Below are positions 1 to 55,645 of a DNA stretch of 55,645 nucleotides, piece after piece. This stretch comes from Acidobacteriota bacterium (GTDB lineage: Bacteria; Acidobacteriota; Terriglobia; Terriglobales; Acidobacteriaceae): NCBI GenBank assembly GCA_021806005.1, contig JAJZDM010000013.1, positions 1 through 55,645 of the forward strand, in the 5' to 3' direction. The position numbers and the translations under genes are program-made. The notes under the pieces are model-generated. The model was given only the letters and a program-made list of their open reading frames with translations. It was not told the DNA's origin and did no database searches. The first letter of the stretch is position 1, and each line of letters begins with the position of its first letter.

Positions 1-379
1 TCACCGCGTCCAGCAGTTCACCGCATAGATCGTTGGCTTCCAGCAGATGGCGGAAGTTGAGGATCGTCGTCTCATCGGGTACCGGTGCTCGGCCCAGATC
101 GATACCGCAGAATCCGCGCAGCACCGGCGACTCGTAAAGCGCATCCTCGGCGCCGGGGTCGGAGAGCGCAAACCAGTGCTGCGGAAAGTAAATCCGCAGC
201 ATCACGCTCAGACCCACCGGCTGACGGCCTTTACCCGCCTTGGGGTAGTGCGGCGCGATGCGGGCTTCAAGCGCAACCCACGGCACAACTGCTTCCATCG
301 TGATCAGGAACTCTTCGCGGCGGCTCTTGCGAGCGTACTTTTCAAAACTCGGCTGCGTAGCAAAAGTAAGTTGGCGCAT
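1..379 (-). CDS. IS5-type transposase, N-terminal part (cut by window edge)
   Basis: The protein begins MRQLTFATQPSFEKYARK at position 379 and stays open for 126 codons to the window edge. The visible part has the conserved N-terminal IS5-group layout: the MRQ..F...SFEKY start, a PHYPKAGKGRQPVGL block, MLRIYFPQHWFALSDP, a FCGIDLGRAPVPDETT block containing the first DDE aspartate region, and NFRHLLEANDLCGELL. The rest of the DDE domain lies outside the window. The reading frame seen here is intact. The same start is found in the right-hand copy at 55590. Confidence 0.85.
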   Translation of the reverse strand, partial: MRQLTFATQPSFEKYARKSRREEFLITMEAVVPWVALEARIAPHYPKAGKGRQPVGLSVMLRIYFPQHWFALSDPGAEDALYESPVLRGFCGIDLGRAPVPDETTILNFRHLLEANDLCGELLDAV

Positions 380-446
380 TGCGTTTCGAGGTCCCCTACT
401 CGATTAGACGCATCGCTCTTGCATTTGGAGCTTGATCAGAGCTTCC
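1..446 (-). mobile_element. IS5-type insertion sequence, left copy (5' part only)
   Basis: This is the transposase-start end of an IS5-family element that runs out of the window on the left. The inner boundary is set by comparison with the right edge of the window (55523-55645), which carries the same sequence on the other strand. Identity runs from the transposase start through the untranslated leader to about position 446 and then stops. The terminal bases read outward-to-inward as GGAAGCTCTGATCAAGCTC here and GGAGCCTCTGAACAAGTTC in the right copy. The flank TTAA would fit the YTAR target of the IS5 subgroup, but the exact end is uncertain by a base or two. The copies differ at several positions, so they are separate insertions. 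Confidence 0.8.
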
Positions 447-500
447 CTTAAACATAATTGGTCGTTTGCTCCTGTTACAAATGGCGCTGCGGGATGACTA

Positions 501-1392
501 GAGCGAGTTATGACGTTGGGTTGAGTATGTGGAAGACGCGGGTGAGCATGGTGCAGGCGAAGGAGAGGTAGTGGAAGCCTTTGAGAGTAGCATCGAGCCT
601 TTCGTAGTCGCGTGCGAGTCTTCTGAAGCGTGCAGCCCATGCGAAGCTTCGTTCGACGACCCAGCGGCGCGGCAGCAACACGAAGCCGCGTTTGGCCATG
701 GGATGTTTGACCACCTCCAGCCGTATGCCGTGTTGCCCGGCGGCCTCGGCTGCATTCGCACCGGTATAGCCCTGGTCCACGTAGGCCAACTCGACGGTAT
801 CGCCGGTCACCTGCTGCACCTCTTCGTCCAAGGCTGCTACCTGTTCGCGATCTCCCTGGTCGGCCGGCGTCACCGTCAGCGCCAGCAAGTGTCCAAGCGC
901 GTCGACCGCGATATGCACCTTCGATCCCTTGCGTCGCTTGGCTCCATCGTAACCAGCCCGTGCGCCGGATTCCGGCGTGGATTGCAACGTGCGGCTGTCG
1001 ATGCAGATGGCCGTCGGCTGAGGTTTGCGCCCGGCAAACTCTCGCAACAACGATTGCACATCCTCCACCAGAAGCTCGAAGCATCCCGCCGCCATCCAAC
1101 GCAGCATCTGCTGATACACAGCTTGCCAGGGAGGAAGATCGTGCGGCATCAAACGCCACTGGTTGCCGGTCTTTACGATGTACCGCACCCCGTTGAACAA
1201 CGCCCGAAGGCTGTGCTGACGGCTCCGGTTGTCTTCCCGGCTCAACAACAGATACGGCAACACGAACGCCCACTCCTCATCCGACACATCCGTCAGATAC
1301 GAACTCACAACTGTCTTGCCCATCCCTCCATGCTGAACAGCAAATCAGCACCGGCAAAGTCTCTGCCTTAGTGCAAAGGGCATAACAGTCTC
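501..1392 (-). mobile_element. Complete IS5-family insertion sequence (892 bp, TA target duplication)
   Basis: The element carries one transposase gene. Its ends form imperfect inverted repeats: GAGCGAGTTATGACGTT at 501 and, on the other strand, GAGACTGTTATGCCCTT ending at 1392. They share GAG, GTTATG, a C and a TT in register. Each end is flanked by TA (499-500 and 1393-1394). A 2-bp TA duplication is the habit of the IS427 branch of IS5, although here the transposase is a single frame. The element sits about 50 bp from the left IS5-type copy and directly abuts a truncated glycoside hydrolase gene, so this edge has been remodelled by more than one insertion. Confidence 0.8.
508..1323 (-). 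CDS. IS5-family DDE transposase, intact
   Basis: The 271-residue protein is full length for this branch. The N-terminal part (SDEEWAFVLPYLL, NGVRYIVKTGNQWRLMP) is the DUF4096-type DNA-binding region. The catalytic triad is visible as D in AICIDSRTLQST, D in AYVDQGYTG and E in RRWVVERSFAW, followed by the usual RRLARDYER and a hydrophobic tail. No frameshift or internal stop is seen, so it may be active. The start is preceded by a GGAGGG run immediately upstream. It belongs to the element at 501-1392. Confidence 0.92.
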   Translation of the reverse strand: MGKTVVSSYLTDVSDEEWAFVLPYLLLSREDNRSRQHSLRALFNGVRYIVKTGNQWRLMPHDLPPWQAVYQQMLRWMAAGCFELLVEDVQSLLREFAGRKPQPTAICIDSRTLQSTPESGARAGYDGAKRRKGSKVHIAVDALGHLLALTVTPADQGDREQVAALDEEVQQVTGDTVELAYVDQGYTGANAAEAAGQHGIRLEVVKHPMAKRGFVLLPRRWVVERSFAWAARFRRLARDYERLDATLKGFHYLSFACTMLTRVFHILNPTS

Positions 1393-1393
1393 T

Positions 1394-1617
1394 AAGGAAG
1401 CTCTAATGTGATCGAGATCGAGGTGGTCAACGCGTGGGTGAACCGGCTGATCGGCGATCAGCAGCCCGGCGCAACGCAGTACACCTTGGCTGATTTCAAA
1501 CCATACCGAGCCAATTCTCTGCTTCAGGCCTCGGGTCTCATCGGTCCCGTGACTGTTGTGCGCGAACGTCCGCTCGCGCCAGAGACCCGGGAGGCCCGAA
1601 ACGCGCAGGGAGATTGA
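1394..1617 (+). pseudogene. 3' remnant of an alpha-L-rhamnosidase-like glycoside hydrolase gene
   Basis: The frame is open from the IS boundary to a stop at 1617 and encodes about 73 residues with no start of its own. The text VIEIEVVNAWVNRLIGDQQ followed by PYRANSLLQASGLIGPVTV matches, by recognition, the C-terminal galactose-binding-like domain of large bacterial alpha-L-rhamnosidase/GH2-type proteins (the NLWVNRLIGD and PLLPSGLLGPV motifs). Everything upstream has been replaced by insertion sequences. The downstream GH116 and esterase genes suggest it once belonged to a plant-polysaccharide locus. The missing part may survive outside the window. Confidence 0.65.
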
Positions 1618-1735
1618 GTGCGAGATGGCATCGATAGCCTTGCGGTACCAGATGGATCGTCGCGGGGATACAATTCTGTAACTTGAAAACGATGGCCGGT
1701 ACAACCTCCATGCCAGGATCTCAAAGAGCGTTTCC

Positions 1736-4447
1736 ATGACCACCCTCGATCGCAGAAACTTTCTCAAGCAGGCCGCCGGAGCGGTCAGTGTAGCGGCACA
1801 GGCCGTGCCGTGGAGCACATCCGCCGCCGAACAGAACCAGGCTCTGCGGCCAGCAGAAGAGAGCCTATTGGCGCCGCACTCCCTGGATTTTCCACGGAAG
1901 TTCGAGGGAGAGCAACTTCACAAGATCGCCTTCCCACTCGGCGGTGTTGCGGCGGGCTGTGTGAGTCTTGGTGGGTGCGGGGAGCTTCGCGATTGGGAGA
2001 TATTCAACCGTCCCAACCTGGGGTATCGGCCGCGCTATGCCTTTGCTTCGATATGGGCGCAGGCCGGTGTGGGCGAGCCTGTTGCGCGCATCCTCGAGTC
2101 GCGTATTCTGCCGCCTTTCGAGGGGCCATCGGGATTGGGTGCGGACAACGTTCCTGGAATGAGCCGCCTCAAATCGGCAACCTTCACCGGCGCTTACCCG
2201 TTGGCGCAAATTGACTTTCACGATTCCGCGCTTCCCGTCCGGGCGGAACTGGAGGCTTTTTCGCCTTTTATACCGCACGATCCCGATGCGTCCGGCCTGC
2301 CGGTCGCCATTCTGCACTACCGAGTGACGAATGATGGTTCCGCGGCAGTGCAAGTCGCGATCGCCTACTCCCTTGAAAATCCCATCCTCGCCGGCAGTTC
2401 CGGATCTGACGATGACAAGCGCCGCAACCAAATCCGTCCATCGTCGCCTCTGCGGGGTATATTGATGGACAATCCTGGGATACCGGCAGCCGCTCCCATG
2501 CATGGGACCATTGCTCTGGCGGCGGTCAACGCTCCGGGTGCTGCCATCTCCTGCTGGCCGGGCTGGCCACAGGGCAAGTGGTGGACTCCACCGCTGCATT
2601 TCTGGGATCGGTTTTCCGCGCACGGCGATCTGGGCCCGGAGCCCGATCCACACAACGAGGTTGGTGTGGTCTCGATCCGACGGACCATTGGGCCAGGCGA
2701 GACCGCAAGCTTCCGTTTTCTGCTGGGCTGGCACTTTGCCAATCGCACGCCGGACTGGTGTGGTTGGGCCGCGCCCAAAGGCCATGGCCAAACGATCATT
2801 GGCAACTACTACGCCACGCGGTTTGCAGACGCATGGCAGGCGCTGGAACATACGGCTGACCGGCTTGAAAGTCTTGAAACGCGCACCAAGCTCTTCGCCG
2901 ATGCGTTGCGGTCCAGCACCGTGCCCGCCGAGGTGAAGGACGCCGCGACGGCCAACCTCTCCACTCTCGCTACGACCACCTGCTTTCGCACCGCCGACGG
3001 CGAGTTCCACGGGTTTGAAGGGAGCGGGAGAACAGAAGGCTGGTGTTTCGGCAACTGCCTGCACGTGTGGAATTACGAAACCGTTACTTCGCATCTATTC
3101 CCGTCGTTCGCCCGTTCGCTGCGCCGCAGCGCCTTTGGCTACTCGATGGAAGACAACGGCGCGATGCACTTCCGGCAGTTGCTGCCGGATGGGATCGAGC
3201 GCTCCGGCAATGCGGCCGCCGACGGGCAGATGGGGCAGATTATCCACGCCTGGCTTGACTGGAATCTCTCCGGCGACACGGCATGGCTGCGCGAGATATG
3301 GCCGCGGATCCGCAAGGCGGTTGCGTTTGCCTGGATCAAAGGCGGCTGGGACAGCAAGCGCGCGGGCATTCTGGAAGGCGTGCAGCACAATACCTACGAC
3401 GTTGAGTTCTACGGTCCCAACCCGATGTGCTCCATCTACTATCTGGGAGCGCTACGCGCTGCCGCCGAGATGGCCGATGCCGTCGGTGATTCCGGACCAG
3501 CGAGGGAGTATCGAAGGCTGTACGAAAGGGGGCGGGAATGGATTGATGCGAACCTCTTCAACGGTGAGTATTATGTGCAGCAGATTCGCGGTTTCCGCAA
3601 GGACGAGATCGCCCCTGGACTCGCCGGGGGCATGGGCGCCGATGACACGGAGCACCCACAGTTCCAGGTGGGCGAGGGCTGCCTGATCGATCAACTCGTC
3701 GGTCAGTATCTGGTGGATGTGGGCGGCATGGGTGCGCTCGTCGATCCCGGCCGTATCCGCAAGACCCTCGCCTCGATCCATGGTTACAACGCGAAGTCGT
3801 CGATGGCGCATTGGGAGAACCCAGCTCGCACCTATGCGCTCAACGATGAGGCAGCGGTGGTGATCTGCGACTACGCCAGGGCCGAGCGGCCAAGCGTGCC
3901 GTTTCCGTATTTCTCTGAGTCCTGGACGGGGCTTGAATACACGTTGGCAGCTCTGCTGATCCGCTGGGGGATGGTGGAGCAAGGCATCGACTGCGTGCGC
4001 AATACGCGAGCGCGATTCAACGGCGTTCGGCGCAATCCCTGGAACGAGGTGGAGGCAGGAGACCACTATGTCCGCGCTATGGCCTCCTGGTCAGTGTTCG
4101 TTGCCATGAGCGGCTTTCACTATCGTGGCGACATCGGCGAGGTGACTGCCGCGCCGCCGGCCGCGGCGGAGAACTTCAACTGCTTCTGGGCCACTGCTAC
4201 CGGATGGGGAACGTATTCGCTGCAAAAGAGCGCAGGCCGGACGCATTTCGGGCTTCAAGTGCTTTCCGGCGTCCTGCCGAGCCGCAGCTTCCAACTTGCC
4301 GCGGCGGAGTCGCAAGCCGTGGTTCGTCTGGCGGGAAGATCCCTGTCCAGTCACGCCGAGAGGAACAATGGTTTCCTTGCCATCCGCCTCGATGAGCCGG
4401 TTACGCTGGCCGTTGGCGAAGGGTTGCAGATCGAAACAGCAGTCTAG
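1736..4447 (+). CDS. GH116 family glycosidase (GBA2-like beta-glucosidase/glucosylceramidase type), Tat-exported
   Basis: The 903-residue protein starts with a twin-arginine signal (DRRNFLKQAAG, residues 5-15) and a short hydrophobic stretch, so it should be folded in the cytoplasm and exported. The N-terminal GH116 beta domain opens with FPLGGVAAGCVSLGGCGELRDWEIFNRP. The C-terminal (alpha/alpha)6 domain contains ETVTSHLFPSFARSLRR, the HNTYDVEFYGPNPM block (candidate nucleophile Glu557) and NDEAAVVICDYA about 155 residues later (candidate acid/base Asp near 712). That spacing resembles characterised GH116 enzymes, but the exact residue assignment is mine. Known members act on beta-glucosides, beta-xylosides or glucosylceramide; the substrate here cannot be told. 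The next gene, an esterase, starts 42 bases downstream, which suggests co-transcription. Confidence 0.88.
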   Translation: MTTLDRRNFLKQAAGAVSVAAQAVPWSTSAAEQNQALRPAEESLLAPHSLDFPRKFEGEQLHKIAFPLGGVAAGCVSLGGCGELRDWEIFNRPNLGYRPRYAFASIWAQAGVGEPVARILESRILPPFEGPSGLGADNVPGMSRLKSATFTGAYPLAQIDFHDSALPVRAELEAFSPFIPHDPDASGLPVAILHYRVTNDGSAAVQVAIAYSLENPILAGSSGSDDDKRRNQIRPSSPLRGILMDNPGIPAAAPMHGTIALAAVNAPGAAISCWPGWPQGKWWTPPLHFWDRFSAHGDLGPEPDPHNEVGVVSIRRTIGPGETASFRFLLGWHFANRTPDWCGWAAPKGHGQTIIGNYYATRFADAWQALEHTADRLESLETRTKLFADALRSSTVPAEVKDAATANLSTLATTTCFRTADGEFHGFEGSGRTEGWCFGNCLHVWNYETVTSHLFPSFARSLRRSAFGYSMEDNGAMHFRQLLPDGIERSGNAAADGQMGQIIHAWLDWNLSGDTAWLREIWPRIRKAVAFAWIKGGWDSKRAGILEGVQHNTYDVEFYGPNPMCSIYYLGALRAAAEMADAVGDSGPAREYRRLYERGREWIDANLFNGEYYVQQIRGFRKDEIAPGLAGGMGADDTEHPQFQVGEGCLIDQLVGQYLVDVGGMGALVDPGRIRKTLASIHGYNAKSSMAHWENPARTYALNDEAAVVICDYARAERPSVPFPYFSESWTGLEYTLAALLIRWGMVEQGIDCVRNTRARFNGVRRNPWNEVEAGDHYVRAMASWSVFVAMSGFHYRGDIGEVTAAPPAAAENFNCFWATATGWGTYSLQKSAGRTHFGLQVLSGVLPSRSFQLAAAESQAVVRLAGRSLSSHAERNNGFLAIRLDEPVTLAVGEGLQIETAV

Positions 4448-4489
4448 CCGGAAGGGTTACCACCTTCGAATGAGATGGAGTTAAGACCG

Positions 4490-6013
4490 ATGACAAAGCT
4501 TGCCTTGCGATTTACCCCTTTTGCGATTCTCTGCTTCCTGGTTCTGTGCGCGCATGCGGCAGTGCGCCTGCCCAACGTGCTTGGCAGCCACATGGTCCTG
4601 CAGCGCAACCGTCCGATCCACCTGTGGGGCTGGGCAGACCCGGGCGAGAAGGTGACGGTGGACTTTCATGGCATTTCCGCATCGGCCAGCGCAGACAGCC
4701 TTGGGCATTGGAGCGTCTATCTCCCACCGGAACCAGCCGGCGGACCCTTCACTTTGAGTGTCTCCGCTGCGAACACCATTCGGCTCGACGACATCCTGGT
4801 GGGCGATGTCTGGTTGGCGTCCGGGCAGTCGAACATGGAGATTCCGCTGATGGGCTATCCCGGCAGCGCCGTGATCGAGAATGGTCCGACAGAGATCCGC
4901 AATGCGACCCACCCTGAGATCCGTCTGCTCCACGTGGCGGACAAGTCCTCTTACTATCCTCTGGACGATATCGACGCTCATTGGACAGGCTGCACTCCGG
5001 AGACCGCCGGGACTTTTTCCGCGGTTGCCTACTTTTTTGGACGCGAAATTGCGGAGAAGGAGCATGTGCCGGTCGGCCTGATCGACTCCACCTGGGGCGG
5101 TACGGTGGCTGAGAGCTGGATCTCACTCGACTCGATCTCTGCCGACGCATCGCTGATGCCCTTGTTTGCCTCCTGGGCAGCCATGACGGACGTGGTTGCG
5201 GATACGCCTGCGATCGAGGCTGAGGAGAGACGGGAAGATGCCGCGGCAAAGGCCGCGAACCGTACACCCCCAAGTCATCCCTGGCACCCGAACCCCCTCT
5301 CCTGGGAACCGGCCGGACTCTACAACGCGATGGTGCACCCGTTTACGCCTTTCGCCATCCGCGGCGTCATCTGGTACCAGGGAGAATCCAATAGCGGTGT
5401 TGACCGCGCCGCCTTATATCAGCGCATCTTTCCAGTGCTGATCGCCGACTGGCGCCGCGATTGGAACGAAGGGAACTTTCCGTTTCTCTATGTGCAGATT
5501 TCGAGTTTCAAGTCAACGCCGCGCGAAGACTGGGCGATCATTCGCGAGGCGCAACGGAGAACGCTGGCGGTTGCCAATACTGCCATGGCCGTTACGATCG
5601 ATATTGGCAATCCAGACAACGTGCACCCCGCGGACAAGCAGGATGTTGGCCATCGCCTGGCTCTTGCAGCGCGTGCTCTCGCTTATGGCGAAGACATTGA
5701 GTACGCGGGTCCGCTGTATCGCCAGGCGGTGGTCGAAGGGAGCACGATGCGGGTGTATTTCGATCATTCCCGGGGGGCTCTGGTAGCGAAGCACGGCCAG
5801 CTCACAGGTTTTGAGATCGCGGGAGCGGACCACCAATTTGTTCCGGCATCCGCATCCATCGATGGCAGCAGCGTAATCGTTTCGTCGGTCGCGGTGCCCA
5901 ATCCCCGATACATTCGCTATGGCTGGCAAAACGCACCAGATGTGAATCTCTTCAACGGCGACGGTTTGCCCGCATCTCCATTCACGACGGAAGAGACGAT
6001 ACCGGCGCCGTGA
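4490..6013 (+). CDS. Sialate O-acetylesterase-family carbohydrate esterase, exported
   Basis: The 507-residue protein has a signal peptide (LALRFTPFAILCFLVLCAHA). I chose the second ATG because GGAG lies about 9 bases upstream and the signal peptide then starts cleanly; an in-frame ATG at 4475 would add five residues. The family hallmarks are LPNVLGSHMVLQR at the mature N-terminus, WLASGQSNMEIPL with the catalytic Ser near residue 114, IWYQGESN, and an Asp-x-x-His-like NVHPADKQDVGHRL block near residue 375. These SGNH-type enzymes remove acetyl groups from sugars; many environmental members act on plant polymers rather than sialic acid. It follows the GH116 gene by 42 bases on the same strand. 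Confidence 0.9.
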   Translation: MTKLALRFTPFAILCFLVLCAHAAVRLPNVLGSHMVLQRNRPIHLWGWADPGEKVTVDFHGISASASADSLGHWSVYLPPEPAGGPFTLSVSAANTIRLDDILVGDVWLASGQSNMEIPLMGYPGSAVIENGPTEIRNATHPEIRLLHVADKSSYYPLDDIDAHWTGCTPETAGTFSAVAYFFGREIAEKEHVPVGLIDSTWGGTVAESWISLDSISADASLMPLFASWAAMTDVVADTPAIEAEERREDAAAKAANRTPPSHPWHPNPLSWEPAGLYNAMVHPFTPFAIRGVIWYQGESNSGVDRAALYQRIFPVLIADWRRDWNEGNFPFLYVQISSFKSTPREDWAIIREAQRRTLAVANTAMAVTIDIGNPDNVHPADKQDVGHRLALAARALAYGEDIEYAGPLYRQAVVEGSTMRVYFDHSRGALVAKHGQLTGFEIAGADHQFVPASASIDGSSVIVSSVAVPNPRYIRYGWQNAPDVNLFNGDGLPASPFTTEETIPAP

Positions 6014-6349
6014 TCGGGCAGCATTGTGCCCAGGTGCAGAGGTGCTCATTCCCCGGTGTGGATTGCATTGTTCCAACTACATGGTTACAGGGAGCCCTGG
6101 ACGGATGAGTCTCTCCCATGATCTACGCACTGGTCCGATCACGGTGCTTGCGGCCGGTGCGAGTCTCAGTGCGTTGTGGGCAGTGCCGCCCTCCGCACAA
6201 TCAGCCACAGTGAGCTTGACCCACGGCGGAACGGATCCACTCGAGCCTGGAGTGATGGAGAGAGGCAGTGCTGCTCCCGCGAATGCCAGTGAATGCGGGG
6301 CTCCGGTGAGGATTGAGGGACGCGAAGGGTGAATCTATCCCGGGAGGGT
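6014..6349. other. Intergenic stretch between convergent genes
   Basis: This spacer separates the rightward esterase gene from the leftward flavoprotein gene. A short open frame (start at 6105) could encode a 75-residue peptide with a hydrophobic N-terminus, but it has no convincing ribosome binding site and no recognisable family, so I do not call it. A weak hairpin (GGGCA/TGCCC, 6016-6031) lies just after the esterase stop and lacks a T tract. Confidence 0.5.
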
Positions 6350-7597
6350 TCAGGAGGTGAACCGGGCCAGGGCTGTCAGCAGTCGGGTGTAGGGAATGCC
6401 CTCTGCATAGGTCTTCAGGATCAAAGAGCGCATGAAGGGGGTGCGCATGGCTTGAAAGCCGCGCTCTGGGTGGTGATGAAACGCCTTGGCCGCGCGTAAC
6501 GAGAAGGCAAGCGTTCGCTGCAGGGGGCGGAGGTTGCGAGCGTAGACTGCAGCGACATCGTTCGACCGTTCGCCCTCCGGACAACTCAGGATGGCTGCGG
6601 CTGCGGCCTGGCCGCTGGTGATGGCCGAATGAATTCCTTCGCCGGTGAGCGGATCTACGAGGCCGGCTGCATCGCCGGTGAGCAGCACGCGGCCGCGGGG
6701 CAGATAGTTGTGGCCTCCCATCCCCAGTTGCTGGCCGGTGACGTGGTCCAGAGTGGATATACCCAGCTTCTGTTGCGCATAGCTCTGCAGCAGCTTCCGT
6801 GTAATCTGCTTCAATCGCCGGCAGCCGTCGTCCTGGGCGGGAGAGAAGACGCCGACTCCGATGTTGAGGTGGTCAGCCTTTGGAAACAGCCAGCCGTAGC
6901 CTCCGGGCAGGGGAGCGAAGTCGAAGACGAGTTCCTGAGGCGCAAGGCCGCTGGGCAGGATCTTCGGCAGAGCGGCGTAGGGTACGGTAGCCTCCAGGGC
7001 AAAGCCGTCCTGCTCGGACTCCCCGGTGGCTACGCCGGGTGAGGTAGTGCGTGGCTGTACCAGCCGGCGGGTCTGGCCGTTTGATCCGTCGGCGCCGATG
7101 ATGATCGGAGCGCGCAGGGTCTCCATGCGGGTCTCCGCGCCATCGGTGCGGATCACGTCCACCTCCACATGGTCCGGACCTTCGCGCAGCGCGTGGATGC
7201 GGTCAATCTTCCACAGGGAGATAGCCCCGCCATTGCGCGCGGCAGAGAGAGTCTTCTGCAGGCAGAAGGCATCAAATCGCTCCCGGACGGCCATGGCGCA
7301 GATGGGGCTGCGGGCGTGCAGGCGGATGCGGTCCGCAGGCTGCGGAGCCGTCACGGCTTCCGGGCTCTTGATGGGTTCAAGGACGACGTCAGAACAGACC
7401 CGCTCGATGACTGGATCCACCGGGTAACGTAGCGCCTTGAGTGTCTTCCGGGTCAGTCCACAGGCGCAGGGTTTGTGGTGGGGGAAGGCGTATTTATCGA
7501 GCAGAAGGACGTGTTTGCCCGCGCTGGCCAGGTCGTAACCGGCGGCGCAGCCGGCGGGTCCGGCTCCAACGACGAGGATCTCGAAGTCAAGGGGCAT
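6350..7597 (-). CDS. Geranylgeranyl-reductase-family FAD-dependent oxidoreductase
   Basis: The 415-residue protein opens with an FAD dinucleotide-binding motif (ILVVGAGPAGCAAGYDLA, about residues 7-24) and has the second FAD contact GDAAGLVDPLTGEGIH near residue 300. Between them is the PHHKPCACGLTRKTL segment, equivalent to the K.CGGGL motif of the geranylgeranyl/digeranylgeranylglycerophospholipid reductase family. Members saturate isoprenoid double bonds in menaquinones, carotenoids or lipids, or act as electron-transfer flavoproteins. No isoprenoid gene is adjacent, so the substrate is open. It is convergent with the esterase gene. Confidence 0.85.
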   Translation of the reverse strand: MPLDFEILVVGAGPAGCAAGYDLASAGKHVLLLDKYAFPHHKPCACGLTRKTLKALRYPVDPVIERVCSDVVLEPIKSPEAVTAPQPADRIRLHARSPICAMAVRERFDAFCLQKTLSAARNGGAISLWKIDRIHALREGPDHVEVDVIRTDGAETRMETLRAPIIIGADGSNGQTRRLVQPRTTSPGVATGESEQDGFALEATVPYAALPKILPSGLAPQELVFDFAPLPGGYGWLFPKADHLNIGVGVFSPAQDDGCRRLKQITRKLLQSYAQQKLGISTLDHVTGQQLGMGGHNYLPRGRVLLTGDAAGLVDPLTGEGIHSAITSGQAAAAAILSCPEGERSNDVAAVYARNLRPLQRTLAFSLRAAKAFHHHPERGFQAMRTPFMRSLILKTYAEGIPYTRLLTALARFTS

Positions 7598-7997
7598 GTC
7601 TGGAGTTCAGTGTAGTTCGCTTCTCTGCGGAGGGCGAGTGGCTGGCGGTGTCAGCCCGGATCTCCCGACCCGCCGCCCGCCGGAGGGCGCCTGCAAGGAG
7701 CTAATGCCGTGTCCCAAACCTGACCGGTGGCAGCAATGCAGGAGTGGTCCAGGCATCTCTGCGGTGGTGTTGCCGGCCTGGAGCGGGCAGGCACCGCCAT
7801 CTTTCAACAGAGTATGGCCCTTGCCAGCCAGAGGCTGCAAGCCTCGGGAAGGAAGATTACTCTAAGGATGAGGGATGCACGATTGGCGGACGCCGAACCT
7901 TATCCTTCAGGCAGCGTCCAATCTCTGCAAGAGAGTCCTTGGATCTCTGCTGGCGGGCCGAGATGGTCCAAGGGTTCCAACAGGTGGAGGTGTGCCC
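7598..7997. other. Intergenic stretch between divergent genes
   Basis: About 400 bases separate the leftward flavoprotein start from the chosen start of the exported repeat protein. Promoters for both are expected here, but I find no clear -35/-10 pair. Open frames in this stretch are short and have no family resemblance. Confidence 0.4.
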
Positions 7998-9698
7998 GTG
8001 AGCAGCAAGCGGTACAAAACGAGAGTCATTCTGGCGCTGTTGCTTCTGGCTCCCGCCGTGCCGTGTGTTCATCTGCAAGCCCAGGGCGGCGCGGATCCAT
8101 TGGAGGCTCTGCGCCACGGACCGCTGGTCGTCTGGTATGTCACGGCCTCCGCACGCTCCCAGGAGATGGCGATTCAGGCGGTGGCGGCGTTGAACAACTT
8201 CACGCCGTTGAACTACACCGAACATGATGCCGGGAACTTTGGACAGAACGCCTCCACCTTTGGCGATAACGCAGCCAGCTACGGTGTTGATGCGGGTAGC
8301 CATAGCATCAGTACGCCGTCCATTCCGTTGAATATGGATGCCACTACGGCTACACCCAACGGGATCGGCTTCAAGGAGCAGGACAGCAGCACCTTCGGCG
8401 ATAATGCAGCCAGCTTCGGCAGTACCTCCGGCAGCTATGGCATGGAGAGCAACAGCTATGGCCAGAACAGCGCCGGGTTCGGTCAGACGGCGGGGAGCTA
8501 TGGCACGGAGGCGGGCAGCGTGGGCCAGGATGCATCGAGCTTCGCAGAGCCGCAGAGCCAGGCGGCATCGCAGAGCACGGTGAGTCAGTCTCTGCAGCAA
8601 CTTTCGAGCACACCGGAGGAGGAAAGGGTGCGCCAGAGCCTGCGGCGAGCCTACCCTGACCTGCAGATGCAGTTCTATGCCGTTCCGCCCGGCCAGTTGC
8701 AATCCATGCTTACCTCGGCCAGGGGGTCCAAGGACTATCCGGATGTGCTGGTGGGAACCTTGCCATCAGCATGGTGGGCAGGGATGGACAGCAAGTTTGG
8801 ACTGGCGACGCTGCGCCCCGCACTCTTTTATCCGAACGGCGTGATCGATCATCCGCAGAACGCCGCAGAGGTTGCGATCCTTGCCGACGCTCCGCACATG
8901 GGACCTGCACGGGCGTTTGCGTTATGGATGAGCGAGCCCTTCTCAGACTGTCCGGGGTGTGTGGAGAAGACGCTCACGGGTCCGTCTGCTGCTGCTGCCA
9001 TGGTGGCCCGCAAGGCCATCGAACGGCTGGTAAACGGCGAGCCACTGGGCAATGTGGCTGATGCGGAGATGGCCACCAACTCCTCCAAGGGACAGCGGCT
9101 TCTGCTGGCGACCATCGGCAACGCGACGGACGCCAATGGAGGGCTGGAGGTGCAGGTGGAGCAGGCGTCGGCGCACGGGAGCCTGGCGGCTGTTGCGCTG
9201 CGGGTACTGATCTCTACGCCGGGAGTCTTTGGCGTGGTGCACCCTCTGGTGGTTCTGCGCCAGGTCCAGGTCGGGAACAAGCCCGGACCTTGGAAGGTTC
9301 TGCAACTCACCCTGGATCTTCCACAGTATGAACAGACCCAGGAGCGACAGGTGCTGATGGTGAGCGATCCGCCGACGGCGACCGAACAGCACGGGGGAGT
9401 GAAGGGAGTCTCCATGCTGGCGCCGACGGATGGTCAAGAGGTTATCCAGATGCCGCAACTGCTCTGGGACAATCACGGTGGCGCAGGCCTGGAGGTGGTG
9501 GAGTGGCAGAGCGGCGAGGGCCAGAGTTGGTCGGAGTCCCGACTGTACTTCGTGGAGGACCAGAATCCAACGCTGCGCATGCAGGTGATGGCCAAGTTTG
9601 CCGGCAAGGATGGGCGCTATCGCTGGAGGGTCTGGAGCGTCGGGGCGCACGGAGCGATGAAGATCAGTTCGTGGAGCATCTTTTACCTGACGCAATGA
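7998..9698 (+). CDS. Exported protein of unknown function with heptapeptide repeats
   Basis: I start it at GTG 7998, seven bases after a GGAGG site, giving 566 residues that begin with a positively charged n-region and a hydrophobic signal segment (residues 8-28). A longer frame reaches 7875 but would bury the signal. Residues 80-100 and 131-182 consist of seven-residue repeats of the type (S/N/T)(F/Y)Gxx(A/S)(G/S/A), such as STFGDNA, SYGQNSA and SYGTEAG, ending in a Gln/Ser-rich linker. The remaining 370 residues look globular, with few cysteines. I recognise no known domain and infer an extracytoplasmic protein whose repeats form an elongated coil or beta-helix-like segment. The ABC ATPase gene begins 44 bases downstream. 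Confidence 0.7.
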   Translation: MSSKRYKTRVILALLLLAPAVPCVHLQAQGGADPLEALRHGPLVVWYVTASARSQEMAIQAVAALNNFTPLNYTEHDAGNFGQNASTFGDNAASYGVDAGSHSISTPSIPLNMDATTATPNGIGFKEQDSSTFGDNAASFGSTSGSYGMESNSYGQNSAGFGQTAGSYGTEAGSVGQDASSFAEPQSQAASQSTVSQSLQQLSSTPEEERVRQSLRRAYPDLQMQFYAVPPGQLQSMLTSARGSKDYPDVLVGTLPSAWWAGMDSKFGLATLRPALFYPNGVIDHPQNAAEVAILADAPHMGPARAFALWMSEPFSDCPGCVEKTLTGPSAAAAMVARKAIERLVNGEPLGNVADAEMATNSSKGQRLLLATIGNATDANGGLEVQVEQASAHGSLAAVALRVLISTPGVFGVVHPLVVLRQVQVGNKPGPWKVLQLTLDLPQYEQTQERQVLMVSDPPTATEQHGGVKGVSMLAPTDGQEVIQMPQLLWDNHGGAGLEVVEWQSGEGQSWSESRLYFVEDQNPTLRMQVMAKFAGKDGRYRWRVWSVGAHGAMKISSWSIFYLTQ

Positions 9699-9742
9699 CG
9701 CTGGTTGCGTGTGCCTTTGACCCGTGAGGATGTTGGCCTGCG

Positions 9743-10711
9743 ATGGGCACGGGGACGAGCCCCATACGCTATCCTCGAAGGGTGGCTCCGGTACAACAGG
9801 ATGAGTCTGCGCGGCAACTGCTTTCGGTGAAAGATCTTTGCATCTCCTTCTCCGGAAATAACGCTGTGCGCGGCGTCTCTTTTGAGGTTGCGCCGGGAGA
9901 GACTCTGGGGCTGGTAGGCGAGTCTGGCTCCGGGAAATCGGCGACCGCACTGGCTCTGCTGCGACTGTTGCCGCCCGGTGCGGTGGCCAGCGGCAGCGTC
10001 CGCCTGGCGCTTACTGCGAGTGTGGGTGGCGGACGAGACCCCGGAGCCGAGTTACAGGATCTTCTGCAACTGCCAGAGGAGAGTATGCGCCTGCAGCGGG
10101 GTGCGTCCATGGCGATGATCTTCCAAGAGCCGATGACGGCCCTTGATCCAGTGATGAGTGTAGGGCGCCAGATTGGCGAGGCACTGCTGGCCCATGAGCC
10201 CGGCAGACCGCTCTCCGCGAGATACGGGCCGGCCCGGCGCCAGATACGGGAGCGTGTCCTGCAGGCGATGCGTGAGGTAGCGATTCCCGATCCCGAACGG
10301 CGCATCGACGATTATCCGCACCAGTTCTCCGGTGGGCAGCGTCAGCGCATCATGATCGCCATGGCGCTGATCCACCAGCCGCAACTGCTGATCGCCGATG
10401 AGCCGACCACCGCACTGGATGTGACGGTGCAGGCGCAGATTCTGGATCTGCTGAAACGGCTCAAGCAGGAGCATCATCTCTCCATGCTCTTCATCTCCCA
10501 TGACCTTGCCGTGGTAGCCCAGATTGCAGACCGGATCGCCGTGATGCGTCAGGGAGAGATTGTTGAGCAGGGCAGCATGGAACAAGTGCTGACCTGTCCC
10601 CGCCATCCGTATACGCGGAGCCTTCTGGCCGCTGCGCCTACCATGACGACCGCTCGAGACCGGCCGCTTGCAACCATGATTCCCTCCAGTCCCTGGCCGA
10701 CGGACTGTTGA
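9743..10711 (+). CDS. Oligopeptide/dipeptide-type ABC transporter ATP-binding protein
   Basis: The 322-residue protein contains Walker A ([11 protein letters not shown], around residue 58), a Q-loop ([12 protein letters not shown]), the ABC signature [16 protein letters not shown], Walker B ([12 protein letters not shown]), and the H-loop [11 protein letters not shown]. The Pro-containing QEPMTALDP and the C-terminal [11 protein letters not shown] are typical of the DppD/OppD group that powers peptide and nickel importers. No permease or binding-protein gene is nearby, so it is an orphan subunit. The ATG start lacks a strong ribosome binding site; a GTG at 9781 is an alternative start that would remove 13 residues before the ABC domain. 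Confidence 0.9.
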
Positions 10712-10828
10712 AGGGCACCCTGGCAGGTTCCCGGCGAGCAAGTCAGGGGATCCGGATGGCATGCCAGAGCGCTTCAGGGTATACACCTATAGGAGAGCAT
10801 CTTCATTTGCTTGAAAGACTGGCAGTCT

Positions 10829-11608
10829 ATGCGCGCCCTGGTTATCTCTGATATTCACGGAAATCTGCATGCCCTGGAGGCGGTCCTCAAGGTAGCGCAG
10901 GGTTGCAGCGGTTCAGGCTTCGACGAGATTTGGAACCTGGGCGATCTGGTGGGGTATGGGGCACATCCCAATGAGGTGATTGACACTCTGCGCGCCTCCC
11001 CGGCGAGGCGCGTGCTCCATGTGCGTGGCAACCATGATCGAGTCTGCTGCGGCCTGAGCAGCTCGCAGGGATTCAACCCGGTCGCGGCTCTGGCCGCTCT
11101 GTGGACCCGCCAGCACTTGCGCCCGGAGAACCGGGAGTGGCTGCGCGCTCTGCCGATGGGGCCGATCGAGGCTGGCAGGGGCGTGCTCTGCGTGCATGGC
11201 TCGCCGTTGCATGAAGATCAGTACATCGCCTCGATGCGGGATGCCTGGATTCCCCTGAGGCGAATGCCGGCCGAGGTTGCGTTCTTCGGTCATACCCACC
11301 TGCAAGGGGCCTTCTCCTGCCGCGGTGAATCCTGGTCAGAGGACGCCCCGGCCTATACGGAGGGATCCCGAGACGAGGTGCAGCAGTTCACCCTCGCGAT
11401 GCTGGCCGGCTCACGATATCTGATCAATCCGGGTGGCGTGGGTCAACCGCGTGATGGCGATTGGCGGGCGGCGTTCGCGATCTACGACCAGAGCGAGCGG
11501 CAGGTCACCTTCTACCGCACTCCCTACGATGTAGCGGCTGCCCAGGGAGCGATCCGGGCGGCTGGCCTGCCCGAGCGGCTGGCCGCCCGCCTGACCACCG
11601 GCCGTTGA
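10829..11608 (+). CDS. YfcE/MJ0936-type metallophosphoesterase
   Basis: All signature blocks of the calcineurin-like metallophosphoesterase fold are present in order: SDIHGNLHALEAVL at the N-terminus, NLGDLVGYG, RGNHDRV, CVHGSP and FFGHTHLQ. These supply the Asp, His and Asn ligands of the dinuclear metal centre. Members hydrolyse phosphodiesters or phosphoproteins in the cytoplasm; the substrate here is unknown. The protein is 259 residues from ATG 10829, where MRALVISDIHG matches the family N-terminus. A TTG at 10811 lies about 14 bases after AGGAGA and would add six residues, so the start is not settled. Confidence 0.88.
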   Translation: MRALVISDIHGNLHALEAVLKVAQGCSGSGFDEIWNLGDLVGYGAHPNEVIDTLRASPARRVLHVRGNHDRVCCGLSSSQGFNPVAALAALWTRQHLRPENREWLRALPMGPIEAGRGVLCVHGSPLHEDQYIASMRDAWIPLRRMPAEVAFFGHTHLQGAFSCRGESWSEDAPAYTEGSRDEVQQFTLAMLAGSRYLINPGGVGQPRDGDWRAAFAIYDQSERQVTFYRTPYDVAAAQGAIRAAGLPERLAARLTTGR

Positions 11609-11694
11609 GCCATCTTTGATGCAACGACGCCCGGCTGGCGGTCGACACCGGCGCGCCGTATGGCAGGGACACTGAAGAGAAGGAGTTGCAGGGC

Positions 11695-11952
11695 TCAATG
11701 GCGGGTGTGCTGGCGGAGGTACTCGCGTAACTCCTGGTTGAGTTCGACCGCCTTGGCCACGCCAGAGTCCAGCATGCGCAGCCAATCGCTGGCAGGCTCC
11801 TCGAGGCCGGCCAGATTGAGCAGATAACTGGTCTGTACGATGATCTCCAGTGCGTTGGAGAGGTCATGGGCGAGCCGCCGGATCTCCTGGGACAGCGCAT
11901 CCGGAATCTGCTGCTGCCCGGTTGGTTCGTTGGACGTCGAGGTTTCCTTCAT
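11695..11952 (-). CDS. Small histidine-kinase-like H-box (DHp-like) protein
   Basis: I start this 85-residue protein at ATG 11952 (MKETSTSNEP); an upstream in-frame start at 12126 gives an Arg/Pro-rich leader that looks non-coding. The core is EIRRLAHDLSNALEII followed by a second amphipathic helix (VAKAVELNQELREYLRQ). The AHDLSNALE stretch resembles the phospho-accepting H-box of sensor kinases with the LAHDLNN type sequence. No ATP-binding domain follows. It could be a stand-alone phosphotransfer or dimerisation module, or simply an uncharacterised short protein. It is transcribed convergently to the metallophosphoesterase. Confidence 0.55.
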   Translation of the reverse strand: MKETSTSNEPTGQQQIPDALSQEIRRLAHDLSNALEIIVQTSYLLNLAGLEEPASDWLRMLDSGVAKAVELNQELREYLRQHTRH

Positions 11953-12200
11953 GGGCTCCGTGCCGCTCCAGGGCGGGGTATAGCGTTGGACGCGATTTCG
12001 CGACGACAGGACGCGCAGAGGGCCGGGCCGATTGGCCACAAACCGCGAACGGTCCGCTCTGGCAGCCTCGCCGGGATCTCTCTCCCCTACTATCTCAGGG
12101 TAGCCAGGTTGACAGCGGGCTTCCACTTTGGGAGACTAGAAACTCACGCAGTTCGCGCGGCTGGATACAAGCTGGATCCGGGTCTGGGCCTCTGAAGTGA

Positions 12201-12287
12201 GCCGAAGTGGCGGAATTGGCAGACGCGCATGGTTCAGGTCCATGTACTCGCAAGGGTGTGAAGGTTCGAGTCCTTTCTTCGGCACCA
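12201..12287 (+). tRNA. tRNA-Leu (anticodon CAG)
   Basis: A complete cloverleaf can be drawn: acceptor GCCGAAG paired with CTTCGGC, discriminator A and an encoded CCA; a D arm with GGAATTGGCAGAC; an anticodon stem CATGG/CCATG around loop TTCAGGT (anticodon CAG, codon CUG); a long class II variable arm expected for leucine; and a T arm with TTCGAGT. The gene stands alone, at the left edge of the gene-poor DNA that precedes the giant-protein cluster. Confidence 0.97.
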
Positions 12288-13495
12288 ATCCTTTCTACAA
12301 GCAATGCTTCACCGTCAGGGTGCAGGCTGTGGTCTACAAAATCCCACTGGCCTGGCGCCTTTTTGCGATCCGCCTGGTCGCCTCGTTCCAAGAGAGCGTC
12401 TCCCGCATTCGATGTGGAGAACGATCCGCGGTCGCCTGGGGCAACTTGCCAGAGACCCGGTGTGCGCCCCGGGGAGTTCGAACGGTCGTGGGCAGCACCG
12501 GAACTCGGCGCATCGGGATCCCGAACGGACAAGAGCGCATGAGTTGGACGTTGGTGCAGCGGGGTAAGCCGTAACCACTCCACCCAGAATCCTGAATGCA
12601 AATCCGCACGTGCGGGCGGATCTTGTCCAGATCTCCCGGCAGGCGCTGCGTTGGAGGTTCGCGGCCCAAATCTTCCCCTGCCGGGTTGAGCCCACACTCG
12701 ATCCTCCACTGCAGGTGAGCGATCGCGATGTCCGCGAATCACGCTACGCGATCCTATCCCTATCCCTACCCCTATTCCTGCCCATGCCGAGGTCGCGCTG
12801 GAGAGTGAGTAACCAATCGTTCGTAGCGGCGATGTCATTCCGCCAGGGGCACTCGCTATCAGAGATCGGATCCGTGCGGTCGTTACCCAGACTGCTTTTC
12901 ACGTCAACTCGCTGCAAGCATCCGTGGTCCACGGGCCGGAGATGTGATGTTTTCCCTATGCAGAAGGTAAGTACCTTTCCCTCGATCTCTGATGAAAACA
13001 AATACAAATGAGCTGAAAATGTCCTCTGCTTGAACTATTCAAAGTAGATGCGTTCCGTTTCGGGAAACCATCGAATGCCCTTTGTTTATGCCTTCATTGA
13101 TACATCGTTGTAGCGAACAATGACAACCAACCATAACGATGTTCATCAGACAAAGTGAATCTTGCTTGACAATCAAGAGCCCTGAGGTATGATCTTCTTC
13201 ACGACAGAAGAACAGGATCGCAACTACGACTTGATCCTTAGACGATTTTCTTGCCTCTCTTCATTTCTCCCGGTTCTCACAAGTGAATTTCACTATATTT
13301 GCAGACGCGGGGAGAACTGTGTCAAGAAAACCATCAGCTATGCCGTCATAGGCTAGCTCCTGTCCATTGCCTGACATTGATATCCATCCCGATCCTGCTT
13401 GGTTGAAGGGTTGGGAGAGATCACGACAAATCTCCCCATACAACACTCCCGTTTACACCCGTAAACATACCTTTGCCGAGCATCAGGGAGCGATT
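12288..13495. other. Gene-poor, partly AT-rich gap between tRNA-Leu and the giant-protein cluster
   Basis: I see no supportable gene in about 1.2 kb. The first half is GC-rich like the flanks and contains only antiparallel random frames. Around 12751-12784 is a short pyrimidine-rich run of CCTAT/CCCTA units. From about 12950 to 13480 the DNA is visibly richer in A and T than its surroundings and carries stops in all frames. It holds a good sigma-70-like promoter (13166-13193). No integrase, and no repeat of the tRNA 3' end, was found by eye. Confidence 0.6.
13166..13193 (+). promoter_or_regulatory. Sigma-70-like promoter (TTGACA-16-TATGAT)
   Basis: A perfect -35 hexamer TTGACA (13166-13171) is followed after 16 bases by TATGAT (13188-13193), one base from the -10 consensus. 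Transcription would start near 13200, leaving a leader of about 295 bases before the first gene of the cluster at 13496. This is the best promoter-like match I noticed by eye in the window and lies in the AT-richer segment. Confidence 0.6.
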
Positions 13496-14032
13496 ATGAA
13501 TTTCAGGAAAACAACTATCTTCAGAGCAGCGATGTCCGCAACGGCCGTGCTCTCTGCTTGCGTTTGCATGGCCACCGTCCTACATGCCCAGAACGCATCC
13601 TGCCACAACAACCTGACGATGTACGGATGGGGTCTGGCGGCGGGTACATTTTCCACCGCCAGTACGCCAAACAACATGAATTTATGGGTGGCGGAGATCT
13701 CATCGGGTAATCCCGAGATTCACGTCACGTTCAATAGAACCACCCCATTGCATCTCACCGTAAGGGCCGGCACAACATGTGAGGGATACGTCAATATCGG
13801 CGGGACGTTTCCCGGCAACATGACATTAATAAACCCACCTGGAAGCGGCACCATCTGCAATGTCACGCTTACAACCTACCTCGCTCGGTTGAATGCGATC
13901 AACGCCACTCCTCCACTGCCCCACCCGCTTCCGGTCAACGCATGCATCGCTGGATTCAACAAGCAAACAAAGCTTTCCCAGGCGGCCAAAGGGGCCTATC
14001 TTCAGCGTTGCGGCGACCCAACCTGCCCTTAG
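13496..14032 (+). CDS. Small exported protein of unknown function
   Basis: The 178-residue protein begins with a clear signal peptide (MNFRKTTIFRAAMSATAV... ending near VLHAQ, cleavage around residue 34). GGGAG lies six bases before the ATG. The mature part is rich in Asn and Thr, with four or five Cys (SCHNN, TTCEGY, TICNV, NACIAG, QRCGDPTC) that could form disulfides, and an ITF-like beta pattern (IHVTFNRTTPLHLTVRAG). I recognise no family. It is the first gene after the promoter at 13166 and the only protein in the cluster with an obvious signal peptide. Confidence 0.7.
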   Translation: MNFRKTTIFRAAMSATAVLSACVCMATVLHAQNASCHNNLTMYGWGLAAGTFSTASTPNNMNLWVAEISSGNPEIHVTFNRTTPLHLTVRAGTTCEGYVNIGGTFPGNMTLINPPGSGTICNVTLTTYLARLNAINATPPLPHPLPVNACIAGFNKQTKLSQAAKGAYLQRCGDPTCP

Positions 14033-14053
14033 ATTGATTCGGAAGAAAAGGCC

Positions 14054-14413
14054 TTACCCCTCGCCGGCATCTCCCACAGTGGTTACTGATTGCCGCTGGT
14101 AGTAGGTGTTTGTAATAACTCCATTTTTATCGCATAGAAGCAGGCCGTTGTAGTAGCACCAGAGGCTATAACTCGCCGCCGGCAGCCTTTGGTCAAAAGG
14201 GAATTGAGCCGTCCAGTTGGGTGTGCCCGCATCTCCAAAGTACGCGGCGATTTTTGATGGAGAGACAAAGATATTCGTTGCCAGCACCACGAAGGAAACC
14301 GAAGGCGAACTCTCTGAGAATGGAGCAATTGGTGACGCTAGAGCATTTTTTCCGTTGACGACAAGCGAAGTGAGGCTCTCGATACAGCAGTTATAAACAA
14401 TGACTGGATCCAA
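14054..14413 (-). CDS. Small beta-type protein, possible distant paralogue of the two following proteins
   Basis: The 119-residue frame starts at TTG 14413, five bases after GGGGA. It is transcribed against the rest of the cluster. The beginning (DPVIVYNCCIESLTSLVVNG) lines up with the beginnings of the proteins at 14617 and 15088 (PVQVFNASSLAISVTVN, PVILFNASNIALAVAIN). Its FPFDQRLPAASYSLWCYYNG lines up with their QF.S.Q.Y.F....W...LDG ending. The match is weak and rests on my own alignment. The function is unknown. An overlapping frame upstream (to 14520) has no such similarity; I treat it as noise, although a frameshifted longer gene is possible. Confidence 0.5.
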   Translation of the reverse strand: MDPVIVYNCCIESLTSLVVNGKNALASPIAPFSESSPSVSFVVLATNIFVSPSKIAAYFGDAGTPNWTAQFPFDQRLPAASYSLWCYYNGLLLCDKNGVITNTYYQRQSVTTVGDAGEG

Positions 14414-14558
14414 ATCTTCCCCGCATATTCGATATTAATCGACGATGGCGGGAGGATACGCTCAGCCTGATAGAGAGTCAAGCGAGGAGTCACGTTAGCA
14501 TAACTGACCTCGTGCGCCATTTATTCTGTGCGTCATTTATTTTGACTTACTCCTGCGA

Positions 14559-14573
14559 TGACCGTTTCGGTCA
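14559..14573. promoter_or_regulatory. Inverted repeat in the divergent intergenic region
   Basis: TGACCG-TTT-CGGTCA is a perfect 6-bp inverted repeat with a 3-base centre. It lies 43 bases before the GTG start at 14617, in the spacer between the leftward gene ending at 14413 and the rightward cluster. It could be an operator or a small leader hairpin. There is no direct evidence for a binding protein. Confidence 0.35.
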
Positions 14574-14616
14574 CCGTCCTCCAAAATCTTTCAACCAATT
14601 ACAGAAGGAGCCTCTC

Positions 14617-15006
14617 GTGTCAGTTCCTGTCCAGGTTTTCAATGCAAGTTCTCTCGCGATCAGCGTCACGGTAAATCAAGGAACGCCCTTCGCGGTAGCA
14701 GCTACCGGTGCTTCGTCCAACTGGGCGCCCAGCGTTCCTACATCGGGTGGCCCCACGTGGACCCCCGGTTATCCTTCACCGAATGTCCTTGGCCAGAATG
14801 CGCCCAACACCATCTCGGCCTCGGTGAACGGAACGGTGATCGGATCCCCGCTCACCTTCACCTTGCCCAGCAGTCAGTTCACGTCTGTCCAGCTCTACAT
14901 CTTCTTTGCGACGATGTCCTCCGTCACCTGGATGGTCCTCGTAGATGGCTCCATTGTTACGCAGCAGACGCTCGCTGCAGCCGTAAAGCACGATGCCGTG
15001 AAGTAA
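14617..15006 (+). CDS. Small FNAS-type protein A (unknown function)
   Basis: The 129-residue protein starts at GTG 14617, six bases after AGAAGGAG. It has no signal peptide and no charged catalytic-looking cluster; the pattern of alternating hydrophobic residues suggests a single beta-sandwich-like domain. It is clearly paralogous to the next protein: both share PV..FNAS..A..V.+N.G near the start, AATG/SATG with WAP a few residues on, a PGYP.PN..G motif in the middle, and QF.S+Q+Y.F.A near the end, followed by W..L+DG. I recognise no described family. The tandem duplicates open the rightward gene set that leads into the giant proteins. Confidence 0.75.
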   Translation: MSVPVQVFNASSLAISVTVNQGTPFAVAATGASSNWAPSVPTSGGPTWTPGYPSPNVLGQNAPNTISASVNGTVIGSPLTFTLPSSQFTSVQLYIFFATMSSVTWMVLVDGSIVTQQTLAAAVKHDAVK

Positions 15007-15087
15007 TCAACTCTTCGGCTTGCGGGCGATGCGGGAGGCATCGCCGTATCGCCCCAAGCCACCACGCATCCATGGAGGCAGAGAGAC

Positions 15088-15468
15088 TTGCCGAGCCCGG
15101 TCATTCTTTTCAACGCCAGTAACATCGCACTCGCGGTCGCCATCAACGCTGGCCCGCAGTTGCCTATCAGCGCCACCGGCGGCATCTATGACTGGGCGCC
15201 GTTTCCACAGTCGGCTCCGCCGTTCCCTCGCCTCTCTCCCGGCTATCCGGAGCCCAACACGATAGGATTCGACCGTCCCAACAGCCTGGTGGCCTACATC
15301 GCCGACTCCCCAAAACCGTCACCTCCATTCCAGTTCACCATCCCCACCGGCACGCAGTTCAACTCGATACAGATCTATCTTTTCTACGCTTCTCCCACAC
15401 AGTGCAACTGGATCGCCCTGCTGGATGGAAAGCTTTTCAGCGAGCTTACCTCTAACTTCCAGCCATAG
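15088..15468 (+). CDS. Small FNAS-type protein B (unknown function)
   Basis: This is the 126-residue paralogue of the preceding protein. The start is TTG 15088, a few bases after GGAGGCAGAGA. MPSPVILFNASNIALAV, SATGGIYDWAP, SPGYPEPNTIG and QFNSIQIYLFYA with WIALLDG match the neighbour position by position. No signal peptide is present, so if it is exported it must use another route or travel with a partner. The tandem arrangement immediately upstream of the 1201-residue protein suggests that both serve as small subunits or partners of it; that is inference from position only. Confidence 0.75.
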   Translation: MPSPVILFNASNIALAVAINAGPQLPISATGGIYDWAPFPQSAPPFPRLSPGYPEPNTIGFDRPNSLVAYIADSPKPSPPFQFTIPTGTQFNSIQIYLFYASPTQCNWIALLDGKLFSELTSNFQP

Positions 15469-15497
15469 CTCGCCTCTCCCGGAAGCCGCGGAAACAT

Positions 15498-18400
15498 ATG
15501 CCTTCGAGCGTAGTAGAAGTTACGACCGGTCTGTATGCCATTCTCTCGGATGCGCAACCGCTGGGCTCCTATGCCTACTTTCTGCTGCGTGCCGATCCTG
15601 CGCCGCCGCTGCCACTGCCCAGCCTGGACGATCTCTGGGATCAAAGTACACGTACCGGCTGGTACATCTTTTCTGCCCTGCCCATCACTGACTTCAACGC
15701 TTTCAAGGCTGCAGCCCGGAAGAACTTCCCGCAGATCACTCAGGAGGACAATCTTCTACCGAGAGGGATGGTCTGGCTGGCGGACCCAGAGGACACTCGA
15801 GGATTCACCAACGCCCTTCTCTGGGGCAAGAACTCCCCCATCCCCAGTTATCCGCGCGTCCTGAGGGCTATGGCCGGTTCGACCAGCATCGCCGTGCGCT
15901 TCATCTTCTCCGGCTTTGTACTCAACGCCACACCGCAAGCGATTGTGACGTACACGAAGGGCGCATTCAGCATCGGAACGACGGACAAGAACCAGACGCT
16001 CTTCCTGCAATACGGCAGCCAGATCCCGCAGCAGACGGTTTCCTGGTATGGGCCGCAGGGATGCAGTATGGCCGTTCCTATCGTCGGATCATCGACGGGG
16101 ATCCTGCAGTTTCAGGTTGGATTGAACCTTGAACCGGTTCAACAGAACTTTGGTTGTACGGTGGCGTATTTTTCAGCTACCGCCGGAGGGGTTGAAACTT
16201 TTACTTATCCTTTCTTCACGCCGCCTCCACCGCAGACGTTCAATGGCTTTTATGTCTGTCTGGATCCGCTCAATCCCCTCATTGCCTCGAGGACTCGCTT
16301 TGCCTTTGACCTTCAGGACCCCAATAATCAGAGCCTTCAGTTTGGCTGCTTTCGCGCCGCCAACGGCGCCAGCATTTTTCTGCAGCCGCAGGGTCCAGGC
16401 TCCTTCAGTCCTCTGCCTGGCTCACCCTGGACCTGGGAGCCTCAAGCCGCGGGGTTTGGATTCTGTCTTGCGCCTCTCTCATCGCAAGTCGCCGCGAGTC
16501 CGGAGTTCTCCTATTACCTCGCCCCGGTGGGCCGCTTTCTCATCCAGGGCGTAGGTTCTACCCCATCGCAAGCCGGTGATCCCATCCGCTGGATGTGCGG
16601 TCTGTTTGGTCAGGAGTACCTGCAGCTCTGCATCGGAGAGACGGTTGAGTTCGTCTCGGGCCAGCCAGCCCTCGCCAACCCCTTTTCGCCACCGTCGTCA
16701 CCCAACGCGCCACCCCCAGTACTGGAATCCACCTTCACCACTTCGTGGCTTCGGATCGATCCAGATCAGGCATCCCCTGAGAACACGGAGACGCGTCGTG
16801 GCTATTTTGCCCAGCCCAGCGCCTCGGTTTTCTTCGCCACTCCCGCGGGTTCTGAGTTTCCCCTGGCCGTGGATGCGCTGCTGTCTCCGCTCGACTATGC
16901 AGTTCTGGCCCCCATTGCCCCTTACGGCGGTATATGTGCAGGAACCGCGTTCCTTTGGCCACCGGGAGCAACGCCGATCTCGGCGGCAAGCTTTGCCGGC
17001 TTCGAGGCAGGCGTACTCAGCAGCGCACGTCATGCGGCTCTGGCCGTCCCCGGTCGAGGGCCCCAGTTTCAGGTGTCCCAACCAATCTTTGCCGGAGTGA
17101 CGCTTCTCCACTCCGCGGCGCAAACGCTTCGCAGCGCAGCAGCAACAGTTCCTGAGAACAGCACCGCGATGACACCTCAGGGCCTCATCGTCTCCCTCAA
17201 CGCTGCCGGGGAGTGGGTGAGCGTCGATCTCGCTCTCAGTCCCGACGACCCCGCGGAGATTCTTCAATTCGGCGGCGGGACGGACTCCCCCAACTCGGTT
17301 GTCTCCCCGGATCTTTCCAGCGTGCTCATGCAAAATCAGTTGTCGCTTGTCGTCTCGGACCCGGTCCGGCTCGGCAGGTTTAGCAACCAACTGCACATGG
17401 GCGGATTCAACTTCCAGTTCATGGTTGGGCGCGAAGAGACGATCCTCGTCTTCAAGTACAACACGTCGAAGTCGCTCGTAGAGATGGTCAACAACCCGTC
17501 GATGTGGGCTGCCAGCGAAGTCTTCATCGGGGATCTCGACGCGATTACCGCTACCCAGGGCAAGCTTTTGAGCGCCATTCAAGTGGCTCAAGACGGAGCG
17601 GGCGCGCCCGGAAACCCCTTTGGCTACTTCAATAGCTTTTCGCTCGATCCTGGCTGGACGGGAATCCTCGCCTTCGGAGCCGCAATCGACGGTAACGGCA
17701 TGCCAGCCGACTTTCAGATGCTCATAGGCGGCATTGACGGCCAACTCCGTGCGCACCACTTCGGCATTGAGGCCAACCACGTACAGAAAGTTAACAACCA
17801 GCTACAGCTTCAAAAGAGCTCTTTACTCGGCGTTATCCACTACGACAACCCAAGCTTGTCTCCGGGCGCCGGAGATTTCCAGTACGCCGTCGAAACGCTC
17901 ACCGTGGTCTTCAGCAACTCCGTGATCTCGCAACTGCAGGCCAGCGTCGGCATGACGATGAATCGCCTGTTTGAGCGGGATGTGCATCTGGTCTCGGAAG
18001 GGGTGTTCTCACCCTCCATCCCGAACACCATGGTGATCAAAGGCCAGTACCAGAGCCAGAATGGCGTTGGCGCATTGCTGTTCTCGGCAGACTCCGCATT
18101 CGATTACAGCTTCGCCTCTGACACCCATGTTCGGATTCTGGACAAAGCCGAAGTTACCCACGCCACCCTTACCCCGGTCTCCTCCGTGCCCATAGGTAGC
18201 CCTGAACCTGGCGTCTCTATCACGGCCACCTTCGGGATGGCCGGACAGATGTATTTTTCTGTCGCGCCCTTCCCGCAAGATCCTGATCTCGACCTCTTCT
18301 CCTATGGAGTTCCTGCCAGTCCCGGCAGGGGCGGACTTCCTTTTACGTCCATGTCTATCTCGATTGCCTTCGAGCTCGACAGCAGTGGCAAACGAAGTGG

Positions 18401-19103
18401 ACCACCCACGTTGACGATGGACCTCACGGCCGTAACGTTCCAATCGGAGTCATCCTCCATCCGTTCAGGAAGCCTTCTCTACAGCCTGCCTCTACAGTTA
18501 TCTCGCTTCCGGTACGCCTCCGCAGGACTGTCCCCCGCCACACTCGGCGCAGTACCCATCCACTGCCTGCAGCTTGAGAGCCATGGCATCACCTCCTCGC
18601 CCAATCAGACCGGCCCTTATCCAGCGGTGGCCACAGCACCGCACTTTGCTCTTGAGTACGATATGCCCCTCGGCTCACTCGGCTCACTCTCCGAGGTGAC
18701 GGTTGGCATCTCCGCCAAGTTGCTCATCGGCTGGGGCCCGTCGAATGTAATCCCGGACAACGATGCTGCGGTCATCCTCGTCCAGCTTCCAGAGGTCTTC
18801 GGCGGTGCTGGTGGCTTCGCGCTTGAAGGCATCCTCCGCACCACCTTTGGAGACGCCAACCTGCTCAAGGTGGACGTCAACGGTCCGGTCTACGCCATCC
18901 TCTTCAGCAACATCAAGTTCAGCGTGCTTGGCTACTCATTTCCGCCGGGCATCCTGATTGACTTCATCCTCTTCGCCGGCCCCCCGCAGGGCGGAGCTGC
19001 CCGCAACACGAGCAACATCGCCTGGTTCCTTGGCGCACAAAAGCCGGCTACACCCAGCTCTCCCCCGAGCCAGTCCTACCGCTTTCTGGAAGGTGCTCCA
19101 TGA
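15498..19103 (+). CDS. Giant beta-rich protein, 1201 residues, unknown function
   Basis: The protein begins MPSSVVEVTTGLYAIL with no signal peptide. It is dominated by alternating polar/hydrophobic segments and turns rich in Pro, Gly, Ser and Asn, as in large beta structures. Landmarks are FNGFYVCLDPLNPL and FGCFRAANG (about 250-290), a Pro-rich linker (NPFSPPSSPNAPPP, about 398), WTGILAFGAAIDGNGMPADFQ (about 720), VVFSNSVISQLQASVGMTMNRLF (about 804), and a C-terminal region of repeated strands ending at SPPSQSYRF. I have an uncertain memory of large uncharacterised bacterial proteins (a DUF6603-like group) with similar strand patterns. Its stop overlaps the next start (ATGA), so translation is coupled. 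Confidence 0.8.
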   Translation: MPSSVVEVTTGLYAILSDAQPLGSYAYFLLRADPAPPLPLPSLDDLWDQSTRTGWYIFSALPITDFNAFKAAARKNFPQITQEDNLLPRGMVWLADPEDTRGFTNALLWGKNSPIPSYPRVLRAMAGSTSIAVRFIFSGFVLNATPQAIVTYTKGAFSIGTTDKNQTLFLQYGSQIPQQTVSWYGPQGCSMAVPIVGSSTGILQFQVGLNLEPVQQNFGCTVAYFSATAGGVETFTYPFFTPPPPQTFNGFYVCLDPLNPLIASRTRFAFDLQDPNNQSLQFGCFRAANGASIFLQPQGPGSFSPLPGSPWTWEPQAAGFGFCLAPLSSQVAASPEFSYYLAPVGRFLIQGVGSTPSQAGDPIRWMCGLFGQEYLQLCIGETVEFVSGQPALANPFSPPSSPNAPPPVLESTFTTSWLRIDPDQASPENTETRRGYFAQPSASVFFATPAGSEFPLAVDALLSPLDYAVLAPIAPYGGICAGTAFLWPPGATPISAASFAGFEAGVLSSARHAALAVPGRGPQFQVSQPIFAGVTLLHSAAQTLRSAAATVPENSTAMTPQGLIVSLNAAGEWVSVDLALSPDDPAEILQFGGGTDSPNSVVSPDLSSVLMQNQLSLVVSDPVRLGRFSNQLHMGGFNFQFMVGREETILVFKYNTSKSLVEMVNNPSMWAASEVFIGDLDAITATQGKLLSAIQVAQDGAGAPGNPFGYFNSFSLDPGWTGILAFGAAIDGNGMPADFQMLIGGIDGQLRAHHFGIEANHVQKVNNQLQLQKSSLLGVIHYDNPSLSPGAGDFQYAVETLTVVFSNSVISQLQASVGMTMNRLFERDVHLVSEGVFSPSIPNTMVIKGQYQSQNGVGALLFSADSAFDYSFASDTHVRILDKAEVTHATLTPVSSVPIGSPEPGVSITATFGMAGQMYFSVAPFPQDPDLDLFSYGVPASPGRGGLPFTSMSISIAFELDSSGKRSGPPTLTMDLTAVTFQSESSSIRSGSLLYSLPLQLSRFRYASAGLSPATLGAVPIHCLQLESHGITSSPNQTGPYPAVATAPHFALEYDMPLGSLGSLSEVTVGISAKLLIGWGPSNVIPDNDAAVILVQLPEVFGGAGGFALEGILRTTFGDANLLKVDVNGPVYAILFSNIKFSVLGYSFPPGILIDFILFAGPPQGGAARNTSNIAWFLGAQKPATPSSPPSQSYRFLEGAP

Positions 19104-19471
19104 TCAACGCAAGCCCAACGGAAACCGTCGGCATGGTTATGGATTGGCTGAATACCATCTTCGGCATGAAGCTGCCCGTTACCCCACCAGGCACCTGGCC
19201 AAGATTCTTCAGAGATTTATGGTACATGCTCGTGCCGCCGCCTCTGCCTTCGCCCGACAGCCCCTTGCCCTGGGTGATTGAGGTCGAAGGCAACTTTGAA
19301 GGTTTGCTCCCCGAGGGAAACACTCTCGAGGTCAAAGCGTGCGTCATCGTTGCGCACCAAACGCCAGCCGTTCCACCGGACAGCAGCTCCTCTGTCACTT
19401 CCGTCTTCACCCACCTCCGCCGGACAACACCTAAACCCAAAAAAGACCAGACCAGAAAGGTAAATCCATGA
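19100..19471 (+). CDS. Small protein of unknown function, coupled to its neighbours
   Basis: The 123-residue protein overlaps the preceding and the following gene by four bases each (ATGA). The first 45 residues are hydrophobic and aromatic (MVMDWLNTIFGMKL, WPRFFRDLWYMLVPPPLP) and might form an amphipathic helix or lie on a membrane. The middle (WVIEVEGNFEGLLPEGNTLEVKAC) looks like a beta hairpin. The last 30 residues are Ser/Thr/Pro-rich and basic (TPKPKKDQTRK). I recognise no family. Confidence 0.7.
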   Translation: MINASPTETVGMVMDWLNTIFGMKLPVTPPGTWPRFFRDLWYMLVPPPLPSPDSPLPWVIEVEGNFEGLLPEGNTLEVKACVIVAHQTPAVPPDSSSSVTSVFTHLRRTTPKPKKDQTRKVNP

Positions 19472-19947
19472 GCAATCAACTAGCCGTCCTCGCTTCACCG
19501 CCAGCACCAGCGCCGGGCGTCTCTGTCGCCGCGACGTTCACCTTCAAAAACGGAACGCCGATCACTGTCAACAGCGGCGACCTGGCTCAACTCAAAGCCG
19601 GAATCGTCAACTTCGCCATCACGGAGCCCGTTGTTCTTGGCAGCGTCAGCGACTTTATCCAGTGGTTGACCGATAAATTTGGCTTTCCCGACATCAACAG
19701 CGAAGTCATTGCCCTCAAGGATCAGGTGCAGAACAACCCTCTGCTCAGCAGCCTCTACGGTGGCTTCCTGAGCTTCTACAACGGCACCATCACCATCACG
19801 GTTCTTTCCATCAGCCGTACCAAGACAGATTACAGCTACCAGTTCGCAGTGACGCTCGACCTGAACCCTCCCATTGAGTTCTTCGATGTCATTAAGTTCG
19901 ACTCCATCGGCCTCGCCGTCAACAAATCGGGAACCTATACCAACTGA
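19468..19947 (+). CDS. Small beta-type protein of unknown function
   Basis: This 159-residue protein starts with the ATG that overlaps the previous stop. It has an AATFTFKNGTPITV strand region, a helical middle (SDFIQWLTDKFGFPDINS) and a strand-rich C-terminus (GTITITVLSISRTKTDYSY, DSIGLAVNKSG). The ending resembles the strand modules of the giant protein that starts eight bases downstream, as if a module had been split off as a separate subunit. It has no signal peptide and no catalytic motif. Confidence 0.72.
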   Translation: MSNQLAVLASPPAPAPGVSVAATFTFKNGTPITVNSGDLAQLKAGIVNFAITEPVVLGSVSDFIQWLTDKFGFPDINSEVIALKDQVQNNPLLSSLYGGFLSFYNGTITITVLSISRTKTDYSYQFAVTLDLNPPIEFFDVIKFDSIGLAVNKSGTYTN

Positions 19948-19955
19948 ACATCCGC

Positions 19956-22900
19956 ATGAGCGAAGCGTTTCTCCAAATCGATGGCACGATCTTTCCCAAG
20001 TCCGCGGCCCCCGTTGCCGTAGAGCTGACCATACAGATCTACGGCGGGCCGTACACCATTCGACTTGCCACACAACAAGGCATCAGCCTGAATGAACTTT
20101 GGAATGCCATCAGCCAGAAGCTGGACGAGCATATCGGCATCTCTTTGCCCAACCTCTCGTCCGGCCCCTGGTCAGAACTTATTGGAGTTGACTCCAAGAC
20201 CCTCGCTACGCCCACCGCCTACATCGGACCCGCAAAGACCGCAGCAAACGCGGGTTCCAGCGGCACCACGGCCTATCTCGGAGTGGAAATCAATCCTCCG
20301 ATCCGAATTGGAGGTAAGAAGCAGTACGGCCCCGTCACCATTGAACTCGAGCCCAAGGTCACGATCCATGCCATGTACATCACCTATGACAATGGCCTGG
20401 ATCTGCGCCTCAAAATCTCGACGCCTACCACTACTGGCCCCACCAGCTCGAGCGACGGCGTGGAGCTGGCTTCCACGGCGGGTCCGGACAAGTTCCAGAT
20501 CGTCACGTACCCGTTTCCCATACCAGCACAGCCCTCCAGTGCCACCAAGGTCTTTGACTTCCGCTATCTCGGTCTGGGCCAGAGGGTTGGTCCGGATCCG
20601 GTGGTCAACGTCGATGATCCGATGGAGAAGATCTTCCATCAACTGGAAAACCAGTTCACGGCAACCGACCCCGCTTCCATCATCAAGAATCTGGCGGAGT
20701 CCTTCTACAAGCCCGACCGTAACTGGTTCGTCGCAGCCCATGTTGTCATCGTGGGCTGGGACATCATGCTGCTCTTCAATGACCCCGCCATGTATGGGCT
20801 GCGTATCACGGTCCCCATGGTCCCGCTCACATTCTTCTCCGGGCTGCTCTTCGAGATCATCTACCAGAAGCTCAGTCCGAATCTCGGCGTCTATTACGGC
20901 GCGCTCACGCTGCCGTATCTGATGCGCCGTATCGTTCTTCAGGGCGTCATCCTCATCCTTCCGGGCTTCGCCATCTGGATCTATACCAACGGTGACTTCC
21001 GCGTAAATGTAGGCTGGCCCCTCGGCGATTCCTCCATTGGGATTCAGGTTGGCGTCTTCATGGGAATCGCCGGCTTCTACTTCGCAAAACTCCGCAGCGG
21101 CGATAATCCGGGCGCGACGCCCTCGACCAATTACAACCCCATCCTGCTCTTCGGCATCGGGCTCTCCGTCTACGTCAAGATCGGCTTCAACGCCAGCATC
21201 CTCAGCGCCAGCCTGGCTGTGAGCCTTACCGCGACACTACAAGGACTCCTCGCCTGGAGGTCCGGCTCCAGCGCTGCAAGCGCCCCTGACCACTACTGGT
21301 TCGCAGGTACGGCCGGGCTCTCCGTCCTGATAGAAGGTTCGGTTGACTTCTCCATCCTCGCGGCCTCGGTCACGATCAGCCTCCAGGCCAACATCGCGAT
21401 CGCCTTCGAAACCGGCTATGCGACGCTGATTGGTGTCTCCGCGGAGGTCTCCGTATCCGTACGCGTGAAGCTGTTCTTCTTCTACATCTCGCTAAGCTTC
21501 AGCATGCGCATCAGTCACGACTTCGTGATCGGCAGCGGTCCTTATGCGTCTGTCTCCGCGCCGCTTGACCCGGCGCTCGCACCCTTTGTCACGCCCTCGA
21601 TCAGTCCCAGGCAGTTACAGGCGCGCCACGTCGCCCGCAAGCTGATGGCAACCTTCGCCACTCAACGTGGATCCATTGCTGCTTTTCGCGCAGGGTGCAT
21701 GGCTGCTGCCGTCGATACCCCCATCCCGCTCGACGTCTACTTCATTTTGCAGTGCACGGCGCTCTATGATGGTTCCCCTGCTTTTGCCTGCGTTGCCAGC
21801 CTTTTCATCCAGGCCCCCGAGCATGCCTCGGGCCCGCAGACTCCGTTTGAGCAACTCGTCCGGGCTCTCCTGCACTGGCTCTACAACGGCTACTCCAACC
21901 CGGCAGAGGATGTAGCCTCTCGCCTGGCGGAACTCGCCGTGGCGCTGGGTGAAGGCAGCGAACCTCCCAGTGCGCAGTTCGGAGGCTTTCTGGGCTTTGG
22001 CGAAGCCCTGAGAGGCTTCCTCTACAGCAGCTTTGCCTTCAGCCTTCACGGTATTGACAGTGGTGCGCCCCCACCGTTCTCTGGTCCCAGCGCGGTTCTG
22101 CCCATGTTCGACAATCTCACGTTCACCTATCCGGTGGTCGGCAGCCCCGATACAGCCCAGGTAGACTTCAACGCCTTCAACACCACACCCCTTGTCTATC
22201 CGCAAGCGGTCAGCATGTACTTCCAGGGTATTGCATGGAGTGGGAGCGGCCAGCAGGCAGTCAACGCGCGTCGCGAGATGGTGCAGCCCGGACCCAGCAT
22301 GGCGTCCTTCCTGATGGCGGACTACTACCTTCTGCTGGCTCGCCAGGTAGTTGCCGGTCTACGCGATCTGGCCTCAACACACATGCAGGAGGCGGAGCAG
22401 GCGTACTTTGCCAGCCTCGAGGCTACCGGCGCTGACTCACTGCACGCGGTCCCTGTTGTGGCCGATTATGTGGCGCAGATCACGGGAGATTCCTCACTCG
22501 ACACGCTCCTCGATCAATACGATTTCTCATCGGCCTCCGGTCTCGGCTCGCGCTTCCTCCTCAACGGCCTGCAACTTCCTGATCCAAACCAGATTCCCGC
22601 TATCCCCACGCCGCAGAACATGCGCGACGTGCCGACCCTTGGTCTCTATATCCTCACCGGCCAGCAATTCACCGTGCCCGCAGGGCTTGCCACAGTGGTG
22701 GCGACGCTCAGCGAAGGTTCTACGTATGCAGCACCACCGACGCCACGTGCGGATGGTCTGTTGCGTGGCGGCGTTCACCTCGCCGCAGCCCCGGGTTCGC
22801 CCATTCAGGCAAGCATCACCCTGCAGGAGCCGGTGCCGCCCATGCCCGCCCCGCAGTGGCAGATCGTCGCGGAGCCGCCCACGATTCTGTCTCCCGGGGT

Positions 22901-25900
22901 CGTGACATTGAGTGCCCTGCCGCCCATCAGCCCCCACGCTCTTTACTTCAGCCTGAAGAACCAGACAGCGTGGCAATCACCGGCAAATGCCACGGCTTGC
23001 ACTATTCTTCCTTTACCGCCCCAACTGATGCAGCGGCTCGCCTCAGACCCAGGCCTGCTTCTTGATGTAACAGCCGATCAGCCCTCGGATCACCTGAAGA
23101 AGTCACGCAGCGTATCCGGTGCTGCCAGCATCTCCGCGGCTCCGGCCCTGCTCATCCGCATGACGCTCACGCAGGTCCCCGCCGAGTCCGTCGGCCGTGT
23201 GTCCGCATCTGGTTCACCCGCATCTGGTTCACCCGCGTCGCAGGCGCCCAGGTACCTGCCGTTTGTCTATCAACTTGGCGGCACTGACGAAGCGACCCGC
23301 GATCTGATCCACGCCGCCCTGCAAGGAGATCTCAAGGGCGCCAGGCTCTCGCTCCTGTACGCCGACGGATCCGGCTATACCTCACAACTTCTGGCCCCCA
23401 CCACACTGGTTGCAAAGACCAACCTCTCCACCGTCAATCAGGCGCAAAGCGCAGGACCCGTCCACCTGCTCCGCGCTCTCAGGATCAACGACGCCCCCAC
23501 GGACTTCGCCCCCATCTCTGACGTTTCAGACTTCCTTCGCCTCCTTTGGGAGGTCAGCGTTGTAAACGCCCCAGGGTACTTCCTCTTCTACGAAGATGCT
23601 GATGGCGCAGACCTGCCCTCCAGTCTTTTTGAGAGCTCCGGCTCGCAGGGCAGCACAGGCCAGCTACAGGTTCTGCTCAGTTACGGCGCACCCGTTCCGA
23701 GGCCCGCACTCCAGGCCTGCCAAAACAGCATCTGGATCGCGCAGGCACCCACGAACGGTACTCTCTTCGGCGGCGTCCTCGCTCCGGACAACATGCCCCT
23801 GCCGCAGTGGAGCCCAACCTACCCCGCCGGCAACCTGGGCTTCAAAGTCGAATGGAATCCAAACATTCCCAGCCCGCCGCCGCCGTTCGACGTCGATGAG
23901 ATCTACCAGCTTCTCCAGTACTCCATCCAGGCTGGCGGCGGTTACAGCAACTCCAACTGGAGCCTTCCCGCCGGGCCTACCAATCCCACGCCTGACGCCT
24001 TCAGCAAAGCCATTCGCTCCAATCAGGATTGGATTTACACCAAGACGCTTCCCGTTGCGGATTTCTTCACCCAGGTTGCGCCCAACAAGTCCAGCCGCTA
24101 CGCCATCATGGGCCATCCCGTGACCACGGCCTTCCGTTTTGACGATCTGTTTGGCAACGTCCTTCCGGCCGCTCAAACCATGGCTGTCATGCCGCTCTAC
24201 AACGATCCGCTGATCAACCTCGGAGAGTGGCCCGGCGTCCAGCTTCACTACCAGATTCACTCCGGCGACAGCATCTCTGCAGCACTGCTGCTCCGCGCCG
24301 TCTTCGACCCTGAAGCGCTCACGCCCCAGCCGTCAAGCCCACCGTCCTCCCCGGACATGCCCCCCGCTGAGACCGCGACGCAGCAGTGGCAGTCTGTCCT
24401 CGATCGTTATCTCCTGATTCTCGATCAACTGCTCGACCCCAATACGAGCGCAACCTTAACCTGCAGCCTGAGGGCAACTCCGACCAGCGACCCGGCAAAG
24501 TTCCTGCGGCAACTCCAGCAGTACGCCCAGCTCATCCTCGATCAGGTGTACATCGCTCTGGCGGACGCCTCACCCTCCGGCCAGGGCTCTCCGGCCCAGA
24601 TGGTAGTGCAGGAGTTCTATGGCGTCCTCCCCTTCGCCCAGATCTCCGCACTGCCTTCGGACATCTCCCCGGTCTCTGTCTGCGTCACGCTCAGCCGTCC
24701 TGCCAGCCTTGTGGACCCAACCGTGGCCCAACGCCTTCCCTCTGTGGCGACCATGTCTTATGCTCCTTCCCCAGATCTGGAGATCGACTCCTCGCCGTAT
24801 GGCTCTCCAGGCGCTCTGACGGGGATGGCGGCCTTCGCTCAACGCTTTGAGCAGGCATTCAAGGGGTTTGACGACAAGGCGGGCTCTCTAAAGCTCGCGC
24901 AGAGCTCCGGTCTGCAGGAGAGCGCCGAGTTCAAGCCCCTGTGGGCCGTCCGCTGGAGCGCAACCGCCGGCATCCATGTCAACTTCCCCTCACAACCGGT
25001 CTACTTTGCTCTTCGCCCGTTGAGTACGAGCCTGATAACACAACACAGCAAGGCAACCGGTCTCTTCTACACCAATGTCGACCTGGACGCCTGGGCTCAT
25101 GATTTCGTCTCTGCCTGTGATGAGTTCCTCCAGCCGCGCAACGCCGTAGCGATTGCCGTGCTCGACCAGCGCAATCACACAAACTACTTCAACCGCCTGC
25201 TTGCTGCCAAGACCTCACTCTCGCAGAGCATTCCTCAGGGTGTTATGCAGTTGCTTCAGGATCAAGCCGGCGAAGGGGATCTGGCAGCCGCTCAAACCAG
25301 CCTGACACAGGCATTGCTCACCACCCTTTCCAATGCCTTCTCTGTCTCAACCATTCTGCAGGCGCCCGCGCTGGTTGGAACTGGCACCATCTCCACAGGC
25401 AGCCCAGTGACCAGGCCGGCACGCCTTTGGGGAACTGTAGGACCACATCTCACCCAAGAGACGGCTGGACGGCAGTATTCGTTCTCGAACGGCGAGATCG
25501 ATCTTCAGGCCGGCCAGCAGATCCTGACTTCGCTGGTCTCCGTGCAGGATGCGAGCGCTCAATCCCGGCTCACGCTGCCTCTCTCGTACCAGATCACGTA
25601 TCTGCAGAACGACTTCCAGCCGGAGGTTGATGGCTACGTCGCCTCCTCGTGGATCAAGTTCATTCTCGACACGGATCGTCAGCTTCTACTTCCTGTCCAG
25701 TCTCTGGCGGATATTCCCATCCCGCTGCCCTTCTACCCCAGCCTGCCCCGGCTGGTCTCGCAGACTGCGGCTGCCGCGCCCTACACGTCGCCCTCGACCT
25801 CTGCTCACGCCGGCTCCAACATCGTCGAGCATGAGATTGCGGACGCGCTGCGCTGGGATTACACCGTCGTTATCGCCCATGACTGGGCGACGCAGGATCA

Positions 25901-27005
25901 GCTCTACTTCACCGTGAAGTTCAACCTTCCGCCTACAGCAGAGTTCAAGGGCCTTGCAGCGGAGCAGGAGACCCTGTTCGACGCACTTTCCTACTTCCTG
26001 CAGGAATATGCGCTCCTCTCCGGCGAGCTCAACATCATCCCCAACGAAGCCTACCCGGGTTCGGGTCTGCCATCTCCCGGCCGCGCCGCAGAACTGATCG
26101 ACACCTTCACCAGGGCTACAGAACGTGTGGCGAAAGCATGGTCGTACTACTGGAAGCCAAGCGCCACAGCTATGGCGGTATCGGGCCTCTCTCCGGTTTT
26201 GACCGACGACTTCTATCTCTCCCTGCGCGAAAGCGATGGAGCCGTCACCGTATCCCTCTACGGCGTTACAGACAACGGCGCGAACCCTGCCTTCTGGCCC
26301 AGTGTTACTCCCAGCAGTCACCTCCCCTGGACACCGGATCGCGACAATGCCCGGCCCGCTGCATCGCCTGGAAGATGGTGGGAGCTCTCCCACACCTTTG
26401 CCAACTGCACACTGGAGGACATGGGCAGCATCAGCTTCGGGTGGCAGCAACTCAACATTCTCGACCGCCAGAATGCCACACTGACTGCCAACATCGTCCG
26501 CAATGCAAATCTGCTCGATGACGCCGCACGTCCCACCAACGCCGACTTTGTCTATCGCACCGCCGAGGTTGATTTTGCCAACTCCGCCGTGCCGCTCATC
26601 CAGCGTGCGGAGATAGCCCCCATAGCCCCTGCGGCGACGCTCACTGAGACCATCGAGCAGATACTTGCACCCCTTACCCGGGCAGCCTCCGGCCTACAAC
26701 CCACGCTCCGCATTGGCGCCACCTATCAGTACGATCTCGTTCCTTCACTTCCGGCGTCCATCGCCGTGCTTCTGGCGGACAATATCGACCTTGGCCAAGA
26801 CGGATCGCCACTTCCATCCATCGCGCATGACCTTGCGGCGGAGCTAAGCGTGTGGCACTCCCGCGTAGGTCCTTCCAATCAAGCAGCGCTGCTGGTTCTT
26901 TCACTCACTGTCTTCGGCACGCTTCGGGGAGAACGCCTTCCGATAGTGCAGATCCTGCGGATACCCATCGATGTCTCCGCCGTCACCCACGCGTGGTGGA
27001 GTTAA
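19956..27005 (+). CDS. Giant protein, 2349 residues, unknown function
   Basis: The protein has no signal peptide. Residues 1-250 are strand-rich. Residues 278-350 hold strongly hydrophobic stretches (MVPLTFFSGLLFEII, IVLQGVILILPGFAIWIYTNGDF). Residues 350-528 form a run of alternating amphipathic strands (GLSVYVKIGFNASILSASL, SVDFSILAASVTISLQAN, VSVSVRVKLFFFYISLSFSM), as expected for a large beta barrel or sheet. The remaining 1800 residues are Ala/Pro/Ser-rich, mixed helix and strand, with a tandem 15-bp duplication at 23203-23232 (SASGSPASGSPAS). It ends with a repeat-like strand region and ...THAWWS. The IYTNGDFRVNVG phrase recalls large uncharacterised bacterial proteins, but I cannot name a domain. 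The glycosyltransferase gene overlaps its end by 35 bases. Confidence 0.8.
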   Translation: MSEAFLQIDGTIFPKSAAPVAVELTIQIYGGPYTIRLATQQGISLNELWNAISQKLDEHIGISLPNLSSGPWSELIGVDSKTLATPTAYIGPAKTAANAGSSGTTAYLGVEINPPIRIGGKKQYGPVTIELEPKVTIHAMYITYDNGLDLRLKISTPTTTGPTSSSDGVELASTAGPDKFQIVTYPFPIPAQPSSATKVFDFRYLGLGQRVGPDPVVNVDDPMEKIFHQLENQFTATDPASIIKNLAESFYKPDRNWFVAAHVVIVGWDIMLLFNDPAMYGLRITVPMVPLTFFSGLLFEIIYQKLSPNLGVYYGALTLPYLMRRIVLQGVILILPGFAIWIYTNGDFRVNVGWPLGDSSIGIQVGVFMGIAGFYFAKLRSGDNPGATPSTNYNPILLFGIGLSVYVKIGFNASILSASLAVSLTATLQGLLAWRSGSSAASAPDHYWFAGTAGLSVLIEGSVDFSILAASVTISLQANIAIAFETGYATLIGVSAEVSVSVRVKLFFFYISLSFSMRISHDFVIGSGPYASVSAPLDPALAPFVTPSISPRQLQARHVARKLMATFATQRGSIAAFRAGCMAAAVDTPIPLDVYFILQCTALYDGSPAFACVASLFIQAPEHASGPQTPFEQLVRALLHWLYNGYSNPAEDVASRLAELAVALGEGSEPPSAQFGGFLGFGEALRGFLYSSFAFSLHGIDSGAPPPFSGPSAVLPMFDNLTFTYPVVGSPDTAQVDFNAFNTTPLVYPQAVSMYFQGIAWSGSGQQAVNARREMVQPGPSMASFLMADYYLLLARQVVAGLRDLASTHMQEAEQAYFASLEATGADSLHAVPVVADYVAQITGDSSLDTLLDQYDFSSASGLGSRFLLNGLQLPDPNQIPAIPTPQNMRDVPTLGLYILTGQQFTVPAGLATVVATLSEGSTYAAPPTPRADGLLRGGVHLAAAPGSPIQASITLQEPVPPMPAPQWQIVAEPPTILSPGVVTLSALPPISPHALYFSLKNQTAWQSPANATACTILPLPPQLMQRLASDPGLLLDVTADQPSDHLKKSRSVSGAASISAAPALLIRMTLTQVPAESVGRVSASGSPASGSPASQAPRYLPFVYQLGGTDEATRDLIHAALQGDLKGARLSLLYADGSGYTSQLLAPTTLVAKTNLSTVNQAQSAGPVHLLRALRINDAPTDFAPISDVSDFLRLLWEVSVVNAPGYFLFYEDADGADLPSSLFESSGSQGSTGQLQVLLSYGAPVPRPALQACQNSIWIAQAPTNGTLFGGVLAPDNMPLPQWSPTYPAGNLGFKVEWNPNIPSPPPPFDVDEIYQLLQYSIQAGGGYSNSNWSLPAGPTNPTPDAFSKAIRSNQDWIYTKTLPVADFFTQVAPNKSSRYAIMGHPVTTAFRFDDLFGNVLPAAQTMAVMPLYNDPLINLGEWPGVQLHYQIHSGDSISAALLLRAVFDPEALTPQPSSPPSSPDMPPAETATQQWQSVLDRYLLILDQLLDPNTSATLTCSLRATPTSDPAKFLRQLQQYAQLILDQVYIALADASPSGQGSPAQMVVQEFYGVLPFAQISALPSDISPVSVCVTLSRPASLVDPTVAQRLPSVATMSYAPSPDLEIDSSPYGSPGALTGMAAFAQRFEQAFKGFDDKAGSLKLAQSSGLQESAEFKPLWAVRWSATAGIHVNFPSQPVYFALRPLSTSLITQHSKATGLFYTNVDLDAWAHDFVSACDEFLQPRNAVAIAVLDQRNHTNYFNRLLAAKTSLSQSIPQGVMQLLQDQAGEGDLAAAQTSLTQALLTTLSNAFSVSTILQAPALVGTGTISTGSPVTRPARLWGTVGPHLTQETAGRQYSFSNGEIDLQAGQQILTSLVSVQDASAQSRLTLPLSYQITYLQNDFQPEVDGYVASSWIKFILDTDRQLLLPVQSLADIPIPLPFYPSLPRLVSQTAAAAPYTSPSTSAHAGSNIVEHEIADALRWDYTVVIAHDWATQDQLYFTVKFNLPPTAEFKGLAAEQETLFDALSYFLQEYALLSGELNIIPNEAYPGSGLPSPGRAAELIDTFTRATERVAKAWSYYWKPSATAMAVSGLSPVLTDDFYLSLRESDGAVTVSLYGVTDNGANPAFWPSVTPSSHLPWTPDRDNARPAASPGRWWELSHTFANCTLEDMGSISFGWQQLNILDRQNATLTANIVRNANLLDDAARPTNADFVYRTAEVDFANSAVPLIQRAEIAPIAPAATLTETIEQILAPLTRAASGLQPTLRIGATYQYDLVPSLPASIAVLLADNIDLGQDGSPLPSIAHDLAAELSVWHSRVGPSNQAALLVLSLTVFGTLRGERLPIVQILRIPIDVSAVTHAWWS

Positions 27006-29871
27006 CTCACCCCAACCCGTAAAGATCACCCATTTGATATCTCGGCAAAGCTCCATCAAGCTCGAACATCTCAGTGAATACCGCAACCTCCACCTTGGCG
27101 AGACATTCATCGTCTGTGGTTGTGGTCGATCGCTTGCAGGTTTCACGGCTCCCCACCGTTTCCTCACGATTGGGGTGAACGACGTGGGCCGTCTCTTCCA
27201 GCCGGATTACCTGGTCGTTCTCAACCCCGGGCAACAGTTCACGGGCGACCGGTACCGCTATGTGGAAGAGACCCGGGCCACCGCAGTGTTCAGCCATCTT
27301 CCGCTGAAGCTGCAACATGCTCCGGTTGTGCCGATACGCCTGGGCAAGCGCGGCGGAGTGGATGACGCCGATCCCTCCGCCCTGCACTACACCCGCAACT
27401 CTCCTTATATGGCTGTGTGTCTCGCCATGCACATGGGTGCTGCCCGCATTGGTCTATTGGGTGTTGACTTTACGGACCATCATTTCTTCGGGGATACGGG
27501 ACGCCATCCGCTGACCGGAGAGCTTCGCCAGACCGACGCCGAATACCAGAGGCTCTTCGCCGAGTGCGAACGGCGCGGCATCGAGATCTTCAACCTGAGT
27601 CAGGAGAGCGTCCTCACCTCGCTTCCTCGTTTGAGCCAGGAGCAGTTCACCGCGCGTAGCCTGGCCCATCCGGTAACACCGATGCTGGAGGGCCGCCGGG
27701 TCTTTTTCGTCCACTATCGCTTTCAGACCTGCGGAGAGGTCTTCCGCGACGGCATGGAACCCGCCGCCCGCGAGCTAGGGCTCGATTTTGCCGCAGCCCA
27801 TGCTACGGACCCCGATCTGGAATCCAGAATCTCGGCCTTCAACCCAGAACTTCTGTTCGTTGTTCATGGCCGCAAATTTCACCAGCGCGCCGGCCACCTG
27901 CTGCAGCACTACAACTCTGCAGTGTGGCTGCTTGACGAACCCTACGAAGTGGATGACACCAGCCGGTTTTCGAAGTACTTTCGTACCGTCTTCGTCAACG
28001 ACTCGGGAACGCTCCTCCGCCACAACAACGCTCACTATCTCCCTGTCTGCTACAACCCCTACGACTCCGCCTATCAGGCAAAGCCGCGCCAGTACCGTGT
28101 TGGCTTCATTGGAGATGCTGACCCCGCCCGGGAGCGGCTGCTCGCGCCTTTGGCGGAGCAGGGCCTACTCTCCTACGTTGCTGGCGGTCCATGGCGCTCC
28201 GCTGCTCTTCGTGCTCTGAGCCTTGGCCTGAGAATTCCTGCGGAGCAGACCACGGCTCTTTATCGGGAGACTGAGATCGTGCTTAACATCTTCCGCAGCA
28301 AACACCACTTCAATCAGCGCCGCACTCCGGGAGGCGCTTTGAATCCGCGCGTCTACGAGGCAGCAGCCAACGGCTGCCTACCGCTCTCAGAGCCGCGCAG
28401 CGAGCTTTTCTCACTTTGGCCGCAGGCTCCGACCTTTCACGATGAGGCCAGCCTGATCGGCGCGCTGCAAAGCCTCCTCGATGATCCCGCGCGCGTTGCC
28501 GCTCTCAGCAACTCCGCAGTTCGTGCCTTCCGCTCCCACACCTACGCGCAGCGCCTTCGCTTCGCACTCGGGATCGCTCTCCAACCCCGCCCCGTCTTCA
28601 CCCTTCGAGGCGCTATGCCGACTTACCGCCCCGCTACGCCCGTTTCTGTCTCTGATCCTGAACCGCCGCCTGTGCGCGTGGCTGAACTCCCTGGGTGGAT
28701 CGCAAATGCGCCAGTCGTGCGGCAGGAGTCTGATGGCGTGCTAGTTATCACCAAAGCCAAAGAGGATGCCCCTGGGTCGGAGCGCGGCCTGATGGGAGCG
28801 GAAGCGACGGAGGATCTTACCCTTTCCTTCGAAGTCTGGCTTGATCCCGGCACCAGCTTTCTGGCGAAAGTTCATCAGCAGGATCAAATCGATCAGGCAA
28901 CAAACTCTTACCATCTCCACGCGACAGGCAGCGGCGCGATCGTTGCCCGCCACAATCACGTCCTCGGTCGCTCCAGCTTTCCACCCAACTGCTGGGTGCA
29001 GGTCAGCATGCGTGTCTGTGGCAACCGCCTCGACGTGCAAATCAACGACCAGAATGTCACTATCACGGATGACGTGCTGCCTCGCGGCTTCTGCTTCATC
29101 GGGATCAAAGGCGGTAGAGCCAGGGTCCGCGCACTTTCTTTCATTCCGGGAACACCTACAGACCAGGCGCTTTCTGCGGAGAAGGCGGCTCCCGTTAAGC
29201 CCCCAACCTCCAGCGTGCTGCTCCACTCCGCGCCTCGCACAGAGGCGCCACTCCTCAGCATTATCACTACCGTCTATGATCGGGTGGAATGTCTTGACGA
29301 CTGTCTCGCCTCGCTTGAGGAGCTTACCTATCGCAACTTTGAGCACGTTATTGTTGCTGATGCTCCGGACCCCGCAATTCTTGAGCAGCTCAAAACGACT
29401 ATTGAGCGTCATCCGGTCACGAACAACCGCATCTTCGCAAGCTTGACCCAGCGCCACAACGACTGGGGCATCGCGCCCGCCGCCGCGGGGCTCGCGATGT
29501 CAACAGGTAAGTATGTCGCCTTCCTCTCGGACGACAACGGCTATCTGCCAGACCACTTCGAGCCGCTGATCGCGGCCCTGGAGCGCGATGCCAATCTCGG
29601 CTTCGCGTATAGTTCCTGTCTTTATGCGGGTCGTTGCATTCTCCGCCGCCCGCGTCCCTGTTCCGGCGGCATAGACCTTGGGCAGCCTGTTCTGCGCCGC
29701 GAAACGCTCGACCGTCATCTCAATGGAACATTGCCCTTTGCCGAATTCGGCTGGGACTGGCGCATGATCGAGTGCCTCCTCCGAGCCAATGTCCGGTACA
29801 CCCATATCGACCGCGCCAGCTTCATCTTCCGCCTGCATCAGTATCCGCACCTCAAGAAGGCACAGGCATGA
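26971..29871 (+). CDS. Four-part glycosyltransferase fusion (DUF115-like, CgeB-like, LamG-like, GT2)
   Basis: The 966-residue protein has four visible parts. Residues 25-225: a DUF115/Maf-like region with FIVCGCGRSLAGF, LTIGVNDVGRLFQPDYLVVLNP and IGLLGVDFTDHHFFGD, as in motility-accessory and sialyltransferase-like enzymes. Residues 240-540: a CgeB-type glycosyltransferase (FVHYRFQTCGEVF, NPRVYEAAANGCLPLSE). Residues 595-725: a concanavalin/LamG-like sugar-binding domain (YHLHATGSGAIVARHNH). Residues 757-966: a GT2/GT-A domain (LLSIITTVYDRVECLDDCL, with SDDNGYLPDHF as the DxD region). It overlaps the giant gene by 35 bases and the next gene by four, so it is part of the same operon and probably glycosylates a product of it. 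The true start could lie a few codons downstream. Confidence 0.85.
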   Translation: MSPPSPTRGGVNSPQPVKITHLISRQSSIKLEHLSEYRNLHLGETFIVCGCGRSLAGFTAPHRFLTIGVNDVGRLFQPDYLVVLNPGQQFTGDRYRYVEETRATAVFSHLPLKLQHAPVVPIRLGKRGGVDDADPSALHYTRNSPYMAVCLAMHMGAARIGLLGVDFTDHHFFGDTGRHPLTGELRQTDAEYQRLFAECERRGIEIFNLSQESVLTSLPRLSQEQFTARSLAHPVTPMLEGRRVFFVHYRFQTCGEVFRDGMEPAARELGLDFAAAHATDPDLESRISAFNPELLFVVHGRKFHQRAGHLLQHYNSAVWLLDEPYEVDDTSRFSKYFRTVFVNDSGTLLRHNNAHYLPVCYNPYDSAYQAKPRQYRVGFIGDADPARERLLAPLAEQGLLSYVAGGPWRSAALRALSLGLRIPAEQTTALYRETEIVLNIFRSKHHFNQRRTPGGALNPRVYEAAANGCLPLSEPRSELFSLWPQAPTFHDEASLIGALQSLLDDPARVAALSNSAVRAFRSHTYAQRLRFALGIALQPRPVFTLRGAMPTYRPATPVSVSDPEPPPVRVAELPGWIANAPVVRQESDGVLVITKAKEDAPGSERGLMGAEATEDLTLSFEVWLDPGTSFLAKVHQQDQIDQATNSYHLHATGSGAIVARHNHVLGRSSFPPNCWVQVSMRVCGNRLDVQINDQNVTITDDVLPRGFCFIGIKGGRARVRALSFIPGTPTDQALSAEKAAPVKPPTSSVLLHSAPRTEAPLLSIITTVYDRVECLDDCLASLEELTYRNFEHVIVADAPDPAILEQLKTTIERHPVTNNRIFASLTQRHNDWGIAPAAAGLAMSTGKYVAFLSDDNGYLPDHFEPLIAALERDANLGFAYSSCLYAGRCILRRPRPCSGGIDLGQPVLRRETLDRHLNGTLPFAEFGWDWRMIECLLRANVRYTHIDRASFIFRLHQYPHLKKAQA

Positions 29872-30650
29872 TCTCCTACTGCATCGCATCCTATCGCCCC
29901 ATTTACTCAAGACTCCTGGTGGACGATCTCATCGGCAAGACCTCCGTCCCCTTCGAGATCCTGGTGTGGCTGAACACAAGTGACCCTGACTACCACGCGT
30001 ACCTCGAATCCCTGCAGCGTGCGGCCGCACCTGTACGCATCATCGGCGAATCCCCTGAGAACCTGGGTATGGCTGCCTACAAAAGACTGTTCGCTGAGGC
30101 CCGATACGAGATGATCGTGCAGATCGACGATGATGTCGTCTGCGTCTCTCCACACATCGCCGAAGTGGCCCGTGACATCTTCGCCCGCTTTCCAGAGGTA
30201 GGAATGCTGACCGCGGATGTCTGGCAGGATGATCTGACCACGGGAGCTCGTCCGCATATCTCTGGCTACAGGACGATCAACGCCGTACACGGCCTGTACG
30301 AGGGTCCCATTGATGGATGGTTTGCTGTCTATCGCCGCGCGGTGACGAGCCTCGCCTCCAAGCTTCCCGACGCTCGCTATATGTATATCGGTGCGCACCT
30401 GCTCAGCCTTATGAAGGGTATCGGTATGCAGGGCTATCTCTGCACCCGTATGAAGGTCTTCCACGTCATAGGCCCTCAGTACGCCAACGCCTTCGGAATG
30501 GTCGACTTCGAAATCGGCAAGTACCATTCCATCGCGCGCCATGACGTGGCCAAAGAGTATGAAGACGCGCGTGCGGCGGGCCTTCCAGGTGAGGCTGAGA
30601 TGCAAGGCCGCCTGCAGAGTATCCGCCACCACCTCCAGACCTTTGCCTGA
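29868..30650 (+). CDS. GT-A-fold glycosyltransferase (GT2-like)
   Basis: I start this 260-residue protein at ATG 29868, which overlaps the stop of the fusion gene (ATGA); the open frame extends much further upstream but only inside that gene. MISYCIASYRPIYSRLLVDDL is a normal GT2-type beginning, and MIVQIDDDVVCVSP carries the DxD metal/nucleotide-sugar motif at residues 86-88. The segment GPIDGWFAVYRRAV follows in the acceptor region. It belongs to the same translationally coupled gene set. Donor and acceptor sugars cannot be predicted. Confidence 0.85.
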   Translation: MISYCIASYRPIYSRLLVDDLIGKTSVPFEILVWLNTSDPDYHAYLESLQRAAAPVRIIGESPENLGMAAYKRLFAEARYEMIVQIDDDVVCVSPHIAEVARDIFARFPEVGMLTADVWQDDLTTGARPHISGYRTINAVHGLYEGPIDGWFAVYRRAVTSLASKLPDARYMYIGAHLLSLMKGIGMQGYLCTRMKVFHVIGPQYANAFGMVDFEIGKYHSIARHDVAKEYEDARAAGLPGEAEMQGRLQSIRHHLQTFA

Positions 30651-30670
30651 CCGGAAGCCGAAGACACCCT

Positions 30671-31324
30671 ATGAACCTTTGGTATGACTTTCTCACCAAC
30701 GAACAACGGTCCATCCACAAATGGACGCACTACTTTCCCATCTACGAACGCCACTTCGATCGCTTCCGAAATACGGACGTCATCTTCATGGAGATAGGCT
30801 GCGGCGAAGGCGGATCCCTGCAGATGTGGAAGCGGTACCTTGGCCCCTACGCCCGGATCATCGGTATAGATATCAACCCGGAGTGCGTTGCATTCGCGGA
30901 CGATCAGATCCAGATACGCATCGGTCATCAGGCGGACAGAAGCTTTCTGGCTGAGATGCTTTCGGAGTTTGGATCGCCGGATGTTGTCCTCGACGACGGC
31001 GGCCACAATATGGCCGATATCACCGGAACCTTTGAGTGCCTTTATCCGGCCGTGAGCCGCAACGGTCTTTACCTGGTGGAGGACCTCCATGCCGCCTACT
31101 GGGACGAGTATGGAGGGGGCCTTCATCGCCAGGGGTCCTTTCTGGAGTTCGCCAAGCAACTGATTGACGAACTCAATGCAGACCATACCCGAGGGGCCGT
31201 GCAGCCAACAGAATTTACACGCTCCACGCATTCCATGCATTTCTACGATAGTGTTGCCGTCTTCGAGAAGGGCCGTCATCTCCCCAAGCACGACCTGAAG
31301 ACCGGGCAATCCCGGCCAGGGTAG
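30671..31324 (+). CDS. Class I SAM-dependent methyltransferase (TylF/cephalosporin-hydroxylase-like)
   Basis: The 217-residue protein has the Rossmann methyltransferase motifs FMEIGCGEGGSLQMW (motif I), IIGIDINPECV (acidic end of strand 2), DVVLDDGGHNMADI (motif IV, with the metal-binding Asp pair of the macrocin-O-methyltransferase group) and YLVEDLHAAYW. Members of this group methylate sugar hydroxyls in macrolides and surface glycans. It starts 20 bases after the glycosyltransferase stop and is the last gene of the rightward set, which suggests a final O-methylation of the glycan made by the two upstream enzymes. Confidence 0.87.
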   Translation: MNLWYDFLTNEQRSIHKWTHYFPIYERHFDRFRNTDVIFMEIGCGEGGSLQMWKRYLGPYARIIGIDINPECVAFADDQIQIRIGHQADRSFLAEMLSEFGSPDVVLDDGGHNMADITGTFECLYPAVSRNGLYLVEDLHAAYWDEYGGGLHRQGSFLEFAKQLIDELNADHTRGAVQPTEFTRSTHSMHFYDSVAVFEKGRHLPKHDLKTGQSRPG

Positions 31325-31767
31325 AGTGCGCTCCAGCGCGGCCCCATGCGATGGGCCGTGCCGCGTGCGTATCCTACGGATTGCGCGGATTGCGAACGGG
31401 CGGCGACATGCCGGGCGCCCGAGGAGGATGAGTTGCTTCTACCGCGAGGCAGGGAGTTGGGGGAGGGCATGAATCCTCGCCGGCGTTCGAGTCGTTTTGA
31501 ACCGTCCGTTGCGGCAGCGGCCTGGGAGCGCCGGTTGTTATGGCAGGATCGTTTGCTTGAGTCCAGGCGCATCTTCGAAGAGGTGCTATTCCAGCCCTTT
31601 GGTAAAGGTTTATCATAGCTGCGCAGCGAAGAAGCCTGCGACAGGAGCACGAAGGTGCTCGCCCATTCTGTTTCTTGCTGCAAGAGGAATTCTTCCAGAA
31701 TGTAATTTGACTGGATCCGTCCCGATCCGGCTTCAAGTCTCAGACCATGGCGTGAAAGTGAGGAAGG
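31325..31767. other. Intergenic stretch
   Basis: About 440 bases between the methyltransferase and the esterase hold no supportable gene. A 90-residue frame (31346-31618) is Arg/Glu-rich and has no ribosome binding site. The promoter of the next gene is probably in the somewhat AT-richer 31660-31760 segment, but I see no clear hexamer pair. Confidence 0.45.
31339..31358 (+). terminator. Possible terminator hairpin after the giant-protein operon
   Basis: CGGCCCCAT-GCG-ATGGGCCG forms an eight-pair stem with one bulged C, 15 bases after the methyltransferase stop. There is no T tract, so this is weak evidence for an intrinsic terminator; it may only mark the 3' end of the transcript. Confidence 0.35.
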
Positions 31768-33294
31768 ATGAAGTGTTGGCATCGTTATCTGCTGGGGTTG
31801 GCTGTCCTCTCCTGGGTTTCTGCGTCCGCATGGTGGAGCGTTACGGCACAGACCCCGGCGCAGTGGATCAGTCCTGCAAACTGGTTCAACCCGCAGACAG
31901 CCGCCGTGCGCAAGCCGGGCAGTACCGTTCGCATCGACCTGATTGGTGACTCGACCCAGACAAAGAATGCGGGGTATGGACGGGGTTTCTGTGCCAATCT
32001 GACAGCCCAGGTCGACTGTCTGGATATGGCCAAGGGCGGCGCGAGCACAAAGACCTATCGCCAGCAGGGCCTGTGGGAGCATGCTCTCGAGACCAGGCCT
32101 GACTACATGCTCATCCAGTTTGGACACAACGATGAGATCTCGCCCAACCATCTGCCACGCGAGGTGCCGCTGTCGGACTATATCGACAACCTCAGGCAGT
32201 TTGTCACCGAGGCCCGCGCCGCCGGAGTCCAACCCATCCTGGTGACGCCATTAACCCGCCGCTACTTCGGCAGCGATGGCAGGATTCACTCTGACCTAAC
32301 CGCCTACAGCAATGCGATGATCGACGTGGCGAAGCAGATGCAGGCTCCGCTGATAGACCTGCAGGTGATGAGCATCGCGTATCTGGATAAAGTGGGCAAA
32401 GCAGAGGGTGAAAAGCTATCGATTACGAAGAAGGACCGGGAAGGGAAGACTGTAACTGACGAGACGCACCTCAACTGGGAGGGCAGCTACGTCTTTGGCC
32501 GCATGGTGGCGGTTGGCATGGAGAAGGCTATGCCTGTACTGGCGCCGTATGTGCTTCCCGCCCCGGCAGTTCTGCCGCCAGCGGGCGTCGAGGCCATGAG
32601 CGTCATCGACGGTGGACCGGTCAAGATTGTTCTGGTGGGCGATTCTACGGTGGCGACGCAGGGAGGCTGGGGCCCCGGCTTCTGTGCGGTGATGACGCCC
32701 AACGTCACCTGCATCGACGACGCGAGGAACGGACGCAGCACAAAGAGCTATATCGACGAAGGGTTGTGGAGCGCGGCGCTGGCGGAGCGCGGCAACTACT
32801 ATCTCATCCAGTTTGGTCACAACGATGAGAAGCAGGATCCGGGGCGTCATACCGATCCGGAGACGACCTACGCCGCCAACCTGCGCCTGTTCATCCAGAA
32901 TGTGCGGGCCATAGGCGCCGTTCCTGTCATTATCTCGCCTCTGGCGCGCCGAACCTTCCATGACGGCAAGCCTTCCAATCAGGACCTGCAACTCTATGCC
33001 GACGCAGCCCGACGAGTGGCCGAGCAGGATGGCGTCCCCTTCGTGGATCTGCTCGCGCTCTCCGACAGGTTGCTGAGCACCATGACGCAGGCCCAGGCGG
33101 ACCAGTTCGACGCTGTGGGTCATCCCGACCAGCGTGCGGAGAATGGCAGCGCCAAGCTCGACCGCACGCATCTGGACGCGGAGGGCAAGCAGGTCTTCGG
33201 CCGCATGGTTGCGGATAATCTTTCCAGGCAACTGGTAGAACTCGGTCCGGATGTGAAGGGTGTTCCCGCCCCTGCAACACCGGCCGCGAAGTGA
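31768..33294 (+). CDS. Exported tandem-domain rhamnogalacturonan acetylesterase-type SGNH hydrolase
   Basis: The 508-residue protein has a signal peptide (residues 1-27, ending near VTAQ) and two complete SGNH esterase domains. Domain 1 has DLIGDSTQTK (Ser62), QFGHNDEIS and the catalytic DETHLNWEGSYVFGRM. Domain 2 has VLVGDSTVAT (Ser near 293), QFGHNDEKQ and DRTHLDAEGKQVFGRM. Both therefore keep Ser, Gly, Asn, Asp and His. Single-domain relatives (CE12) deacetylate rhamnogalacturonan in pectin. This fits the alpha-rhamnosidase remnant and the other esterase at the left of the window. A short Pro/Ala linker joins the domains and ends the protein. Confidence 0.9.
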   Translation: MKCWHRYLLGLAVLSWVSASAWWSVTAQTPAQWISPANWFNPQTAAVRKPGSTVRIDLIGDSTQTKNAGYGRGFCANLTAQVDCLDMAKGGASTKTYRQQGLWEHALETRPDYMLIQFGHNDEISPNHLPREVPLSDYIDNLRQFVTEARAAGVQPILVTPLTRRYFGSDGRIHSDLTAYSNAMIDVAKQMQAPLIDLQVMSIAYLDKVGKAEGEKLSITKKDREGKTVTDETHLNWEGSYVFGRMVAVGMEKAMPVLAPYVLPAPAVLPPAGVEAMSVIDGGPVKIVLVGDSTVATQGGWGPGFCAVMTPNVTCIDDARNGRSTKSYIDEGLWSAALAERGNYYLIQFGHNDEKQDPGRHTDPETTYAANLRLFIQNVRAIGAVPVIISPLARRTFHDGKPSNQDLQLYADAARRVAEQDGVPFVDLLALSDRLLSTMTQAQADQFDAVGHPDQRAENGSAKLDRTHLDAEGKQVFGRMVADNLSRQLVELGPDVKGVPAPATPAAK

Positions 33295-33334
33295 AGGTAA
33301 TAGAGGCTGGCAACGGGGCCGTTCGAGCGCACTC

Positions 33335-33451
33335 TAAGGCAGTTTCGGTGTAGGTTGTAGAGGGCGACTCGACTTCGATGGTCGTTTTCCCGCAATGAAA
33401 ACGGCACTGCAAGCCCGTTTCGGGATACGCATCAACACCGAAAATGCCATA
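33335..33451 (-). repeat. ~117-bp dispersed repeat, copy 1
   Basis: This sequence recurs in inverted orientation at 49772-49887 with roughly nine in ten bases the same by eye. Both copies include GCGACTCGACTTCGATG, a GTTTTCCC..CAATGAAAAC inverted repeat, and a stretch reading QARFGIRINTENA in one frame. The GTTTTCcCgCAATGAAAAC core can fold. Both copies are outside genes, here 41 bases after the esterase stop. It is a chromosomal interspersed repeat, possibly a MITE-like or REP-like unit. Confidence 0.75.
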
Positions 33452-33549
33452 AAGCGCATGGTCGGCACAGGAGCACCTGCTCCGGGCACTGGTGGGCGGG
33501 AGGCTCCCATCCGCCCGGGGTCAACCGGCCTCTGGCTGCAAAACATTCT

Positions 33550-34470
33550 CTAGAAGTGGCACAGCTCGATGTAGGCATCGATGAGCTGGCGGCCCCAAAG
33601 GGCACTGAAGATGCTGCCGATTGCCAGAAGAGTTCCCATGCGCAGCTTGGACAGGTGCCAAAGGTCTGTTCCCTGACGCCAGGATGGCACCAGCGCCACG
33701 ACGAGGGCAATGACGGCTCCGATGGCGATGCCCAGGCAAAAGGCCAGAACGGTGTGAGAGAGCCCCAGCCAGGCGGCCATCATCAGCATCAGCTTGGCCT
33801 CGCCCATCTCGATTCCGTCGCGCCCGCGGATCCAGTGATAGACCCGTCGGATGAGCAGAATGAGGGCAGGACCGAGGATGATGGCCACAACCCAGCGCAG
33901 GGTGGCGTCATAGATCTCCGCATGGTGGCCCTCCAGCCCACTCTCCATACTCCAGTGGAGCGGAAGCGCGGTCCAATAAAAGAAGTCCACACTGAAGCGG
34001 GCAGCGCTTACCAGAAGTCCAAGAGCGGCACCCCCGAGCGTAAGCCGGTCGGGGAGCCAATGATGCTCGTTCTCCAGGACGGCGAGGGCGATGAGCAGCC
34101 AGCAGAGGGTCATCTTGACCAACGCAAAGGCAATCGCGTCGTACAGGCTGTAGGGTGTCCGGTCAAGGCGGATGATCTCGGGAAACGCACTCCAGGCAGC
34201 GATGGCCCAGGTGCCAGCGACAGCCAGTTCAACCACCGGGTTGCGCCATCCAAGCCATGCCTTGCAGGCGGGACAACGCCCACGGAGAAGGAGCCAACCG
34301 AAGATGGGAATCTTCTCCCACCAAGACAGGACGTGCCCGCACTTGCGGCAATGCATCCTGGGCCCGATGATGCTTTCGTTGGCAGGCCAATGGGTAAGGT
34401 AGACGTTCAGAAAGCGGCCGAACGCCAGCCCGACGAGTGCAACGAGCCCGGTAGTGAAGAAGCGAATCAT
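33550..34470 (-). CDS. A24-type prepilin peptidase homologue with both catalytic Asp replaced by Glu
   Basis: The 306-residue membrane protein has the PilD/GspO layout: the N-terminal methylase-type zinc site (C41, C44, C66, C69 within MHCRKCGHVLSWWEKIP and RGRCPACKAWLGW) and several transmembrane segments. Established type IV prepilin peptidases use two aspartates, one in the D-x5-7-PD motif and one in GxGDxK. Here these motifs read LENEHHWLPD (Glu133, with the second Asp141 kept) and EMGEAKLM (Glu224), so both are conservative replacements. It may be a slow or inactive enzyme, or one adapted to Glu. No pilin gene is nearby. Confidence 0.85.
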   Translation of the reverse strand: MIRFFTTGLVALVGLAFGRFLNVYLTHWPANESIIGPRMHCRKCGHVLSWWEKIPIFGWLLLRGRCPACKAWLGWRNPVVELAVAGTWAIAAWSAFPEIIRLDRTPYSLYDAIAFALVKMTLCWLLIALAVLENEHHWLPDRLTLGGAALGLLVSAARFSVDFFYWTALPLHWSMESGLEGHHAEIYDATLRWVVAIILGPALILLIRRVYHWIRGRDGIEMGEAKLMLMMAAWLGLSHTVLAFCLGIAIGAVIALVVALVPSWRQGTDLWHLSKLRMGTLLAIGSIFSALWGRQLIDAYIELCHF

Positions 34471-34589
34471 CAGGTGGAAAGTTTACCGTCTTTTCATCAT
34501 TAAGTCCCGATCATTGGGAGCAGAGAATCACATGTGCGAGCTTCTTTGGGACACCGCCGCTGCCATCAGCAGGCCTTGAGGCTGGTGGA

Positions 34590-35819
34590 CTAAGCGGCTT
34601 GACCGGTGTAGCTCTGTCTGGCCTGGGAGAGGGTGACCTTTATGGTGAGACGCTGCTGGCCGCGATAGATGGTGAGTGTGACGGTATCGCCTGCGTGGTG
34701 GGTGTTGAGGGCGTTGGAGAGATCCTGTGGGGAGGTGATGGGCTGGCCGTCAAAGCCAACGATCAGATCGCCGCCCAGCATGACCTGGGTGTTGCCCTGG
34801 TAGGCCACCTGGTTGCCTCCGCGCAGGCCGGCACGGGCTGCGGCTCCGCCGGGGAGCACGCGCTCGATGAGGATGCCGTAGTCGGCGGGAAGGCCGATCT
34901 GCTGGGCCTCATAGGGACTGATGGGCAGGGTGACGATGTCCAGGGAGGGACGGACGGCGTGGCCGTAACGCATGATGTCCTGGACCACGGCCTTGGCGGT
35001 CTGGATGGGGATGGCGAAGCCGATGCCGGCTGACTGGTCGGCGCCGCCGTTGGGGTTGGAGGCGATCATGGTGGTGATGCCGATGACGTCCCCATGAGAG
35101 TTGAGCAGGGGTCCGCCAGAGTTGCCGGGATTGACGGAGGCATCGGTCTGAATGGCATCCTCAATGCGATTGCCGGAGGGCAGGATGACCGAACGGATTG
35201 CGGAGATCATGCCGTGGGTCATGGTTCCGGAGAAGCCGAAGGGGTTGCCGATGGCATAGACCTCCTGACCGACGAGCAGATGCGTGGAGTCCGCCAGGGT
35301 TGCCGGCTGGAGATCCGTCGCGCCTTGAATCTGCAACAGGGCAACGTCATGAAAGCGGTCTGCACCCACCACGGTGGCCTTGAACTTTCTCTTGTTCGAG
35401 AGGGTGACTTCGACGGTCTGAGCGTTGTCGATGACGTGGTCGTTGGTGAGGATGTGGCCCTGGTTGTCGATGAGGAAGCCCGAACCCTGGCCCTGCTGTG
35501 GAACCGGCTGGAGGAAGAAGTCACAGCAGACCACCTCGGTGCTGGTGATGTTGACCACGGAGGGCAGGGCCTTTTTGTACACAGCGATGTTCTGGATCTC
35601 CTGAGAGGTGAACTCCGGAGCCGCCTGGGCTTCGGTGAGGGAGAAGTTGCCCATGGAAGAGTTCGTGGTGGAGGTGGTGCTGCCGTCTGCGTTGCCAGCC
35701 ACTTTGGTTGCGTAGGGGCGCATCAGGCCGGCCATGGCTCCAGAGGGCGCCCAGCGGGTGGTGAGGAAGTAAAAGCCGCTCAGAATTAGAAGAACCAGGA
35801 GAACCGGGCGCATTTTCAT
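34590..35819 (-). CDS. HtrA/DegP-type periplasmic serine protease
   Basis: The 409-residue protein has an N-terminal membrane anchor or signal (MKMRPVLLVLLILSGFYFL), a trypsin-like domain with the full triad (LTNDHV with His128, RFHDVALLQ with Asp158, NPGNSGGPL with Ser234), and one PDZ domain (about residues 300-395, IERVLPGGAAARAGL, DLIVGFDGQPITS). It handles misfolded or damaged envelope proteins. The single PDZ domain makes it closer to DegS/HtrA-type proteins than to DegP with two. It is followed by the prepilin peptidase gene on the same strand after 119 bases. Confidence 0.92.
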   Translation of the reverse strand: MKMRPVLLVLLILSGFYFLTTRWAPSGAMAGLMRPYATKVAGNADGSTTSTTNSSMGNFSLTEAQAAPEFTSQEIQNIAVYKKALPSVVNITSTEVVCCDFFLQPVPQQGQGSGFLIDNQGHILTNDHVIDNAQTVEVTLSNKRKFKATVVGADRFHDVALLQIQGATDLQPATLADSTHLLVGQEVYAIGNPFGFSGTMTHGMISAIRSVILPSGNRIEDAIQTDASVNPGNSGGPLLNSHGDVIGITTMIASNPNGGADQSAGIGFAIPIQTAKAVVQDIMRYGHAVRPSLDIVTLPISPYEAQQIGLPADYGILIERVLPGGAAARAGLRGGNQVAYQGNTQVMLGGDLIVGFDGQPITSPQDLSNALNTHHAGDTVTLTIYRGQQRLTIKVTLSQARQSYTGQAA

Positions 35820-36022
35820 CGATCAGGAACCCTCGGACGGCGCAAGCTTCTGGAACGCCACTTTCCCTTATCTTAGACGCTGCCGGAAGGGAGGCGACGG
35901 CACGCGAAGGGCGGGGATCCGGGTTCAGGAAGATGTGCGGCCTCTGGAAGGGCCACTGGCGACCAGAATTCGGATCCCCACATCTCGATGACGCCTGGAT
36001 GTGGGGCGGCCGGCGTGTGGAA

Positions 36023-37783
36023 TCAACGCGTCTGTCCCAGCATCACGTCTCCGGGCCTGATCTTGAGCAGATCCTGCGGCTCCGGCTGCAACGCCGAGCG
36101 CATGAACTTGACCGTCACCGCACCCAGGTCGTGGCTGAGTACCAGCGGGTTGGTGCTGAGGTTACAGGCGGCCACGACGGTGTTGGAGATGCGTGAGCCG
36201 GCAGGAGCCTTTCGTACCCAGACCAAGGCATCGAGGGCATCGTAATCGAGGATCTCCTGCGGTCCGTCGCGCAGGGTTGCATTATCGTGGTGCAGAGCAA
36301 TCAACTGCCGGTAGAGGTTGAGCAGCGAACCGCTCTGCATGGACTCAAGGGCCACATTGGCCGTAGCTCCGTTGGGGGCCTGCAGCGCGGGATTCAAATT
36401 GCCCCGGGTAAAGCCGGGCAGCAGCGCGGGGTCTACCGGGTCCGGTTGATCGCTCTCCTCGACGGTGGGCATCGGGGGTGGGGGAAACAGGTCTCTGGGC
36501 AGCGGGGGCACATAGGGCAAAAACGTTGCGTAACCTGCACTCGGCGCAGGTTGTGGCCGGGGAGGCGCTGGCCGGGGAGGTGGCTTGCGGGTCAGGTTGG
36601 TGGGAGTCCACTGCATCAGAGGAGCTCCTCCGGCGGAGGGCTCCAGGCCCAACTCCTGCCCATAGTCCAGCAGCACGGCGGAGCGCGACGCCAGCATCAT
36701 CATCGCCAGAGCACGTTGCAGGGACAGACGCTGGACGGGATCCTTCATCGCCGGCACGCGCGCGGCCACCAGCAGCGGGTTTCCTGTGCCGGAGGCGCTG
36801 GTGCGGCCGTCGTTCTCGATGCGAAGAAGGCCGGACCGTTGAGGTTGCCGGGCTGCTCGAGCGGCGGGCGAAGGGTCCAGGCGCCGGGCGGCGTCTGCAC
36901 GCAGATCGGCGATCCAGGCGGAGCGCAGCGCGGCCGCCGCATTCATGGCCGCAGTGCTGTCGGCGGGCGGATCGTCCGGAGCGTCCAGCGGCGTGCTGGC
37001 GGTAAGCTGGACATCCCGGGCCAGCGCCTGCCTGACCACCGGATCCGGATCCGGCTGGGCGGGTGCATCGGCCAGCAAGACCCGCTCCCCTGGAAAGCTA
37101 TCGGTCAGTGCATGCAGTTGGTCCAGCAGGAGAGCGACGTGCTCCGGTCCATCCACTTGCTGAAGAGCGGGGGTGGGAAGATAGATTCCGGCAGCTCCCT
37201 GGCTGAGCCACGCCCGGGCGGAGGCCAGATAGAGCGCATCAGCGTTTTGGGAGACCGGGGCTCCCAGTTCGACCAGTACGCGAAGATGCCTCCCGATCGC
37301 ACTCCGCACCAAGGTATCGAAGGCCGCGGTCACCTCCGGTGTAGGTTCCATGGGCGGATCGGCGGCGGAGTATTTGTCCGGCACGCCTGGCGGGGGATCT
37401 GCCGGGCCGGAAGCGGCTGCCTGGTCGACCTCGGGCGCGGTCTCGACGATCAGCGCATCCACGCCCAACGACTGGAGGTAATCCAACCGCTGCGTGATTC
37501 CGGCCAGGCTTCCCTGGCCGTCACCGGTAGAGTCCTGGAAGCGCCGGGGATCGATTCTGTAGAAGACCCCGCGTTGCCACCACGTCTGCACGGTGACGCC
37601 GGAGCCGGCCCAGTTCCGTTGCGCCAGCACCTGTGCCGCGGCGGGGCTTGCAGACCCGGCCAGCAGAGAGCCGGCGGCCAGCAAGGCGCCTGCGGCGAGG
37701 CAGAGGATGAGGTTCCGTGCGGCCGGGCGCTGGGGAAGCAGCCCGGCAGGAGCGGGGGAGGGGAGATCAGGAGAGCTGTGCAT
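36023..37783 (-). CDS. Exported GH13 alpha-amylase-like protein with lost catalytic motifs
   Basis: I start this 586-residue protein at ATG 37783, followed by a signal region (ILCLAAGALLAAGSLLAGS, residues 26-44). The GH13 barrel opens as usual (VFYRIDPRRFQDSTGDGQGS, GITQRLDYLQSLGVDALIVE) and closes with the normal C-terminal pattern (LNLYRQLIALHHDN, then a beta domain). The catalytic blocks are changed: the DxxxNH region reads VELGAPVSQN, the GFRxD nucleophile region reads GAAGIYLPTP (196-205), and the GE acid/base block reads VLLADAP. I infer a binding or structural protein without hydrolase activity. It overlaps the upstream Dph6-like gene by 17 bases, with no good ribosome binding site of its own. 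Confidence 0.72.
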   Translation of the reverse strand: MHSSPDLPSPAPAGLLPQRPAARNLILCLAAGALLAAGSLLAGSASPAAAQVLAQRNWAGSGVTVQTWWQRGVFYRIDPRRFQDSTGDGQGSLAGITQRLDYLQSLGVDALIVETAPEVDQAAASGPADPPPGVPDKYSAADPPMEPTPEVTAAFDTLVRSAIGRHLRVLVELGAPVSQNADALYLASARAWLSQGAAGIYLPTPALQQVDGPEHVALLLDQLHALTDSFPGERVLLADAPAQPDPDPVVRQALARDVQLTASTPLDAPDDPPADSTAAMNAAAALRSAWIADLRADAARRLDPSPAARAARQPQRSGLLRIENDGRTSASGTGNPLLVAARVPAMKDPVQRLSLQRALAMMMLASRSAVLLDYGQELGLEPSAGGAPLMQWTPTNLTRKPPPRPAPPRPQPAPSAGYATFLPYVPPLPRDLFPPPPMPTVEESDQPDPVDPALLPGFTRGNLNPALQAPNGATANVALESMQSGSLLNLYRQLIALHHDNATLRDGPQEILDYDALDALVWVRKAPAGSRISNTVVAACNLSTNPLVLSHDLGAVTVKFMRSALQPEPQDLLKIRPGDVMLGQTR

Positions 37784-38465
37784 GGGGGGCTGGGAGCAGG
37801 TCCGCATAGACAAAGTTGTCGCGCTCAACAATCTCGCCACGCGATACTTCAATCGTACCGGAGAACATCGGCCCGGCGCTGACGTAGGTGTGGAACTCTC
37901 CGCGTTCCCCGCAGGGGTCCACGGTCTCCGGCAGTTCGGAGAGCAAATGTTCATCGAGCAGGCGACCGGCGAAGCGGCTGTCCATCTTGCGGGGGTCGAC
38001 GCAAACCAGGTGCGCACGCACTCCGGCGGCGATCATCTGGCGCACCAGTTGGGCGGTGGGGATCAACCAGCAGGGAAAGATGGGCTCCAAGCCTGTACCT
38101 GCCATCTTCTCCACTCGGTAGGAGCGAACATCTTCGAGGAAGAGGTCGCCGTAGGCGATCCCATAGAGTCCCTGGGAGACTGCCTGCTGGCAGACCTCGG
38201 CCATCAGAGCCTCGTACACCTGATTGGAGCATGGCCAGGGCAGGGGCACCTTCCATAGGGGCAGTCCCGCAGCCTGGCCTTGCAGGTCCAACAGTTCCTC
38301 GCGGAAACCGTGCATTGCGACGCGGCTGAAGTGCTGATTGACGGTGGTGAGCAGACCCACCACCTCAAACTCCGGATTTTGTCGGAGCAGATGCAGGGCC
38401 CAGGAGCAGTCCTTACCACCGGACCAGCTCAGCAGGATGCGCTTCTTGTCGGGTTTGGTCTCCAC
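37767..38465 (-). CDS. Dph6-type ATP-pyrophosphatase (diphthine-ammonia ligase family)
   Basis: The 232-residue protein carries the PP-loop SGGKD (residues 15-19, LLSWSGGKDCSWALH), then the family blocks MHGFREELLDLQ and GIAYGDLFLED, and the C-terminal ERGEFHTYV. The domain adenylates a substrate carbonyl in eukaryotic diphthamide synthesis, but bacteria do not make diphthamide, so the bacterial role is unknown. Its 3' end overlaps the start of the GH13-like gene by 17 bases, so the two are translated together. Confidence 0.88.
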   Translation of the reverse strand: METKPDKKRILLSWSGGKDCSWALHLLRQNPEFEVVGLLTTVNQHFSRVAMHGFREELLDLQGQAAGLPLWKVPLPWPCSNQVYEALMAEVCQQAVSQGLYGIAYGDLFLEDVRSYRVEKMAGTGLEPIFPCWLIPTAQLVRQMIAAGVRAHLVCVDPRKMDSRFAGRLLDEHLLSELPETVDPCGERGEFHTYVSAGPMFSGTIEVSRGEIVERDNFVYADLLPAPHAQLS

Positions 38466-38542
38466 ACGCTGATTTTAAGCCAGGCGCGGGATCTGCGTTG
38501 GAGCGAGTGCGGCTTGCGGGGTGTGACTGCTGAGGAGAGCGG

Positions 38543-40108
38543 TTACCGCTGGCCCAGGTAGGAGCGATAACGGTTTTCGACCACGCCGGTGTTACGGGCG
38601 AGTTGGAGTTTGGCCACGTTGTATTGGTAGAGGGATCTAACCAGTTGCGCGTCGGCGTTGGCGACGGACGCCTCTGCGTCTACGACCGGCAGGTTGTCAT
38701 CGACTCCCGCCGCAAACCTCTGCTGCTCGTCCGACAACTCCTGCTGCGCCAGCACAACATTGCTCTGGGCGACTTTGACCAGTTGCATGGCCGCATTCAC
38801 ATCGAGCATGGAGGTTCGTATCTGCGCGTCGATGGTGACGCGCAGATCGCTCAACTGCTGGCGCAGAGCCGTTAGCTGGGAGTCCACTACATCCTGCTCT
38901 CCACGCTGTGCCGCCTCGCGGAAGAGGGGCACGCTGAGGGATCCCTCGGCGGTGAAGTCTCCGTGATAGGGGCCGCTGGTGAGACCGATGACGCCATAGT
39001 CTCCATTGAAGGCGAGGGTGGGCAGGCGTTGATACTTGACCGCTTTGAGCTCGCGCTGGGTAAGTTCAATCTGCTGAAGCAGGCTGAGATAATCCTTGCG
39101 GTGCCTGAAGGCGGTGATGCGGGCTGCATCCAGATCCATCTCTGCGAGCTCAGCAAAGGGCGCGGTATCGGTAAGCGCGAGCCTCTGTCCGGCGGGGAGT
39201 CCCAGGAGTCGGGTCAACTGGATCATGTCCTTATCCAGTTGATTACCGGCGGCCGACACATACTGCTCACGCTGTTGAAACTCGACCTGGCCGCGCAGGG
39301 CATCCAGGCGGGTTCCGGTTCCGGCATGGTATTTCTGTTCGGCCTGATCGAAGAGCGTCCGGGCAGAGCGTTGCTGAGCCTGGGCATTGGTGAGATTGGC
39401 CTGGTCGGAGAGTATCTGCAGGTACTGAATTCCAATCTGTAGAACAAGGTCACCACGATCGGTAAGCCGATTCAGGTCAACCACCCGGGCCTCATTCCTG
39501 GTCCCGCGAAAGATCTCGTAGTCGGGCAGGTTGAAGAGCACCTGGCTGGCGTTGAGCGAACCCTGGAGGGTGTCAAACTTTACGATCTCGGAGAAGGTGT
39601 AGCCCTTAGGCAGCAGGCCGGAGCTGAGGAACTGGTTCAGCGTGGAGGGTTGAAAGCCCATGGCTGCCAGGTCCAGTTCCTGGGCAGCGACCTGGCCGTT
39701 GGCGCTCATATTGGGAATCAGGGCGTTGAGGACGCCAAGGGTATCGCCCTTGACGGCGCGCACGTTGGCCCGGTCGTACTTCAAACGCACATTGCGGGTG
39801 AGGCCGATGGAGATGGCGTCATCGAGGGAGATAGGCAGGGGGGCGCTGCCGGCCTGCTCCACGATGTATCCACCCGGAGCGGTGAAGCTTCCGGAGGAAG
39901 TAAAGACGTATCCCGAACCGGCGGGCCTGGCGAGGGCTTCATTGCGCGCAGCAACGAGGGCGCTGGGCGCCTGGGGCAGGGTCGGTTGGGTCGTCTGCTG
40001 CCCGGAGGCGGCCAGTGCGGCAGAGCCAACGGCCACCATCAGCAGTCCGCACCGCCAACTGTGTCCGGGCCGGCCCGGAGGCATCCATTGAGGGAAGATC
40101 ATCGTCAC
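38543..40108 (-). CDS. TolC-family outer-membrane efflux protein
   Basis: The 521-residue protein has an N-terminal signal (residues 17-37, LLMVAVGSAALAASG), a short unique region with an APGGYIVEQAG motif, and two long helical/strand repeats of the outer-membrane efflux fold: PISLDDAISIGLTRNVRLKYDR, AARITAFRHRKDYLSLLQQ, QQIELTQRELKAVKYQRLP and, near the end, LSDEQQRFAAGVDDNLPVVDAE. Such trimers form the outer-membrane duct for RND or type I systems. No inner-membrane pump is next to it, so the partner is encoded elsewhere. Confidence 0.88.
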   Translation of the reverse strand: MTMIFPQWMPPGRPGHSWRCGLLMVAVGSAALAASGQQTTQPTLPQAPSALVAARNEALARPAGSGYVFTSSGSFTAPGGYIVEQAGSAPLPISLDDAISIGLTRNVRLKYDRANVRAVKGDTLGVLNALIPNMSANGQVAAQELDLAAMGFQPSTLNQFLSSGLLPKGYTFSEIVKFDTLQGSLNASQVLFNLPDYEIFRGTRNEARVVDLNRLTDRGDLVLQIGIQYLQILSDQANLTNAQAQQRSARTLFDQAEQKYHAGTGTRLDALRGQVEFQQREQYVSAAGNQLDKDMIQLTRLLGLPAGQRLALTDTAPFAELAEMDLDAARITAFRHRKDYLSLLQQIELTQRELKAVKYQRLPTLAFNGDYGVIGLTSGPYHGDFTAEGSLSVPLFREAAQRGEQDVVDSQLTALRQQLSDLRVTIDAQIRTSMLDVNAAMQLVKVAQSNVVLAQQELSDEQQRFAAGVDDNLPVVDAEASVANADAQLVRSLYQYNVAKLQLARNTGVVENRYRSYLGQR

Positions 40109-40365
40109 GCATCTTTTAGATTGCCACGCCGGGCGCTGAGATGCGAAATCAGCGCCAGAAATCGGCCGGTACCGCAGGGTCGGACGGTATCCCGCCAGAG
40201 GGATGGCTCCGCGGGCTCATAGCCTCTTCCTAGCTGATGGGCCCCTGCAGCGGGCTTGCTGTGGGGTTTCGTTCCACCCGAGCAGGCCAGCCTGCCGGGA
40301 ACCCCGGTAGATGGGGAGAATGCTGATCAAGGTCGAGGCATTGGGACACCTACAGGGAAGGTGCT

Positions 40366-41217
40366 TCAGGGGTTGGCGGGCAGGTCATTCAGGAGGCGAG
40401 CGGCCTGCTCGAGGGTTTGGGCGGTGGATGGCTTCCATTCGGTCTTCACCTCGTCCTCCTGCTGGCCGATGGTCTTGAAGAGCAGGGCGTGGCCGCCGAT
40501 ATGGACATGGGTCTGGGTGATCTGCCATTTGCCGTCGCCCACCAGTCTGCGTTCCACATCGAAGGTGCCACCGGCGTAGAGCTTGGCGAGCAATCCGAAG
40601 CCGATCAGGATGTTGTGGGTGAGGCTGCCGCGCAGGGAGCGGATGCGGTCTCCGGAGCGGGCGACGATCATCTCGCCGGCCATGGCGCTCATGATGCGCG
40701 ACTCCATATCCGGGGGATCGAACTGAGGGTTGGGTTGGAAGCGCAGGGTGATCCACTGCGGGGTCTGGCTGACGATGGTCCAGAGGAAGGCATCCGGCAG
40801 GATGGCGAGCAGGCTGGCGGCCTGGGCGTCGTCATGAGCACTATTTCTGTTGGCCCGGGCCTGGGCGGAGGGGCTGTTGACAAAGTCATCGATCCGTCGA
40901 GTCTCGGCGTGCACCTGTTTGGGAGTCAGGGGCATGCCATTGAGGCGGATCATTCGCTGCAGGGTGCCGTGGGGAGTCTCGATGGTGAAGTAGGTGGCGT
41001 CCTGTCCGGGGGTGACGTCGTGGTCCCAGTAGGTCCAAATGCTGTGGTCGGAGTGGCTGGCGTGGGTCTCCGCAGCGACGGCGGCGCGTACCACGGCCCG
41101 GGCTTCCGGGGAGGTTGTCTGGGAGGCCATGGGCAGAGGCAAGAGGCTGGGGGCTGCCAGCACGAGGGCAGAGAGCCGGGAAAACCGCGGGTGAATCTTT
41201 CCAGGCATACGGCCCAA
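40366..41217 (-). CDS. Exported protein of unknown function
   Basis: The 283-residue protein has a signal peptide (FSRLSALVLAAPSLLPLPMAS). Visible segments include IWTYWDHDVTPGQDATYF, TIETPHGTLQRMIRLNG, LLAILPDAFLW, ESRIMSAMAGEMIV and TQTHVHIGGHALLF. I associate this layout with conserved exported acidobacterial proteins, but I know no function. It stands alone between TolC and RNase HI, on the same strand as both. Confidence 0.75.
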   Translation of the reverse strand: MGRMPGKIHPRFSRLSALVLAAPSLLPLPMASQTTSPEARAVVRAAVAAETHASHSDHSIWTYWDHDVTPGQDATYFTIETPHGTLQRMIRLNGMPLTPKQVHAETRRIDDFVNSPSAQARANRNSAHDDAQAASLLAILPDAFLWTIVSQTPQWITLRFQPNPQFDPPDMESRIMSAMAGEMIVARSGDRIRSLRGSLTHNILIGFGLLAKLYAGGTFDVERRLVGDGKWQITQTHVHIGGHALLFKTIGQQEDEVKTEWKPSTAQTLEQAARLLNDLPANP

Positions 41218-41326
41218 CCGGAAGAGGGAGATGGGTGTTGCGGTTCGAAGCTTCGGGGTTTGCGGGGATCCGCTGGCCTGGATCCAGTGCTAAGAATACA
41301 GCCGCACGCCTGCGCAGCCAAAGGGC

Positions 41327-42157
41327 TTATTCCGGAATGATCTTGACGAAGATTCCATCGGGCAGAACCGCATTGCCGAGGAGATGAACGGCGCCGTTGC
41401 GGGTGAATCCGCGCAGCATGGAGGGCTGCGGAGACGAGAGGGTAGAGGAGATGGAAGAGGATCGGGCTGGATTTGGCGGCGACGAGGGCATGGGCGTCGG
41501 CGAGGAGAGTGCGGGTCCGGCGGTCCGGCGCCCGGATCCGAGAGGCTGATGCTGGGTGGTTTGAGCTTCGCGGCCGCGGGTTTCGTGTTGCCTGGCTCCC
41601 GGATGTCCTGTTCCGCGATCCATCGCATCGTTGGCAAGGCGGTCAGCATGCTTGTTCTTGTGGCGCAGGGCATGGGAGATCTCGAAGCGGTCGAGTTGCG
41701 CGATGCGGCGGCGGGCCTCCTCCCACAAGGGGCGAAGGTCGGGGGAGTTGACCTTGTACCTGCCCTGGATCTGCTTGACCATCAGTTCGGAGTCCGAGAC
41801 GACGCGCAGGCTGCGGCAGCCGTGATCGAGGGCCCATTGCAGGCAGCCGAGGAGACCGGAGTATTCAGCGAAGTTGTTGGTACGGTTGCCGAGGAACTCG
41901 GAGAGCTCGGCCAGGACGGCTCCGGACTCAGCCTGCAGAAGCGCTCCGTAGCCGGCTGGTCCGGGGTTGCCACGGGCACCTCCGTCACAGTGGGCGATGA
42001 CCCAGCCGGGAATGGCGGGGGCGGAGGCCTGGGGGTCTGGATGGGGGCTGCGATGGGTTGCCCGGCCCGGGCTCAGGTCTGGACCCTGGTCCGGAGTGGA
42101 GGCTGGAGCGAGGTCTGGAGCCGGATTGGGAAAGAGAGAAGTAGACGAGCGAGCCAT
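41327..42157 (-). CDS. rnhA: Ribonuclease HI with Pro-rich N-terminal extension
   Basis: The RNase H core has all four carboxylates: Asp in IAHCDGGARGNPGPAG, Glu in TNNFAEYSGLLG, Asp in RVVSDSELMVKQ and Asp in HADRLANDAMD. The enzyme removes RNA from RNA-DNA hybrids. I start it at ATG 42157, which gives 276 residues: a 47-residue Pro/Ser-rich leader, the ~145-residue catalytic core and a long, low-complexity Ser/Pro tail. An in-frame ATG at 42247 would add 30 residues. It is divergent from the sigma-factor operon. Confidence 0.88.
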   Translation of the reverse strand: MARSSTSLFPNPAPDLAPASTPDQGPDLSPGRATHRSPHPDPQASAPAIPGWVIAHCDGGARGNPGPAGYGALLQAESGAVLAELSEFLGNRTNNFAEYSGLLGCLQWALDHGCRSLRVVSDSELMVKQIQGRYKVNSPDLRPLWEEARRRIAQLDRFEISHALRHKNKHADRLANDAMDRGTGHPGARQHETRGREAQTTQHQPLGSGRRTAGPALSSPTPMPSSPPNPARSSSISSTLSSPQPSMLRGFTRNGAVHLLGNAVLPDGIFVKIIPE

Positions 42158-42262
42158 CTCTGCCAGTTTACTGCCGAGTATGGGGGGGCTGGTCTGGAGA
42201 AAGTTTTGTGTGGGTGTGCTTACGTTCGTGGCCGGAAGTTCGTCCAAGGAGGCGTAGTTACC

Positions 42263-42278
42263 CTGACTCCGGAGTCAG
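42263..42278. promoter_or_regulatory. 16-bp perfect palindrome before the sigma-factor gene
   Basis: CTGACTCCGGAGTCAG is a perfect 8+8 palindrome that ends eight bases before the chosen ATG of the sigma factor. The right half contains GGAG and so overlaps the ribosome binding site; a dimeric repressor bound here, or an RNA hairpin, would block initiation. It also lies between the divergent rnhA and sigma genes. The length and perfection are visible in the sequence; the regulatory role is inferred. Confidence 0.5.
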
Positions 42279-42285
42279 CAACGCT

Positions 42286-43050
42286 ATGAGCAGCAGTGAT
42301 GCCATGCTGTTCGCCGGCGAAGACCGTCGACGAACAAGTCCGTTCAGCCTCAGCTTCCGTGAGGGTGTGATGCCAGGCGCGGTAGAATCGACGGTGATGA
42401 TGCCGAACGTCGCGATCCGGCCCGGAACTCGCACCAAGCTTAACGCCGAGCAGGTGGACGCGCGCCAGCAGCAGCGCGCAGAAGATGACGAGTTGATTCG
42501 CATCGCCCAGAGGGGCGATCGACAGGCATTTGACGCCTTGGTGCGGCGTTATGACCGCAGCGTGCTGCGTCTGGCGATGCATATGCTGGGCAACGAACAG
42601 GATGCGCAGGATGTGCATCAGGAGGCCTTTCTCAAGGCCTATCGTCATCTGACGAACTTCCGTTTTGAGTGCTCCTTTTATACCTGGCTGTACCGGATTG
42701 TGACCAATCTGTGTCTGGATCAGTTGCGCCGGCGCAAGAGCCGGCGGGAGGATCCGGCGACGGCTCTGGACGGCTCTGGAGATGAGATCGATCTGTTGGC
42801 GAATCTGACCGACGGACGGGCCAGCGCCAACCCGGCCCGGGAGTTGGAGCGCAAGACGATGCAGGCTGCGATCCAGCAGGCGTTGAATGAACTGACTCCA
42901 CGGGAGCGCACCGTATTTGAACTCAAGCACTACCAGGGCTTCAAGTTGAGAACGATTGGAGAGATGCTCTCCACCACGGAAGAGACGGCAAAGAATACGC
43001 TGTTTCGCGCCACGCGAAAGCTGCGGGCCAGGCTTGCGGATACGCGGTAG
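42286..43050 (+). CDS. ECF-type RNA polymerase sigma factor (sigma-70 family)
   Basis: The 254-residue protein has a region 2 core (AFDALVRRYDRSVLRLAMHM, DAQDVHQEAFLKAYRHL, FYTWLYRIVTNLCLDQLRR) and a region 4 helix-turn-helix (LTPRERTVFELKHYQGFKLRTIGEML). The 80-residue N-terminal leader is unusual; internal ATGs at 42370 and 42397 would give more standard starts, so the first part is uncertain. It is followed by a zinc-finger anti-sigma gene and a PDZ protein gene on the same strand, the usual arrangement of a membrane-stress sigma module. Confidence 0.9.
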   Translation: MSSSDAMLFAGEDRRRTSPFSLSFREGVMPGAVESTVMMPNVAIRPGTRTKLNAEQVDARQQQRAEDDELIRIAQRGDRQAFDALVRRYDRSVLRLAMHMLGNEQDAQDVHQEAFLKAYRHLTNFRFECSFYTWLYRIVTNLCLDQLRRRKSRREDPATALDGSGDEIDLLANLTDGRASANPARELERKTMQAAIQQALNELTPRERTVFELKHYQGFKLRTIGEMLSTTEETAKNTLFRATRKLRARLADTR

Positions 43051-43206
43051 CAGGCGCAAGGCAGTCGAGCAGCAAGTGGAGCGAGAGAAGAAGGAAGAAA
43101 ACAAGGATCCCCGCAGAGGTCATCCGGCCGTGAGTGGGCAGTAAGCTGACAGACCCGCAAGGGGGATCCGGAGACGCACGACCTAGAGGCCATCGAGGTA
43201 CGCAAT

Positions 43207-44172
43207 ATGAAGTGTGAGATCGCCCAACAGAACATCATCCTGGCGCAGTACGGTGAGTTGCCCGATGAGTTGCAGTTTTCCCTGGAGCAGCATCTGGGAG
43301 TCTGCGAGGACTGCCGTCGGGAGTGGAATGCGTTACTGGCATTAAACGAAGAGCTGGCACTGAGTCCGATGGTGGAACCTTCACCGAATCTTCTGGCAGC
43401 GTCCAGGATGCGGCTGGACGAGGCGCTGGACAACCTGCCTCCGCGATCGATGACGCAGCGATTCTTTGCCAACGTCTTCCGATGGCTGGGATTTTTGCAG
43501 GGAGCTCCGGCGCTGGCGACGTTACTGCTGGGGGTAGGCTTTCTGGGAGGGAACTTCCTGGCTCGGTATCAGGCGCTGCACGCGCCACAGCTTCCTCGGC
43601 CGGTGATCATGTCAAACCCGGCCGACGGCGCCATTGCCAACGTCTCCGGCATTGTGCAGACGCCGAGCTCTGACCTGGTGCAGGTGCGGTACAACCGGTT
43701 GGTGCCGGAGACGGTGCAGGGATCGCTGGACGATCCGCAGATCCGTCAACTGCTGCTGCTGGGGACGCGACTTGCAACCAACGCGGATGTGCATGACAAC
43801 TCGGTGGCGCTGCTGGCCAGCGAGTGTCGATCGAGTCGCGATTGCGGCGGGGGTAACGACGCTACTCGTGAGATTCGCGCCACACTGGTCTCTTCCCTGC
43901 GTTCCGACAAGAGTTCCAATGTTCGCCTGAAGGCGCTGGATGGTCTGCAGCCCTATATTGCCCAGGACGAGCAGGTGCGCGATGCGGTACTGGACGCTCT
44001 GCTGTATGACAAGAGTGCAGAGGTGCGGGAGCAGGCGATCTCGATGCTTACGCCGGTGGAGGCGGACTCCAGTGTGCGCCAGGTGCTGCGCACCGTCTCC
44101 TCACAGGATGCGAACCCGGCGATCCGCAATGCATCCTTCCAGGAGCTGCAGGGCTCGGCTGATATCCAGTAG
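43207..44172 (+). CDS. Zinc-finger anti-sigma factor with HEAT-repeat domain
   Basis: The 321-residue protein has an N-terminal zinc-binding anti-sigma (ZAS) domain with H29, C33 and C36 (EQHLGVCEDCRREW) and Cys3 near the start. One transmembrane segment follows (APALATLLLGVGFLGGNF, about residues 99-116). The outer part ends in HEAT-like repeats (VRLKALDGLQPYI, QVRDAVLDALLYDKSAEVRE, AISMLTPVEADSSVRQVLR). The inner part should hold the sigma factor inactive; the periplasmic HEAT repeats are the likely sensor region. It lies 156 bases after the sigma gene. Confidence 0.85.
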   Translation: MKCEIAQQNIILAQYGELPDELQFSLEQHLGVCEDCRREWNALLALNEELALSPMVEPSPNLLAASRMRLDEALDNLPPRSMTQRFFANVFRWLGFLQGAPALATLLLGVGFLGGNFLARYQALHAPQLPRPVIMSNPADGAIANVSGIVQTPSSDLVQVRYNRLVPETVQGSLDDPQIRQLLLLGTRLATNADVHDNSVALLASECRSSRDCGGGNDATREIRATLVSSLRSDKSSNVRLKALDGLQPYIAQDEQVRDAVLDALLYDKSAEVREQAISMLTPVEADSSVRQVLRTVSSQDANPAIRNASFQELQGSADIQ

Positions 44173-44178
44173 ACGCGC

Positions 44179-45174
44179 ATGCGGCGAGTGGCCATGAGGC
44201 AGTGGAGCGAATCCGAAGGGATGGGACGGGGAGGACGCGGTGAGGCGCCACCCTGGGCGATCTGTCTGCGGCGGCTGGCGTTGGCCGGACTGCTGCTGAC
44301 GGCCTGGCCTCTGCTGACTGTCCGGGCAGGAGCGGAGATCCCTGGGCGACAACCGCCCCCGCAGAGTGGGGCTTTGCCCCCGATGGGCGCCCACGGAGGT
44401 TCTACGGGCACCGCCTTGCGAGGAGTTCCGCCCCATGCTCCCGGTTATCTGGGGACGTTGTTCCAGGACCTCAGCGACGAACAGGCTCTGGCGCTGCACC
44501 TCAGGAGCGGCTACGGTGTCGTGGTCCGGATGGTGGATCACGACGGACCGGCGGGGAAGGCGGGGCTGGAGCCTCAGGATGTGATTGTGAGCCTGAACGG
44601 GCAGGAGGTCGATGGGGCGGAGTCTCTGCGGCGGATGATCCGGGAGGACGGGGTGGGGGCCGATATCACTCTGGTGGTGTTCCGGGATGGGAAGAAGATG
44701 GTGATCAATGCCCGGCTGGCCTACCGCGGTGAGGTGGAGCGGGAGGCCATGCTGCATATGGCGGAGGAAGAGCCGGATGGGTCTCCAGCCGGCCCGTCCG
44801 AGGCCGGGACGGTGGCTGATCCGACGACGCCGGAGCCGGTCTCGCGCAGCCGCCGTTTTCTGATGCAGATGCTGCATACGACGCCATTCACGGGTCTGGT
44901 GCTGACGAACATGGAGCCGCAACTGAGCGAGTTTTTTGGGGCTCCGGCGGGGGTGGGGGTGCTGGTGGAGTCCGTGGAGGCCAATAGCCCGGCCGCAGCG
45001 GCTGGGTTGCAGGCGGGAGATGTGATTCTGAGGGCGGACTCGATCGATGTCCGGTCGATAGGCACCTGGGTGATACGGCTGCACCGGAGTCGCGGGCGGA
45101 GGATGGTGCTGGTGGTGCTGCGGGATAAGCGGGAGCAGACCAGAATGCTGACGCCAGAACTCAGGAAGCATTGA
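44179..45174 (+). CDS. Exported protein with two PDZ domains
   Basis: The 331-residue protein starts six bases after the anti-sigma stop. It has a hydrophobic signal (LRRLALAGLLLTAWPLLTV) and two PDZ domains: residues 85-185 (FQDLSDEQALALHL, GPAGKAGLEPQDVIVSLNG) and 235-325 (FFGAPAGVGVLVESVE, SPAAAAGLQAGDVILRADS). There is no protease domain. By context it may recruit a substrate or a site-1/site-2 protease for processing of the anti-sigma factor, or act in envelope stress sensing. The start codon is uncertain (MRRV or MRQW). Confidence 0.85.
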   Translation: MRRVAMRQWSESEGMGRGGRGEAPPWAICLRRLALAGLLLTAWPLLTVRAGAEIPGRQPPPQSGALPPMGAHGGSTGTALRGVPPHAPGYLGTLFQDLSDEQALALHLRSGYGVVVRMVDHDGPAGKAGLEPQDVIVSLNGQEVDGAESLRRMIREDGVGADITLVVFRDGKKMVINARLAYRGEVEREAMLHMAEEEPDGSPAGPSEAGTVADPTTPEPVSRSRRFLMQMLHTTPFTGLVLTNMEPQLSEFFGAPAGVGVLVESVEANSPAAAAGLQAGDVILRADSIDVRSIGTWVIRLHRSRGRRMVLVVLRDKREQTRMLTPELRKH

Positions 45175-45259
45175 GCGAGTACGCGGCGGTGCGACCCGGC
45201 ATTGGCGGAGTTGCCGCGTGGTACCGGCAAAAGGGTTTTCTGTCTCCCGGCCAAACCGT

Positions 45260-48109
<2,850 letters not shown>

Positions 48110-48163
48110 TCCGGTTCGATCCGACTGGAATCAGCCGGGGCTCTGAGACGGAGTTCCGGTGCG

Positions 48164-48208
48164 CGGGGCTCTCGGGACAGGCGCAGTCTGCCTGTGCGGA
48201 GAGCCCCG
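48164..48208 (+). terminator. Strong two-part hairpin downstream of katG
   Basis: A 10-bp perfect outer stem CGGGGCTCTC/GAGAGCCCCG encloses a 3-base symmetric internal loop and a 6-bp inner stem ACAGGC/GCCTGT with a 7-base loop. It begins 55 bases after the katG stop and is followed by ATCTATT rather than a strong T tract. It is the most stable hairpin I noticed in the intergenic DNA and most likely ends the katG transcript; it also shows that the next gene does not begin upstream of it. Confidence 0.65.
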
Positions 48209-48266
48209 ATCTATTGTGCCTGGGTGCGGTCTGGACGTTACCCATCCGCGCGGCGCGCGTGGGAAG

Positions 48267-49325
48267 ATGGATTCGGATGCTATGGTGAGAGCGCGGCGAG
48301 GTTTGGGCGGGTTGGCGTTAGTGGGTGCGGCGGCGCTGGCCATTCAGGCGATCCGGCCGTCGCTGGGTCCCCCGGCGGGAGCGCAGGTGGAGATGGCGAT
48401 TCCGCCGCAGGTGAGGGAGATCCTGGTGCGGCGATGCTACGCCTGCCACTCCGACCAGCCACGGCTGGTGTGGTGGGATGAGGCGGCGCCGGTGTACTGG
48501 GTGGTGGCCTCTGATGTGCAGCGGGCGAGAAGCGTGCTGAATTTTTCCGAGCTGGGCGCTGAGCCCCTGGCCAGGCAGCGCGCGGAGCTGTTTGAGTCAG
48601 TGGATCAGATCCAGTTAGGTGCGATGCCGTTGCGGTTGTATCTGTTGGGGCATCCAGAGTCCGGGGTTACGGCCGAGGAACTGGCCACGCTGAAGGCGTA
48701 TCTGGCGCCGTTTGGGCGGGTGAGCGGACAGGGGACCGAGGGTGAACCGGAGGCGATCGGTGGCCAAGTGCTGCCTTGGCCGATGCCGCAACGACAACCG
48801 ACAGGGCCTTCGCCGAATGGGGTCCCGTTTCTGCCCGGGTTTGCCGGTTGGCAGGTGATCAGCACCGCGGATCGCGGAGACGATCACACGCTGCGGATCA
48901 TTACCGGCAACGATATCGCGATTCGGGCGATTCAGGCGCGGCAGTTACCCTCCTGGCCGGAGGGCGCAGCGTTCGCCAGCATCGCGTGGCAGGCGGTGGA
49001 CGATGGGCACGGGCATCTGGCGCCGGGGAAGTTCGTCCAGGTGGAGTTTATGGAGAAGCACCGGGTGGAGTTTGCGGGCACGGGAGGGTGGGGGTTTGCG
49101 CGGTTTGTCGGAGATCGGCTGCAGCCCTACGGTAAGGGTTCGCACTTCGATAACGAGTGTATAGGGTGCCACGAGCCGGTGAAGAAGAACGACTTTGTCT
49201 TTTCGCTACCGCTGCCCGAAGAACCGGAGCCCAGAGGGCTGGAACCGGGTGGGCAGCGGGCCGAGGCGCAGGGGACCGGGATGCCAGAATCCGGGGTTCT
49301 GCGCCCGGGAGGGGCGGTGCGATGA
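48267..49325 (+). CDS. Heme-binding and cytochrome P460-type protein (two CxxCH sites)
   Basis: The 352-residue protein has an N-terminal membrane segment (LGGLALVGAAALAIQAI). Its first domain is the haem-binding domain with CYACH (C57, C60, H61) and PRLVWWDEAAPVYWVV. The second domain is of the cytochrome P460 kind (VPFLPGFAGWQVISTADRG, GGWGFARFVG) and ends with a second CIGCH (298-302, ECIGCHEPVKKNDFVFSLP). Such proteins carry electrons or oxidise nitrogen compounds or formaldehyde in the periplasm. ATG 48267 is chosen because the katG hairpin lies upstream; ATG 48282 is the alternative. It overlaps the next gene by four bases. Confidence 0.8.
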   Translation: MDSDAMVRARRGLGGLALVGAAALAIQAIRPSLGPPAGAQVEMAIPPQVREILVRRCYACHSDQPRLVWWDEAAPVYWVVASDVQRARSVLNFSELGAEPLARQRAELFESVDQIQLGAMPLRLYLLGHPESGVTAEELATLKAYLAPFGRVSGQGTEGEPEAIGGQVLPWPMPQRQPTGPSPNGVPFLPGFAGWQVISTADRGDDHTLRIITGNDIAIRAIQARQLPSWPEGAAFASIAWQAVDDGHGHLAPGKFVQVEFMEKHRVEFAGTGGWGFARFVGDRLQPYGKGSHFDNECIGCHEPVKKNDFVFSLPLPEEPEPRGLEPGGQRAEAQGTGMPESGVLRPGGAVR

Positions 49326-49768
49326 AGACCCTGATGGCCACTGCCGGCGCTATGCTCCTGATCGTGTTGTGCGGATGCCAGCAGAAGATGAAGGAGGGCG
49401 AGCTGTATGACCTGCCGGCCGGGTTGGGTCGGGGCCTGCCTTATCCGGTGCTGCAGTGGGAGGCGATTACCACGGAGGTGGATCGGAGTGAGGGCACGAT
49501 GGCGACGCTCTTCGGTGACGAGGCGGCCGTGAAGGCGGCCAGGTCGGGGGCGGCCTACCCGGCTGGGGCGGTGCTGGGGCTGGTGACATGGAGGGAGCGG
49601 GAGGATCCGCACTGGTTTGGCGCGCGGATTCCGGGGCGACCGGTGTCGGTGGAGTTTGTGGTAGTGGGCCGAGGGGTGGATGAGAGGTTTGTGGGAGCGC
49701 CCTGGAGGGAGGCTCCCGGGAGCGGGGCGGCACAGATGGAAGCGATGCGCGCCACTGTGATTCCGTAA
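49322..49768 (+). CDS. Cytochrome P460-like lipoprotein without heme motif
   Basis: The 148-residue protein begins MKTLMATAGAMLLIVLCGC, a signal with a lipobox-like LCGC, so Cys19 is likely acylated. The start overlaps the stop of the preceding cytochrome gene (ATGA). The segment YPAGAVLGLVTWREREDPHWFGARIPG resembles the fold of the P460 domain, but no CxxCH is present. I infer a partner of the upstream cytochrome, held in the membrane. The family assignment is tentative. Confidence 0.6.
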   Translation: MKTLMATAGAMLLIVLCGCQQKMKEGELYDLPAGLGRGLPYPVLQWEAITTEVDRSEGTMATLFGDEAAVKAARSGAAYPAGAVLGLVTWREREDPHWFGARIPGRPVSVEFVVVGRGVDERFVGAPWREAPGSGAAQMEAMRATVIP

Positions 49769-49771
49769 GCT

Positions 49772-49887
49772 ATGGCATTTTCGGTGTTGATGCGTATCCC
49801 GAAGCGGGCTTGCAGTGGCGTTTTCATTGGGGGAAAACGCCCATCGAAGTCGAGTCGCCCCCCTGCTCCTACGCCGAAACTGTCTTA
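49772..49887 (+). repeat. ~117-bp dispersed repeat, copy 2
   Basis: This is the inverted partner of the repeat at 33335-33451. Read on the reverse strand it has the same GCGACTCGACTTCGATG, GTTTTCcCcCAATGAAAAC and CGGGATACGCATCAACACCG blocks, in the same order, with scattered substitutions. It begins three bases after the stop of the P460-like lipoprotein and stops about 35 bases before the end of the convergent Hsp70 gene. No gene is disrupted. Confidence 0.75.
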
Positions 49888-49923
49888 CGGAAGTTCAGTC
49901 CCGTCCATAAAACCACGAGCTGG

Positions 49924-52008
<2,085 letters not shown>

Positions 52009-52171
52009 GGCTTCCTCTGCTTTCCTGGGTTGGGGAGGTGAAGATCAGTCCTCTGACTATTTTCTTCTATCCGATGGCTTTTGTGCGGAGCTGGATGCAG
52101 CGCCGGGCCGGTACACGGTCTTTCGCCGGGGCGGGGTGATGCTGAACCGACGCCCGGGAAAGGGGGCTTGG

Positions 52172-53152
52172 TCAGGGGTGGAAGACCAGGCGCGCGCCCC
52201 CGGTGTCGGCGTTCCACAGAAGGCTGACTTCGCTAAGAGGGGCGACCTGGCAGGCGAACTCGAAAGGGCGGGCGGCGACCACGGCGAAGAAGCCGGCGAT
52301 CGCCTCGCGGATCTGATCCATGGACGCGCTGCCGAAGCCGCTGCCCAGCAGTTCGAGGCCGGAGCTGCGCAGGGTGGAGGCGGGAAGGTTGAGGTTGGGG
52401 CCGGCCATGCTGCCGATCTGGACGTAGCGGATGCGGCGGGCGGCGTGGTCCAGGCCCTTCTGCGCGATGGCGGAGAGCAGCGTCTCGGCGGGTGAACCCC
52501 AGAGGTAGTCGAGGATGACGTCGATGCCACGGCTGGTGATCTGGTCGCGGAGGGCGGCGGCGAGGGAGGAGGGGTCCTGGTTGAGGTTGAGGGTGGCGTC
52601 TGCTCCCAGCGCCTGGAGCATGGCGAGGGTCTGGGGGTTGCGACCCACGGCGACGATGGAGGCGGCTCCGCGGGCTTTGGCGATCTGCACGGCAAGCTGG
52701 CCGGAGGCGCCGGTAGCGCCCAGGATCAGGATGCCTTCGCCGGGCTGAAAGCGGGCGCGCATCAAGGCCACGGTGGAAGACATGGCGGGGTTGGCGATGG
52801 CTGCGGCGGTGGCGTCGTCGAGGGCGTCCGGCAGGGGGATGAGCATGGTGGCGGAGGCCAGAGACTGCTCGGCGAAGGTGCCGTAGGGGGAGTGGGTTGC
52901 GCCGAAGTAGACGCGGGCGCCGGCCGGGAGTTGGCCGAAGGAGGAGCGGAGGCGGCCAACGCCGTCGACGCCGGGGACGAAGGGAAGGACCCCGGTGCTG
53001 CCGTAGTGGGAGCCGTTGGCCAGGGAGCGGACGATGCGGTGCAGGGCTGCGGCGGTGACGTCGATGAGGGCCTCGCCGGGCGAGGGAACGGGGTCGGCGA
53101 AGGTGGTGTATGCGGGAGGAGCGTCAAAGGCGTGGACGACGGCTGCGTTCAT
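52172..53152 (-). CDS. Zinc-less medium-chain dehydrogenase/quinone oxidoreductase
   Basis: The 326-residue protein is an MDR-fold enzyme: an N-terminal GroES-like part (EALIDVTAAALHRIVRS, LPFVPGVDGVGRL, RVYFGATHSPYGTFAE) and a Rossmann part with GATGASGQLAVQIAKARGA for NADPH. The zinc-ligand Cys and His of alcohol dehydrogenases are absent, as in quinone oxidoreductases. The substrate is unknown. It is divergent from the Crp/Fnr gene, which may control it. Confidence 0.85.
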   Translation of the reverse strand: MNAAVVHAFDAPPAYTTFADPVPSPGEALIDVTAAALHRIVRSLANGSHYGSTGVLPFVPGVDGVGRLRSSFGQLPAGARVYFGATHSPYGTFAEQSLASATMLIPLPDALDDATAAAIANPAMSSTVALMRARFQPGEGILILGATGASGQLAVQIAKARGAASIVAVGRNPQTLAMLQALGADATLNLNQDPSSLAAALRDQITSRGIDVILDYLWGSPAETLLSAIAQKGLDHAARRIRYVQIGSMAGPNLNLPASTLRSSGLELLGSGFGSASMDQIREAIAGFFAVVAARPFEFACQVAPLSEVSLLWNADTGGARLVFHP

Positions 53153-53480
53153 GGGCGGGCTCCGATAAAGGATAGATGTTGAGGAGCTGGATCCGGCTCA
53201 ACGGGGGGGTGCAAGACTCCGTGGCCAGGTGTCTCCAATGTCCCTAGGCGAACCAACGGAATCATCGGGACCAGCGAAACTGGAGTGCCGGAGAGCCCAG
53301 AATCCAAGTCCAGTCGCTGTCCAAACTTGTTCTGAGGATAGCGAAGATAGCCCCCTCACGAAGCCCGGCAAAACCAGCCCCGATTACACTTTCTCGCGCA
53401 GGGCCTTCCAACAAAACCATCGTTTTGACGTCACTCTGTCCGCGTAACATGGAGCAGGGCGGCTCAAGGACCGCCGCAGC
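53153..53480. other. Divergent intergenic region
   Basis: This 328-base spacer carries the promoters of the leftward oxidoreductase and the rightward Crp/Fnr gene. A TTGACG hexamer is at 53434-53439 and TAACAT at 53454, but the 14-base spacing is too short for a confident promoter. I see no clear FNR-type palindrome (TTGAT-N4-ATCAA). No gene is supported. Confidence 0.4.
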
Positions 53481-54161
53481 ATGATCGATCCAAGAATGCT
53501 GGGGACGGCGGTTGCGGCGTTTCCGGTGCTTTCCGAGACATCCGCGGAAGAACGGCAGTCGTTTCTCCGTTCGTCGAAGGTTGTCCGCGTCGCTGCCGGA
53601 GACAAGCTTTTCAAGCAGGGCGAAGTGTGCCGATTGTTTCCGCTTGTACTGGGAGGGTGCATTCGCGTCTACCGGGAGGATATGCACGGTCGCCAGATCA
53701 CACTTTACGATGTGACGCCTGGCGAGCTCTGTGTCTTGAGTTCTGCTGCGCTCCTTGCCGGATCACCCTATTCGGCTTCTGCTTGCGCGCGGGCTGATAC
53801 TGTCCTGATCGCGCTTGCTTCAAGCTTGTTTCAAAAACTCATCGAAACCTCGGATTCATGGCGGCAGCTTGTCTTCGGGCTGTACGCTGAACGGTTTTGC
53901 GACCTGACCATGCTCGTCGACGAAATCGCTTTCCGCAGCCTCAGCGGCAGGCTTGCCGGTTTCCTCGCCGGCACGCCGCAGGAAGTTCTCTCCGCAACTC
54001 ATCAGGAGATGGCGGATGAGTTGGGTAGCGTGCGGGTGATGATCACGCGGTTGCTTGGCCGGTTCGAAGAGCGAGGCTGGATTGGCCTGGAACGCGGATT
54101 GGTAACGATACTCAATCGTCGGGCTTTACACGAATTCGCAGCGCAACAGCAGGCTTTGTAA
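53481..54161 (+). CDS. Crp/Fnr-family transcriptional regulator
   Basis: The 226-residue protein has a cyclic-nucleotide-binding-type beta-roll (residues 25-130: DKLFKQGEVCRLFPLVLGGCIRV, GRQITLYDVTPGELC) and a C-terminal winged helix with a recognition helix in SVRVMITRLLGRFEERGWI. The Cys residues at GEVCR, GGCIRV and GELC resemble a subgroup of Crp/Fnr proteins that also neighbour small DUF2892 membrane proteins, possibly sensing redox state or sulfur. The DUF2892 gene follows after 58 bases, and the oxidoreductase gene is divergent. Confidence 0.9.
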   Translation: MIDPRMLGTAVAAFPVLSETSAEERQSFLRSSKVVRVAAGDKLFKQGEVCRLFPLVLGGCIRVYREDMHGRQITLYDVTPGELCVLSSAALLAGSPYSASACARADTVLIALASSLFQKLIETSDSWRQLVFGLYAERFCDLTMLVDEIAFRSLSGRLAGFLAGTPQEVLSATHQEMADELGSVRVMITRLLGRFEERGWIGLERGLVTILNRRALHEFAAQQQAL

Positions 54162-54219
54162 CTTTGGTTGCTGACAAGAAGAAGACTCCGCGGTAGCTTC
54201 TGTGACAGGAGGAATTTCC

Positions 54220-54408
54220 GTGAAAAGAAATGTTGGTTCCATTGATCGTGGCGTCAGAATCGTCATTGCGCTTGCGCTCTTTTCGCTGATCGCTATCTTG
54301 CATGGCCCTATTCGTTGGGTGGGCTTGATCGGAGTCGTTCCGCTTCTGACTGCCTTTGTCGCCTTCTGTCCCTTGTATGGCATCCTCGGTGTTCGAACTT
54401 GTAAATAA
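54220..54408 (+). CDS. DUF2892 (YgaP-type) inner-membrane protein
   Basis: The 62-residue protein starts at GTG 54220, six bases after AGGAGG. The conserved lead RNVGSIDRGVRIVIAL, two transmembrane segments (ALALFSLIAILHG, GLIGVVPLLTAFVAF) and the closing CPLYGILGVRTCK are the DUF2892 pattern, with CP...C near the end. Relatives are fused to, or sit beside, rhodanese-like sulfurtransferases. It is probably co-expressed with the preceding Crp/Fnr regulator. Confidence 0.88.
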   Translation: MKRNVGSIDRGVRIVIALALFSLIAILHGPIRWVGLIGVVPLLTAFVAFCPLYGILGVRTCK

Positions 54409-54746
54409 TGCAAGTCGGCATGCAGGTGAGGTGGTCCCGGTCGTTCAGCCAGTGTTTGCCTTTTCCTCATGGAGGCTCTGCATAGGCCCGCGGTTTTGCG
54501 TTGGCGATGGTCGGGGAGTCGGCTGGCGTCGTGTTGCCCCTTGACGGAGGTTGTTTTGACGCTCCGAGAAGCCGCTTCCGCCCCCCGGACACACCTATGC
54601 CCGAGTGCTGCCAGGCGATTGTGGTGAAGGCACAGGTTTACCGGAGCGAGGTTGCTACACAGCCAGGGATCGTTGTTCCGCAAGGGCAAGCCGATGTTGC
54701 TCGGTCTCGTGTTATCCTTCCGCTGCTGGCAATCAGGGGCGAGTTA
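54409..54746. other. Intergenic stretch
   Basis: About 340 bases lie between the DUF2892 gene and the PD-(D/E)XK-like gene. An in-frame extension of the latter (from 54501) is open but has no family resemblance. I see no repeat, hairpin or clear promoter. Confidence 0.4.
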
Positions 54747-55235
54747 ATGACGCAGAATGATCGTGTAATGGACATTCTTTGCCGAGCCAAGAGACTCGCG
54801 TGGGAGTATTATGCTTCGACAGGTAAGCCTCTCGGAATCACTGGAAAAGTGGCTGAATACAATGCAGCCCGTCTTCTTAGCTTGCATCTGGCTCCGACCC
54901 GCACCGAGGGATGTGATGCCATCGAACTCAACGGAAACTCGCCTCGTCGTCTGCAAATAAAAGGCCACTGCATTCTGCCGAACTGCAAACCAGGACAGCA
55001 CCTCGGGCCCGTAGGGGTGACAGAGGAATGGGATATCGCGCTCGTTGTTCTTCTCGACGAAGACTTCGACGCCATAGAAATGCACGAGGCGGAACGCGCA
55101 GCAGTGATGGCAGCTTTCGCTGCCCCAGGTTCGAAGGCGAGAGATGAATGCGGACGACTCAGCATCAACCCGTTTAAGGCGATCGGCAAACTTCGCGGGC
55201 TGCCGCCTCAGCAAACTGAAGCCGAAGAGGAATAG
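54747..55235 (+). CDS. PD-(D/E)XK-like protein (DUF6998-type)
   Basis: The 162-residue protein begins at ATG 54747 (GGGGCGAG lies just upstream). It has a helical lead (EYYASTGKPLGITGKVAEYNAA, Glu37), then EGCDAIELNG (Asp57), RRLQIKGHC (Gln70, Lys72) and EEWDIALVVLLDEDF. An Asp followed by Q/E-x-K after a strand is the pattern of restriction-endonuclease-like folds, and I recall this layout as the DUF6998 family. A nuclease activity is inference. The next gene starts four bases after its stop, so the two are coupled. Confidence 0.7.
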   Translation: MTQNDRVMDILCRAKRLAWEYYASTGKPLGITGKVAEYNAARLLSLHLAPTRTEGCDAIELNGNSPRRLQIKGHCILPNCKPGQHLGPVGVTEEWDIALVVLLDEDFDAIEMHEAERAAVMAAFAAPGSKARDECGRLSINPFKAIGKLRGLPPQQTEAEEE

Positions 55236-55239
55236 CACC

Positions 55240-55533
55240 GTGAAAACATCCTTGAGGACGCTGGTGTACAAGAGGACCCATAGGGGCGATCCCGACGACT
55301 CAGGAGTCTTCGGTGTTAACGACTGCATGGGTGGGGTGCGTGGATGGGACTTTGATGCCGTGATTGGAGTCGGCGGAAGTCATCCTGACCGCGGCCACGA
55401 GTGTATCGCTCGAAAGGTGAACTGGGTTGGGATCGGACCGCATGAAGTGGGAGCCACGGCGAGGGGGCCCTGTTTGGGCTTCGATTTTTTCTGCCGCTTT
55501 GACGAGGCCGGTCCTCTTTTAGGGAGCCTCTGA
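55240..55533 (+). pseudogene. 5' part of the partner gene, truncated by the right-hand IS
   Basis: The frame starts at GTG 55240, nine bases after GAAGAGG, and encodes VYKRTHRGDPDDSGVFG, NDCMGGVRGWDFDAVIGVGG, ARKVNWVGIGP and RGPCLGFDFF before ending at GPLLGSL*. The last few codons and the stop come from the insertion sequence, whose end is at about 55523. I recall intact relatives of 150-200 residues with the same DCMGxVRxWxFDAVIGVGG signature, often next to genes like the one upstream. About 94 residues survive; the C-terminal part is missing or lies beyond the IS. Confidence 0.7.
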
Positions 55534-55645
55534 ACAAGTTCCAAATGCAAGAGCGATGCGTCTAATCGAGTAGGGGACCTCGAAACGCAATGCGCCAACT
55601 TACTTTTGCTACTCAGCCGAGTTTTGAAAAATACGCTCGCAAGAG
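55523..55645 (+). mobile_element. IS5-type insertion sequence, right copy (5' end only)
   Basis: This is the same element as at 1-446, on the opposite strand, cut by the window edge after 123 bases. The terminal sequence GGAGCCTCTGAACAAGTTC matches the left copy (GGAAGCTCTGATCAAGCTC), and the leader up to the ATG at 55590 is almost identical. The preceding TTAG fits the YTAR target pattern of IS5-subgroup elements. It truncates the gene at 55240. Confidence 0.8.
55590..55645 (+). CDS. IS5-type transposase, first 18 residues (cut by window edge)
   Basis: The frame begins ATG CGC CAA CTT and encodes MRQLTFATQPSFEKYARK before the window ends. This is identical at protein level to the left copy (start at 379), with silent differences (for example ACT for ACG and AAA for AAG). 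Confidence 0.8.
   Translation, partial: MRQLTFATQPSFEKYARK

What the first reader, a model, noticed from the sequence alone, without database searches (positions are those of the whole stretch)
14617..31324. Candidate undescribed system: giant beta-rich proteins with dedicated glycosyltransferases and a methyltransferase
Nine consecutive rightward genes form a tightly packed set: two small FNAS proteins (129 and 126 residues), a 1201-residue protein, 123- and 159-residue proteins, a 2349-residue protein, a four-part glycosyltransferase, a second glycosyltransferase and a methyltransferase. Gene starts overlap preceding stops at 19100, 19468 and 29868 (ATGA), and the genes overlap by 35 bases at 26971, so several proteins appear to be made in fixed proportion. 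Apart from the last three genes, no product has a recognisable family, a signal peptide or a catalytic motif. I infer a large beta-structured assembly that is glycosylated and O-methylated by its own enzymes, possibly a surface or secreted structure.
Basis: partly seen in the sequence, partly recalled or inferred. Interest (0 to 1): 0.88.

Follow-up and report, generated by a model that had tools for sequence, protein, structure and literature searches.

The report
Undescribed two-giant-protein bacterial operon
This stretch holds a far-diverged copy of a scattered, apparently undescribed bacterial operon built on two giant proteins, which elsewhere usually comes with an enzyme of a kind that often cuts DNA, so it may be a new sort of molecular carrier or surface machine.

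Summary
The nine genes exist as stated and form one tight run. The 1201-aa (A) and 2349-aa (B) proteins match no curated family, yet are not orphans: both hit the same 8 plasmid records, and a profile of B's core finds 246 relative-encoding stretches in GTDB contigs, from 10 phyla in the tree. Spread is sporadic: 5 of 297 Acidobacteriota, 4 of 199 in a Pseudomonas genus sample. A lies before the B core in 79 of 79 testable loci; one genome has A and B fused. In 53 of 83 loci an MBL-fold or EEP phosphodiesterase/nuclease-type protein lies between or near them. The window copy is a deep outlier with two small proteins in that slot. Models are beta-rich without a credible fold match; B's core has six long amphipathic strands. 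Downstream GT2 genes recur in at most 3 of 20 other loci, so glycosylation is not a defining part. Best reading: a new giant-protein assembly that usually carries a nuclease-type enzyme, acting outside the cell. The module is well supported; the mechanism is inferred.

The parts
14617..15006 (+). s1, 129-aa FNAS protein, no signal peptide by a crude rule; profile of s1+s2 found in this genome only (1 of 199 phylum genomes)
15088..15468 (+). s2, 126-aa FNAS paralogue of s1
15498..19103 (+). A, 1201-aa giant; relatives in 79 of 79 testable B-core loci; beta-rich AlphaFold model (pLDDT 77.6)
19100..19471 (+). 123-aa protein in the slot between A and B; no relative found among the fetched loci
19468..19947 (+). 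159-aa protein in the slot; weak collinear similarity to the ~150-aa slot pair (c9) seen mostly in Bacteroidota loci
   Evidence: hhalign probability 13-27%, E 0.002-0.0007, residues 21-152
19956..27005 (+). B, 2349-aa giant
20517..21545 (+). Conserved core of B (about residues 188-530; motif IYTNGDFxxxxGxP); modelled as a meander that ends in six amphipathic strands of 17-21 residues
26971..29871 (+). GT, 966-aa multidomain glycosyltransferase; overlaps B by 35 bases; not generally found with A-B elsewhere
29868..30650 (+). GT2-like protein, 260 aa (below Pfam cut-off: 17.7 against 23.3 bits)
30671..31324 (+). SAM-dependent methyltransferase-like protein, 217 aa; substrate unknown

Best explanation
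Shown: A and B are two halves of one module that is scattered across phyla. They lie together in every testable locus, diverge together, and can be one polypeptide. Around them is a variable slot: most loci hold an MBL-fold (ComEC/LmuA-like) or EEP phosphodiesterase/nuclease-type protein, others two small proteins (as here), other genes or nothing. Inferred: A and B assemble into one very large beta-rich particle that holds or carries the slot protein and works outside the producing cell; the long amphipathic strands of B's core face lipid or line a barrel-like wall and let the particle engage a membrane; small upstream beta proteins and LysM, LamG and collagen-like partners give binding specificity. 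The window copy would be a diverged, enzyme-less version in which s1/s2 and the 123/159 pair take the accessory places, with a glycosyltransferase/methyltransferase set attached locally. In working principle (a large protein case around a nuclease-type cargo) it resembles Tc/Rhs toxins or injection particles, without being shown to belong to them. The confidence is for this whole reading; for the module alone I would put about 0.95.
For: Same 8 plasmid records for both giants. A found before the B core in 79 of 79 loci that hold enough upstream sequence; the other 7 of 86 have under 2.5 kb of contig before B. A-B fusion, 3401 aa, no stop. A and B-core distances correlate (Mantel r 0.83, 46 rows, window included; best of 1000 permutations 0.20). 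Core tree mixes 10 phyla (24 label changes, least possible 9, shuffles 36.7). Slot enzyme in 53 of 83 uncut loci, 11 changes of slot type on the tree. Motifs in the called enzyme ORFs: GDxN-type 23 of 23 and SDH-type 20 of 23 EEP, HxDxDH 27 of 27 and HHGS 25 of 27 MBL; both MBL proteins tested match LmuA and RTasMBL models. Outside the cell: signal peptides by a crude rule on 4 of 9 c7 EEP enzymes and 6 of 14 c8 accessory proteins, and by eye on two MBL enzymes; collagen-like genes right after B in 4 loci, one confirmed by Pfam; LysM in two B relatives and LamG in one upstream protein. Core strands alternate hydrophobic and polar faces.
Against: By the crude rule A (0 of 76) and B (1 of 94, doubtful) have no signal peptide, nor do most slot enzymes (MBL 1 of 27, c6 1 of 10, c16 0 of 4). 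No export or immunity gene was recognised, but neighbours were not searched for them systematically. The window copy has no enzyme, so the carrier reading does not apply to it directly. Fold searches give no credible match (A best: Rhs core, E 1e-4 but probability 0.1 and TM 0.06; B none at E 0.001), and the B model is only moderate (pLDDT 67.9). Pfam matches of the slot enzymes are weak (PF03372 hits 1 of 3 EEP tested, below cut-off; MBL E 0.005 in the one tested), and a further GD[AG] pattern held in only 4 of 27 MBL. In 4 loci the EEP lies before A, not between. B's C-terminal part also occurs without A or core in two places (L005, L015). Nothing shows that A, B and the enzyme bind each other.
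Confidence: 0.35

Rival explanations
1. A structural or adhesive surface assembly (fibre or coat), in which the nuclease-type enzyme serves phosphate or extracellular-DNA use rather than attack, and glycosyltransferases decorate the structure or its collagen-like partner.
For: Collagen-like genes directly after B in L034, L083, L085, L094 (L034's confirmed by Pfam); glycosyltransferase genes behind the collagen-like gene in Aequorivita (four) and Mucilaginibacter (one, fused to a methyltransferase); low charge and high Pro/Ser/Thr of A and B (no comparison set); LamG and LysM parts.
Against: Collagen-like gene seen in only 4 of 86 loci, many of which were read only a little beyond B; GT2 in at most 3 of 20 downstream regions; no signal peptide on A or B; sporadic spread, partly on plasmids, fits conflict genes better.
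Confidence: 0.3
2. Intracellular defence: the giants form a sensor-scaffold that unleashes the MBL or EEP nuclease on phage infection.
For: Both MBL slot proteins tested match LmuA and RTasMBL defence models, one also Avs1a; patchy and mixed across phyla; no signal peptide on A, B and most enzymes; one locus (Azospirillum lipoferum) lies near a type III-B CRISPR locus.
Against: Window A and B match no PADLOC model; no ATPase or switch domain found in A or B by family search; some slot enzymes and accessory proteins carry signal peptides; LysM, LamG and collagen-like partners point outside. Neighbouring genes were not scanned for defence systems.
Confidence: 0.12
3. Lipid-binding or lipid-transfer particle: long amphipathic beta sheets hold lipid, and the EEP/MBL enzyme acts on phospholipid head groups.
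For: Six strands of 17-21 residues with one hydrophobic face in B's core; top fold-search names, though not significant, are outer-membrane barrels including LptD.
Against: No significant match to any lipid-transfer fold; the MBL proteins tested score as LmuA-like, a nuclease-type group (the activity is recalled).
Confidence: 0.1
4. One reading: a glycosylated and O-methylated assembly with its own dedicated glycosyltransferases and methyltransferase.
For: Tight overlap with B at 26971 and ATGA at 29868; similar gene company in two other lineages.
Against: Most other loci read downstream show no such gene among those scanned; no glycan or methyl evidence.
Confidence: 0.13

Closest known systems
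Tc toxin complexes and Rhs shells (recalled, except the fold hit)
   Same: Very large beta-rich proteins without signal peptides, enzyme cargo of nuclease type, scattered distribution; A's best but not credible PDB fold hit is an Rhs core
   Different: No Rhs or Tc family match; the enzyme is a separate gene, not a C-terminal domain; no immunity gene was recognised, though none was systematically sought
Lamassu LmuA, Avs1a and RT-associated MBL nucleases
   Same: MBL slot proteins match these models (L034: LmuA 3e-15; L069: LmuA 2e-12; RTasMBL both; Avs1a L034 only) and MBL ORFs keep HxDxDH and HHGS
   Different: Neighbours are giant beta proteins; two MBL members have a signal peptide by eye; the window has no MBL gene in the operon
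EEP superfamily (Exo_endo_phos, PF03372)
   Same: Slot protein of roughly 30% of uncut loci keeps GDxN- and SDH-type motifs
   Different: Only 1 of 3 members tested hits PF03372, below cut-off (21.4 against 24.5 bits); operon context new
Bacterial collagen-like proteins with glycosyltransferase clusters
   Same: Collagen (PF01391) plus four glycosyltransferase genes after B in Aequorivita
   Different: No collagen-like gene noticed in the window operon; seen in 4 of 86 loci

Membership tests
Tc/Rhs toxins | Rhs/YD-repeat, TcA, TcB or SpvB family match | tested here: not met
   No such family among matches of window A or B, of the B core in 58 members or of 28 A relatives
Tc/Rhs toxins | Hollow beta cocoon enclosing the toxin | tested here: inconclusive
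   A model: Rhs core E 1e-4, probability 0.1, TM 0.06; no coordinates at hand to look for a cavity
Contractile injection systems / phage tails | Sheath, tube or baseplate genes in the locus | tested here: inconclusive
   Not met in the ten window proteins scanned with PHROGs (only a chance-level tail match, E 0.45, of the methyltransferase); 0 of 50,697 phage records hold the core; neighbours in other loci were not scanned with PHROGs
Lamassu / Avs defence | LmuA or Avs1a-like MBL effector | tested here: met
   LmuA for 2 of 2 MBL slot proteins of other loci tested, Avs1a for 1 of 2; the window has none in its slot
Lamassu / Avs defence | LmuB SMC-like or Avs STAND ATPase partner (recalled) | tested here: inconclusive
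   Window A and B match no PADLOC model; other neighbours were not scanned
EEP phosphodiesterases | GDxN and SDH motifs (recalled as catalytic) | tested here: met
   GDxN-type 23 of 23, SDH-type 20 of 23 slot ORFs in other loci; no such gene in the window's slot
Outer-membrane beta-barrels | Closed barrel with signal peptide | tested here: inconclusive
   Listed top hits are mostly barrels but none at E 0.001, TM at most 0.25 among the 50 listed; no signal peptide in window B by a crude rule
Glycosylated surface protein systems | Glycosyltransferases conserved with the substrate protein | tested here: not met
   GT2 among scanned downstream genes of at most 3 of 20 other loci

The most novel reading that the evidence does not exclude
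A-B is a new class of giant-protein machine, unrelated to Rhs, Tc or contractile systems, that packages interchangeable nuclease cargo for action outside the cell in at least ten bacterial phyla; the window shows a diverged branch that has replaced the cargo with small proteins.
Probability: 0.3. Interest if true: 0.92.

Novelty: categorically new. Interest (0 to 1): 0.74.

Why it matters
Two very large proteins, shared by Cyanobacteriota, Bacteroidota, Pseudomonadota, Actinomycetota, Bacillota, Acidobacteriota and others, have no model in the family libraries searched and no description in the papers searched here. An A-enzyme-B operon with a swappable nuclease-type gene is a concrete, testable candidate for a new delivery or surface machine, and culturable hosts (Chitinophaga, Mucilaginibacter, Pseudomonas) make tests possible.

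Tried and rejected
Family searches: Pfam, PHROGs and NCBIfam on ten window proteins, PADLOC on window A and B and Pfam on relatives gave nothing for A and B beyond LysM (two B relatives, one of 28 A relatives) and chance-level matches. DUF6603 came to mind from recall as a look-alike; no Pfam result named it, and no paper in the library holds the term. An aegerolysin look of the c12 proteins, also recalled, failed in Pfam for the one tested. s1/s2 against c12, c8, c32 and c241 by hhalign: no relation; L043:934-1371 looks alike by eye only, BLAST finds nothing. Phages, E. coli (one DNA query) and PDB sequences: nothing credible. A glycosyltransferase-family search of 9 genomes was too unspecific to use. 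The blastp with the window's GT, GT2 and MT over the 20 downstream regions found only the Mucilaginibacter gene by its own relative; it missed the Aequorivita genes that Pfam found, so it is insensitive. Paper searches listed no description of the system, judged by titles and abstract starts; passages only were read in PMC3482391 and PMC12419801.

Limits: the signal-peptide rule is crude. The ORF caller takes the longest frame; in GC-rich loci it chose wrong frames, which tblastn repaired in L067, L076 and L095. In one search two MBL proteins (c33: L089, L090) were counted as EEP, and one EEP-like slot gene (L092) as 'other'. The 53 of 83 counts loci with an enzyme relative on the same strand anywhere in the fetched stretch by tblastn; by called ORFs, an enzyme of these families lies strictly between A and B in 37 of 76 loci, and in 19 of 76 no ORF was called there. 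The 246 stretches come from two patterns, so a gene may count twice; only the best 80 loci were kept and used. Of 86 downstream genes listed (from 18 of 20 regions) were scanned. The core tree is the quick kind, and the window's long branch makes its place unsure.

Full report
What is there. The nine genes are real and in the stated places: two FNAS paralogues s1 and s2, A (1201 aa), 123 aa, 159 aa, B (2349 aa), a multidomain glycosyltransferase, a GT2-like protein and a methyltransferase-like protein, with overlaps of 4, 4, 35 and 4 bases and gaps of 81, 29, 8 and 20. Curated libraries name only the last three. A 180-aa gene with a likely signal peptide lies upstream (13490-14032), behind a promoter-like site at 13166 that matches 11 of 12 consensus bases; the region as a whole has no excess of such sites.

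Relatives. With the window proteins alone, relatives are nearly invisible: in 150 genomes of the same family only the own genome for A, and for B the own genome plus one remnant of the C-terminal part; none in a first GTDB contig scan. tblastn against plasmids broke this open: both giants hit the same 8 of 72,556 records, in Nostoc, Mycetohabitans, Azospirillum (2), Embleya, Paenibacillus, Tistrella and Lysinibacillus. An alignment of B's core then found 246 relative-encoding stretches among 288 pattern hits in GTDB contigs; the best 80 loci were kept. In samples the core is sporadic: 5 of 297 Acidobacteriota genomes including the own, 4 of 199 in the genus of a Pseudomonas locus including that locus's genome, 0 of 50,697 phage records, 1 locus in IMG/VR, no match in 20,395 E. 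coli records with one DNA query.

A and B are one unit. Of 86 loci with the core (80 kept plus 6 plasmid loci), A was found by blastp in 76 and by tblastn in three more whose A had been hidden by wrongly chosen frames; the remaining seven have under 2.5 kb of contig before B. Order and strand agree: accessories, A, slot, B. A third family, c2, lies before A in 46 loci; the window has none. Four further Acidobacteriota loci, two further Pseudomonas loci and the IMG/VR locus agree. In one of the Acidobacteriota genomes A (to about residue 1188) and B (core from 1217, to the end) are a single 3401-aa frame. Distances between loci in A and in B's core correlate with r 0.83 over 46 rows. Against a strict pairing, B's C-terminal part occurs without A or core at two places, a same-family remnant and a second Embleya place. 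B is split at varying places (Paenibacillus, Tistrella, Mycetohabitans, Saprospiraceae), and the part before its core is shorter where two small proteins fill the slot.

The slot. By tblastn, 26 loci carry an MBL-fold protein and 27 were scored EEP (two of these, L089 and L090, are MBL by their sequence); 10 carry the c4/c5 small pair of Cyanobacteriota, 6 the c9 pair, 14 other or nothing, and 3 are cut. In the called ORFs, HxDxDH holds in 27 of 27 and HHGS in 25 of 27 MBL (a GD[AG] pattern in only 4 of 27), GDxN-type in 23 of 23 and SDH-type in 20 of 23 EEP. The two MBL proteins tested match LmuA and RTasMBL models; one also matches Avs1a. The slot type changes 11 times on the core tree. In four loci (L039, L048, L049, L071) the EEP has a signal peptide and lies before A. 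In the window the slot holds the 123- and 159-aa proteins; only the 159-aa protein has a weak, collinear likeness to c9.

Distribution. The quick core tree of 58 rows needs 24 changes of phylum label where 9 is the least possible (shuffles 36.7), with starred cross-phylum pairs; the window is a very long branch (3.48; best identity 36%). This fits repeated transfer, though mis-binned contigs and paralogues can add changes.

Structure. AlphaFold2 on 62 A sequences gave pLDDT 77.6 and pTM 0.59, mostly beta; on B 1-1105 with 53 sequences pLDDT 67.9 and pTM 0.46. B's core ends in six strands of 17-21 residues, each with one hydrophobic face. Foldseek gave no credible match for either; B's listed top hits are mostly outer-membrane barrels with a few membrane pores, none at E 0.001.

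Where it acts. By a crude rule A and B lack signal peptides (0 of 76 and 1 doubtful of 94), but accessory proteins (c8 6 of 14) and some slot enzymes have them. B relatives can hold LysM, an upstream Nostoc protein holds LamG, and collagen-like genes with a shared motif (WSYMILNGI or near it, by eye) follow B directly in four loci. This favours action outside the cell by a route not recognised nearby; it is inference.

Glycosyltransferases. Stretches of 11.5-14 kb that start near the end of B were read for 20 loci. Of 79 downstream same-strand proteins from 18 of them, scanned together with the window's GT, 7 of 80 matched GT2: the window's, four in Aequorivita, one in Mucilaginibacter fused to a methyltransferase, and one not traced. 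So the window's set is a local attachment with parallels in two other lineages, not a defining part.

Verdict. The operon A-(slot)-B is a real, sporadic module, undescribed as far as the libraries and the paper searches here go. My mechanism, a giant beta assembly that carries a nuclease-type enzyme and meets membranes outside the cell, is the best fit but is mostly inferred. The window's own copy lacks the enzyme and may do something else.

Noticed in passing
14054-14413 (-): Divergent 119-aa frame whose sequence resembles s2 weakly (24% identity over 93 residues, E 0.014); possibly a third FNAS-like gene. hhalign did not support it.
   Followed up: partly
13490-14032 (+): 180-aa protein with a likely signal peptide and several Cys; no family.
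   Followed up: partly
12201-12287 (+) and 511-1323 (-): tRNA-Leu 2.3 kb before the operon and an IS4/5-type transposase at the window's start; whether this is an inserted island was not tested.
   Followed up: no
L034, L083, L085, L094 downstream of B: Collagen-like proteins sharing a motif like WSYMILNGI (by eye) across Bacteroidota and Ignavibacteriota.
   Followed up: partly
L033:19598-21244, L040:18215-19990: Related 549- and 592-aa proteins after B that look, by eye, like long amphipathic helices.
   Followed up: no
L012:1210-2955, L013:5028-6008, L032:3-464: Hint-domain protein upstream of A in Tistrella (annotated) with a tblastn relative in Embleya; a Hint-like piece by eye in Peptococcaceae.
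   Followed up: no
L009: Azospirillum lipoferum A-B locus lies among IS elements, a few kb from a type III-B CRISPR locus, on a plasmid.
   Followed up: no
G455, G435, G429: Three, two and two copies of the B core in one genome each.
   Followed up: no
L005:11217-12275 (-): Remnant of B's C-terminal part (352 aa) in a same-family genome, with a transposase-like frame about 7 kb away.
   Followed up: partly
31768-33294 (+): Protein with two GDSL esterase-type stretches, the next gene after the operon.
   Followed up: no
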